Positions 1 to 64,000 of a DNA stretch of 64,000 nt are shown piece by piece. The DNA comes from Styela clava. Its lineage: Eukaryota; Chordata; Ascidiacea; Stolidobranchia; Styelidae. The notes beneath the pieces were generated by a model. The model had not been told where the DNA came from. It searched no databases and saw only the letters and a list, made by a program, of their open reading frames with translations. The DNA is taken from NCBI RefSeq assembly GCF_964204865.1, contig NC_135255.1, positions 19,187,135 to 19,251,134 on the forward strand, given 5' to 3'. Position numbers and translations under genes: made by a program. Each line of letters starts with the position of its first letter. Position 1 is the first letter of the stretch.

Positions 1-210
1 ACCGATACTAGTTTTGGGGGAACTCCTGTTGTATGCGAACCAAGATGCCAGACACCGGAACGTAGTATGTGTACCAGGTTAGGTGGTCACTTGGCTGGTC
101 CATAGAACAGAAATAAGGAAAATTGGAATAAAATTATGGCCTAACCCTAACTTGGTACACATACTACGTTCCGACGTCTCCTATCTTGATTCAAATACTA
201 CAGGAGTACC
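1..210. mobile_element. Foldback MITE, GGTACTCCCGTAG family (5' end uncertain)
   Basis: Inverted arms containing the ACGTAGTATGTGTACCAGG motif, ending in CAGGAGTACC. The left terminus lies near 16. Confidence 0.55.
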
Positions 211-942
211 GCTTTGAGTGTAGACAACAAAGCTTAAAGCACTACCTGACACATACATTTGGCACTTGATCGATTTTTAAGAAAACAAAAAGTATTTTAA
301 GCGCTCCTTATGGTCCATAAAATACGTTACATGCATGGTCAATCCACATTGCGAAATAGAATATAGAGTAAAAATACTCAAAAGCTTGTGACTAATTGTG
401 ATAATACATGCTTGGCATTGAGCTAACGAGTCATGCAAATTTTCAGTCAAATTAACAAATAAACAAAAAATTCTGTCAGAGCACCAGAACGTCAGAATAC
501 AATTTAAGGTGTGTACTGGTCATGGCCCAATTTTCACTTGTTGAGAAAGTACATCAGTGAAATGAATAATATTGTACCAATAATCTAATCACAGTTACGC
601 ACGGTAAAGCAGGGATCGAATACAGTGCATTTTTTTTTAAAAGACAATTTATAAAATAAAGCACATTATCCGGATTAGTGGTCTCAAAAGTTAGCGTAAT
701 TTTTATGAAAACAATCAAAGCAACATTTCTACACAAGAAAAAAAGAGAAAAACAAATTCAATAGAATACAAAATTTGACAAGCTGATTGCTATACCTTAA
801 CAATTTACAGTAAATCCTATTGCATTGGGTTTCAACCTTTTTAAAGCAACCCTTAATGAAACATTCCCTGTGCAATAGTTTAATTGTCTTATGCAAAAAA
901 CACCATTTGATTAATTGTGTAAACTATTAATATATATAAAAG
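211..942. other. No gene seen
   Basis: AT-rich; only the last 100 bases (AATGAAACATTCC...TTTAATTGTCTTATG) resemble the repeat found upstream of gene B at 18.2 kb. Confidence 0.4.
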
Positions 943-1149
943 GGTTCCATTACATTTGAACCCACGTACATTTGAACCCATGACAATTGCACCTGCATAC
1001 TATTGCACCTATGGAAATTTTGTTGTTGTACGGATAGTTGAACCCATACTAACCCTAACCCATGGGTTTGTTTCAGCACCCGCATATTGATTGAACCCGC
1101 GGATATAGACATGGGTTCAAATGTACGTGGGTTCAAATGTACCGTCACC
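943..1149. mobile_element. Foldback MITE, TACATTTGAACCCA family
   Basis: Palindromic ends built on TACATTTGAACCCACGTAC, flanked by a perfect 9-bp duplication ATATAAAAG (934-942 and 1150-1158). It has no coding capacity. It has landed inside a copy of the receptor-upstream repeat. Confidence 0.75.
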
Positions 1150-1158
1150 ATATAAAAG

Positions 1159-3384
1159 CAAACGTAATATTGACAAAACAAAATGATCTTTCAAGTGTGC
1201 AAGTTGGTGATAATACTATTTGTGACTATCAGTGATAATACTGATAGATATTTAACTATATTTAAACAATATACATATATTAATACAGACTCCAGAATTC
1301 AAATTGAACCTTGAAAAACCGATCAACTGGGATGCTGGCAAACCCTGGTTGAAAACCACTGTTCTACTGAAAGCTTTGTACAAAGTATTTTATAAAGTAT
1401 GGTGACACATAACAGTAGAAGAAACAAGGAAAGAAGGATAGGCCGTTCATCACAAATCAAGCAAGAACAATTTAAACATTTTTGTGGATTTGAACATTTA
1501 CTCTGTGTAAAGTTTAAGATCTGTTTGATTCTCAAATAAAAATGTTTTAGGTAAAAAATGGATTGATGTTTGGTCGGGGATCTTAAAGGGTTGAGTAAAA
1601 CAAAGGCAATAGTTTTAGTAGCTATAAAATAAGGCCAAATTGAAGTGAAGCTTTGCTCATTTGTATTTTGCTTGTATATTTCATTTTATACTACAGGGCA
1701 ACCCAAAAACCCACTGATGAGGTAACCGTGGTAACCGCAGTGGATGGAATGCAAAGTGACCTTTGATGGAATGGCAAACGGGAGATCGCTAGTTTTTGTG
1801 TGCTAGGAAATATGAAAAATAAATAGGAAGCACTCGAATTGTGAGAGGTTTATGAGGTATACTCAATAATGATATTGAATTGGGATGCAATGAATGGTGT
1901 GATTCAGATGGTTTGCACCACCCTTTTTAGAATGTAGAGGACGCTCTATCAGTAAACAATACCTTTGCACAGGATGGTAAATTTACTAAAGATACTTAGG
2001 TATGTATTTTTGATCGACCATCAGTTCGGTTTTTAATTTTGAAACATTGAAATTTTGAAAAATCCGCTCTCAACACTCAAGATTAGATTCGGATTGAATT
2101 TGGAATTGAACTCCCCAAAAGACTATTAAAAGTAGCAATGGATGTGAAAGACCAAACAGCATGTTATAAAAATGGGTAAGCTATATTAAACAAGAAAGCT
2201 ATGCTCAAATTTATAGGCACAACGGCCAAAACGAAGTATCATCAAATCTTTTACAGTATCAGTAGTCTGATTACGAGATCGCTGAAATGCAGTCACAGAA
2301 CCACGACACGGTACGCATTTTTTAATTCTGATGACAAGATCGCACACACAAAAACAAATGTCATAAAGCCCACAGAAATTTTAGAAATAAATGAAAGTAA
2401 TAGCCTGAAAATTTCAAACTAATTGGTCCAGTAGTTAAAAAGAAAAGAGATTTTTTTATAACGACAAAAAAAAAATGCTAGGGAAATGCTTTGTGTCCAA
2501 AATCAGTGTTTTCTATCTCTCAACATAGCAGCTTTATATTAGCAACTGTTTCTGTGGGGCCTAAAACCAATAAAAATGTGAAAATATTCCCTAAAAAAAA
2601 TTCCTATTGTAAAGAACACTGTATCATGGTAAGTTGCAATAAATACTGGGGACTTGGAGTCTAAATTGGGTGTTATACACTAGGCTGTAGTAAATCAGTA
2701 TGACTTGGTCGATTATTTATAGTTGTAAAAGCATTTGGCATCTAGTTGCCAGACATAAAACGCGCTTCATTCAATTCATGACTTGAAAACAATGCTTATC
2801 TCAGCCATGCTGATCACAAAATTTAATTATGGTACTATTAAGTATTAATTAACAAAAATTTGAGAAAATTCATAATAATGTTCAAAGTTCCATATTTTCT
2901 AGTGCATCACTCTATCAATTGACTAAGAAAAAAGTTGTAATCAATATTACATTAATAAAATCGAACAATTCCACGCTATAATGAAAAAAGTAGGGCTAAT
3001 GAAGGTAATGATTTTTGATCCATTAGCATTTTCATTTTCCTTAATCACCCGTAATGTCTCTAGGAGAATGAATGATCTTCCTAACTTCTGAGTGAGTGCT
3101 ACTGACCAAGTGTATTTCCTTAAAATATCAACTAATAATAAACAAAATTTTCAGCAGTGAAATGCAGTTTTCAGGCATTTTTCTTTCAATCAATAATATT
3201 ATTCTACTCTTCTATTGCTATACTGTATTATTGCACTCTATGTTGTGTATGGCAGATGGGATAAAAACAAAAGTATGGTCTGCAATGTAAGGAATTTCAG
3301 ACAAAAGATAGAATTCAGTTTAAGGAGTTTCGAGATCAATCCTTTCAGTAATAATTGTTTTCACATAGGCAAGGGCAGTGTTCC
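1159..3384. other. No gene seen
   Basis: 1159-1370 continues the receptor-upstream repeat (TGGCAAACCCTGGTTGAAAA, as at 18.6 and 24.9 kb). The rest is AT-rich with no supported exon. Confidence 0.4.
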
Positions 3385-3625
3385 CTCTAAAATGTGCGCG
3401 TGCACACAGTTTTCAGAAGGTTGCGCCCACGCATAGATTTACTGCGCACAGATGTATTTCGATGTAATGTAACAATGTAACGGTTCTCAATTGGCAGGTT
3501 GATAAAGTTTGTTGTTGGCCCACTTATTACCCGGTTAGAACGCCAAAATTTCTTCATTGGTTTTTGCACAAATATTACGCATTTCCAAGAAAGTGCGCAC
3601 ACACCAAAATTTTTGCGCAAACATG
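3385..3625. repeat. GTGCGCA-rich foldback repeat
   Basis: CAGTGTTCCCTCTAAAATGT at one edge and GTGCGCACACACC...TTTGCGCAAAC at the other; probably a hAT-derived MITE, right border unclear. Confidence 0.4.
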
Positions 3626-3905
3626 ATAAAATAAAAAAGAAAATTTTTTTGCAAGAACTATATCGTTTTTTTTAAATTTTTTTTGTGTTTAATATTTTTA
3701 TTTTATTTTTATTCCATTTTTTTTATTTTAATATTGTTATCTTCAGATGGGGGACAATGGATCCGCCTGACTTTGACACGCTCATGAATACCTATTATAA
3801 GATAACATCAAATAAAAACTAAATGAAAAAAAAAAATAAAACCAGTAATTCAAAATACTAGCTGCAATCTAACACGAGTGAGACTTTGAAAGATATGTGT
3901 CATTT

Positions 3906-6900
3906 TTACTGTTCATCTGCCAGCTGTAGATCGGGCACCAAGGGATTTTCTTCATCTACTGGCAAAGGCTTGTCTTTTAACGCAGTACTCTGACGCTTTT
4001 TTTTGCAATAACAATACACTGCTAGGGCTGCTATTATCATACCAATAATCACACTGGCAACAATCCATGCAATGGTTGCGCCAGGCAATTTTGTAGCTGT
4101 AACCAGTGGCGGAACAATTTCATCTTTTGTAGCTTGTTCTGTAGTGATTTTTTGTGGAATGGAAACTGCTGTTGTTGTAGGATCTGAAATAAATTGTAAT
4201 GTTAAATATATTGATAGGTTTGAAAGAAATTGTATTGTTAAATGTTGTAGGTTTTTTTAGTTACAGTTGGTCTTAGCATTTTAGTGGTCGCTCGTAGTTT
4301 GCAACTATGGCACAAACATGCTGAAATCTGTCACTCTAACCTCTAGGCCAGGGGTGGGCAAATTATCGCCCGCGGGCCAGGTTTTATTTGACGACTACAC
4401 TAAATTAGAAATCATGTCTATAGTTCTTATGAATATAAATTCCCTTCAAAAATATCAATGAAAATAGCGCCATAATGGCCCCGATTGTTACATTGTGTGT
4501 CTTATTATTATAATAAATGTTAATCTGACTGTTAAACTAATTCTTGTAAATAAACAGTTTTTTATTCATAGTTTTTCATATTGAATTTTGAGCTTCCAGC
4601 AAAGTAACCAGATGTATTACTTGAAACCGGGAAAAGAAATTGCCCACCAATGCTCTAGAGCAGCCATGTGTAACCTACGGCTCGCGAGCCAAATCTGGTC
4701 CATTGAGTAGTTCAATCTAGCCCATCTGATGCTGCTACAACCACTAAAACCAAATTTTGATGTCAAGCTAAAAATTGCTCAAGGATTTTGTTGAGCCTGG
4801 GATTAAATTTAGTTCTAGCTCAAGGCTTATTATTGTTTTCCATCTTTGCTTTTGTAACAGTGTAATGATTGTTCACGAAATGCAACTTTTTTCATCACAC
4901 TTACATGGCCCACCAGTCTAGGTAGGCAAAATTTTTGGCCCCTGTTTCAAAAATCTTGCCCATCCTTGCTCTAGGCCAGAAGTTCCCAAACCAGGGGTCG
5001 CGCCCCCAAATTGGGTCGGAGTGATAAGTAGGTAGGGTCGCAAACAGTTTATGGGGTCGCTGAGGTATGGTAGAGGATGGATGTACAAAACATCTAAGCT
5101 TTAACAAACCATGATAAATTTAGCAGTTTGTACTATGGCTTACTGTAAAACAGGCCTATAGGCATCGCCCTAAGCTTATGCTAAAAAAAATGTAGGTGCG
5201 TATTGTGACATCACTGTATGGTTTTAGCTTATTTTACTTAATACCACCACATGACCAAACTCAAAAGTCCAGTGAAAGAATCTCTGAGGTTTCATGAAAA
5301 ATATATACATTGACCTGGGGTCGCACTGGGTTGTGGAAGACTAACGAAACAGAATTTTAAACATAGCCCATAACCCCCCCCCCCAGCTAGTGATTATTTG
5401 TTAATCGAAACAGCGCTATTCTGTTGTTCATGACGATTTCAATATTTTTTTAATAAAGTGCAAATATGAGGAAATGACAAAAAACCTCCTGAATTATAAA
5501 TACGAGAATATCGGTCGGAAACCGAAGACTTATCGATCGAAGGTTAGGGAATCCCCCAAAACAGCGCTCTTACTCCATAGTGACACCGTGTGTCCAATCA
5601 CTAATTAATTAATAACTCGCTCATTATACGACATAATTCATCGAAAATCAATAGGCTTCTGATCCGAGCTATGATGCTATGAGCTTTCGTGAGATATCGC
5701 GTGCATCTATCAGACAGACAGACAAACAAATACCTATCAACATACGTACCGATTAAAATCGATAAGTAATAAGTTATATTCTATATGGTAATCTTCCCAC
5801 ATCCAAAGTTAATAGAGCCATTTATTCAAAATAAAGAATATGTGGTTAAAATTGAACACCCAAAAAGTACTGAAATTTGGCACCCAAAATTTCAACTTGG
5901 CAATTAGAAATTTCAGAAACCCCCCTTTGAAAATATCTGTCTACGCTCTGGTATAAACTGCAAACTTATATGTTAGCAAACCTAATACTGGCGAAGGCGC
6001 AAAACAAAATGATTTTTTAAGTGTAGCAAGTTTACCAAACTAGCAAACCTACTGTAATCGAATTTGGATGGAAACTTTTCAAATTCCTGCTCTGTACCTG
6101 CCGTAATTCTGTGTGAAAACCACTGCACTCATTTGTATTTAATCAGGGGTGGGCACATTACAGCCAGCGGTCAGTACCCAGCCCACCGAAGTGTTTCATC
6201 CGACCACTTGTGGCTACTGGAATTACGACTATAGTTTTTATGAATATTAATTTCTGTTGAAAATCATGTTGACTGTTACATTGCGATTCTTATTATTACT
6301 TATTAGCCTTTATTTGCAACTGGCTCAGGAAAGTAATTGTCCACCTCTGTATTAAATATGATATCTTTATTGATTGACTTACCATCTGGTAGATCCGAAG
6401 CTGTTGTCCCAGCTGCAGTCGTTGTTTCTATAATAGCAGTAGTAAAAGGTTCGGAAGTTGTGTTTTCTAACTCGGTCGTCGGTTGCTCTTTAATGCTGTG
6501 ATAAAAAATTGAATAAACAAAATATACCTTGGCTGTGTACTATTGATTAGAATTATATTCCTAACCCAGCGGGTCCCGAGTTGCAAAGAGAGCCGTGAAA
6601 ATTAACAGAATTGTGTTAAACAAAACTAAAATATGATTAAATCTTTGGCATGTATTTATTATTTTACTATAAATGTTTAATCATTTTTTATATTAAATGA
6701 CGTGTATGCTGTTAATGTCAACAAACTTTAAAATGCATAAAGTACATATTAACGATTGCAAAATTGAGTTTTATTTAAAAGTGCGCCGTGAGTTTTTTCC
6801 CTGATAATTGGGTGGCACATGGACAAAAAGTGTGGGAATTGCTGGCATATTTATTAAATTTCTAATAACCGGATAGGAAATTTTGTCGTTCTTGCGGAGG

Positions 6901-7885
6901 AAATTTGCTGTGTATATACTTTAGTATTACGTTACTAATATTCTTTATTTCTTTATTATCACTATGATACCTTCTTATGCATACATTATAAACTACTTCA
7001 ACTGTACAAAAGCAAGCTTGCAAGTTGCACATAACAATAGCTAAGGATCGATTACAGTACCATTTGTGAGCAGTGAAGACAGAACTGTTGACATTTTATT
7101 GGAGGTGAATTATTCTACCAATTTGAAGCATTTATGCAATCGATTTGCACAGGGTTATCATTAAGTACTGCTACAATTACAGAATCTTGTTATGAAGCGA
7201 GTTCTCCATATATCTTAAACAGGTTTGTTTTATTTTAATCAGTGTATGATTTTTTTTTTATTATCTCAAAACACACCATTATGCCCACGATTAGTTGCAC
7301 AGAACACATCAAAGTTTTTTTTTAAATTTACAGAAGTGAGCTTCATGATCATGACACCGCCACATTTTTAAAAGTAATAAAACAAATGACAGTACAAAGA
7401 CAATGAATTAATCTTGATTGACAGACACTTTGGCAGCGGGGAATACATTACAAAAGAGGTAAACCCATATATGAAACTTAAACAAAGCATGTATGAGAAG
7501 ACTCTGCCAAAAGTAAGCCGACCCAGAAAAACCAAAATAAGCATAGCTGCACAATTTAGCCCCCCCCCCCCCCCCCTCAAAAAAAATATTAAACCAACAA
7601 TTGAATCCAGAAAAGCGACTTATTAGTCAAGAAATACGGTAATACTCACCCAGAGCAACTAATACTGTGTTGTGGAAATGGGTTTTTCTGTCCATCTGGA
7701 CATTTCTTGCAACAAAACTCATCTTTAAGGAAGTCCAGTTCAATAGTTTTACAATCGGTTGTTTTAAAATAGTTGACATCACAGATGTAATTCTCAGAGA
7801 CTGGACCATACTCTGCAGGTTTTGGGAGCACCAGTCCCATGCACTGAGGTGTTAGAATTAAAAGTATCATCAAGAGTAGCTCCAT
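3906..7885 (-). CDS. Receptor gene A: single-CRD TNFR-like type I membrane protein (3 exons)
   Basis: Exons on minus are 7885-7650, 6495-6383 and 4183-3906; together 627 nt, 208 residues plus stop, with GT-AG borders and phases 2 and 1 that match genes B and C. Start chosen at the ATG opening a hydrophobic leader (residues 1-19). Residues 24-79 form a six-Cys module (C35, C45, C58, C59, C62, C77) with the CCxxCxxG signature typical of TNFR cysteine-rich domains, then a Thr-rich stalk with an N-x-T site, a membrane span about 153-176, a KKKR stop-transfer and a 32-residue acidic tail with no death domain. The 2.2 kb second intron holds nested hAT-like elements and a hairpin-ended repeat. Known of the family: TNFRs bind TNF ligands. 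Inferred: this is a surface or decoy receptor. It is the only array member on this strand. Other small Cys-rich ectodomain families remain possible. Confidence 0.75.
4349..4655. mobile_element. hAT-like non-autonomous element in gene A intron 2
   Basis: CAGGGGTGGGCAA to TTGCCCACCAATG with flanks CTCTAGGC and CTCTAGAG (6 of 8 match). A second hAT-like piece follows directly (about 4664-4965, ending CTTGCCCATCCTTG, then CTCTAGGC), and a third starts near 4997 (CAGGGGTCGCG). Confidence 0.55.
5502..5769 (+). repeat. Hairpin-ended dispersed repeat, copy 1
   Basis: Begins ACGAGAATATCGGTCGGAAA and ends with an ATCGAT/AAAATCGATAAGTAA hairpin; interior TCACTAATTAATTAATAACT and ATCAATAGGCTTCTG. Lies in gene A intron 2. 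Confidence 0.6.
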
Positions 7886-8065
7886 CACGATTATTGTTTG
7901 CGGATTTATCCACAATCTCCTAAAGATATTTGTAGATTTGCTACACTAAGAGTAATATTTAAATGTTAAGTTTTTCTTTTCCAAATTTTTCCTGATTTCT
8001 AAAAACGAGAATCCAAGGTCTAAGCTTAGACCAGCAACAGTATTGATGGGATATATCGTATATAT

Positions 8066-8787
8066 CAGGGGTGGGCACAATTTTTTCTTATAGGAGCCGC
8101 ATGCTGCAAGTCAGAACTTTAAAAGAGCTGCAGAATTTGTGAATTTAATATTATTATCATAATACCATGAACAGAAAAGAAATTCACACAAGAGTCTAAT
8201 AACAATAAATAGATAAACGAGGCAGCTATGCTCAAATATATGCACAATTTGAGTTCATTCAATTTGTGTTTCCTTATAGCTGATTTACAAGGGTAGTCTC
8301 GTAAGAAGTTTTCATGATTCGTTTCATGGTGCCGTTTTACATTGCTGACTTTATTCTGACTTAGTAGCTTATGGAAGATTATGCACAAAGATTTATTCTC
8401 CTGACTAGTAAATGCGTATTCTTCTTCCCATTCTGACTTGACAACTCTGTTTTCATCTTCGTACTTTCGTTTCTTAATTGAGGATATATCGCACAGTAAC
8501 TTAGACTAACTAACCGCAATTGAGCTGCAATACCGCCGACGCATCAATAAACATTGACCGTTGTGACGAAAGATTTTCTGACTTGACTGACTAAAATTCA
8601 ACGCTACAGCAATTTTCATACTAAAACATGATTTGTCTTAATCATTGAGGAAAACTTCTTTACGACTTTTAATAAATTAAAAGAGTTTACATTAAAGTTT
8701 TTCTCTTAGTTAAAATTTAGATGATAATTTATGTTATCGAGAAGAGCCGCACAAAAAGTCTGGCGAGCCGCGGTGTGCCCACCCCTG
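8066..8787. mobile_element. hAT-like non-autonomous element
   Basis: Inverted ends CAGGGGTGGGCAC and GTGCCCACCCCTG (one base differs), 722 bases, perfect 8-bp duplication GTATATAT. It lies upstream of gene A. No transposase frame remains. Confidence 0.8.
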
Positions 8788-11700
8788 GTATATATATACA
8801 TAAAAATATCTGTGTGACAAAAATATCAGTAATAAGCATTTCACACAAGACAATACTTTTGTATAAAAAATTTTATAAGTTTTTTTTTTTGAATGAGGCC
8901 ATGTATACACATCTACTTCTATGTAAAAATTTACAATAATTTGGAAGTATCGAAATCTTTCTGGTACGGCAATCAGGGGCGTAGCCGGAAGTTTCCAAAG
9001 GTGGGGAGGGCTGAAATACTTAATTACTAAGTTAGACCGAAACAGCGTGGCTCCGAGTGTAGGTTTTCAAAATACAGAGGGTCTGAAAAGCTTTTCAAGC
9101 TATGGAAGAGTGCTATTTCTGATTAAAAAAATAACGCTTTTTGACACCTCACAAGGGGAATTCTGACCCTTAACCTCCCCTTGCCAGCAATGCCTACTTA
9201 ATTTATGATTAAAATGTTAGACATGGGAATTGAACCCGATATGTTTGGTTGAGTCTACCGCTTGAACGCTTCCAAAATATAGCCTGCCTTATCTATGATC
9301 GATCTGACTCTTGAGCACAGACTTTTGTGACATTATAGATGAACTACCAATTTTGTGATGAATCCAACTTCTTTAGTATACACTAACCAGGAATGACAAA
9401 AATTCAATAGTTCACTATTCGAAAGACATTTAATATAAGTGGTTCTCAAACGGTGGTAGACAATTTTTTTAGAGGTTGTGAAGCTAATTTAAAATTAAAA
9501 CAATTATTAGATTTGATCTTGCCTGTTCAATATTAGATATTCACATTTTTTCATTTACGTTCAATCCGCACATTTCAATGTGTTTTTTAATAAAATATAA
9601 TTTCAACATACTATATGTTATTTGTAGCTTACTGTTAGCTAATGATTTTTAAGGTGTGGCACAAGACTTCACAAATTCTAAAAATGGGGTGCGGCCTAGA
9701 AGTATGAGAACCTCTGTTTTATATTACTATTTTCATCCATGGAATATAAAATATTTTAAATTTGGGTTATACCAACAATGAACATTAAAAATCTAAGTAT
9801 ATTCAACTAAGTTTGCTTCAAAAATGGAGCACAGTAAAGATAAACAGTGATTTGATGGATTTTTTATACTTTCCGGCAAATTATTAAAGGCTTCCACGCC
9901 ATGCTGTAAATTTACAATAGCTTGAAATCATAATAAAAACATACCATTCAATTTATTCACAAAGACTATACCACACCAGCTGTTAAGTTTTTTTCACAAA
10001 AGCTACGCTCACCTCAGACACTCCCTTTTAAAATAAATCATATTCAGAACAGCCCTTCCAAATTATTTACAAGCACTATTCCTCAGCAACTGGTAAGTTT
10101 TCTCACATAAGCTCTGCTTCAATTAAACACGCCCTTATTTAAAAAATCATAATCAAAACATGCCTTCCATATTATTACCAACTAATCCCTGCTTTTATAT
10201 ATAGTATTGAAACAATTTTAATCATGGTAACGCTGTAATAAACTGAATAGAATAACCAACTAGAAGCTTGCTTTCTCTGGACAAAAACATCCAAACTAAA
10301 ATTAATCTCGTGATGACAGTCTCGAGACTAGTCAATCGTGAGATCATGTGAGAAAATTCGCGAAGTCATTGTTCACTCATAATGTCTCTCGTGTAACAAA
10401 TACTCGTTTCCATTATAAGCGATAAATACTAGACATTATGTGTTAAATCGGTAGATTTAAAGAATGAATCAGCGACCAAAGGAATGTTAATATCAAGTGA
10501 ATAGAAATGATGGGGGTATTTGTAACCATGAATAGGGGTTAAATAAAAAGGTCACTTTGGACCAAAGTAGGTCATGAAATATCACAAATCCTATTTATAT
10601 TGAAGTTGGGGTGAAATGTTAAACTAAACTGTGTCAAACTCGAATAAAACAAAATAATAAACATTGAGTTGAATAAGCATACAATCTACTTCTATGTAAA
10701 GAGCTACTATTGTTTAAAAGGATCAGAATCTTCTGGCTCTTTTTACATCCAGGAATTTTCAAAAGGTGGGTTCCTTAGTTTCTAATTGCTAAGTTAGACC
10801 GAAACAGCCAGCGGGGCAAAATGCGGGTTTTCAAAATTCTAGAGGGTCTAAAAGCAATTCAAGCTATCGAAATTTCAAATTTCGGTTTAGGGAAAAAGCT
10901 TTAATTTACACATCACGAGGGGAGCTCTGACCCTCAATCCCCCTGGCCACACCCTTGCCTGACACGCCTACATAATTCATGGTCGAGGTTTTAGACGTGA
11001 AAATTGAACCCGAAATGATCAGGTGAACCGAACGCTTTTAACCACTTGGTGATCACGATTTCAAAATATAGCCTACACTACAAATGATGGTACTTCCGTA
11101 GTGTGTGTACCAGATTAGGGCTAGGCCATAATTTTATTCTGATTTTCCTTATTTTGGTTCTACTACGAGTTTGAGGACTGTCTGTGTTAGCCAAGTGAAT
11201 ATCCCCCTGCCCATAGGTTTCAATGCCTTAACACAACTTGATGTAAAGTAGGCGAACAAATTTTGTTACCTCCATATTGGTACACACACTTCTGGAGCGC
11301 CCAAATGGCTTTTATGAGACAACGCTTTACACAAACTACCAATTTTGCGACTAATCCAATTTTCTGAGCTTACCCTTACCCAGGAATGTCATAAATTAAA
11401 CAATTCACAATTTATAAAGTCATTCTATATTAATATTTTCACCTATGTAATATCAACATATTTTCATTTGGAGTCATGCAAACAGAGAACAATAAAAATT
11501 GAAGTATATTCAATAAGATTGTTTTGAAAATACGCAGTTACGATAATCAGTGATTGGAATGATTTAATTTTTCACACTTCCCAGAAATTTATTAAAGCTT
11601 TCACGCCTCACTGTAAAGTTTCAATAGCTTGAAATCATAATCATAACAGTCATTTGATTTATTTACAAAATAATTCCTCGGCAAGTTTTTTTCACAAAAG

Positions 11701-13130
11701 CTCTGCTTCTCCAAACCCACCCTTATTAAAACTGGGCACTATTTCATAGGTTCTCGAAGCCATCAGAGCTTCGTTAGATAAACCTAGCGGCTTCGCGAGC
11801 TATTCGTTTACTTATTAAAATACTGACTCGATTAATTTTGTTACTACCCAAATAAGCAATAACGACATTAATAACATTTGACAACGGTAAATACATTCGA
11901 ACAATCAAAAAAAGTAAATTTAATTTACTTAGGACAACAATGTAACAATGTTTTTTTTGTTTTGATTTTATAAGTTTATTGTGGGGCTCTATAAATAATT
12001 GTCAAAATTGGCAACCTACAGAGACATGTCTAGACTAAATTATATTATAATCTAACAAGAATAAAATTCACAATTGCTCGTTTAATGAGCCTTTAATTTA
12101 ATTATTATTGTGCAACAAAATGTAGAAAAGTTGATGCTAAGAGCAAATGTATCACTGCTTGACTGCTTGAGCGACGAAAGGTTGCCGACGCCTAATCTAA
12201 ATCTTCAGGGGCACCATGACATTAAAATTTGAAAATCATTGCACTGTGATACACAACATTTGCTTGATAAAACCATTCAACACTGCTTAAATTTTTGCTT
12301 TAAAACCAACTGCTTTTATATTATAGGCCTAACTTTATTTATTGTGAAACTATAGTAAACTGAATGGTAACTGAACTAAAAGCCAGCTCGTGCTGAACAA
12401 AACACACAGAAATTAATATGGTCCGTTAACAGTGGCATGGCCAAGACTAGTCAGCTGTGACACAACATGATACCATACATTTCAAATCTGATCAGATGAC
12501 AATTGCGAGACAAACTAGTCAGCCGTCACACTACGTAATTCCATACATGTATTTGAACAATGAATCATATTTCTTGTGAAATTCTCAGATTAGTTACCTA
12601 TTAAACACATACCATTCCAGAATAAACGTTTTGTGTCAAAACTGATGGAATGTTTTTAAGCAAATAGACAAGAAAAGGTTTATATTAAATACTAATAAAG
12701 GTCAAATAGTGAAAGTACTAAAGAAAAATACTTTCACAATTTTGCTCAGCCTAAACCAGAAAAGTTGATCGAAAAGTTAAAACCAACTGGCACTCTACAT
12801 ATATATATATATATATGAAAAAATGTCAGTAATTAGCAATCAACACAAGAGAATACTTTTTAGGCAAAAATTATATGGATGTCTGTACAAGCATCACTTT
12901 TATGTAAAAAGCTACAGTAGTTCAAAAAGACTGAAATCTTTCAGGATTTGAACCCAAAATTAATAACTTTCGGCATAAAGGCAATTGAGATTTTGAAATA
13001 TACTTCATCTATGATTGATTTGATACAGCGGTTAAGGATTCTTGCAAGATAACATCATAAATGAGTCACTTTTTGATGAATTTGACTAAATAACTTTTTG
13101 ATGAATCTGGTTTTAAGATGAACAGTATTG
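8788..13130 (+). repeat. Degenerate ~2 kb tandem units, no gene
   Basis: Units begin near 8800, 10660 and 12800, each with TACTTCTATGTAAA-like starts. The first two share AAGTTAGACCGAAACAGC, AACTACCAATTTTG and AATAGCTTGAAATCATAAT; the third is partial. The ends resemble the receptor upstream cassette (GACTAGTCA..GTGA, and AATAGGGGTTAAATAAAAAG at about 10532). No receptor exon is recognised, so they may be remnants of gene-less duplication units. Confidence 0.6.
11089..11301. mobile_element. MITE with related left end and distinct right end
   Basis: GGTACTTCCGTAGTGTGTGT to ACTTCTGGAGCGCC; imperfect 8-bp duplication CAAATGAT/CAAATGGC. It shares the TAGGCCATAATTTTATT core but has a CAACTTGATGTAAAGTAGGC interior. 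Confidence 0.6.
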
Positions 13131-13779
13131 AAGGAAAGGTTGAAAGCAATTAACACTCTACATATTTACAGAGTGGACAAAAGTGGGGTTACAGTTAACA
13201 CAGACACATAATACAGTAATTGTAACTAAACGTTTGACTCCATAAAAACCGGTTTTCAAACAGCGATTTTATAAAAATTCGCATATACGCCGACCCTACG
13301 AATCGTAACACGCCGTACGCAATTATCACAGTCAAGGATATCAAAGTATTCGAATATTTGGCTGAACTCCTAGGAGATTGTGGGTGTATTCCGCAAATTA
13401 GAATGCCCAGGTCTCAATCTGGATAGAGATAATAATAATCAACAAATATGAAATCTTTCCAGTATCTTTTAAAAGGGTGTGCTTTAATTGTAGTTATATA
13501 AACTGAACAAAATCAATTTAAGATCTACAAGATGATTTTTCATTTATTTACAAGGCGTTTTCACGTTTCAGTTATTATGGGTTTTTGTAAAAGTCTAAAT
13601 ATAAAAAATGAGAGCTATATTTTATTTTTAAAAATTTATAAAAATGTAAATGAGAGAATAATAAAAGTTGAGAACATCTGCCTTGGAAATGCTATGTTGT
13701 TTTATACACTTCTTTTCCGTATGGACAGTTTTTATAACCAGTATCGTTTTACTTTGCTTTGGATTGATTGCTGGACTCC

Positions 13780-14330
13780 TCGCTGCCATAGGGTGGTTCA
13801 TGTAACTGCTGGTCAGTTACTGCTTCCTGCAACATCGAGTCCACGCATCTGAAACATATAACTGTCAAACTAATCCCATATCCGACATGGAATGGGGACC
13901 GGACAAGAGGCTGTCTTATCGGCTTTCCTCTCCATCGGAATAAATATGTAAATCCTATCATATATCCTTGCCAATTAAAAACGTAAGAACCCCTCCTCCC
14001 TCTTTGAAAATTTCTGGCTATGTGTCTGCTTTGTGGACAAAAGAGTTATCAGAAAAACTGAGCTTATGATAGTGGCAGTAATATCACATGATATTTCCAG
14101 TCATTGGGAACTATTATAAAAAGATGATTTATGTAACCATCAGGTCGGTTACGGCTTCCTCCACTATAGGGTCCACGCATCTGAAACAAATAACTGGCTA
14201 ACTAATCCCATATCCGGCATGGACTGGTAACCGGACAAGAGGCTTTGGTTTGACATATCATTAATGCGCTTTAGCTCTTTTCTCTCCCCTGGGGTATATA
14301 CAGGTATATGTAAATCGTATCCTAATTTGA
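13780..14330 (+). repeat. SINE bodies and linked ~350-base repeat
   Basis: Two head-less SINE copies (13785-13965 and 14120-14325) joined by a block with TCAGAAAAACTGAGCTTATG and GATATTTCCAGTCATTG, which recurs at 16.43-16.95 kb. Confidence 0.55.
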
Positions 14331-14477
14331 AACTGAACATTACAAAATCTGAAAGTCCAGGTCCAAGACATAAAACTGTGATTAGGATCTGATTTACATT
14401 TTTCAGTATTTTCCGTGTCCCGGAGAAAAGAAAAATTTTATTACGACACCACTGTGGCACTAACTAACTATGTAAAT

Positions 14478-15445
14478 CAGGGTGGTCCAGGGCTTCGAGG
14501 TGGGCGTGCCGCAAAAACTTTTGAAAATGTCTCGCGGGCCGCAGTCGGAGAAAACCCAAAAGTGATCAAAACATCACAAATTTAATCATTTTGAATATAT
14601 TTAAGAATGAGATATTACGGTTCTAATCAGTTTTTTGAGGAGAATATATAAAGCCTTAAGTTATTAAATTGCTTGCCGAGAAATACCGTGGTATGTTCAG
14701 TTTCTTTTCTCGTGTTTGGTTTTGTAATGTCTTAAAATTATATTCTTTCGTGACAGATATTACTTGAAAACACACCAGACACTGTGGTTTGACGTTGTTG
14801 TGGGTAAGGAAATACGTTTCCTCCCAGTTTACCTCGGTCACCTATTTATTTACACCCCTCGCATGATGAATTGTTATATTTGGCTAATTCCATTACTTGT
14901 AGCGTGAGCAGACCAGGTGCTATTGGCGAAGAAAAACCAAGTCCGTCTAAGTTGTGACTCCGGACCCAGCTAAAAAAACGTGCGGCGCTAAGTCAGGTCC
15001 GCGGTTCGTCACTAATGTCAAAATAGCTGACGATTGAAAATAGAGGAGTGTTTATACTAAAATAAAGGTACAAAACGTCTCTTCAAATGAGGAGGTACCT
15101 GACGGGAGCTTAAGGTTTGAAGTTTAGATAAAAAGTGCGACTCATCTCAACGGCTGTCTGCACAAGACAATTCATTTTCCTGGTACCGATCACAGGACAT
15201 TATTCCTGTATAAGGCACCGTCTCGACATGTATAGATACAGCATTAAAATTCTGTGATTTTAACAAACATTAATACCGACATCGAGATTACGAAAAGGAC
15301 TATTCCCAGTTGAAATAGTTCAAATAACTCAAACATTTTCAGCCCATAAATATCTGCCAATGATTTAGTGAACGCTAAAATTGTTCCGCGGGCCGCACTG
15401 AATGTGTCCGGAGGCCGCCCGCTCGCCGCAGTTTGGACCACCCTG
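14478..15445. mobile_element. hAT-like non-autonomous element
   Basis: CAGGGTGGTCCA to TGGACCACCCTG, 968 bases, perfect 8-bp duplication ATGTAAAT. Confidence 0.85.
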
Positions 15446-15481
15446 ATGTAAATCATTCGATAGTTGACTTATATTTTAAAT

Positions 15482-16038
15482 CAGGGGGTTCCCAAACTTT
15501 ATTGGGCGCGGGCCAAAATTAGAATCGGAACAAAGTTCGCGGGCCAGAAGAGTGTAGCGACCTAAAGTTCGCGACGGTTTCTATGGGGTTCTGTCGATTT
15601 ACTTTCATTTGACATTTTTTGAAACATGTTTGTTGACTCATAATGGCGCTTAATGCTTTATTTCGTCATAAGTGGAATAGTTCATTGGCAAAGAAGACAA
15701 ATCGCTGAAGTTTGATTCTTTTCAATGCAGAAATACAAACGCTGACATAGTTTTGGTTTGCTTTTCGATATCTCTAAGCTTTCTTATGTGACTGATAACT
15801 AAATTTCTGCCCTATGTAATCCTGATACTGGTGCGTATAATTGAGATACCAGTATAATTGAATTGTTACGATAAACACGTGCTTATACTGTTATAATGAC
15901 ATGGCAACTGGCGGTGTTTAAAATCGCAGCAGGTAGAAACGAAATCTGTTTAACACCATTTCACTTAAGCTCGGCAGGCCACTTTAAATCGTTTTGCGGG
16001 CCGGATTTGGCCCGCGGGCCGCGCTTTGAAAACCCCTG
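15482..16038. mobile_element. hAT-like non-autonomous element
   Basis: CAGGGGGTTCCCAAAC to GAAAACCCCTG with subterminal GCGGGCC on both sides, 557 bases, perfect 8-bp duplication TTTTAAAT. It starts 28 bases after the neighbouring element's target duplication. Confidence 0.85.
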
Positions 16039-16429
16039 TTTTAAATGAACATTGAATCATACAATTTACAAAGGCATAGCATAGAAATTTTGAATTTGCA
16101 TTCCTAAGGTAATTACTAATTTTCTTAGTTTGAGTGTTGGTAGTTTTTTGGTTTTGTACAAAAGATCTAACCAAAGTTAAGCCACAGGCACCTACCTAAT
16201 TGCCAATGATTGCAATTAAAAGTCTTTATTTTGTAGCTGGGCATACCCAGAGAGGAGTTTTAAGGGCTTCTTTGGAATTAAAAAAAAATTGATTGTAGGA
16301 TACATAATAGCAATGTTTAGTAGCCTGAAATGCTTTTTAGACCCTCAAGACTCTTGAAAACCCTCGTTTTTTTTGGTACGCGGCCGAACCTGCTAGTCAT
16401 TACGGCATAACTTGCCATTAAAAAATTTT

Positions 16430-16955
16430 AGAAAATTTTTTTGAAAATTCCTGGCTTTGATGAGCTGATCAGAGTGGCTGTAATATCACATTTTATTTCT
16501 AGTCGTTGAGAACTATTATAGAAAGATGGTTCATGTAACCGCTGGTCGATTACGACTTCCCCTATCATAAAGTCGATGTATCTGAAACAAATAACTAGCT
16601 AACTAATCTCATACCCAACACAGACTGATAAACGGACAGGAGGCCGTGGTTCGACATATGATTAAGCTGTTTTATCGGCTTTACTCTCCCCCGAAATAAA
16701 TATGTAAATGCTATATCCTTGCCAATTAAAAAATTCCCCTTTTGAAAATTCCTGGATACGCCTCTATTTTATGCACTAAATAGTTATCAGAAAAACTGAG
16801 CTTATAATATCATATGATATTTCCAGTCATTGAGAACTATTACAGAAAGATGGTTCACGTAACCGCTGGTCAATCAATCCACTATCAAGCCCATGCATCT
16901 GAAACATATAATGACTGGGTAACTAACCCATTTCCAACATGTACTGATGTTTTAA
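16430..16955 (+). repeat. Two further units of the SINE-linked repeat
   Basis: Units about 16435-16735 and 16736-16955 repeat the GAAAATTCCTGG, CAGTCATTGAGAACTATTA and GGTTCATGTAACCGCTGGTC blocks. Confidence 0.55.
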
Positions 16956-16959
16956 ATGA

Positions 16960-18179
16960 ACTCAAAAAACTTGATAGATAACACTGAAAGAAAATAAAAC
17001 AAACCTGGTATAGATATATTAAGAACTAACCTCACAACAAAATTTAAAATTCTAAGATATATATATAAATACTATAGGCTATACAGTTTGTTATTTACAG
17101 GTGTATTTAATGAATTAAAAACTTGAACAAACACTGATAAATCTATTAGCCCTTTATAAACAACCTGTATTACAATTTAGAGCTGGTTAGCCAAAGGATT
17201 GAGCTCAACTAAAATCTATACTGTAGGCTTTATTCACTGAAAGCCCCCGGTTTAAAAACCGGTTTAAAGCGGCAAAGGCCAATCGTGACTGATCAGTCAT
17301 GCCCATCGGGTCTTGCGTCATTCCTGTAGGATATTCTCAGATATTCTCATTCCTCAGATATTCACTGTCTGGCTTTTGTTTACACTGTAAATAAATACCC
17401 CTAATCCACACAAAGTGAAATCAAGCTTGGGACTTGATAAAGACTAATACTCAAGTGATAGTACAGTAAAAATACCTAAAGTTTTTTTTATTCATAGATC
17501 TACACATATTTTACTTAGAAGGGCTCTGCACCAACCACCACTGATATGTAAGGACGACTTCGACGCCACACGATCAATGTCACATTGAGGAAATTCTTCA
17601 AATTATTTGGCTACTTCATTCATTATTCTCATGTGTAAATGTCTGGATTGTGTTTACAAAACAGCTTGCGCAACGACTTGCTGCTGACTTGTTAATATTT
17701 TTCAAGTAAAGGCGAATATTATAAAATAAATAAAATCTCAGAAATGTATTAAATGCCTTTGAATGTCTTTCACTCTGGTATTGATTGTAATATAGCATTT
17801 GTCATCCCTGCCCTAGAACGTCACACCCACTAAGACATACTTAATCAAGCATGCAATCAACAATTTTTCAGATGAAATGTTCTATATTTTTTTTTTAGTT
17901 CAACCCTGAACTCTTCTCATCTGAACTCTTTCCCATCTGAACTCTTCTCTAAGAGGAAATTTGAATTTGTATATTCGAATATTCAATTTATTTTAGACTT
18001 CCATAAATCTTATACTTTGTGTAAACTGCTTGTGTAAAGTTGTTTATTAAGCAAACAAGAAAGGCCTTGCCCCCAGAACTTTTTTAAAAGAATAGATCGG
18101 CTGAATAAAGAAATGGTATTCTTAAGTAAACAGACATGGTTTCTTAAAGCATTTAAGGGTCAGGTAAATGACAATAAAA
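16960..18179. other. No gene seen
   Basis: AT-rich; weak similarity to the ~2 kb tandem units (GACTGATCAGTCATGCCCAT) near 17290. Confidence 0.35.
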
Positions 18180-18400
18180 TCTTCTCGTAACCCCAATGAA
18201 ATATTCCAACAATTCAAGAAACCCATGTGGAATAGTTTAATTGTTTGCATTGTATAAACTGAATATCGGCTGAATAAAGAAATCATTATTAGGTAAATAG
18301 AAATAGCAGGGGTTTTGTAAACATAGGGGTGAAATAAAAAAGAGAAACCACTTAGGGTTGCAAACAGAATAAAAAGGTCAAATTAGGTCGTTGGGATTAA
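18180..18400 (+). promoter_or_regulatory. Receptor upstream cassette (gene B), shortened
   Basis: Degenerate copy of the cassette with CGGCTGAATAAAGAAATC, TAGGTAAATAGAAATAGCAGG and ATAGGGGTGAAATAAA. The AT-rich first part is not clear here. Confidence 0.35.
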
Positions 18401-19193
18401 AACCCAAATGAAACATTCTCAAAGAACCCCTATGTAATTGTTTAAATGTTTGAATGAAAACATTATAAAAATATATAAGAGCAAACTTAATTCTGACAAA
18501 AGTTGAATAGTAGCAAACCTAATGGATGTTTGATTATAATTAACAAATATATATGGGCCTACACTTTATATAGACTCTTGGATATGAATAAAAACTCGGA
18601 CTGGCAAACCCTGGTTGAAAAAGGTTACATGGGATTAGGTTACAATGTAAGCGCACCCCAGACGCTTTGCTTCACAGATGACTCGGCATGAAATAAACTT
18701 GAAACAAACTACGTTTCGTAATACAGGCTTTAGAATTTTCTCGAATATACGACGTGATCATCATACCCATCATAACACTCACTGATGCGAACAAACTTTT
18801 CACCTCAACTGGTTTATACCGGCATAAACAGAGCTCTTCTCATAAGCTACAACTGCTTTGTTTAAAAATGAGAGAACACATAAGAAAAACGGCAACTTAA
18901 AAGTATTCACAAAACATGACTAGAAAGCGTAACATGCGTATGGTTTTTCAGGACAGTTTTCCAGCACCTACTTATAAAATTGTTTAAAATTTATAAACTG
19001 AAGTTCACAGTATCTAAGTAGCTCACTGTTGTCTAGATTTTAGTTAGAATTTTTCTCTTTTGAGCTAACAAATTTATAGGTAGATAAGATATGGTGATTA
19101 TTGTTCGATGTGCAGTTAACAAAGCAAAATATGGAATTATGATAAAATGTTTCATTAAGTGTGAGGTGACATATTATAAAGAAAAAAATCTCT

Positions 19194-19258
19194 ATGCATA
19201 AACAACAGGTTTGGATTGTACTTGTAATTACAATGAATTTGGTAGTATGTTATAAGTT
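19194..19258 (+). CDS. Candidate signal-peptide exon of receptor gene B
   Basis: An ATG opens a hydrophobic leader, MHKQQVWIVLVITMNLVVCY, which is conserved in the second duplicate at 25494 with only conservative changes. The downstream first obvious exon of gene B has no leader, whereas genes A, D and E do, so a short upstream leader exon is needed for a secreted product. Several weak GT donors follow within 30 bases (near 19249, 19256 and 19264) and the matching acceptor before 19523 is ambiguous, so the 3' border is approximate. Function is inferred from hydrophobicity and conservation only. Confidence 0.4.
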
Positions 19259-19522
19259 AGCAAAAAAGGTATCCGAACTGAAAATGAATTTTTGTTGTTT
19301 TTTAGGAGGGTAAACCAATTTAAAACTCCTAAATGATCAGTAGTCACTTGCAAATTTCTTTTAATATTCTTATGCCTTCTAGAGAGAACTCTAAGTTTTG
19401 AGAAACTCGTTATAATCATACCTTAATATTTGATTCTAGTTTCAGTATTACTCTCTTAACTATAATATTCTACTATTCAACAAACTTGAAGAGTTGAAAG
19501 GATTACAGTACAAGCAAAAAGC

Positions 19523-21479
19523 ATGACTAAACAACCTCAGGCTGAATATGGACCAGTTTCAGAAGATGACATTTGTAATGTCAATTACTTCAAAACAACT
19601 GGGACAAATTGTAACACTGTCAAATTTGACTTTCCCAAAGAGGAGTACTGCTGCAAGCCATGCCGTGATGGGCAAGAGAACCCAAATCCAGAATACAGTA
19701 ATAGTTGCACAGAGTGAGTCTTATTTAGTTTAATAGAATATAAATCATAAAGCCCTGAATTGAATTAAGCAAAAAACTTGGATGTGTTTTTTACAACTAA
19801 TGATGGACATAAAAGTGAGTATAAGAAGCTTGAATAAACACTGATTAAAATAAAACAAACCTGGTTATGATATATTCATAACTGATTTTATGGTACTCCC
19901 GTAGTGTGTGTACCAGGCTAGGATTTGGCCATAATTTTATTCCGATTTTCACTATTTTAAGTCTATTACAAGTTCGGGGACTGTCTGTGTTAGCCAAGTG
20001 AATATACCCTGCCCATAGGCTTCACTTCTTTTACACAACTTTATGTAAAGTAGGCGAACAAAATCAGTTACTTACGTATTGGTATATAAACTTCTGGAGC
20101 GCTTCACCAAATTGTAACAGGAATTTATGAATGCCCTGTATATCTTGATTACATGATTGTTTAAATAGGCAGAATATTCAACCTCTAACTAAAATATCAC
20201 CAATGCTGTCTGTCATTCTTTATTGCTCACAAATCAGGCTATTTATAACTCATCAACAAATAGACAAATAGCATCTATTATGAGTAAAGGTAGAAAAGTA
20301 AGTTAGATTTGGTGTGGAGCTTTATTAAAAAAATACGCTCTCCATTGCACTTCTAATAAAAAAGTGAATCCTACCCGAAAGTTAGTGGTGGGACAATAGC
20401 AGAATGCTACTTCTATCATTAGTACACTGTCGTATATCTTTTTATTCAATTCTAATTATTTACTACAGCATTGCAGTGCAAACATCTACAGGTCAAAGTG
20501 AGTTATACACAATGACCCCAAAGACCTTTACAACAACTAGTGAAATACAATTACCAGCTACGGATGGGACAACTACTACAGATCTCTCAGATGGTAGGCC
20601 ATCAAATACCATTAACTTGTGTTCTCCTTTAAATTATTTCCTGCCAATTGGCAAACTGGGATGAATGTGCTTAATCTTATTTCCCACTCTTTAAATTTAA
20701 CCAATAACATCACTGCATAATGGTATGGCTTTGTAAAAAAAACTATATTTGACAGCCATTCATGCAAACAAATGCGATGTCCTATATACAAGCTTACTGT
20801 GGAATATATATTCAGGAAAGACCAGACCCCAGTAGTTTTGAAGTTTTGCATACAAATCTTTAATAAAAATATTTAAGGAGCATTGTTACAGCAGCCATAT
20901 TTATGAATTTGAACTATGTTTCACAGCCATTCATGCAATCAAATCCTGCATTGGCCTTGTAGTTATAGTGACGGATTTTACTGTTTGCATCACAGGGGCA
21001 AAGTTACGGGCAACCACAAAAATGGCTGCTGTAACAAAAAACCTACGATAATTATTGAAATATTCAATATCATATTTTTTTCAGATCAAACAACTTCAGC
21101 AGTACCATTTCTAGAAGAAATCACAAAACAAGTTAACACTACAGGAGGTGAAATTGATATACCACTAGTTACAGCCCCAAAGCTGGATTGCACCACCATT
21201 GCAGTGATTACTGGCAGTGTGATTGTGATTATCAGTGTGATACTAGCCATAGCAGTGTATTTTAGTAAATACCGCAAAAACAAACAAAAAAAAAAAGATA
21301 AAAAAAAGGTTTTACCACCAACATCAGCAGCTAATGGAACAAATGGCGACCAATCACCACCCTCAAATCAAGACCCAGCTCTAACAGATGATGTCCTAAT
21401 GCATGATTTACACAATGAAGACGTAGAAAGCGCAGGTGAAACAACTCGCCTTACTTCTCCTTCAGCTACGACAGCGTAA
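19523..21479 (+). CDS. Receptor gene B: single-CRD TNFR-like membrane protein
   Basis: Exons 19523-19713, 20469-20593 and 21085-21479 join to 711 nt (236 residues plus stop) with the same phases as genes A and C. The first listed exon holds six Cys (residues 18, 30, 43, 44, 47, 62) with CCxxCxxG; the shared segment AEYGPVSE precedes them as in A and C. The second exon is a Thr/Ser-rich stalk. The third gives an N-x-T site at residue 123, a membrane span about 143-165 and a 71-residue tail starting with a Lys-rich run. The listed ATG lacks a leader and probably follows an upstream signal exon. An AATAAA lies at 21827. Compared with C the tail is shorter: homology to the last C codons continues past the stop but in another frame. 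No cytoplasmic domain is recognisable. The gene lies in the first half of a large direct duplication. Confidence 0.75.
19892..20103. mobile_element. MITE of the 11089 type, in the gene B intron
   Basis: Same left end, core and right end (CTTCTGGAGCGC) as the 11089 copy; absent from the gene C intron. Confidence 0.6.
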
Positions 21480-21826
21480 GAAAAACACCAACACCAAATT
21501 TGCAACAAGCAACAACAACAGTTTAAAAAAAATTGAAATGTCCCAGAACAGTGGTTCCCAACATTTCATGGCCTGTGGCACCCTTTTTCATGGACTTTAG
21601 CACTCATGGCCCATTCTGTCGTTCCATTCTCATAGATTAGATATTTGGAGTTAAAATTACCTTTTAACAATTTTGTACTATTTTTGATTTGTTTTGAGAA
21701 ACGTCCACCTCTGTATTAGCTGCCTAATTAACTTTTTATCGGGTAGCTAAATTGTACTTGGCATTTATATATTTAGGCTCATTTTGATCAGTACTAACTA
21801 GTTGTGATGTTACACAAATAAAATTG

Positions 21827-21832
21827 GAAAAC
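21827..21832 (+). promoter_or_regulatory. Candidate poly(A) signal of receptor gene B
   Basis: AATAAA about 350 bases after the stop, conserved in the gene C flank near 32283 where an insertion has pushed it away. Confidence 0.35.
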
Positions 21833-22074
21833 GCAAAAATATATAAAATTATATAACAGATGTATAAAAAAAATAAAAATTAAAAATTACAGGTATTGTC
21901 ATAGGGCATAGAAGAATTCTGCATATTGAAATACATGCAATTTTGTATTATAGTCGTTTTTTATTAGATTTCAGGCTTCCTTTTTCTCTCGATTTCAACA
22001 AATTTTAAATTCCGTTTTAGTGATCTTTTGTAAATATTCAATAGTCATGTCAAGTTGAGGTAATTATTTCATCC

Positions 22075-22277
22075 GGTGACCGTACATTTGAACCCATGTA
22101 CATTTGAACCCATGCGTATATCAACAGGTTCAATCTATATGCGGGTGCTAAAACCCATGGGTTAGGGTTAGTATGGGTTTAACTATCCGTGAAACAAAAA
22201 AAATTCCATAGGTGCAATAGCATACAGGTGCAATTGTCATGGGTTCAAATGTACGTGGGTTCAAATGTAATGGAACC
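22075..22277. mobile_element. Foldback MITE, TACATTTGAACCCA family
   Basis: Second copy, in the opposite orientation, with a perfect 9-bp duplication ATTTCATCC (22066-22074 and 22278-22286). A 9-bp duplication suits Mutator-like mobilisation. Confidence 0.75.
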
Positions 22278-22433
22278 ATTTCATCCAGTTCAAAAAAATA
22301 ATTCAAATAAATAAAAATAAAACTCAAAATAATTTTTTCAGTGGGAACATACAAATAAGTCTGAGGAGTACACTATAGATCAATAATAAAATAATGTTGC
22401 TTTGCCTTTTTTACACAATTTACATAATTTTTG

Positions 22434-22670
22434 GTGCTCCCGTAGTATGTGAATCATGATGGCGAACACCGGAACGTCGTATGTGTACCAGGTTAGGGTT
22501 AGGCCATAATTTTATTCCAATTTTCCTTATTTTAGTTCTACTACGATTTCGGGGACTAGCCAAGTGACTCTCGTAGTATTTGTACCTGAAATTATGGCCT
22601 AACCCAAACCTGGTACACATACTACATTCCGGTGTCTGCCATCTTGGTTCACATACTATATGAGTACCTA
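22434..22670. mobile_element. Foldback MITE, GGTACTCCCGTAG family
   Basis: Starts GGTGCTCCCGTAGTATGTGA and ends ATATGAGTACC. The paralogous site near 33.95 kb lacks it. Confidence 0.6.
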
Positions 22671-22678
22671 TTTTTGTC

Positions 22679-23038
22679 TATTACTTATCGATCTCGATCG
22701 GTAAGTATGTTGACAGGTAATTGTCTGTCTGTTTGTCTGTTAGACACTCGCAATATCCCACAAAAGTGAGGTTGAATCTGCTCCAAATTTTGAATGTGCA
22801 TTCATCATATCTCGGACCAGAAGCCTATTGATTTTGGATGATTTTTGTCGTATAATTAGCGATTTAATAATTGATTAGTGATGGAACGTGCGGTGTCGCT
22901 ATTGAGTCAGAGCAAAGGAATCGAAGACGCAGTTTCTGTTTTGGGGGATCCCCTAACTTTCGTCGCTTTTTCTTTAATAATTTATTTTTCAAACATGCGG
23001 AAGATCGATAAGTCGGCAGTCCCCGATCATTATCTCGT
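22679..23038 (-). repeat. Hairpin-ended dispersed repeat, copy 2
   Basis: Reverse copy starting TTACTTATCGATCTCGATCG; next to the foldback MITE at 22434. Confidence 0.6.
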
Positions 23039-23815
23039 TATGGTCCTTCAATAACTATGATTGAAACTTGTAATATGGCTTTATGAACTTATGATACTGT
23101 TTTTTTTACTTTATAACCCTATTATAATGACAATTTTTTATTTTGATCCTCTCGCTTTTGTATATTGCATATTTTTTTGCATGAAATTTTCTTTATAACA
23201 GTAGAAAAATTGTGAAATTTAGTTGAATTTTAAACCATTGCCATAAAATATTCCGAATACTTTTTCTTTATTGAACAAATTCTAAAAATATGTAAATATG
23301 TAATATGCATGTAAATTGCTTTTCAACAATGCTCTTAGACTATTATAATGACTTATGAATTTTAGGCAGAAACAAAAAGACCAAGTACCAAGATTAAAAA
23401 CCCCCCTTGAAAGTTCCTGCCTATGCCCCCAGTTTATTCAAATCTTGTGCTTCAAACATAGCCCTAAATAAGCATCCACTAATATCTATTATTATTATAT
23501 GGAAGGACCAGAATTATCACAATCTGGATCAAGTAGGTACATGGCATTTGAACCCAAAATAGGTAAATTTTAATATTAGTTTTAGTTCAAAGCTGGAAAG
23601 CTGGTTCAAAATTATAGTGGCCCAAGCTCAAGAGCTTCATTTTTTGCCCCCAAGCTGGGCTCCATTCGAAGTTTTTAAGTGTTACCCTTATCATGAAATA
23701 TCTGCCCAATGCGACCCTGCTTCAGAAACTACCGCTCAAACGTCATAAAAAGATTACTTTATAAATCATGGAACTTCATGGAATTATTATCAGAATACTA
23801 CAATATACATTAGCA

Positions 23816-23871
23816 CTGAATTTACTAGCATTTTTGCTTTTGACAATAGTAATACTTCTGCCACACATTTT
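23816..23871 (+). pseudogene. Relic of a D-type receptor first exon (signal peptide only)
   Basis: The sequence aligns without gaps to the start of gene D exon 1 (38001 onward) over the leader, and its upstream flank (23.60-23.81 kb) also matches the D upstream flank. The initiating ATG has become CTG; the hydrophobic leader frame is still readable (LLAFLLLTIVILLP). Homology stops near 23875, before the cysteine module. It shows that a D-type gene once stood between B and C. Confidence 0.6.
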
Positions 23872-24149
23872 AGGATTTACATATCTGAAACATTTAATAA
23901 AATATAGATAACAATTCAAATCTCAACAATTCTATCCTAACTTTTGAGTAAAGGCTAAACTAAAGACTGAATTAAAGACTAATCGAAAACAAATTGACTG
24001 CTGTGAACACTGTATACCCCTGTCGTCACACGATACACTCTAAATCACGAGGCAAAAAATCACGTGATCGATTACGTAGCATGGTGCAATACTGTCCCAT
24101 AAAATTTCAACTAGAAATACATAGATCATTTTGATATTAGGCATAAAAT

Positions 24150-24720
24150 ATTATATATAATAAATAACACAGAATCAATATTTTGTGCCGCATATTTTTC
24201 TCCTCACATCACATCATCACAAACAAACAAACAATGTGTTGGCTTTAAAAAAAAAATACGTGAACCGCTACCACGTGGGCTCAATCTTGCGTATAACAAA
24301 CAATCATTCGATGTCAGTGAACCGCGATAGTAGACTGGTTAGTTATTTAGTAACCAGATAACAAAAGATTATTCTAATAGAGAATGGATCAGCTGATGAA
24401 GGGGATGCTTTTGAGTAAATGGATATGGCAGGGTTTTGTTGGAGGTCAATAGGGGTTAAATAAACACGAGGTTCCACCCGTGGGTATGGATAGATTAAAA
24501 AATGGACCATTTCATTGAGAAAGCTGTCTTTCTAAGAATATATTCAAGCATAACAAAAAACGTTAGTACACTAGGTGTTTGTTATTTTCTAACTTAGATA
24601 CAAAAGGGGTCACTATGGGTATACCCCACAAAGAAACAATGAATCAGCTGACTGAAAGGAATGCTATGGGCTTCCTGCTGAAGTTAAATTGGGGGTGAAG
24701 TAAAATAGTCAATTTGATTC
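24150..24720 (+). promoter_or_regulatory. Receptor upstream cassette (gene C)
   Basis: Contains ATATATAAT-like AT tracts, TAGACTGGTTAGTTATT, AACCAGATAACAAAAG and two copies of GAATGGATCAGCTGATGAA... ending in GGGGTTAAATAAA or GGGGTGAAGTAAA. Related sequence precedes genes B, D and E, so it is either part of the duplicated unit or a shared control region. A promoter role is inferred only. Confidence 0.4.
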
Positions 24721-25493
24721 AGTCCTGACAGCCAAATTGTTCAAATGTTTGAATGAAATACAGTATAAAAATATATAAGAGCAAACTTAATTCTGACAAA
24801 AGTTCAATAGTAGCAAACCTAATAGATATTTGATCATATTTAACAAACATATATATAGGCCTACACATTAATATAGACTCTTGGATATGAATAAAACCTG
24901 AACTGGCAAACCCTGGTTGAAAAAGGCTACATGGGATCAGGTTACAATGTAAGCGCACCCCAGACGCTTTGCTTCACAGTTGACCGGGCATGAAATAAAC
25001 TTGAAAAGAACTACATTTCGTATTACAGGGTTCAGGATTTTCTCAAATATACGTCGTGGTCATCATACGCATCATACACTCACTGATGCGAACATACTTT
25101 TCACCTCAACTGGTTTATACCGGCATAAACAGAGCTCCTCTCATAAGCTACAACTGCTTTGTTTAAAAATGAGAGAACACATAAGAAAAACAGCAACTTA
25201 AAAGTATTCACAAAACATGACTAGAAAGCGTAACCTGCGTATGGTTTTTCAGGACAGTTTCCCAGCACCTACCTATAAAATTGTTTAAAATTTAGAAACT
25301 GAAGTTCACAGTATCTAAGTAGCTCACTGTTGTCTAGATTTTAGTTAGAATTTTTCTCTTTTGAGCTGACAAATTTATAGGTAGATAAGATATGGTGATT
25401 ATTGTTCGATGTGCAGTTAACAAAGCAAAATATGAAATTATGATAAAATGTTTCGTTAAGTGTGAGGTGACATATTATAAAGAAAAAATCCCC

Positions 25494-25558
25494 ATGCACA
25501 AACAACAGGTTTGGGTTGTACTTGTAATTACAATGGATTTGGTAGTATGTTATAAGTT
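25494..25558 (+). CDS. Candidate signal-peptide exon of receptor gene C
   Basis: This is the counterpart of the 19194 leader in the duplicated block: ATG followed by a hydrophobic core (VWVVLVITMDLVV). The reading frame upstream is open here but broken in the gene B copy, so only the part from this ATG is shared, which fits a true start. The donor is not settled; GT candidates lie near 25549, 25556 and 25570. Confidence 0.4.
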
Positions 25559-25819
25559 AGCAAAAAACGTATCCAAACCGAAAATGAATTTTTGTTGTTT
25601 TTTAGGAGGGTAAACCAATTTAAAGCCCCTAAATGATCAGTAGTCACTTGCAAATTTATTTTAATATTCTTATGTCTTCTAGCTGAGAACTCATTGAGCA
25701 AACTTTTCATAATCATACCTTAATATTTGATTCTAATTTCAGTATTACTCTCTTAACTATAATATTCTACTATTCAACACACTTGAAGAGTTGAAAGGAT
25801 TAAAGTACAAGCAAAAAGC

Positions 25820-28404
25820 ATGACTGAGCAGCATCAGGCAGAATATGGACCAGTTTCTGAAGATGACATTTGTAATGTCAATTACTTCAAAACAACTGGG
25901 ACAAATTGTAACACTGTCAAATTTGACTTTCCCAAAGAGGAGTACTGCTGCAAGCCATGCCGTGATGGGCAAGAGAACCCGTATCCAGAACACAGAAATA
26001 GTTGCTCAAAGTGAGTTTTATTTAGTTGATCAAAAATATTAGATCTTGATTAGATCGGCGGCATGGCGCATTGTGTTAAGGGTTAGAAATACACTCTTCA
26101 CCGCACCACCAATTACGCTGCTTGGGTACGCAGGTTCGAATCCTGTGGGGGAAAATTATGTGCAAGAGGATTGGTGGAGTTTTCTTCGTCATAGGGTAGT
26201 TCACACAACTGCTGGCCATTTTTGGCTTCCTCCAGATAACTGGCAAACTAATTCCGAACCATGGTATGACGTATGATTAAGCGGTTTTTGCGCCTTCGCC
26301 TCCCCCAGGATAAATATGTAAATCCTATCCTATTACAAGTAAAGTTTGACTGCGTTAGGTTAGGTGTGGGCAAAGTTTTTTTCAAGGGCCTCACTGACTA
26401 CATATGCCATCAAAGTTACTATACTCATTAGCTATGATATTGTCAAATTTAATGGTGGCTGATATTGTTGAATCAGAGATGAAAAAACAATAATATTATT
26501 TTTACTATTTACAGTTTAGATATTTCAATGAAAGTTTAGAAATAAAACAAAATTATACATGTAGTTGTAATGAATTTTTACAACTTTTACAAAAGCAAGG
26601 TCGGCTACACAAAATGCTTTAGCCACATGTGGCCCACTGACTAATTCAGGGTTAGGTTATTGGCCCACCTGGTATCTTATTCTAAAGAGAAGCGGTAGTC
26701 AAGAAAACAGATTAGGCTTGGCGGTGTAACGCATCATATTAAGCGTTAGAAATATGCTCACCACTGCACCTCCGATAAATAAGTAAATCTTACCCGAAAG
26801 TTAGTGGTGGGATAATAGCAGAACGCTACCTCTGTCATTAGTACACTGTCAAAGTATATCTTTTTTATTCAATTCTCAATTTATTACAGCATTGCTACAA
26901 CTACAAGTCAAACTGAGGTATATACAACGACCCAACAGACCTTTACCACGGCTAGTGATATACAAATACCAGTTACAGATGGGACACCTGCTACCAATCA
27001 ATCAGATGGTAAGTCAGTAAATACTGTGAACTCATGTTATCATTTACATTCCAAGTTATTGTGCTATAATCTTATTTCCCACTCTTTAACTAACCAATGA
27101 CATCACAGCATAATGTTATAGCCTTATATGTGAAACCACTTAAGCATGTCTTTATGGGAGTAAATACTGGCAAGCTGGTCTACAACAGTCATTCATTCGC
27201 TGTTTTTAGACGTTTGTTTTGTAGTAAATACGCAAATAAGTCATGGTCAACAAATACAATACAGCAATACTCAAAGAGTTACCATACACCATAAAAGTTT
27301 CATAAGGTTTCTAAAAAAGGAAACAAAAAAAAAACAAAATTTGAAGTGAAATATCAGCACCCTAAGATAAAATTTGAAAAAAATAAGGAGTAGTTTTTTA
27401 GGGACTGCTTCCATTTCTAGGTAACAAAACAACTTAAAATTGATCGGTTATTCAATTATTTAGTTGCAAATAAAGCGATTTTTGATAACAACAATCACCC
27501 TAAAAACACTTTAGTAAAGCGATCTATACGTACATTTTGTACACAAAATCTCAGTTGTGATAGCCATTTATACAAACAGGATATGGGCATGATGACCAAA
27601 AGCCAAAAATAAAAATTTTGCCCACCTAGACTGGCGGTTCATGTAAGTGTGACGTAAACAGGTACATTTTATGAACAATAGTTACAGTACTACAGAGGCA
27701 AAAGTGGCGTCAGTAGTCAGTCCTCTTGCTGAAAATAAATTTAATCACAATCTTAACAAATTACTTGCGCTAACCTTCAGTTAAAATATCAAAATTTAGT
27801 TTTGTCAGATTGACTCTGCGGGCTGTAGTTTGCCCATGTCAGGATTAGAGTGATGGATTTCAACATGTTTGCGTCACATGAGCAAAGTCACGAGCGACCA
27901 CTAAAACCACTGGCAAGTACTACTGTAACTAAAAAACATTCTATATGTATTAAATACCTAACAATATAATTTCTTTCAGATCCTACATCTACAGTGGTTC
28001 CATTTCAAGAAGATATCACCACAGAACAAGCTATGACAACGGGAAACAAGGTTGATCCACAACAGGTTATAAAGATGGATGACACAACCTGCTACATAAT
28101 TTTTGCGATTCTCGGTATAATTATCATTGTGTTAATAGCCATAGTAGTGTATTTTTACCGCAAATACAAAAACTCAAAGGATGAAAAAAACGGGGTTTTA
28201 TCAGCATCTAATGGAACAAATGGCGATCAACTACAAGCCACAGATCCACCAGTTGATGACCAAATGGAAAATGCATCACACTCTGGAGCCAGAGAAAGTG
28301 CAAATGAAAGAACTCCCTTTATTACCCCAGCTCCGACTTCTGATGAAGCAAATGACAGTGTGACTCCAGCACCAAATTCGCAACAAGCAGTTACAGGAGT
28401 TTGA
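25820..28404 (+). CDS. Receptor gene C: single-CRD TNFR-like membrane protein
   Basis: Exons 25820-26010, 26890-27008 and 27980-28404 join to 735 nt (244 residues plus stop). Structure mirrors gene B: six-Cys module with CCxxCxxG, Thr-rich stalk, membrane span about 142-163, basic stop-transfer, then the longest tail of the array (about 81 residues), rich in Ser, Thr, Pro, Asp and Glu and without a known domain. The first exon is nearly identical to that of B, while stalk and tail have diverged more. Intron 1 holds a full tRNA-derived SINE just after the donor; intron 2 holds further repeat material. The 3' flank is split by a nested hAT insertion about 550 bases after the stop. Likely a surface receptor; ligand and signalling are unknown. 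Confidence 0.75.
26055..26340 (+). repeat. tRNA-derived SINE (full length)
   Basis: tRNA-like head with perfect B box GGTTCGAATCC (26133-26143) and an A-box-like segment near 26062, a tRNA-unrelated body (GTGGTTCATGTAACTGCTGG type) and tail TAAATATGTAAATCC. It lies just inside intron 1 of gene C. Confidence 0.65.
26713..26800 (+). repeat. Internally deleted SINE shared by genes B and C
   Basis: Head fused to TAAATCTTACCCGAAAGTTAG; the counterpart is at about 20308-20388 in the gene B intron, so it predates the duplication. Confidence 0.5.
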
Positions 28405-28949
28405 AAAACATTGAAATGTTCTAGAACACTGGTTTCCAACATTTTATGGCCTGTGGTACTCTTTTTCCATAGAATTCTATCACTCTGTTCACCATTACAA
28501 AAACACTGTAGTTTCATTCCCGTATTTTAGACATTAGAAATTTAAGTATAGTACGGTACTTTACGATTTTTATTGAGAGAAAGATATACAAACAAAATTG
28601 CATTAACATTAAAAAACAAAATGTCTAACTCTATTATTTATAATCTATGATTATACTGCTACACTACTTCTTGTATGCCTATTCTCAGACCACTGATCTG
28701 AGACTTATAAAATTGTATTCAAATATTAGGTATTCTTGAAAGTACTGGGTGTCCTTGAAGTAGCTTTACTATTTCAATTTCGTTCTGAAGTCAGTTCTTA
28801 ATATATCTTAACCAAATTTGTTGTTTTCTTAAAAGTAAGTGTTCAAGTATTTTTACTTCATTTAGTCTGTGAGGGCCAAAACAATATGATATCGATGAAT
28901 TACCTTTGCTATTTAAATTTTTTTTAAAGACTCCATGGACACCCTATAT

Positions 28950-31900
28950 CAGGCCTGCACAACTCAAATTACCACGAGGGCCGCAAGCATAAATCTGAAG
29001 GCCCAACGGACCGCAAACTTTGCCACATACATATTTCACAAGATGAACTACAAATCAAAATAATATTGTGAATCAGTTAAATTTATTGAAACGAGTTCAT
29101 TACTGAAGCTTAAAAATATGAAGAATCTTATTTTCTTGAGTAAAAACAAGATACAGTATTTTTGCAAATGAGATGACAAATATGTATTTAGTGGTTCATC
29201 CACCTTGACAACCCACCCTTCATTGTCAATATTTCTTTTTTAGTAGAATTAGGTATTGCGTGTTGCAGTATAAACTGACTGCAGGAAGATATTTTACTCA
29301 GGTTCAGTTTTGTAAAATGATCCTAAATCAGGGGCGGACACTTTCCATAATTTTGGGGGGGCGAACTTGGATCGCCTACCGAAAAACACCGCGCCGTGTA
29401 TCGTCACGTAACAATAACCTGTCGATGTCATTCTCTAAGTATTAGCATGTCAGTTTGCTACTCATATATCGATTACCTAGGCTGCTTTGCTCGGACACGA
29501 AACTTGCGCGTCACTGAACCAATTTCCTGAATTCCGCGAGAATTAGCCCACGGCTCTTGCTAACATACAGAAAATAACAAATTTGAGGAGTCATATTAGG
29601 TTATTGTTTCAATTCCTAGTTCTGCATAAAGCGCACTAACGCCGTTTCGTGAAATTAGAAATGCAAAACAAAGTAACAAGCTATTGTGCGAATTTTTTTC
29701 CTAAATTTTACCAAGGAATTATCATTTGACTAGTAGAATTGCCATTATTGCCGATTTATTAAATCATCATTTGAACTCGAAATAACATTCAGGATTCACG
29801 CAATGACTTTGCAGGGTTTTTATTTATAATTTAATACGAAAATAAACAGGCACAAGTTCAGGCGCGCAGCCAAGATTTAAAAAAAAAGGCGGGGTCAAAG
29901 TCGGAACTTCCCACTGCCGTCTGCAACAAGCACCGCGATTACGCGCTCAATAAAAGAGCCGCCTATTTGAGCGTATAATGATTTTTCTGTCGATCCATGA
30001 CAGCCACGAGATTCTAAAATGTCCTTATATATTAAATTGTGTGCAACCTAACTCGCGGTTGCGACTTCTTACGTCAAAATAAAAATATTACTAAACTTAA
30101 AGTACCACGGCAATATGTGGACATAAAAACATGAGATAAGCTGCCTGATGTATTTAATTTTGATACGTATTTTTGCAATCTTCCGAACTCGTTATCGCCG
30201 TTACAAAAATATCGATATCTGATATAAAATCCGATATAGTACAATTTTAATTCATACAATGAAAATAATTATAAGGTATACTAGTAAATCAAAAATACAA
30301 ATACACCGCCTCGAAATCCACGCGGAACAGTCGCCCGCGATTACGCCACTTGTTAATAGAGCCGACTTCATCAACGAAAAATGATTTTTCACTTGTGCAA
30401 AGTAATCAATCAAAGACCGATACGGGCATATTCAAAATGTCTTGATTTATTAATTTAATTGTCTTCAATTTAAACTGCGGTTGAGTCGACAAAACAAGGG
30501 CCACTCTAAAACACGACGGAAAAAACCTTTCGAAAAATCCGTAAATTTTCTGTCAATTCTCACGTAGTAAAAGTTATTTCAGTACAATAAAAATACATAA
30601 ATAAATACAAAAAGTGATCGAATATACTTTAATTATCTCATATATCATCACAAACCGTGGAAAAGTCGCGTTCTCAGCTTTGTTTAATGTTAACACGAAA
30701 ATTTTCGACGTCAATTTTAAAGTAATGGATAAAAAGGCAAATCCCGCTCACAATTGACCGTGTTTCGATTTTAGTAACGAAATATTTTTAAAGGTCAAGC
30801 AAACATAATTTGTGCCGTTGGCACACGAAATTTTGCGATTTTCGATGCCTAGAAAAGCGTTTTTAGACTGTCGCGGGCCTCAAAACTTATATTGTTTACA
30901 GTTTTATTTTTAGTATTTTATATTGCCGCTTTTCAACTTTTCGACAAAGTAAATGCTTTGATCTTTGCCCGCAAATTATGCTGGGCCTTGCACGAAATCC
31001 ATAACGTAAAAAGATACGTCCCGCGGTGAAAATTGTTTAAAACAACTTTAGATCTAGTTAATTTTTTAGCGATAATAATTAATTGTTGTAATGAAACACA
31101 GTTTGCCTCTTTCATTTCTTTCGCAAGTGCCAACAATAACACTATTGAAAGATTTTGACAATGAGAAAATCATATTAAATTGTACAAAAATGAGTTAGTT
31201 GTGCAAAACTGTGGCGCGTGATCGGCGGTGCGTTTGAAGACGGAGTATTACCCGTGCGGGCGCGCATGTTTCACGAAAATGTGAGGTGCTCCGAAGGCGC
31301 ATTATTGTAAGAAAACAGTTATAATATCGGTAACTATCAACCGTTTAATGGCGCTTGACTATCGCACTTTTCGGAAATGATAATTTTGTAGGGCGGAAAC
31401 AACATGTATTAAATTTTTTTGCGAAATTATTGGGGGGGCGACCGCCCCCCCTCGCCCCCCCGGGTGTCCGCCCCTGTCCTAAATATGTGCATGACAATTT
31501 ATTTAGTCATATCTACCATTATTGGATATTTCCATTGTAAGCTAGACAAACAATTTGTTCAGTAGCAATAAATCTTCCTCTGTTGTACTTTTTTGACTGT
31601 TAAATTACATTTTTCTACAAAATCTGCTCCAATTTATTTGAAATTTATTTCTTTTGTGCGAGAATTTCTGCACCATTCATAAATGAAGGAATTGTTTTTC
31701 AAGTTCTAAATTTGAATCAAAAAAGAAACTTCAGTTTCATAAACTGCTAGTAAAAATAATGGGTTATTAATAGGTTGCTGATATGCACTAATAGGTGTGA
31801 GATTGTATACCGATATTGTTATAAGCGTGATTCAGTCTGAATACTGAGATATCTAAATTTCCCAAACTGGGGGGCGAGGGGTCGAGTGACGAATTTTAGG

Positions 31901-32087
31901 GGTCGCGAAGGGCACACCAATTTCACACAAAGTTTGATATCTATTGAAACTAGTGCAAAACATAAATCTCACAATTTCGAATATGATAGGAGTAGCGGCG
32001 CTTGCATAACAATGCCGGCTTCGATTGTTAGACCCGAGGAGTGGCGTGTTTCCAAATAACCCGCGGGCTGTATGTTGTGCAGTCCTG
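28950..32087. mobile_element. hAT-like element interrupted by another hAT-like element
   Basis: CAGGCCTGCACAAC to GTTGTGCAGTCCTG; flanks CCCTATAT and ACCTATAT match at 7 of 8. About 990 bases of its own sequence surround the inner element. Confidence 0.7.
29329..31476. mobile_element. hAT-like element nested in the 28950 element
   Basis: CAGGGGCGGACAC to GTGTCCGCCCCTG, 2148 bases, perfect 8-bp duplication TCCTAAAT. G- and C-runs lie just inside both ends. It is the longest element here, but no intact transposase frame is seen. Confidence 0.85.
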
Positions 32088-32383
32088 ACCTATATATTTA
32101 CCTACCTTTAAACAATTTTCTACTTGTTTTGAAATTTTGTGTTTTTAACAAAAAAGTCCACCTTTTTATTACCGCCTAATTAGCTTTTATTAGCTACCCT
32201 GTTATTGTGCAACTAAATTGCACATGGTATTAAGATATTTAGGCTCATTATGATCAGTACTGGCTAGTTATGGTGTTGCACAAATAAAATGAAAAAGCAT
32301 AAAAATATATTAAACTATATCCCAGATATTAAAAGAAAATTAAAATATAAACATGAAATTAATTGTTGTCTGTGGTAGTAGAG

Positions 32384-33172
32384 CTTTTCTAGAGTTGAGA
32401 CCCACTATTTATTACCACAGCTTATGGCGACTCATTTAATAAATTAATAATAAAACATTGTCTTTCTTCTGTCTAACTGGCGATTCATCGTCATTGACTT
32501 CAACTGACTATTAAGGGCCAAGTGATATAAAAGTAAAGTTACAACTGCTTCTACGTAAAGTCAAAACTACAATTGCCAGTTGCAGCGCACCTACACAACA
32601 ATATATCTTTGGTGGTTCTATTTTCTTTTGTTTTTTCATGACATAACACAGAACACAGCAATGGGTGAATCATTGCAAAACTACCGTGTTTCCTCGAAAA
32701 TAGGACCTGGCCTAAAAAAACAAGACCTAATTTTAATTTTAAAAGTGATTTTAATTAAACCCTACCCTTAAAATAAATTCAAAATGTGTGCGAGAGGAAA
32801 TCTTCAATGACCTGAGGTAAGGTGAAGATAACTTCACTATTCAAGAATAAATCAAAATAAATCCTGTCTAAATTTCGGGGAGACACGGCTGTGCTGCACA
32901 GTGTACAAAACTGCTATGCGTAAAAAAAACACATTGTCATTCTTTGTGTAGCAAATTTTTGTTCCTTTGAGAAGATCGTAAAAAGGAAACTTTCACAGAT
33001 TAGAATATAAATTCAATTTAATTTTCTTTTTTTTTGAAGACTTACGTATTCGAGTCGCCACCGATCCTAATAACCAGTATAATTTATCAAAGCTTTCTAC
33101 ATCTTTTCACGACCCACTAAGATTCATTTTGCGACCCACCAGTGGTTGCGACTCATAATTTGGGAACCGCTG
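32384..33172. mobile_element. hAT-like insertion with degraded left end
   Basis: Right end TTTGGGAACCGCTG; perfect 8-bp duplication TAGTAGAG at both edges. Homology between the gene B and C flanks skips exactly this segment. It contains a CCGTGTTTCCTCGAAAATAG motif near 32685. Confidence 0.6.
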
Positions 33173-33470
33173 TAGTAGAGTGTATTGCATATTGAAATAC
33201 ATGCACTTTCGTATTATCTTAATTTTTCATTTAGATTTTGTCTTTGTTCCTCACAATTTTAAATTTATAACCTATTTTTATTTATTCTTTGTAAATCCCC
33301 ACAGGCCATATTGAGTTACTTAAGTCATTATTTCATTCATTATTTGCGCAAGATCTCTTTTCAAATTTTTTTTGTTTTATTTCATTGACATCATTTCTAT
33401 GCTCAAAACTAACTCAAAATAATTTTATTAGTGGGCGCATAGGAGCAGGTTTGAGGATAATACTATAGAT

Positions 33471-33876
33471 CGCGGTTTCCCAAACTTTCTGGGCCCCGCA
33501 CCACTGTTTGTAAAGCTTATTTTTGACGGACCCCCATCCTACACAATTTATCAATTCTTGGAGCAATTCAAGACAAACAAACTCATAGATCCAACTTTAC
33601 GGCAAGTCTCAACCTGTATTTTGTCATCGTATTTGAAAGAGCTGAAAATGCTGCCTCCCACATATATTATGTTGTTTCAAAAGGCAATAAAATTTTAATG
33701 GTCTTTTCTGACAGCAATGGATATTCGTTGGAAAAGCTCAACCAAACAGTTGCAATGGTTTTTTGATTGAAATCAATCATTGAAGATTTAAAAGATCTTT
33801 TTCATATCGTTGCGGACTCCTTGTGCTGTCATCCTGGACTCCCAGGGATCCACAGACCCTAGTTTAAGGAACCCTG
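33471..33876. mobile_element. hAT-like element
   Basis: CGCGGTTTCCCAAAC to AAGGAACCCTG, flanks CTATAGAT and CCATAGAT (7 of 8). The empty site CACTATAGATCAATAATAAA is present at 22368-22388. Confidence 0.7.
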
Positions 33877-34099
33877 CCATAGATCATTAATAAATTGTTG
33901 TTTCTTTGCTTTTTTTTTACACAAATTATACAATTTTTAACCTACATTTTTGTTTATTTAAGTTCTGTAATTTTGATTGAAAATTGTAATATGACTCTAA
34001 GAACAACTAGTTGATGCTACTGTTTTCTACTTTATTAGCCTAATACATTGACAATTTTTGATACTATCTTCTTGTATATTGCATAATTTTTTGAATCCT

Positions 34100-35159
34100 G
34101 AACGGGGAGTCGCAACTTGAGCATATTTTTGGAAGGCTTCACAATACAATGAAGTTCGAGAACCACTGAGTCCCAGTCGATAGCAAGAAGACGTTTCTAA
34201 TTTTTAAATGGTTGATAATCTATACGTAGTAGGTATTTTAAATAAAAACGTACTATTTATAGGCAAATGGAAATCGGTATACACATTTTAATACTAAAAA
34301 ATCTCGGTATCCTCTATCCCAAAAAAAGACCTAGTGTTATTTTCGAAAGAAAATTGGAGACATTGTCTTATTTTCGGGGAAACATTCGGGTATTATGATG
34401 ATGCATTCACTCGGAATCATGAAACTTTTGATTTACACTATTTTTAATAATTGTATTCCGCATCAAGAGTCTGAAAGAGCGCAATTGATATGGTACTTTG
34501 TGTAATATTGGTCTTCTCTTCGCGGCCCTCTAAAATTTGTCTTGCGGCCCCTTCCAGGGCCGCGGCCCTTTGTTTGGGAAGCCCTGCTGTACAGTACCTA
34601 AATTCCTCTATACATATCGTACTGTATTGTAAAGCAGCAGTATTGTAAAGTATGGTACTGTAATAAAATGTACAAATAATGCAAAAAAGTTCTTCATTAG
34701 AAAAACAAAAAACATTTCCATATCACATGAATAAAAGCAAATACTGTACAGTACAGTATTATCTTTATTATTTTTATGGAGTGCGTTCATAACCTGGAAA
34801 AAGCGTAAGTCGCGACCGTCATAATCCGAGGATTCCCTGTACTGAATAGAAAATAACAAGCCTTTAAGACAATGATTCTCAAACATTCACGATTCCTGGC
34901 CTTTCAACTTTCAACAATTGTCCCCTGTCACTATCTCTTTGTTATCCTTTTAAATGACTTTTTAGAATTTCAATGTCTTGAAAACCTATTACTCACAGTG
35001 CTGTTTAGAAGTCTCTTTAGGCTGCTATAAACACTGTTGTGCTCTGTCGTAACATAATACGATCAAAATCATGAGTCATGAGAAGCACGTGGCATAAAAT
35101 GATCACGCAACATGACGCAATTCCCTCCCCCAGTTCAGTTCCTTTAACTTAACTTTAAC
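34100..35159. other. Transposon debris, no gene
   Basis: hAT-like ends such as GGCCCTTTGTTTGGGAAGCC near 34565 and a TTTCGGGGAAACATTCGGG end near 34375; no complete element delimited. Confidence 0.4.
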
Positions 35160-35860
35160 TAGAAATACACAAATCACAAATGATTTAAAAATTAGGTATG
35201 AAATAATATATATAAATACTAACAAGAAATAAGGAGTTTGTTGCCATATTGTACGTCACATATTTGAGCTGTAGCTGTTGGAATATACAAATATTAAGTA
35301 GGCTTTGATAATAAAAGGGAACATTATATGCGTGTTGGAATAACCGGTTCATCATGTGGGCTTAATCAAGCATATAACGAGACATTTCGGAGCATCTGCA
35401 AACCGCGCCTGAAGAAAGCTAACATGATAGAATGGTTGGTTGTTTACTAACCAGATAACAAAGGACTATTTGGATAATGAATGGATCAGCTGATGAAAGT
35501 AAATAGATAGGACGGGGTCAATAAGGGTGAAATAACACCAAGGATTCACCCCTGCCATATCTATTTACTTAAAAGCACTTACCTATAAAGCAATAGGGGT
35601 GAAATGTGACGCTTCACCCGTGGGTATAAGTAAAATGAGAAGTAGTGAACTTCATTGAGAAAGTAGACTTTCCAAGTAGTATATTGAAGAAAAAATGCTA
35701 ATCTACTGGTTAGTTATTCATTAACCTAAATACAAAAGGGGTCACTGTGAGTATACCTCTCAAATAAACAATGGATCAGCTGGCAGAAAGGAATGCTATG
35801 CTTGATGAAGATCAATAGGGGTGAAATAAATAGACAATTCGATGCGGTCCTGATTGTCAA
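35160..35860 (+). promoter_or_regulatory. Receptor upstream cassette (gene D)
   Basis: Same order of blocks as in front of gene C: AT-rich start, TGGTTGGTTGTTTACTAACC, AATGGATCAGCTGATGAAAG, AATAGGGGTGAAAT. The AATGGATCAGCTG motif occurs at about 35481 and 35770. It lies about 2.1 kb before the first exon; foldback and hAT elements have been inserted between them. Confidence 0.4.
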
Positions 35861-36339
35861 TAGATAAAAAAAAGACAGTGAAAAAGGATGTAAGGTGACT
35901 GAATGTTTATTTCATGGGCGAAGCTAAGGGCGGTTGAGGGTTGGGACCCCCTTCAAAATGTAAAAAAAAAATTGTTTTTCTGTATCAAACATAGCAATTA
36001 TTCTAGCTTAAAACGTTTTTTAGACTTTGAAGACTCTTGAAAACCAACGCTTCCGGCCTCTGACCGGACCAGCTTGTAATTCGCCAATTAGGAATTCGAA
36101 AACTACCCCTTAAAAATTCCTGCCCCTAGTTTATTCACACCTTGTGCTCAGAATAAGTATGTATGTGAACAAAAATGGTTATCGAGCAGCGACACCCAAA
36201 GTACCACTGTTATTATTGGATGAACAATAAATAAGGTGAACACTAAACACAATAAATAAGGTGAACACTAAAAACAAATACGTTAAGCAATTGTTTACAA
36301 TTGCAAGCTTTTTATAATTTGAAATTTAGAGGGCTGTTT

Positions 36340-36520
36340 CCACAAGGTTAGGGTTAGGTCATAATTTGAGGTACAAATACCACGGGAGTCATTTGGCTAG
36401 TCCCGAACTCGTAATAGAACTAAAATAAGGCAAATTGGAATAAAATCATGGCCTAACCCTAACCTGGTACACATACTACGTTCTGGTATCCGCCATCTTG
36501 GTTCACATTCTTTAGGAGCA
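36340..36520. mobile_element. Foldback MITE, GGTACTCCCGTAG family (partial)
   Basis: Carries the ACAAATACCACGGGAGTCA and CCTAACCCTAACCTGGTACA arms; the left end is missing. Confidence 0.5.
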
Positions 36521-36693
36521 CCTTGAATAAGGCCCTAAATAAGTAGTTACTGATATCTAATATTAATTATTATGTGGAATGACCGAATCTTTCCTGTTCG
36601 TCCTTACTTACATAATTCATTACAATCTGGTTCAGGTAGAGACGTGGCATTTGAACCCAAAATAGGTAAAGATGCCAGCACAGTTAAGTTTAA

Positions 36694-36923
36694 GGTACTC
36701 CTGTAGTATTTGAACAAAGATGGCAGACACTGGAACGTAGTATGTGTACTAGGTTGGGGTTAGGCCATAATTTCAGGTACAAATACTACGGGAGTCACTT
36801 GTCTAGTCGCCGAACTTGTAATTGTACTAAAATAAGGAAAATTGGAATAAAATTATGGCCTAACCTGGTACACATACTACGTTCCGGTGTCTGCCATCTT
36901 GGTTCACATACTACAGGAGCGCC
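36694..36923. mobile_element. Foldback MITE, GGTACTCCCGTAG family
   Basis: GGTACTCCTGTAG to CTACAGGAGCGCC, with perfect 8-bp duplication AAGTTTAA on both sides. Confidence 0.8.
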
Positions 36924-37299
36924 AAGTTTAATGCTTCAACTCCTTGGCCATCGCGCCAAAATACCACCAAACTATCACAAAGTCTATTTACATTAAAGTA
37001 GTGTTTAATAAATTGAGTAGTCGAAGTCGAGCTTGTTGTTCCATAAATCTAACTCTAATCATTACTTATAAGCTTGCAACCCGCAAACCCGAAGTTTTTC
37101 ATATAAAAATGTCAAAATTTTTACTTCAAAGCAGGGCTGGAGCGTTGGTTCGAAATCACAGAGCTTCTGTCTCCAGCTCAGAGCTTCATTTTTTTTCTGT
37201 CAGGGCTGGGCTCCAGCGCCATGTTTAAATGTGACCACTATCATGAAATATCCGACCATGCAGTTTCGTGGAAGCGGGACACAAAAGTATGATGTAAGG

Positions 37300-37636
37300 C
37301 AGGGGTCGGCAACCTACGGCCCGCGAGAGTAATATAAAGTAACGAAACAGCTGTTTTGACGATTATATTCCTAATGTAACAAAATTTATTGTGAGACACG
37401 TGTAAACTAAATTATATTAAAATCTAACCTATAATCTATATTAAAGTATAAAATTCACAATTACTTGTTTAATGAGACTCATAAAAGAATTACAATTAGA
37501 CAAATTGCAACAAAACGCAGAAAAGTTGATGCTAAGTGCAAAGGGTTTAATTGCGCCGATACTTTCTAAAAAATGTGCGACCCGCCAATGACTTAAATCC
37601 CTTAATTTCGGATCGTGAGCGAGTTGCCGGCCTCTG
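37300..37636. mobile_element. hAT-like short element upstream of gene D
   Basis: CAGGGGTCGGCAAC to GTTGCCGGCCTCTG, 337 bases, perfect 8-bp duplication ATGTAAGG. Confidence 0.85.
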
Positions 37637-37998
37637 ATGTAAGGATTTCAAATTTTGAAATTGAAGTTATAAATATATGAATTCCACTTGAGATTTTATA
37701 TTAATATGATGAAGGATAGATTTTATCATTTGTATGAAGTATTAGGAAATTATGAATGTTAAAAAATTATTAGATGGTTCGGAGCTGGAGCAACTAAAAT
37801 GTCTGTTAGCTCTGGCTCCATTTAATATGGTAAGCTTGGCTCCAGCTCCACCAAAATGTCACAGCTCCATGACTCCAAGCTCTGACTCCAGCTCGCCAGC
37901 CCTGCTTCAAAGACTATCGGCCAAACGCCATAAAAAGATTACTGACTGAATCCTAACTTCATGAAATTATTATCAGAATATCATAATATGAACTAGGC

Positions 37999-39289
37999 AT
38001 GAAACTACCAGCAATTTTGCTTGTGACAATAATCATACTTCTATCACAAATTTCATCTACCAAGGAGATTCGAAGGCATGTATATGGACCTTTGAAAGAT
38101 GGTGAACATTGCCAGAAAGACTACTTTGAATATGCTAAAGGCTGGTTAGAAGAAAGGTACTGCAAGAAATGCAGGCATGGATACCAAAATGATAATCCAG
38201 AACGTAGCAATACATGCACGGAGTAAGTTGAAAAGTTATCTGATTATTACGGTGGTAACTTTCTAGACTTTTAGTAATTTAATTAGGATTCATATTCATC
38301 CCGGGGAAGAATTTGATGAGAAATCTTAACCATACGGTGAACAGTGGCCTCTTGTCGGTTACCAGTTCATGTCAGGTATAACATTAGTTAGCCAGTTATT
38401 TGTTTCAGATGCATCGAATTGATTGGATTACTGGACCCCTTCACCTGTTTAAGGTATTTTCATAACTAAATCCATGACCATGCCGGGGATTGTCGAACTG
38501 GGCCCTAGTCCCCGCTAGGGATGTGGGTTGTTTTTCTATACAACGGTTATTCACTCATTTCACTCTGGACAAGGCCACCCACGATATCAGCTACTGATAT
38601 CTCACAATATGTAAGAAGTACTTTTATTTGGAAGGGCTGGCATTTTTTCAGTTTACCTTTACCTACACAATTTATAACACCCTGGGTGAGGTGTGGAATC
38701 TGGGGGTCATGTAAGAAGTCTGATTATACAATTCACTAGTAATATTATGAAATAATAGCTTGTACATACCAACAAGAAAAAGTCCATTAATGCTCTTCTT
38801 GAATATGAACATCTTTAGCAGGATTTGAAATCACATTCTCTCGAACATGATGATTATGCTTCTATCCACTTTGACTCTCTTCAACACTGAATATAAAATA
38901 TTATTTTCAGAATCAAAACGAGGCCGACATCAAAAGGAAAGAACATCACTGAAGAACAAAAACCTATTAAAGAGCAAAACCGTAATGTTTCCACTTTGAC
39001 GTCAACACCAACAACAAAAGTGTACACGCAAATGAAGAAAGTTCCACCATCCCCAATAACACAAACAATGACACCCAGAGGAGTTAGTCATGATGTTGAA
39101 AACCACGAATTTGGAGAAAAAAACGACACCAAGAGCAATGAAAGAGCTTCTACAAAGGAAATTGACATCGTATGCAAAGCCCAAGCTTCTGATTATACTC
39201 CCTACATTTGCGCTATTGTGATTGTGTCAAGCATAGCTGTGGCAGAGTTTGTCATTATATTTTACATGTACTGGAGGAGTAAGAAGTAA
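37999..39289 (+). CDS. Receptor gene D: tail-less four-Cys TNFR-like membrane protein (2 exons)
   Basis: Exons 37999-38222 and 38911-39289 join to 603 nt (200 residues plus stop), phase 2, the same phase as the first junction of genes A-C. Residues 1-20 are a clear signal peptide. The module has four Cys (38, 55, 58, 73); two of the six in A-C are missing, and the first Cys of the CC pair is Tyr. YGP and the CxxCxxG core are kept. Stalk and membrane exon are fused in one exon here; the stalk has N-x-S/T sites. The span is about 173-195 with Glu187 in its middle, followed by a tail of about five residues. The intron holds a reversed SINE fragment. Without a tail it cannot signal alone by any known TNFR route; decoy function or pairing with a partner is inferred. 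Confidence 0.75.
38310..38520 (-). repeat. SINE fragment in the gene D intron, reversed
   Basis: Carries GGCCTCTTGTCGGTTACCAG and GTTATTTGTTTCAGATGCAT, the reverse of the SINE body. Confidence 0.5.
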
Positions 39290-40558
39290 AAGGACAAGAA
39301 TCAACAATAATGGTGGTTCTCAAACTTTTTGAATTTTTCATTGTTATACATTCATCAGTGTGAAAGCCAATACAATATTTATTGAACACCGCACTTTAAA
39401 ATCAAAGCCATATAACTGTGTAGTTTATATTCTTATTAATATTACATTAATAAAAAAGCAAATCACAAATATAATGGACAATCTTCGCTATAGAACAAAT
39501 CTTACTAATAGAACAACACCGTGACATTTCAAATTTGACGAAAAAATGACCACCTAACCAGAGTGCAATAAATTTGATACGAAATGTTGAACAGTTTAGA
39601 TTCCATGCCTTCTAATAAATAATGATGACTGCTCGTATCAGTGGCCTACAGTGGAGCAAATAAAGCATCGGCTCCTTAATGGGGCCACAGAGCAGTTGGA
39701 GGGGGCCACAATGCTTTCACTTCACAAGAATCCTTCCTGTTCCTCCTAGTTTCATTGATTGATAAGATTATTTCACAGGGTGTTTTCACTTTGTTAAGCA
39801 TGAATTGTTTGAACATAATGGGATTTGGAATCTACTAATCAAACTAACACCATAAATACCGCTGGAATGCTAAAAACCTCCGGAAGAGGGCCTCAAGACA
39901 GAAAAGGTTGAAAACCACTATCTAAAGATTTGATGAGATTGAAAGGTGGTTCATATAACTGCTGGCTCATTAGGCTTCCATCACTATCCAAGTCCATGAG
40001 TCTGGTACAAACTATCTATCTGTTCATTTGTTTCCAAAAATATATTGCACGGAGTTTTCATACAATTTTTACATCCATTTTATACAGTAGCAAAACTTTA
40101 TCCATTACTTTTCTAATAATGGAATAAGATGAAGTGTCATATTAAAATGTCTGATACTTTAAGTTTCTAAGCAAGTGTCGCTAATTCCGTTGCTGCCTAT
40201 TATACACTCTCATTTATGCTACTATTTTCTACTTTATTACTTCACTAAAATGATAATATACGAGTGTATTCATCAAAGTAAAAACCTAAAGTACAACAAA
40301 CCTGGTATTGCGAATTGATTAACAAATTTGTAACAAGATTTTATGAACGCCCAGCTGTTTTATACATTCTAATATTAATAATTATATGATAACAATTTTT
40401 TCTACTATCTCCTCGCTTTTGTATATTCCGAGATGACTGTTAAAAAAGTTGGTCTGTAAAATAATACTTTTAAAAATTCGATGTAATCTCAGAAAACTAT
40501 TGGGGCATGTTTTATTGAGAACTCATTTACACAATAAAAGTTCTATTATGCTTTAGAT

Positions 40559-41310
40559 CAGTGGTTCCCAACCGTCGGTCCGTGGACCCGTGCCGGTCCG
40601 CGAGGCTTTTTTGCCGGTCCGCAGAAAATTTCATTTTGTTGTTTTTCTACCGTCTCAATCGCTTTACCGAAGCCGAAAAGACGAAGTTACGTTGGTTTAT
40701 TACGTAATTTCTCTTCTGCCGTCATATTGCTGTTGGATACGTGCGGGATGGCCCGGCGACGTCTTGGCGCCGTGTAATCATACTTTTCGGTTCATCGCGA
40801 AAGCGTTCCGTCAAATCTCACAAGATTCAGAAGCCTGGAAATCAGCACGCGTGCTTTTACCATTCTGCATGCTTTTCTTGATTAATAGGTCAAAGTTATG
40901 TTGGTTTATTACGCAATTTCTCCTCCGCTGTCATATTGGTGTCTGATAAGTGCGGTATTAATGGCCCGGCGACGTCTTGGCGCTGAGTAATCACTTTTTG
41001 CTTTTTCGGTTCCGATTCATCGTGAAAGCGCTCCGTCAAATCTCGCAAGATTCAGAAACCTGGAAATCTGCATGCGTGCTTTTTCCGCTCTGCATGCTTT
41101 TCTTAATTAATCCGAATCCATCCAAATAAAAGGTTATGAATATTTCTTTGTTTAAACCAGAATGTATCAAGATAGACAGTATAATATTCCAGAGCATCAC
41201 CATGAGCATCTAATAAAGACTGGATACCGAAGAATTTTTTGTAGTCATCCGGCACGCCGAGTACTTCATTTTCCCACATCTGGCCCGCCGACTAGAGAAG
41301 TTGCCCACCC
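40559..41310. mobile_element. hAT-like debris with an internal direct duplication
   Basis: Left end CAGTGGTTCCCAACC and right end GTTGCCCACCCCTG belong to different subfamilies and the flanks do not match, so it is composite. Two copies of a ~225-base segment (from about 40683 and 40895) share TTGGTTTATTACG and GGCCCGGCGACGTCTTGGCG. Confidence 0.5.
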
Positions 41311-41445
41311 CTGATCTAAGACAATGTTTCTCAAACTGTGGCCCATGATGGTCTACTATAAAATTACCTGGTTTAGTTTTCCATAGGTTTTCGTCAGTTA
41401 TTTTATGTGTCACAATCATTAACCCATTTACCGCTGTCCTAGAGC

Positions 41446-42529
41446 AGGGGTGTCAAACTCGTGGATTTCCGAGGGCAGCATTGCATTTTGGGAATTGTGC
41501 AAAGGGCCGCAAACAGTTTTTGATATATTTTGATAATGTATACTTGAAGCATATTTTCAGATAGGTGTAGTTCGTGACATACCGAATGAAGTGATATCAT
41601 TTTCCTAAATTTCAAATGCCATTTACATATAAATTTTCGCATTTTACTTTTATTTTAATTTACAGTATTTATTACAAAAAATCATAAATTTTTTTGTACA
41701 ACTATCCATAACATTTTTGAACAAAGTTTCGATGAGCATAAGGAAACAATAATATATATACGGAAAAATGACTTAATCTACGGTAAATATATAGACCTAA
41801 ATTTTACAAGAATACCACAGATAAACTCAATGTTTGTTTTATATTATATGTAATGACGTTTGGCATCTCTTTTGTGCCACCAGCTTACTAATATCAGGCT
41901 GAAATGATTTTACAGCACCAACTCTAATTAATGAGGTCACATGATCATCCTTTAATCTGGATCGTTGAGAATGTTTTATTTAATTTAAGTAATGCAAAAA
42001 TATTACGGTTATCATTTTATGTATATATCCGTAAATCAAACAAATGACTGAGTTACAGACCAGACCAGTCATTTCTTACCTTTACGTGGCATAGAACCGT
42101 TTGAGTTATGATTAATATTGATTTTTAGTAACTAGGTAGTTGTATAATTATAATAATAGGCTACAAACACATACAAATTTTCAGTTCGAATTTTTTTTAA
42201 ATTTGTCATATCGACTTCTGAGCCTATTCAGATAATGTCTACTTATATTGATTTTTTCATTGTACTGATGGAAATATGACAAATTAAACAATGTGCAGTA
42301 GAATTTTGAGAAATGCAGAAATATTGCAATTCCCATTTTTCTTAAAAAATGCCATCTTCTCCATGTCAGTATACCGTTCGTCATGTAAAGATTACACAAT
42401 ACCCACATGACAAAAATAACCCTCTCGGTAATAAATCAGTGTTCCCTGCCCATTAAAACCTAAACTAGGAAAGCATGGAAAGAATGGGGCATATTATATG
42501 TAGGCCTATAAAGAATAACAAAAATAATG
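41446..42529. other. hAT-like left end then unannotated AT-rich DNA
   Basis: CAGGGGTGTCAAACTCGTGG at 41446 is a typical hAT terminus; no right end found. Confidence 0.4.
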
Positions 42530-43120
42530 AAGAGTTTACTGTAATATTTTATGCTGTATATTTGGCTCACAACTTTTTAAAGTTTCCAAATATTTTATTA
42601 GCTTTGATAAAAAGGAAACATTAATACTGACTGAGCGCCGGTATATCACACGTGCGTGACCATTCCCATACCAAAAAGAAACATTCGAGAAATTTCAGAG
42701 CGTCAGAGAACCACGCTTTACTAAATCTAACATAGTAGACTGGTTAGTTATTTATTAACCGGATAACAAAAGGTTATTTGAATAGAGAATGGATCAGCTG
42801 ACTGAAGGAATGCTTTCAAGTAAATAGATGTGGCTGGTTTTTTGTTTGAGGTCGATAGGGGTGAAATAAACATGAGAATTCACCCCAGGGTATGAATAAG
42901 ATTGAAAAGTAATGATTTTCATTGAGATGGGTTGCTTTCCAAAGATTATAATGCAGTATACTAAATACATGTTAGTAGTCGTTATTTTTTAACTAAATAC
43001 AAAAGCTATACCTCACAAATAAACAATGTATCAGCTGACTGGAAAGGAGTGCTATTTGGTTCCTGGCAAAAGTAAATAGGGGTGAAGTAATGAAGATGAT
43101 CTGATTCATCCTTGGCAGTG
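42530..43120 (+). promoter_or_regulatory. Receptor upstream cassette (gene E)
   Basis: TAGACTGGTTAGTTATTTAT, AACCGGATAACAAAAGG, GAATGGATCAGCTGACTGAA and ATAGGGGTGAAATAAA in the same order as for C and D; it ends about 340 bases before the ATG. Confidence 0.4.
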
Positions 43121-43454
43121 AATATGATAAAACAAAGAAACTGAAGAAGGATGTAATTGAATGTTTAATCCAGGGGCGTGGCATGTGGACCCCCCTTTTA
43201 AAAAATGGTAAAAATATTTGTTCTGTATAATGCATAATAGCAATTTTTCATAACTAGAATCGTCTTTCAGACACTAAAGACTTTTGACAACCCCCGTTTT
43301 CTGTCTACTTCCCACATATTATTCTGGTATGTTATATACCTAACGTTTTACCTTGAATGAACTCAAATGACCCCACTAAAATAATAAAAACTGATTATTC
43401 ATTATTGAATTATTCAGTTATTTTCAGAATACTGTACTACAATATAAACTAGAC

Positions 43455-44764
43455 ATGAAGCTGCCTGTATTATTTCTTGTGTCAGTGGTCTTACTTCTGT
43501 CACCCAATTCATCTGCTAAACAGATTAGAAGGCATATCTATGGACCTTTAAAAGATGGAGAATATTGTCAGAAAGACTACTTCGAAATTGCTAAGGGTTG
43601 GTTGGAGGAAAGGTACTGCAAAAAATGCAGAAGAGGATATGAAAATAATGATACAGAACATTCTAATACATGTACCAAGTGAGTCAAACATTTGAAAATT
43701 GGAACGTAGTATGTGTACCAGGCTAGGGTTAGGCGATAATTTTCTTCCAATTTTCCTTACTTTAGTTCTACAAACTAGCCAAATGACTCCAGTAATATTT
43801 ATACCTGGAATTATGGCCTAAACCCAACCTGGTACACATACTACGTTCCGGTGTCCGCCATCATGGTTTGCTTACTACAGGAGTACCGATTGTTGGACCC
43901 ACCCCCTCTTGTGAGGTTGTTATAATTACCAGAGTTATTGTACAAATACTACGGCAGTACTACTACTTGGCTAGTCCCCGAACTTGTAATAGAAATAAAA
44001 TAAGAAAAATTGGAATAAAATTATGACCTAACCCTAACCAGGTACACATACTACGTTCCAGTGTCCGCCATCTTGGTTCACATACTTCGGGAGTATCTTT
44101 GAAAGAACCAATTCTTTTCACATATCTGTTGCCTACCCAATTTAATATACCCTTGGTGAAATGTGGGATCGATAGGCCATGTGCGCAGTCTGATTAAACC
44201 ATTCATTAGCAATATTATGAAATAATAGGGTGTACATGCCTACAGGGAAAAGTCCATTAATGCTCTTCTTGTATAAGAAAATCTCCAGCGGGATTAGAAC
44301 CAACATCTCTTGAACATGATGGTCATGCTTTTATCCACTTTGACGTTCTTGAACACTGAATATAAATTATTATTTTTAGGATCAAAACGAAACCGTCCAT
44401 ACGATCACCACCAAACAGAAAAAAAATCACTGAAGAACACAAACCTAATAAAGAGGAAAATCGTAATGTTTCTAATTTAACGGCAACACCAACTATGTAT
44501 GAGCCGACGAAGAGCATTCTATCCCCATCAAATAAACAAACAACGACCCCTATTGGAGTTAATCATGGCATCAAAACCCCCAAATTTAGAGAAAAAAACA
44601 AAATCAAGAATAATGAAACGTCTTCTACAAAGGAAATTGACACAGTGTGCAAACCCCAAGCCTCTAATGTTACTGCCTACATTTGTATTATAGCGATACT
44701 GTCGGTCGTAGATGTGGCAGCGTTTGCCATAATAGCTTGGATGTGCTGGAGATCCAATAAATAA
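43455..44764 (+). CDS. Receptor gene E: tail-less four-Cys TNFR-like membrane protein (2 exons)
   Basis: Exons 43455-43678 and 44380-44764 join to 609 nt (202 residues plus stop), phase 2. It is a close paralogue of gene D: signal peptide 1-20, the same four-Cys module with YCKKC, a Lys/Asn/Thr-rich stalk with several N-x-S/T sites, and a membrane span about 175-197 carrying Asp186 at the position of the Glu in D. The tail is only WRSNK. The intron contains two copies of the GGTACTCCCGTAG foldback family, which do not disturb the splice sites. The upstream cassette at 42.5-43.1 kb matches those of the other receptors. Role inferred as for D. Confidence 0.75.
43703..44097. mobile_element. Two foldback MITE copies in the gene E intron
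   Basis: 43703-43890 and about 43940-44097, both GGTACTCCCGTAG family with truncated left ends and intact right ends (CAGGAGTACC, CGGGAGTATC). Confidence 0.55.
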
Positions 44765-45556
44765 AAAGACAAGAATCAACAATAGCAGTGATTTCCAAAA
44801 TCTACATCACGACGCATTGGTCATCTCTCGTGGTATAAATATGAAACTCTCATCCTATGGACATAACTTTAATTTTCAACAATGAAACCTAACTTAATAT
44901 TTGAAATGGAAATATAAGGTTAGAACGATAGAATTTATTATTTGTATATAGTATTGGAAAATTATAAAAGTTGAAAAATAGTAAAATGGATGGTTTAGAG
45001 CTGAAGCCACAGATATTTCCGGTACCTCTGGCTTCATCTATTATGGTAAGCTTGACTGCAGCTCCAACAAAATGTCATGACCCGATGGCTTCTTAACAAG
45101 TCCCTTTTTAAAGATGTAATTTTACTTTTTCTATCATTATATTGCTATTATTGTTAAAGCCTAACCAGTATCTATTGAATATCATACATTAAAATTAGTG
45201 CTTTATAGCTATGGTTTATCTTCTTCATTAATAAAATTAAAGCACAAATATATGGACAATCTTCACTGAAGAACAAATTCCTTCTAAAAGAGCAAAACCA
45301 TGACTAATTTGATATCAAAACCAATGGCTACCTCAAGGAAGCCCCCACAACACATCCATGAATGTAACGCATTGAATGCCTATGTAATGATTAACTGGAA
45401 ATACATCTTTTTTTCAAATGTGGTTCCTTTTGTGCCAGTGGACACAAGCCTGGACTCTTTGATTGTTAAAAAGAGCAAAAAACATGAAGTGTCAGTCTTA
45501 TATATAGAGTAAAAGAATGGCTTTTTGTCTCAAAGGCTCCAGATAACAGGTTATAA
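44765..45556. other. Gene E 3' flank, no gene
   Basis: Contains a block (about 44990-45090, GAGCTGAAGCCAC...TAAGCTTGACTGCAGCTCC) similar to 37780-37880 upstream of gene D. Confidence 0.4.
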
Positions 45557-45564
45557 CTTTCATC

Positions 45565-45794
45565 GGTACTCTCGTAGTTTGTGAACCAAGATGGTAGACA
45601 ACGGAACGTAGTATGTGTACCAGGTTAAGGTTCGGCCATAATTTTATTCCAATTTTCCTTATTTTAGTCCTTTTACGAGTTCGGGGACTAGCCAAGTATT
45701 TGTACATAAAATTATGGCCTAACCCTAACCTGGTACACATACCGGTACTATGCTCCGGTGTTTGCCATCTTGGTTCACATACTTCGGGAGTACC
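45565..45794. mobile_element. Foldback MITE, GGTACTCCCGTAG family
   Basis: GGTACTCTCGTAG to CTTCGGGAGTACC, 230 bases, perfect 8-bp duplication CTTTCATC. Confidence 0.8.
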
Positions 45795-45802
45795 CTTTCA
45801 TC

Positions 45803-46519
45803 ACTATTTAAGTCTATGATAGTCGGTTGCCAAAATTTATAAGTCAATTTTGTGTTAAAAATATATTGCACAGCATTTTTCATACACTTTTATGTCCCAA
45901 TTATGCCTTTTTGACTACAACTATCCCACTTTGCTTAACTTGTCTCACTCTTACAAGAAGATACTTTGAGAACAGCTGGTTAATTTCGTCCATGCTTTTG
46001 GTTCAATTTGTTGAAAACAAAAATGAAAGGATATTCGTAACTTTACAAGAATTGAATTCGGCAGTTAAGAAGTCAAAAGCGTTTTTAACTGAGCTGTTTT
46101 TATTCTTCTTATAGTAAAGTTCTTCATCAATATATTTGCTATATAGTTGGATAATTTTTTCACAGTGTATGTGCTAATAAACATATGAATATTACATATT
46201 GTTTCATTGCTTATTCATTATAGTCATGCAATCTGTATATGGAAGCTAGAGATAGATATATGAGAACACTGCCATGCCTTCTAATCATTTTATTTGGACC
46301 CTATGTCCATCTCCATACCAAATATGCTGTCTATATGGAGGCTCACAAGCCTTCTAGAGAGGAGGTCTATCAAATATGGTTTAAGGCCATATATCCATCC
46401 CTATTTCGAACATGCTGTCTACATGTAAATGGGGACTCACCTCAAGAAAGGGAGCATTTTAGTTAGTATTCATCTCTATGTCTAAACTGCTGTCTGAAGG
46501 AGGTCATTCAAATAAGTAA
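45803..46519. other. No gene seen
   Basis: Short repeats of CATATATCCATCCCTAT type near 46290-46480 resemble 48430-48600; no exon supported. Confidence 0.35.
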
Positions 46520-46890
46520 TTACTTAACGATCTTCAGATCGGTAAGTATGTTGATAGGTATTTGTTTGTCTGTTAGATGCACGCGATATCTCACGAAAGC
46601 GAGGTTGAATCTTCTCCAAATGCAATTGCATGTGCATTCATCATATCTCAGACCAGAAGCCTATTAATTTTGGATGAATTAGGCTGTATAATTAGCGAGT
46701 AATTAAATAATCATTGATAAAGTGATCTGGATTTTTGTGAAGTGAGAGAATTTTGAGACCCGCCGAGTGTGTGTGTGCTATGCGCTGTGCGCAAGTTACA
46801 AGAGCGGATGAATCGAAACCGCAGTTTCTGTTTTGGGGGATCCCCTAACTCTTGATCGATAAGTCTTCAGTTTTCAACAGATATTCTTGT
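46520..46890 (-). repeat. Hairpin-ended dispersed repeat, copy 3
   Basis: Reverse copy with CGATCTTCAGATCGGTAAGT and GGGGGATCCCCTAACTC. Confidence 0.6.
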
Positions 46891-47094
46891 TGCTAGTTAC
46901 ATCACTCAGAGATTAATCTCTTTTATTTCTATGTGTGACTTTGCTTTAAGCGAATTATTTCGTGTAAAAAAATAAAGTTAAAACTATATCAGTTTGGTTT
47001 ATCGCTTATTTCTATTAGTTCAGTCGTTTTCAAACTTTTTGAACTGTGCCTGCTTTTTATAGGCTTTGAATACCAGATACCAAGGCAAAATTAA

Positions 47095-47375
47095 AACTTC
47101 ATCGGGCTAAGTGTTAGGAATACGCTCTCCACCGCATCTCTGATTACTCTGCGAGGGTTCGCAGGTTCAAATTCCATGCAGTGATAGTTATGTGTGAGAG
47201 GATTGCTGGACTCGGTCACGGCTTCCTCCACCATCAAGTCAATGCTTCCGAAAAAAATAACTAACTAATCCCAAACCGACATGGAGTGGTAACCGAACAG
47301 GAGGCCGTGGTTTGCCATATGACTAAGATGTCTTATCGACTTTCCTCTCCCCTGGGATAAATGTGTAAATACTCT
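47095..47375 (+). repeat. tRNA-derived SINE
   Basis: B-box-like GGTTCAAATTCC at 47164, the same body, ending TAAATGTGTAAATAC; it abuts the gene D relic exon. Confidence 0.6.
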
Positions 47376-47377
47376 AA

Positions 47378-47517
47378 ATGTGTAAAGCTTCTACAATGGA
47401 AATTGTCATCGTATGCAAAGCCCAATCCTCCTACATTTGCGCTATTGTGATTGTGTCAAGCATAGCTGTGGCAGAGTTTATCGTTATATTTTTATGTACT
47501 GGAGGAGTAAGAAGTAA
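47378..47517 (+). pseudogene. Relic of gene D stalk/membrane exon
   Basis: Nearly identical to the end of gene D exon 2 (39150-39289): the KEI-D/V-IVCKAQ segment and the membrane span including the Glu. A one-base deletion after the span shifts the frame before the final YWRSKK, and a short in-frame deletion removes the residues before YIC. No first exon is found upstream; a SINE abuts the 5' side. The 3' flank continues to match that of D for about 900 bases. Confidence 0.7.
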
Positions 47518-48420
47518 AAGGATAAGAATCAACAATAATGGTGGTTCTCAAACTTTTTGAATTTTTCATTGTTATACATTCATCAGTGTGAAAGCCAATA
47601 CAGTATTTATTGAACACCGCACTTTAAAATCAAAGCCATATAACTGTGTAGTTTATATTCTAATTAACATTAATAAAAAAGCAAATCACAAATAGAATGG
47701 ACAATCTTCTATTTATTTCTTCATTTAAAATTTGACTTAAATGGTCACCTAACCAGAGTGCAATAAATTTGATACGAAATGTTGAACCGTTTATATTTCA
47801 TGCCTTCTAATAAATAATGATAACTGCTGGTATCAGTGGCCTATATTAGAGCAAATGATGGCTTTTATTATAGAGCATCGGCTCCCGAATGGGGGCCACA
47901 GAGCAGTTGGAGGGGCCGCAATGCTTTCACTTCACAAGAATCCTTCCCGTTCCTGCTAGTTTCATTGATTGATAAGGTTATTTCACAGGGTGTTTTCACT
48001 TTGTTGAGCATGAATTGTTTGAACATAACGGGATTTGGAATCTACTAATCAAACTAACACCATAAATACCACTGGAATGATAAACAGGGAGTCCATGAAT
48101 GCTAAAAACCTCCGGAAGAGGGCCACAAGACAGAAAAGGTTGAAAACCACTATCTAAAGATTTGATGAGATTGAAAGATTGAGATTGAAACCACTATCTA
48201 AAGATTTGATGAGATTGAAAGATGGTTCATATAACTGCTGGCTCATTAGGCTTCCATCACTATCCAAGTCCATGAGTCTGGTACAAACTATCTATCTTTT
48301 CATTTGTGTCCAAAAATATTACACAGCATTTTTCATGCACTTTTTACATTCATTTTATAGCAAAATGTTATCCTTCACTTTTTTCCAAATGGAATATGAT
48401 CAAGTTCTTTATTTAGTTTG
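47378..48420 (+). repeat. Duplicated copy of the gene D 3' region
   Basis: Matches 39150-40130 in direct orientation, including the last D exon, its 3' flank and a SINE tail fragment. A short local duplication (about 40 bases near 48160-48215) and small indels separate the copies. Confidence 0.75.
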
Positions 48421-48749
48421 AGACCCTATATTCCTATTTCTGAAATGCTGTCCATCTCGCAGCCTAATAAAAAGCCTTCTAGAATGGAAGCCCTTGCTGT
48501 TTATATGAAGGCTAAATAGCCCTCTAGAAAGGAAGCATTTGAAATAGTGATTGGGGCCATAAATCCATCGCTATGTCTGAACTGCTTTCTGAAGGAGGTC
48601 ATTTAAATGATTAATTGCTTTGTCCCCAGGTACTTTGCTCAGAGATCAATCTTATTTCTATGTGTGATTTTGTTTTGAGAAAATAATATGGAAAAAAGTA
48701 TATCTGGTTGTTCTATTGCTTGTTTCTATTAGATCAGTGATCATCTCAA

Positions 48750-49055
48750 TATTTTAAGCGGTGAGAGGAAAGCCAATAACATGGCTTAACCATATGGTAA
48801 ACCACGGCCTCTCGTCCGGTTATCATTCCATGTCAGGTATGGAATTAGTTATTTATTTGTTTTCGGAAGCATGGATTTGATGGAAGAGGAAGCCTTAACG
48901 AACCACCCTACGCCGGCAAGGAGTCCATCATTCCTCTCGCACATAACTATCCCCCCATGGGATTCAAACAGCGAACCTGCGCAGAGTAATTAGAGGAGCG
49001 GTGGCAAGTGTATTCCCAGCACTTAGCACAATGAGTCACACCGCCGCGATGCTGT
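48750..49055 (-). repeat. tRNA-derived SINE, reversed
   Basis: Full-length reverse copy; head at the high-coordinate end with GGTTCGCTGTTTGAATCCC on minus. Confidence 0.6.
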
Positions 49056-50514
49056 TTATCAATACAGTGCTATTCATTCATTCATGCTCAACAAAGGGAA
49101 AACACCCCGTGAAGTAACCTCAGCAAACAATGAAACTAGGAAGAACGGGAGGTTTTCTAGTAAAGGAAAAAATAAAATCAGTTTTGCATCTGACATGGTG
49201 GCCCCCCTCCAACTGCTCTATGGCTCACATAGTGTTCTACGGCCCTAGGGAACCACTGCGCTAGATCACCACCCCAACTACTTGCATATCAACAGAAATT
49301 CTTGCTTGCGCACTGAGTAGCAATTACACCATTTTTGATAAAGATCGGAAAACCCAGGTTTGTTACAGAGCATATCCCCATATGTACAAATTAATCCTAA
49401 TTTTTTCTTAATGTTAAAGACCCCGCTCCCTGTTTTGAACACATTGCTAGCCTTTGTGCAAAACGAAATAGCTGGCTGCATCTGAGAAATAGAACAGTAG
49501 ATAGTCAATCTGCCTCTAAACTCAAAAGAGAGAGTTGATAAAGTGTCAAAGACTTGCTCTTGTGTAAGCAATATTGACTCAAATCAGAATATATGTGACG
49601 AAACACGTATTCATTTTATCTTTTAGATCCATTTTATCGTTGAGATGAATTAATATTGTTACATAATCAAATTAGCGTCTGATACTTCACGGAAAAAGCT
49701 AAAATGGTTACTTGACTTTATATAACTTCTAGTTTCCCTACAGACTCCTAAAACAGTTTCTAGGAAACCCAAATAAAACTGCAAGTATAAAACAAGAACA
49801 ACAAAGTATTTGCATTTTCACTTATTATTATTATTGAAAGCTTCTCAAATAGTTTGATTCATATAGATTGCAGTATCTGATTAGATAAGATGTAATAAAA
49901 CATATAAAAAAAGTGTACAGGGATGTAATTATGTAACTGGAGTCAGAGTCACGTTTTTAAACTTTTTTAAGTCATAGTCACAATTTCCGAAATCTAATAG
50001 TGGTTAATCTAAGGCAAGGCAATTACTTTCTTAAGTGAGCCACTTATAGATAATAGACTTTGTTACTGGGCCGGAGGTTTCAAAACTCAATATGAAATTG
50101 AAATATTTATATCGAAACTTGGTTCCCTGCGACTTCCCTTCCCCAGTAAAAAGGTGTGTTTAATTTTAATTTTATTTTACTTTTTTTGTATCTATGGGAT
50201 GGAAAAATAAACTTCACGTAATTCGTTCCTTCCTATTCTGAGGAATAACCCCTGGTGGAAACTACTGTATTTTACGATCCATAAGACGCACCGTCAATAA
50301 AAGTCTCAGATTGGGTTTTATTTCATACATAAGGTACGCTGGTACTGGTTTTGCGCGTAGACAATAAAGCATTATCCAATCCATACAATGAGTGCCAAGG
50401 TTGCCGGCACCTGCTTTGTCGAGTGTAGATGATAAAACATATATCACCTCCTGATCCATACATTAGGCGCACCTGGTTATAAAACACACAATCAATATTT
50501 AAGAAAAGAGATAT
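49056..50514. other. No gene seen
   Basis: AT-rich; hAT-like end GGCCCTAGGGAACCACTGCG near 49242. Confidence 0.35.
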
Positions 50515-52135
50515 TTAGAGCGCACCTTTAGGTCCATAAAATACGGTATTAGATTACTTAACGTTTCGAACAAACTATTCAAAGCTTTCATAAACAAAAT
50601 AAAAGTTTTTTTGATTGAAGTATGATGTTCTAGAAATTCGGGGGTCGGGGTAAAAATTTCTCTCAATCTGGAGAGTGCTTTTAAAATATTATGGAATTTA
50701 AAGTCGAGTGGTAATTTTTGAAGGCTACATGACCATGATGAAAATACCAATGGGAACTCTTAGAACAGCACCAATGGGAACACTTAAAACAGCAAGATGA
50801 GACCTCGTGCCACTAGGAGACAACAGATAAATTCTTTGGTGCCCAATAGCCTTTTCTAGGTATCATTGGTCACTACAATGATTCAAAATGACTTTACAAA
50901 TAACTGTTAAAAACAATTGGCACTTCTCCGCGGGCCACCGAGCCACACAATTTTTCCTTGTGGGCCCCATTTGGCCCGCGTGCCTCAGGTTAAGGTTGCT
51001 GGCTTATAAGGCACATAATTGATTGAAAAAAAAATAGATTTGGAGTGTGCCCCTATGATCCATAAAATAAGATATCTGAACAGACAATAAATTAAAGCTT
51101 CCATGAACAAAAGTATTTTTGATTAAAATAAGATGTTCTTGAATTTGATGGTCGGGTAAAAATATCCCTCAATCTGGGGAGTGTTTTTAAATATTATGGA
51201 AAGTAAAGTCGAGTGGTAATTTTTGACAACTCTATGACCATGGTGAAAGCACCAATGGGAACGCTTAGAACAGCAAGATGGGACCTCGGGCCACTAGGGG
51301 GCAACAGATAGATTCTTTGGGGCCCACAGGCAATAGCCTTCTAGGTATCATTGGTCACTACATTAATTCAAAATGAATTTACAAATAATCATTAAAAAAA
51401 ATTGGCACTTCTCCGCGGGCCACCGGGCCACACAATTTTTCCTTGTGGGCTGCATTTGGCCTGCAGGCCTCAGGTTGAGGTTGCGGCTTATAGGGCACAT
51501 GGTCAATTTAAAAAAAATAGATTCAGACTGTGCCCCTATGGTCCATAAAATATGGTATTAGGTTTACTTAGTGTACTAAACAGACAATAAATTAAAACTT
51601 TCATGACAAAAAATTTTTTTGATTGAAATATGATGTTCTTAAATACGAGGGTCGGATAAAAATGTACCTCAATCTGGAAAGTGTTTTTAAATATTGTGGA
51701 ATTTGAAGTCGGGTGGTAATTTTTGACAACCCCATGACCATGAAGAAAAAAAAACAATGGGAACGCCTATAACAGCAACAATGGGAACACTTAGATCATC
51801 AAGATGGGACCTCGGGCCCTCTAGAAGGCAACAGAAAGATACTTAGGATCAACAGTCTTTACTAGGGGTGCTCTCGAAGTATGCGAACCAAGATGGCGGA
51901 CATCGGAACGAAACATGGGTAACAGGTTAGGGTTAGGCGATAATTTTATTCCAATTTTCCTTATTTTAGTCCTATTATCAGTTCGAAGACTAGCCAAGAG
52001 CCTCCCGTAGTATTTATATCTAAAATTATGGCCTAACCCTAACCTAGTACACATATTACATTCCGATGTCCGCCATCTTGGTTCGCATACTTCGGGAGCC
52101 CCTTACTAGGTACTATTAACCATGACTACATTAAT
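50515..52135 (+). repeat. ~500-base tandem repeat, about 2.7 units
   Basis: Unit starts near 50515, 51037 and 51524 (GTCCATAAAATAYGGTATT), each with AATGGGAAC, GGGACCTCGGGCC and TTCTAGGTATCATTGGTCAC. Unit 3 is interrupted by a foldback MITE. Confidence 0.75.
51867..52102. mobile_element. Foldback MITE, GGTACTCCCGTAG family, inside a tandem repeat unit
   Basis: GGTGCTCTCGAAG to CTTCGGGAGCCCC, 8-bp duplication TTACTAGG. It interrupts the third ~500-bp repeat; the uninterrupted form is visible in units 1 and 2. Confidence 0.8.
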
Positions 52136-52366
52136 TGAGTCTCAGAAGGCAGCTACAGAACATAGAAGGGAGGCATGCAATGTTGAGAATCTTTGTGAGG
52201 GAGGCACGGATTATGAGAGTTTGAGACCCACTGTTTTAAAGTCTCCACTGATAATTTCTGTCAGTACGACGAGGTCACAAAGTATTGAGTCTTAGGTAGC
52301 CATGAATCATGTAATATTTACAAGGATAAATCAAGTCTTAATTATTATGCTGCTCTACTTTTTTCT

Positions 52367-53557
52367 TTACATTTCTTTAAAGCTGGTTTGTTTATTTACC
52401 AAATAGAAATCTTTGGTGAGACTGGACTCATAGATGCTCATTGCCTTACAATCCTCATCTTCTTCCGTGCCTATGTTTCCCCTCCTGTTTTTCATCTGGT
52501 CATTCACGATAGTAAGCATATCAGTGACATGCTTGGTTTTGTAGAACTTTCTGAACACATCGTATATATACTGGATCATCCAGGAACCTTCTTCCTTATT
52601 TCTCAGAGCCACGAACTCTTGATGAGTTGCATATACAGTAATGATATCACTCATCTCAGGCATGAGAGCATCCACAGGATAAGACTCCTCATGGTCTCCT
52701 AGAAATACACCTGCATCAGTAGAATCTTTGAAATTTCCTTTATCGAGCTTTTTTCCCCTGCAGTATTGGAGAATTAGCAATTTCGGTATATTTCTCAACG
52801 GCTGAGCTTCTTTATTGCAGAAGATTTTTTGAAGTTCACTAGCTTGTAATTTGCTTTTGTCATTTCCATATAGGATTTCTTCATATTTTATTAGCTTTGT
52901 TTCTTGATTTTCACCAGCCTTTTTTTCTGTTTTTTGATCAATGATTTTCTGTTCTTCGATTGGCACATATCCTCCATGCGTACTTATAACAACAACGACA
53001 TAATCAATATTTTTTGCTGTCGCCACTTCTTCTAGCAATACTTTCATTTCACCGGCCGTTTTATCACAATGTACTTTGTCCTCCACAAGTTCACAACCCA
53101 AGGTTTCTCTCCACAGATAATCCATATATTGCCGATCTTTCGTACACCCGGGCTTTCTAGAACCAACCTTGCCTTCGTCAGCAAAAGAATTGCTTATGAT
53201 GAGTGCGATACCTTTCCCGTTTTTCAATGGATACATGAACTCATCTTGCCTTTTTTCACCATCAAGATCCTCTTGTGCCTGTTTTGGAAAAATCGTTTCA
53301 GATTGGCTGAAAAAATATTCAAGTTTCAGAGCGGTCAATTTATCCAGATTTTCTTCATTTTCTTTGTTCATCCACACTTTAACTGTTTCCTGCTTGAGTT
53401 TGGGGAAGTTGCCTTGATACTTAGTTTGCAGTTTTTCAATTTCATCATCGTCGAAACCTAGTTTCAATCTAGAAAATTCTTCCCATTGGGGCTCATGGAA
53501 TACATTTGTTGCTTCGTAGATAAACTTTGCATCTTTATTTTTCAAGCTTTTTGCCAT
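52367..53557 (-). CDS. Death-domain-like caspase (CASP-1 of pair), intronless
   Basis: One open frame of 396 residues. Residues about 20-85 resemble a death domain (QWEEFSRLKL start, conserved Trp62, Leu pattern). Residues about 112-385 are a caspase C14 peptidase: IISNSF strand, Arg134, His194 in ISTHGG, Cys266 in QYCRG (usual form QACRG), and the small-subunit strand with Arg319 followed by GSW. The end, SIYESSLTKDFYLV, corresponds to the last strand of caspases. The catalytic dyad and the Arg/Gln/Arg S1 pocket are all present, so an active Asp-specific protease is expected. Asp-rich stretches about 277-304 could be interdomain cleavage sites. Start ATG has a good A at -3. Divergent from the second caspase across an inverted duplication. 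A CARD or DED reading of the N-terminus is less likely but not excluded. Confidence 0.9.
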   Translation of the reverse strand: MAKSLKNKDAKFIYEATNVFHEPQWEEFSRLKLGFDDDEIEKLQTKYQGNFPKLKQETVKVWMNKENEENLDKLTALKLEYFFSQSETIFPKQAQEDLDGEKRQDEFMYPLKNGKGIALIISNSFADEGKVGSRKPGCTKDRQYMDYLWRETLGCELVEDKVHCDKTAGEMKVLLEEVATAKNIDYVVVVISTHGGYVPIEEQKIIDQKTEKKAGENQETKLIKYEEILYGNDKSKLQASELQKIFCNKEAQPLRNIPKLLILQYCRGKKLDKGNFKDSTDAGVFLGDHEESYPVDALMPEMSDIITVYATHQEFVALRNKEEGSWMIQYIYDVFRKFYKTKHVTDMLTIVNDQMKNRRGNIGTEEDEDCKAMSIYESSLTKDFYLVNKQTSFKEM

Positions 53558-54044
53558 TTTGTTTTATGTTAAGTATTTTACTGCATAGATCTTAAAGACA
53601 CATAATTTCAGAAATACAATTAGTTCAATCTATCTCCTGCCTGCCTGAACTGATTAACTTTTGGAATAAATTTTCAAGTAAAGTTTTGAGATTGTGATAT
53701 AAACAAGGCTGCCATATTTTTAAACTTTCTAAATTTGCCTCTATGCTCAGTTTGTAGTTCTTCAAATGCTTCCGCTATTTTCCGAAAAAATCTAGTACTC
53801 CAGAAGTATGTGCATCAAGATAGCGGAAACCGGAACAAGTCAGTCCCAAGTCATCCAAGTTTTGATTTAACCCTTTTAAATACAGTTTATAATAATGCAC
53901 ATAGAAGTTGAATTTTTTTTGAATATCGCAATAACCCCCGTACATACCGTCGATTCGTTTTACATCATACTTTTTACATACAATAAGCTACACGTGCCTA
54001 CTACCAGCCGTTTAGTCGTGTTACAGTAGATTTAATAAAAAAAA

Positions 54045-54327
54045 ACGAGAATATCGGTCGGAGACCGAAGACTTATCGATCAAAACTGCGGTTTCGATTC
54101 ATGACTCTATAGTGTCACCGCGTGTCCCATCACTAATTAATTAATAACTCGCTAATTATACAACATATTTCATCCAAAATCAATAGGCTTCTGGTCCGAG
54201 ATATGATGAATGTACATGCAAAATTTGGAGCAGATTCAACTACGTCTTCGTGAGATATCGCTTGCATCTAACAGACAAACAGACAAATACCTATCAACAT
54301 ACTCATCGATCTAAAGATCGATAAGTA
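54045..54327 (+). repeat. Hairpin-ended dispersed repeat, copy 4
   Basis: Forward copy ending TCGATCTAAAGATCGATAAG; inserted in the left caspase arm only. Confidence 0.6.
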
Positions 54328-55454
54328 AAGTAAAAATCACATTGACTTGAGTCTTCCATTTTGTTAAAAAGCAAAAATACTTCGACAATAAAACAACTAT
54401 GAATTAAATATAGATTGAAAATATCTATCTCGATGTCAACATAGCGGAAATTAAGTTATTGCAAGCTAGTGTGTCAAGACACTTTTTGAAGTAACCACTG
54501 ACTTGAGGATTCATATATTTAGGAGCTCATTGCCGAGATCCAATATCGGCATACGTATTTTTTTCAAACACAATATCAGTTCTATTAGAAAAATCATAAT
54601 GTCATCCTGCGACAAAAAGGAAAAAAAATTTCTTTATTAAATTACTAAAAATTTAAAATAAAAGAAAACCATCCAAACTATCGTTCATCTTAACCTTTCT
54701 GCATTACCTATTTCAACTTGAATTGAATATACATCAACTTTTCTCCTAAACATTAACAAATGTTAAATAAATTCGGCATTCCATATCTGAAACTTCGCAT
54801 GCAAATGCATTTAAAATAATAAATCTTCTAAACTTTATCATATTTAGGCGTATTTATGGCACAGGGCACATGAAACAACAACTATACTTTGCCTCTATAC
54901 ATCTCCTGATGTATTAGTTGAATTACAAAGCCAATGTATGATAAATAAAGTAACATATAAGTTGAAAATATTTGCTCTATATCGTAACAAGTTTCGCTTC
55001 GAGTTTCGATGTTCTCAGTATTTCTTTGTTCTTTCATTGAACTAATTATCCTAATGTACACACTTCAAGATAATGGGAACGTCTCCCTGTGTACATTACC
55101 ATGATTTATCGCCTACAACCGAGACCTGATTGATAAACACTTTGGACTTTGATTTATTACCAACTGTAGGGCTTTTTTATTAGTAGAACCTGAGCTATGA
55201 TCAGATATTATATCCTGGGGGGAAAAAAAAGCTGATAAGATGGCTCAATCATATGACAACTCACAGCCTTTTGTCCAGTTACCAAATAGTGCAATGGTAC
55301 GCAAAGTCGCAATGTTAGATACAAATCCAATACCTGTGCCCAACAACTCACCCAGGATAAGTTTTGTATAAATGCTTGACATGTCTCCACTCTGAACAAG
55401 GCTTTATGCAAGCTGTCACTGATGTACAGGGGGTTCATATTAATTTGAATTTTC

Positions 55455-55507
55455 GGTACTTTTGTAGTATGTGAACCAAGATGGCGGACACTGGAACGCA
55501 TACTACA
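55455..55507. mobile_element. Foldback MITE fragment
   Basis: Only the left arm is present (GGTACTTTTGTAGTATGTGA...CACTGGAACGCA). Confidence 0.45.
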
Positions 55508-55510
55508 CAA

Positions 55511-58500
55511 AAGCCGACTTTTCTATCTCTTTTCGATTGGCATTGCTTACCTATTTTATTTTGAACAGTATGAGGGGGTGCGCAGGGCTGGCCAAAACCT
55601 AATATTTTACTGTTCTAAATACATTCTGAGAAAATATTTTTGAACATAGAATTTGAATACATTCTAACTTGGCGGCAAGTAATGGCAAAATTTTGTCCAT
55701 TATATCTTCATGTTAATCACAATCAAAACGACTCGAACGTAAAGGTTATTGGTTATTTGTTTGTTACAACAAGAGATACTGTACGTATTGATCTATCTGT
55801 CTGACAGCTCAAAATCTCTAATTTTAAAATAAAAAAGTTATAAACTACTCCTAAATTGAAAAATTTACTATATTAGAATATTCGATTCGTCTTGTAATCT
55901 CTAGTGGTGAATATGGGATTCTAAGTTGGGATCTTTAACTTTTAATGGAACATAACGCAAATCTATAGTTCCTATTCCCACTAGTGTCATAAGTCAAACT
56001 GAAAAGATTCCGTCCCTTCCAAAAATCATACTCATAAGTTACTGCTTGTCGGAGTCTAGGTCTGAATTAAAATCAAATATATAGACACGGTCAAAGGTCA
56101 CATGAAAATGTTCCTCAAGGACATAATAAACATTTCTATGAATTGAAAAAAACAGCAAATTTTGGGTGAAATATCAGGCACCATCAGACTTAGGGATTCG
56201 AATGAAATAAAAGTATTATTCTTCTAGCATAGTAATCGGAAAACTGTGGGCTGCGGCCCAATCGAGGGCTTCTGAGCATTTCCTAGTTGGTCTCTAATAA
56301 ATTTCAATTATGGCAGTGATACACAAAAATTACGTGTATTACGGTGTTAAATTTAAAGTTTCCAAAGAAAATGTTGGGACCTGAAGCCTTTTTCATTTTA
56401 CTATTTGGGCCTCACTTTGCCGGCTACTGTTCCAGTAAGCACTGAAATTTGCAATAGATCAATTGCGGAAAAAGTTTCTTACAGCAAAAACTACAACAAT
56501 TTACCAAAACGATCCATTTCTAAGGCTGTTCCCAAGTGGCGAGAGAGCCTTGTTCGAATTAAAGAAGTCGAAACACCACATACTTTTGATTGTTATTAAT
56601 CCAGATATTGTTAAAGCTGAAATGACTAAGCAACCTCAGTTGAATAAAGAAAATAAAGTCTAGGTTTCTGGATTTTCAATCTTTTTAGTGGTGCGGAAAC
56701 TCAATGAAACATTCGAGAGGCTCAAGAAAATCATGGCTAATACACGCAATGCTGTAAGTAAAATTGTAAAACCAAGCATGAAACTGGCTTAACAAAATGA
56801 TCTTCAAAAAGTAGCAAATTCAATAATAAAGGCTAACATAATAGGTATTTGAATAAAAATAAGTTTATTTAGACTCCAAAATCAGCATAATAAACAATAA
56901 ATAGTTGATAAAATCAAAATAAATTAAAGTGAGTAAAGAATCGTGATGGCAAAGAATATATTTAAATATACATATATCATGGGCTTTTGGATTTGAATGT
57001 AAACTTGCAGAATCCCTGGACTGTATTTCCGAACTCCGGCTGAATACTACTGGTGTAATTCAATGGTTACCAACCTTTCTCGGTATATTCCTCCTTTTGT
57101 CCATTTCAAAACTCTTCATTCCCCCACATTGTGCATTGAAATCTGTTTGTTGTTTAATGTAACGATAAGTACAGTTTGAATAGTTCATACTGTGTAAATA
57201 AATATGTATCACAATAAAACTAAAAAGTCAGGAATATTGGTAATGCCACGGCAAACACACATTACTCGCGCTCTCACGTTTGGTAGATTGAATAATTTGT
57301 AATAAGTGCATTAATTTGTATTACAATAATACTAAAAAAGGTATTAGGTAATATTATTGTTAATAATACAGTGAATACACGTACTTCCAGATACTTCGCA
57401 TTATCGTGTTTGTACAGTTTCATTAGTTTATATTATATGCATAAATACTTGTTACGATAAATACCAAATAAATAATAAATATTATCACTACTAGGCTACA
57501 GCAAAAACAAAAAGGAATTACCTATCCAAAAACAATATGATTTCTCTCCAAAAAAATTTCCCTTCTCAATTGGGACACCTAAGTCTAAAATAATGCCCAA
57601 GATCAGATTATATAGATTTCTTAATTTCTTGTATGCAAATGAAAAAAACTAATTTAAAGTCATGCTAACCTTAACGTGTCTGTTCAAGTACCCATATTTT
57701 TTAACAATATGACGAGTAAAATCATTGCTTTAAGAGGGGTAAAAGAGGAAGTGCATGTTGTTTGTGACAAAAAAGAAAACAATAAAGAAAAAAGGCGATG
57801 AACAGGGGTTTTTCATGACGGTTAGTCATGGGGATTGAATTTCTATAAACAGATTTTACCCTTAATTGAAGTTATTTGAAGCTAGGCACGTCTGCTCTGT
57901 ATATGTTTAGTACGTAAGTCAAGTTATTTGATATGCCACAGACCGCAGTAAAACCAAGCAATTTGTGATAACTAGGAAATGCAACTCAATGTATCTATTT
58001 GTTTATACAGCTGCAGTCAACCGATGATTGCTGTGGCGTTTTAAATCAGACACCAATCATTGCTGTGCTGTAGATGCAGTGTGTTAATTCTTTCAACTTA
58101 ATTCATTTAACTGGGGGCACATTATCTCTGGATGTCCAAAATAGAATGAACATCAAACTGATTTATAATAAATGTTCAATATTCAAAATTATTGAATTTA
58201 AGAGTAAATGAAATTACCATATCAAGTAATTGGGACCAAATAAATGCCTACATTTGTAAAAAACCATTGTAATAATATTACCTTTTTTTGACCGGAGATT
58301 ATTTAATTAAAATGTGAATGGCTGGTTTCAGTGCTTCAAATTAAAAACGCCTCGCAATCCTAAGCCATCCCTACTCCACGCTTGATTCAAATATAAAACC
58401 CTATAATATCCTTTACCTTTTCTATTTCACAATTTGTCAATCATGATTTTGTAAAACCAACAACTTAACTCAGCCCAACCCAACAAGACTACATAGCTTA

Positions 58501-58839
58501 TAAAAATATGAAATTATTTGGCAAGGGTTTGCACTCCGATACCAATGAAAAAGTGCCAATGTGCCGATTTTTTCAAACTGCCGATATTCCAACAATATGA
58601 AAAAGCCACCAATGCACGTGAAATGCTTTTGTATGTTTGATCCTGATTCTTGAAGTTTGGATGGAAATCTTCCCACTTTGGTTTATGACACTAGTGGGCG
58701 TATGAATTATATATCTGTGCAGTATGTCTCATCGCAAGGTCAAAGACCTCAATTAAAAATCCCATGGCCACCACTTCACCCAGTTTGTAAAAAATTGGGT
58801 AAGCAATGCTGATCTCAGAAAGACAGACACTTCAAAATA
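55511..58839. other. Spacer between caspase arms, no gene
   Basis: A piece at 56690-57060 (AATGAAACATTC, GTAGCAAATTCAATA, AGACTCCAAAATCAG) belongs to the receptor-upstream repeat. An ATGACTAAGCAACCTCAG string at 56621 resembles the start of gene B's exon, but the cysteine module does not follow. Confidence 0.4.
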
Positions 58840-61690
58840 ATAGGAACCCCTTATGCATCAATGTCTGCTTGTATAAAGCCTTGTTCAGAGTGAAGATATG
58901 TCAAACATTTATACAAAAGTTATCACACCCTGGGTGAGATGGTGGAAACAGGATTTGAAGTATATAATATTGTGACTCACCGTATGTACCATTGCACTAA
59001 TTGGCAACCGGACGAGAGGCCGTGAGTTGCATATATCATTGGGTCGTCTTCTTGACTTTCTTTTCCCCCCTGGATATGTTAAATTAACATGTTCTGTTGA
59101 TAGTTCATAAAAAAGCTACCGGTACATGTTTGTTATGTCATACATTTATTGATGGATTTAAGTCCATGCAGTGCTTATCACACAGGTGTAGGTTTAAGAT
59201 ATAAATTATGGTTATGTACACAGGGAGACGTGCCCATTAACTTGAACTGTATACATTAGGATATTAGTTCAATGAAAATAACAAAGACATACTGAGAACA
59301 TCGAAACTCGATGTGAAACTCGTTACGACATGGGGCAAATATTTTCAGATTGCACAATATTTCTTTTTTTGTTCATTGGCTGTGTAATTTAACTATATCA
59401 AGAGATGTATTGAGGCAAACTATATCCTTTGTTTAATGTAACCTGTGTCACAAGGATGCTTAAATAAGATTAAGCTAAGGGGAGGCCAAAATTGAATATT
59501 CTAATATTGTGAATGAATTTTATATTAATATTTCTGATATGGAATGCCAAATTTATTTTAAATTTGTCCATGTTCAAGAAAGAAGTAGATTTATGCAATT
59601 AAATAAAGGGATTTGTCGCAAAGATATCATAGTTTTCCTAATACGACCTCGTGTTTTAGAAATTTTATGTAGGCAGGTATTAGATCTCAGCTATGACACC
59701 TACATAATGTATATGAATCGCCAGTTGCATGAAATAGAGTTCCGATTCACATAGTAGCTTGTTGTGGCAATAACTTAATTTCTGCCATGATGATGCCAAG
59801 TGTCAATGCAGCTTTTACTTACCGTTAATCTAATTTATTGTTGTTTATCAAATCTGCTGTAACACGACTTGCGAAAACAAAAGCTAGCTGACTTGTGACT
59901 CAGCTTAGGAACTAGATTTTCAAATTTGATCGGCCATGGACTTGACTCTAAATTGGATTTCCTGCGACTTGTAAGTCAGGTCGAGTTACCAAGTTGTAAT
60001 ATTGTCACAGAACAGCTGTTGGGTTTGGGTACAGGAAAGCAACATATCCGAGGACTTTGTTATGAACCTCACTCAATATATCTGCCAATAAATACTATTT
60101 CAAGTCAGATTAGCATTGTATTAATAGACTCAATATTTGCAGTTATCAAATGTTACCGGAGAATTTTTAGTCCGACCAACCCAATGTTAAATAATTATAT
60201 CACAAATACTTCATGTAAAAATTCTAAATTATTTTTAAAATCTACAATGTAAAATATTGAGATCACTTAATATTGAATTTATTAAAATATGTGACTAGAT
60301 TTGTTTACGCTTTGTTCTAAAATAAATTATGAAGTAGACACAAAAACAACACGAATTTGTAAAATTAATAAATCAATAATAGATACACAACATACTTGCA
60401 GTTTTTAGTGAATTAACATCTGTAGTATTTACCTAAAGCCATCATGGAAAGAGGAGACATCTATAGAGTAATTGACAAGTTCAGTAAAGAACAATGGAGA
60501 GAATTCACTCGGCTGAAACTCAATTTGGATGAGCATAAGATGGATGAACTCGAGAATAGATGGAGAGATGACTTCCAACAACAAAAGTTCAAGACAGTTA
60601 TAGAATGGCAAGATCAAACTGATAGAAGAGAAAACTTAATGCAACTTCTGATGTCATGGAAAAGAGAATTTTTTTGTGGTGAGCAGGAAGAGATGAATCA
60701 AATACGAGATGAACAAGCAATCCGAGTAGTGCAACCAGCTGCTGATCTTGACAACCTTGCAGTTCGTGGATACGGAATATATACCGACAGGTATGAACTC
60801 ACAGCAAAAAAGGGTCTCGTTCTGATTATAAGCAATTCGTTTACTTCATTTGCTGAAGAACACCATAGAACACCTGCTTGCTGTAGAGATGCGGAACTTA
60901 TGGAAAAATTGTGGAAAGATACTTTGAGATGCACACTGCTAGATGATAGGTCTCACCGTGACAAAAGTGCACAAGAAATGAGAGATCTGCTCAGGAGGCT
61001 TGGTAACTCACCTGGGTATGATTACGTGGTGGTAGTGATAAGCACGCATGGGGGGATGGTTAAATCAACTGGGAAGAAAAAAAAAGATCAAACATCTGGG
61101 AATTATGAGGAAGTTCTGCTGGGAAACGATGGTGAACCTATCCGAGCAAAAGAAATACAAACATTTTTTGACAACAAGGCTGCCACAAATCTACAAGATA
61201 AACCAAAGCTTTTCATCCTTCAATATTGCCGAGGAGACGAAGTAGATCGAGGTGTGTACCGGCAAAGAGATGTAACTGGTGATGCCATGCCGGTTCTTGA
61301 TCTAATGGATCCACTGATGCCAACAAAAAGTGACGTCGTCACAGCTTATCCATCGCATGAAAACTATGCGGCATTTAAAGATGAGAATGGATCATGGTTT
61401 ATTCAGTCCGTTTTTCATGTCTTCATGGATCACTACCGCCTGAGGCATGTCACAGATATGCTCACAAAAGGTAATCATGTAATGATGAATAGGAGAGGTG
61501 TAGTAGGCATGAACGACTGCAAGTCAATGAGCATCTACGAGTCCAGTCTCACCAAGGATTTTTACTTGGTAAAACCATCATTTCATGGTGGCCAGGTTAA
61601 ACATGTGGTGGAATCCAAGCCTGAGGGCAAAGAAAAGACCATGACCATTGTATGTGATGTAGTTAGTCCATTGATACAATAAAGTCAAGA
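58840..61690 (+). repeat. Inverted duplication, right arm (caspase plus upstream flank)
   Basis: Partner of the left arm. The 3.4 kb spacer between the arms shows no gene. Short open frames in the flank (59509-59754, 59926-60252) are not conserved in the left arm and are not called as genes. Confidence 0.7.
60444..61682 (+). CDS. Death-domain-like caspase (CASP-2 of pair), intronless, S1 Arg changed
   Basis: One open frame of 412 residues, paralogue of the minus-strand caspase. Death-domain-like region about 10-78 (QWREFTRLKL, Trp55, Trp72). Peptidase domain about 123-378: IISNSF, Arg142, His202 in ISTHGG, Cys262 in QYCRG, and a small subunit with GSWFIQSVF. The position that is Arg in the other caspase and in family members (S1 pocket, in the WRN/LRN motif) is Lys312 here (AAFKDENGSW). 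The C-terminus runs about 30 residues beyond the shared SIYESSLTKDFYLV strand and is unlike its sister. AATAAA at 61760. Likely a protease, possibly with altered Asp preference or reduced activity. Confidence 0.9.
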   Translation: MERGDIYRVIDKFSKEQWREFTRLKLNLDEHKMDELENRWRDDFQQQKFKTVIEWQDQTDRRENLMQLLMSWKREFFCGEQEEMNQIRDEQAIRVVQPAADLDNLAVRGYGIYTDRYELTAKKGLVLIISNSFTSFAEEHHRTPACCRDAELMEKLWKDTLRCTLLDDRSHRDKSAQEMRDLLRRLGNSPGYDYVVVVISTHGGMVKSTGKKKKDQTSGNYEEVLLGNDGEPIRAKEIQTFFDNKAATNLQDKPKLFILQYCRGDEVDRGVYRQRDVTGDAMPVLDLMDPLMPTKSDVVTAYPSHENYAAFKDENGSWFIQSVFHVFMDHYRLRHVTDMLTKGNHVMMNRRGVVGMNDCKSMSIYESSLTKDFYLVKPSFHGGQVKHVVESKPEGKEKTMTIVCDVVSPLIQ

Positions 61691-61759
61691 AAATGGACCA
61701 TCACTACAGCAGTGATAGACTGCAGTGCAAATCAGAATTTTGTAATTAGTATATGACAA

Positions 61760-61765
61760 AATAAA
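61760..61765 (+). promoter_or_regulatory. Poly(A) signal of the plus-strand caspase
   Basis: AATAAA 78 bases after the stop codon. Confidence 0.5.
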
Positions 61766-62084
61766 AATTTAACAGAATATGTTTTTTGCCATAATTCTAT
61801 CTCTAAAAGTTTTTATCATTAGGGCTACCCAGTATTACATATACACTTATGTAAAGATAGCTCTGTGCCTTGAAATTTGGTTTCCACGATGCCCTATAAT
61901 GCATATAATAACATTATTTGATTTACTTTAGAATGTAGTGTGCTTACATTCAATGTGTGACATTAATTATAACGTAGCAATAAAAACTAATCAAGGTTAT
62001 TAAACATTGTCTTAAGTTGCTAGAAGTTGGGATAAGGATATACAGGATCAAAGAAATCTTGTTTAAGCCCTAAGTTTTCCAAAT

Positions 62085-62282
62085 TGTGCACCAGGTTAAG
62101 GTTAGGTCATAATTTTATTTCGATTTTCCTTTTTTTAGTCCTATTACAAGTTCGGGGACTGTGTGTGTTAGCCAAGTGAATATACCCGTGCCCATAGGTT
62201 TCAGTCACTTTACACAACTTGATGTAAAGTAGGCAAACAAAATAAGTTACCTCCGTATTGGTACACATACTTCTGGAGCGCT
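62085..62282. mobile_element. MITE of the 11089 type, left end lost
   Basis: Begins within the left arm (CACCAGGTTAAGGTTAGG) and ends CTTCTGGAGCGC. Confidence 0.55.
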
Positions 62283-62668
62283 CAATTTATTACATCTTGG
62301 GTAGGATGGTGAGCATAGAATTGAACTTCAGTTGACAGAGAGTGCTTAGTACACAAAAAATGGACATTTCAATGGAGGTTCAAGATTCCATGAATACCCA
62401 AACTTTAGGGCTCACGACCATTGTTCACTCCAAGGACATAATGAGTGCCAAGGTGCCTTGCAGTTGAAAAAAAAGTGTTAAGGTGTCCTGGCCGATTTAA
62501 AAAGGGAAAAATGAAAAAAAAATGTGATTTCGCAGTCTCCAAAAATAACTGCAAAGGTGTCTCGCAGTTTTCGAAAAAAAAAGTGCAGCAATAGTGAACA
62601 CTTCTCACGACCCCTTTTAATATATTAGAATTTTTTGCTACCCATGTTTACATTTAATTTATTGTGTC

Positions 62669-62800
62669 TTACAATCAAAGCAGGCATTGTTATGCAAGCA
62701 CAGCGCTTCTCGGGTCTTACGATCAAAGTAGGCATTGTTATGCAAGCACAGCGCTTCTCGGGTCTTGCGATTAAAGTGGGCATTGTTATGCAATGTGCGC
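62669..62800 (+). repeat. 48-base tandem repeat, nearly 3 units
   Basis: Core GGCATTGTTATGCAAGCACA followed by GCGCTTCTCGGGTCTT; sits inside hAT-like debris that ends CAGTTTGGGAAGCCCTG near 62994. Confidence 0.7.
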
Positions 62801-63177
62801 CTCTTCTTTGATCCCATTGATTTCTTTTGAAATCGTGAGATTTAATTTTTGCATCGGTTTCAACAATTGTGTTTCGAATCTTAAAGTCTAAATGAGTATA
62901 CTTGATATTGTACTTTGTCAAATTGGTATAATCTTTGCGACCCCTAAAATTGCGCACTCCTGCAAGGTCGCGACCCCCAGTTTGGGAAGCCCTGTGGTAT
63001 TCAATTATGAAGTTTTATCCCACCCTATACTCATAATATCTACTTATACCAGTGACGACTTGAAGAGAGCCTCATTCGACCGAAAGGTGTAAAAAAATCT
63101 ATGAAAAAACAGCTACTGTGGATAAAAACTTTTGAATTTCAGACAATATAGGATATTTCATTGTTTATTTTCAAATT

Positions 63178-63872
63178 ATGTATAAAAACTTAGCATATAA
63201 AGCAAATAATACATTCCCGCCAAAAGACTCAAATCAGCCTTTGTCTCGTGATAGCGGGTTCAGACCTTTTGCGACGCACAGTTTTTTACTACAATGAACA
63301 GTGCAGAAATGATTTCAACAAATCAAGTAAGAAAATACCAAAAATTGGCAAACTGTGATATTTTAAAAATATAGCTTTAGAGGTTTAGGTATGGAAGAGC
63401 AGCAGACCGGAAAACCCATGCACCTGGAACAATGAAGCAAGCTATTTTATATTCCCTGCCTTCAACTGGTAACAGGATGAGAGAATGTGGCCTGCCATAT
63501 TATTGATCCATCATACAATAATATATTTTGATGGGGTCACATTTTCGTGAGTTCTATTGTTATGTGAATAAAAGTTTATCATGACACAAGCAAATAGTAT
63601 GATTCCCGCCAAAAAACTTGAACCGGCATTTGTCTTGTGATATTGGGTTACGGACCATTTGCGACACAAAGCTTTTGTTTACAATGAACCGCGCAGAAAT
63701 GTTTTTAACAAGTCGGATAAGGAAAAATCAAGAATTGGCAAAAGGCAACAGACCGGAAAACCCATGCAACTGGAACAATACAGCAAGCTATTTTATATTC
63801 CCAGCCTTCGGCTGGTAACAGGATAAAAGAATGTGGCCTGCCATATTATTGAGCCATCTCATCAGCTTTCTT
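63178..63872 (+). repeat. Direct repeat, two ~330-base units
   Basis: Units about 63178-63515 and 63557-63872 share TCCCGCCAAAA, CAGACCGGAAAACCCATGCA and GTGGCCTGCCATATTATTGA. Their ends resemble the SINE body. Confidence 0.65.
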
Positions 63873-64000
63873 TTACCATATTATAAATATAAAATCCTAT
63901 TCCAACACTATTATAACTGTATATGTTAGTGACGTCATTCAAGACCGGTACACACATGATTAAGCCGTCTTATCAGCTTCCCTCTCCCCCCCTATAACAA

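Follow-up and report, generated by a model that had tools for sequence, protein, structure and literature searches.

The window analysed here, a stretch of 64,000 nucleotides from Styela clava, contains five neighbouring genes (copies A–E) that probably belong to a lineage-specific family of small type I membrane glycoproteins arranged in tandem in this tunicate, the presumed lineage specificity referring to a search of this genome only. By sequence, the family combines a conserved single cysteine-rich N-terminal module, a faster-evolving Ser/Thr-rich stalk and one hydrophobic span, followed by a tail with no recognised domain. The module would act as a binding head stapled by disulfides, which a glycosylated stalk would keep away from the cell surface, and the proteins would engage a ligand in the role of co-receptor, decoy or shed form and not signal alone; such a role is suggested by the roughly eight residues that D, E and G have inside the cell and by the lack of a death domain or TRAF motif in the others. 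If expressed, these genes would represent a small surface-protein family with a head lacking a Pfam assignment, in an apparent close relative of vertebrates and beside an expanded caspase cluster, and would illustrate how tandem arrays build and rebuild simple receptors of one module. The tunicate assignment agrees with a GH6 exon above cut-off, GH6 being a mark of the tunicate cellulose synthase, and with five strong Hox-type matches, three of which are spread over 2.8 Mb; a search for COX1 gave no match.

The predicted exons, which derive from the gene models unless otherwise stated, are as follows.

3906..4183, minus strand: copy A exon 3, stalk, membrane span, tail of about 36 residues and stop
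6383..6495, minus strand: copy A exon 2, Ser/Thr-rich stalk, phase 2 in and phase 1 out
7650..7885, minus strand: copy A exon 1, leader and six-cysteine module, phase-2 donor GTGAGT (gene model and purifying selection)
19194..19268, plus strand: copy B candidate leader exon, inferred, with a weak acceptor downstream (similarity between A and B begins at the acceptor)
19541..19713, plus strand: copy B module exon, six cysteines, phase-2 donor
20469..20593, plus strand: copy B stalk exon
21085..21479, plus strand: copy B span and tail exon
25494..25568, plus strand: copy C candidate leader exon, inferred
25838..26010, plus strand: copy C module exon, six cysteines
26890..27008, plus strand: copy C stalk exon
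27980..28404, plus strand: copy C span and tail exon
37999..38222, plus strand: copy D exon 1, leader and four-cysteine module, phase-2 donor
38911..39289, plus strand: copy D exon 2, stalk, span and tail of eight residues
43455..43678, plus strand: copy E exon 1, leader and four-cysteine module
44380..44764, plus strand: copy E exon 2, stalk, span and tail of eight residues

As the sequence-only reading had proposed, the five models share one splice phase after the cysteine module: in 5/5 the open module exon is closed by a phase-2 GT donor, and all predicted joins are in frame (5/5). The span always lies on a later exon than the module (5/5), and the outermost positions of the array, 3906 and 44764, are exactly the ends of the stop codons of copies A and E. 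In copies A, B and C, a Ser/Thr-rich stalk exon of 113, 125 and 119 bases, respectively, entered in phase 2 and left in phase 1, separates the module and span exons; it is required there because exon 1, ending in phase 2, is out of frame with the phase-1 span exon. Copies D and E have no such exon, and their module exon is spliced directly, and in frame, to the span exon. The single module, stalk, span and short tail ascribed to every copy are indeed present in A–E, with tails of 8–83 residues. The leader, also ascribed to every copy, shares an exon with the module only in A, D and E; the module exons of B and C contain none and lie some 50 bases downstream of an in-frame stop, so that a separate leader exon, itself weakly supported, would be needed, and the candidates listed above are in frame but have an acceptor without a pyrimidine tract. 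Since the modules of A–C hold six cysteines and those of D and E four, the cysteine pattern is not uniform. With these corrections, the five predicted gene structures are genuine features of the sequence, which partly confirms the observation.

The description of a tandem family of one-module membrane proteins is borne out by related neighbouring copies with common exon phases, within the window and beyond it. Five additional module loci, two of them complete (F and G), bring the total to ten, all confined to the 18.87–20.04 Mb interval of contig C6, seven with complete models. Two subfamilies can be distinguished, A/B/C/F with six cysteines and D/E/G with four. Copies B and C are 93.5% identical across a 1301-column alignment, A and F share a homogenised tract of mostly 90–99% identity, and a block comprising A, E and a caspase gene is duplicated in inverted order as F, G and a caspase gene. 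Some family members are probably dead, because the copies at L022 and L023 carry lesions and a further copy, H, is a span exon for which neither a module nor a stalk exon was found in the 6 kb upstream or in L048. A module match on contig C8 (E 0.4) was judged a chance match on reading the sequence. A weak match to the span exon was also observed at 14.2 Mb on contig C4 (E 0.67).

The first alternative is that these proteins are divergent members of the TNF-receptor superfamily, with one degenerate CRD as a TNF-binding head and a role as receptor or decoy like BCMA or Grindelwald. The module reads C-x3-YF ... CC-x2-C-x-x-G-Q ... C, a spacing that looks similar by eye to CRD1 of CD40 and TNFR2. 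No Pfam TNFR match was obtained for any of the five full proteins A–E (maximum E 10, although HMMER filters remove the majority of weak matches), or for F, the isolated module of A or the partial L019 module, yet a CD40 CRD1 cut at the same point still matched TNFR_c6 (E 4.3e-4, with a bit score short of the curated cut-off). Two home-made CRD profiles were built from human sequences. With the CRD1 profile, few full shuffles reached the score of most modules (per 1000: A 0, B 6, C 14, D 44, E 23, F 16, L19 36 and L23 306), but cysteine-preserving shuffles did so in 54 to 772 per 1000 (eight modules), which confines the weak signal to cysteine spacing. The same weak signal is seen with hhalign, which gave 38% probability (E 3.3e-4 in a single comparison) over 13 columns around CC-x2-C. 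The profile including single-CRD receptors scored seven modules at no more than 2.2 bits, against 9.2–44.2 for left-out true members. Sequence searches of the PDB up to E 10, using one profile and then two individual modules as queries, returned three, one and no matches, none of them a TNFR, the best being a zinc-finger protein (E 0.022). According to PMC4979521, the TNFR CRD has six cysteines paired C1-C2, C3-C5 and C4-C6; a cysteine at the C6 position is absent from every module, the six of A–C being otherwise arranged and D and E having four. From the joint loss of cysteines, the extra one is predicted to pair with one member of the CC pair.

No death domain (Pfam on A–E) or TRAF-binding motif (7/7 tails) was found in the tails; neither is required of decoy receptors. 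Pfam matches below cut-off over the stalk and span (C, Mucin E 1.2e-5 and RIFIN E 7e-5; A, Adeno_E3_CR2 E 0.003; B, Cadherin_C_2 E 0.005; F, Podoplanin E 0.003) were set aside as composition. On the Pfam, PDB, shuffled-profile and hhalign results, TNFR homology, at which the label 'TNFR-like' of the sequence-only reading had hinted, was rejected as a sequence claim; TNFR identity is not supported by the sequence, and the superfamily explanation is considered unlikely.

The genome does contain TNF ligand exons, which would suit that explanation, and three TNFR_c6 matches (L001, L002 and L003). L001, on contig C4 at 6.36 Mb, exceeds the cut-off and has a phase-1 CRD1 intron at C-E-P-G, so that at least one predicted gene is canonical TNFR-like; L002 and L003 may not be TNFRs, because an EGF-like stretch is also present. 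The window family resembles L001 in having a cysteine-rich ectodomain with a hydrophobic span nearby, but differs from it in lacking both the TNFR_c6 match and the phase-1 C-E-P-G intron. Single-CRD TNFRs (BCMA, BAFF-R, the TWEAK receptor, Wengen and Grindelwald) are, like the window family, type I membrane proteins with one small cysteine-rich head and a short or modest tail. The window family differs from them in the absence of a profile match, of the C6 cysteine and of any TRAF or death motif found, and in its four or six otherwise arranged cysteines. To regard one-CRD receptors as unusual was also too strong, since PMC6684607 gives a single CRD to the receptors of BAFF, APRIL and TWEAK and to the insect Wengen and Grindelwald. 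Should TNF ligands be bound, the family would represent CRD reduction taken to an extreme. Among the papers listed in searches of literature available without subscription, none was recognisable as describing the family.

The module loci are interleaved with caspase genes on contig C6, where 17 of the 54 caspase matches among those listed fall between 18.78 and 20.09 Mb. Two lie in the window, recognised by Pfam and caspase searches.

52370..53557, minus strand: caspase gene, single open frame, sub-threshold Death match at the N-terminus, co-duplicated with copy E
60444..61679, plus strand: caspase gene, second copy, single open frame, no Death match

This linkage may reflect shared duplication and nothing more. 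A doubtful proposition is that the array represents a chordate receptor family not described before, which has a disulfide module of its own and was amplified jointly with caspases into a linked complex of recognition and death genes. Also improbable is a polymorphic surface recognition family, for self/non-self or immune purposes, with the neighbouring caspases as death effectors: tandem mosaic copies with homogenised tracts and the co-duplication with a caspase would suit it, but the module is conserved and not hypervariable, and linkage by itself is weak. Among clustered surface-protein families of tunicates, the Botryllus histocompatibility locus (PMC12065747) is comparable in being a cluster of membrane-protein genes.

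Coding evidence mostly favours the preferred reading of a tandem membrane glycoprotein family. For seven pairs, dN/dS was 0.14–0.42 in module exons (the B and C counts taking in the inferred leader exons, and the E/G value resting on two changes only) and 0.54–0.87 in the remaining exons. On the weaker side, a codon-position bias at p<0.05 was detected in 3/6 module-exon pairs and in 0/6 pairs of stalk, span and tail. That the array is decaying and consists largely of pseudogenes with no protein product is highly improbable, since the broken copies, the incomplete H and the tails without codon bias are set against seven complete models with open exons and consistent phases, module dN/dS well below 1 and mostly frame-preserving gaps. 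A fast-evolving exon 3 was considered for A versus F, whose introns are more alike than their exons, but positive selection is not claimed because a sliding comparison shows that the homogenised tract ends near exon 3; for the same pair, the identity of exon 1 exceeds that of the intron that follows it. Exon gaps had lengths divisible by three in 42/46 cases (seven non-independent pairs, one of them gapless), and intron gaps kept the frame in 13/45 (three intron pairs, two aligned at only 52–57% identity).

The tandem family of one-module surface proteins that the sequence-only reading had proposed is genuine: five copies (A–E) lie in the window, on contig C6 (19,187,135–19,251,134) of a 376.6 Mb animal genome, and searches with the D and B modules located at least ten module loci in this genome, all on contig C6, these counts being lower bounds because the search scores best candidates only. 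A weak module match on contig C8 (E 0.4) was judged to be due to chance.

Module loci on contig C6: spliced models in the window (exon coordinates) and loci beyond it.
7885-7650, 6495-6383, 4183-3906, minus strand, copy A
19541-19713, 20469-20593, 21085-21479, plus strand, copy B
25838-26010, 26890-27008, 27980-28404, plus strand, copy C
37999-38222, 38911-39289, plus strand, copy D
43455-43678, 44380-44764, plus strand, copy E
20.035 Mb, F, beyond the window
20.019 Mb, G, beyond the window
19.910, 19.932 and 18.872 Mb, other loci beyond the window

The exon encoding the module, a single cysteine-rich N-terminal head, ends in a phase-2 GT donor in all five copies, as expected from the earlier proposal that every model joins in frame with the same splice phase; nevertheless, A, B and C keep the frame only with a middle stalk exon, while in D and E the module exon is joined directly to the span exon in phase 2. 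The leader ascribed to every model was likewise recovered in part, as a hydrophobic segment inside the module exon of A, D and E but not of B and C, for which a separate candidate leader exon lies upstream, in frame but with a weak acceptor. The similarity of A to B and to C starts exactly at this acceptor.

The spans of the seven proteins A–G reach hydropathy maxima of 2.75–3.44, the stalks comprise 76–102 residues (Ser plus Thr 24–33%), and the tails are 36–83 residues long in A, B, C and F and eight in D, E and G. A motif search found neither a TRAF nor a Y-x-x-L/I/V motif in any of the seven. In the simplest reading, a predicted ligand-binding head would be held on a glycosylated stalk, and the protein may serve as a co-receptor, decoy or shed form.

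Complete gene models were obtained for F and G, the copies at 19.910 and 19.932 Mb carry an insertion or frame lesion, the copy at 18.872 Mb is partial, and a span exon at 20.025 Mb has neither a module exon nor a stalk exon within the 6 kb of upstream sequence that was searched. The near-alike copies L022:3981-4160 and L023:5061-5260 (19.910 and 19.932 Mb) have a stalk exon without the usual donor that reads through to a stop; they are either broken or encode soluble forms. A block at 20.01–20.04 Mb matches the parts of the window around A, E and the first caspase in inverted order, with 75–92% identity, introns included (rows below 250 bases or 75% identity left out), which shows that receptors and a caspase were duplicated together. 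B and C share a 1.3 kb tract of 93.5% identity that ends just past the module exon, and the similarity of their span exons is about 70%. This mosaic evolution probably arose by conversion or unequal exchange.

Pairwise dN/dS in the module exon was 0.42 for A/F, 0.39 for B/C, and 0.15 and 0.14 for A/B and A/C, where dS is saturated (above 2), counts for B and C taking in the inferred leader exon; it was 0.18 for D/E, 0.25 for E/G (two changes only) and 0.19 for D/G, a comparison almost identical to D/E. Outside this exon the values were 0.54–0.87, and the remainder is only weakly constrained, since codon-position bias was significant in none of six remainder pairs (three of six for the module exon). 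Length differences in the remainder are mostly frame-keeping: gap lengths were divisible by three in 42 of 46 cases in exons (seven non-independent pairs, E/G contributing no gaps) versus 13 of 45 in introns (three pairs). Between A and its duplicate F, in 100-base steps, exon 1 is 68 and 79% identical (two steps), the 200 bases 5′ of it 63–71%, and the intron 3′ of it drops to 34–53%; exon 3 (69–88%) stands above its downstream flank (39–53%) and below the preceding homogenised intron (mostly 90–99%).

The likeness of the module to the first cysteine-rich domain (CRD1) of TNF receptors (TNFR) is visible by eye, and its cysteine spacing appears CRD-like, because full shuffles reached the CRD1-profile score in 0 (A), 6 (B), 14 (C), 16 (F), 23 (E), 36 (the partial 18.872 Mb module), 44 (D) and 306 (L023) of 1000 trials, and hhalign aligned a 13-column stretch around CC-x2-C (probability 38%; E 3.3e-4, for this one comparison). 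Homology to TNFR nevertheless found no support in the tests. Pfam returned no TNFR family for the five full proteins A–E (maximum E 10; HMMER filters remove most weak matches), nor for F, the A module or the partial 18.872 Mb module, while a CD40 CRD1 truncated at the matching point still matched TNFR_c6 (E 4.3e-4). Neither a nine-module profile nor two single modules matched TNFR among PDB sequences. Against a CRD1 profile built from eleven human receptor sequences, eight modules scored −1.0 to 7.7 bits, versus 42–62 for its training members, and cysteine-preserving shuffles equalled or exceeded the real score in 54–772 of 1000; with a second profile including single-CRD receptors, seven modules scored at most 2.2 bits, versus 9.2–44.2 for left-out true members. 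The modules lack a cysteine at position C6 of the TNFR pattern, and the next cysteines along the chain are membrane-proximal or belong to the tail. In D, E and G, one cysteine of the CC pair has been lost along with the extra cysteine, which suggests that these two pair with each other. The canonical TNFR-like gene of this genome (L001) has a phase-1 intron at the C-E-P-G of CRD1, whereas the window family has none there. Membership of the TNFR family is not demonstrated by these comparisons; it is a less likely alternative, in favour of which the genome carries TNF ligand exons (four matches).

In the parts available, PMC4979521 takes six cysteines as the hallmark that defines a CRD and gives numbers of CRD proteins for various animals, PMC6684607 documents single-CRD receptors and PMC7674686 cites four TNF ligands for Ciona; no description of the present family was found in these parts. 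The family is probably tunicate-specific.

Both caspase genes of the window contain the active-site motif QYCRG.

Caspase genes in the window.
52370-53557, minus strand, single open frame, sub-threshold Death match (E 0.01)
60444-61679, plus strand, single open frame, no Death match

Of the 54 matches to the caspase profile listed genome-wide, 17 fall on contig C6, all within 18.78–20.09 Mb and most in long single open frames; two neighbouring ones may be parts of a single gene.

Genome-wide, a single glycosyl hydrolase 6 exon, a domain that forms part of tunicate cellulose synthase, exceeded the curated cut-off, and only five Hox-type matches had E values of 1e-12 or below, three being dispersed over 2.8 Mb of contig C3; both observations suggest a tunicate. 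Within the window, an interspersed repeat of about 120–225 bases, in both orientations (22433-22657, 36402-36524, 43966-44093, 45565-45789 and 51867-52091), is probably a short mobile element. The segments 39261-40043, whose start falls within the final exon of copy D, and 47489-48319 share stretches of 95–98% identity and are likely to be a recent transposon or segmental copy. An open frame at 8122-8505 (minus strand), probably transposon-derived, matches the Spin-doc zinc finger below threshold (E 4.6e-5), and a tandem repeat with a 48-base unit (2.7 copies, 93% matches) occupies 62666-62793.
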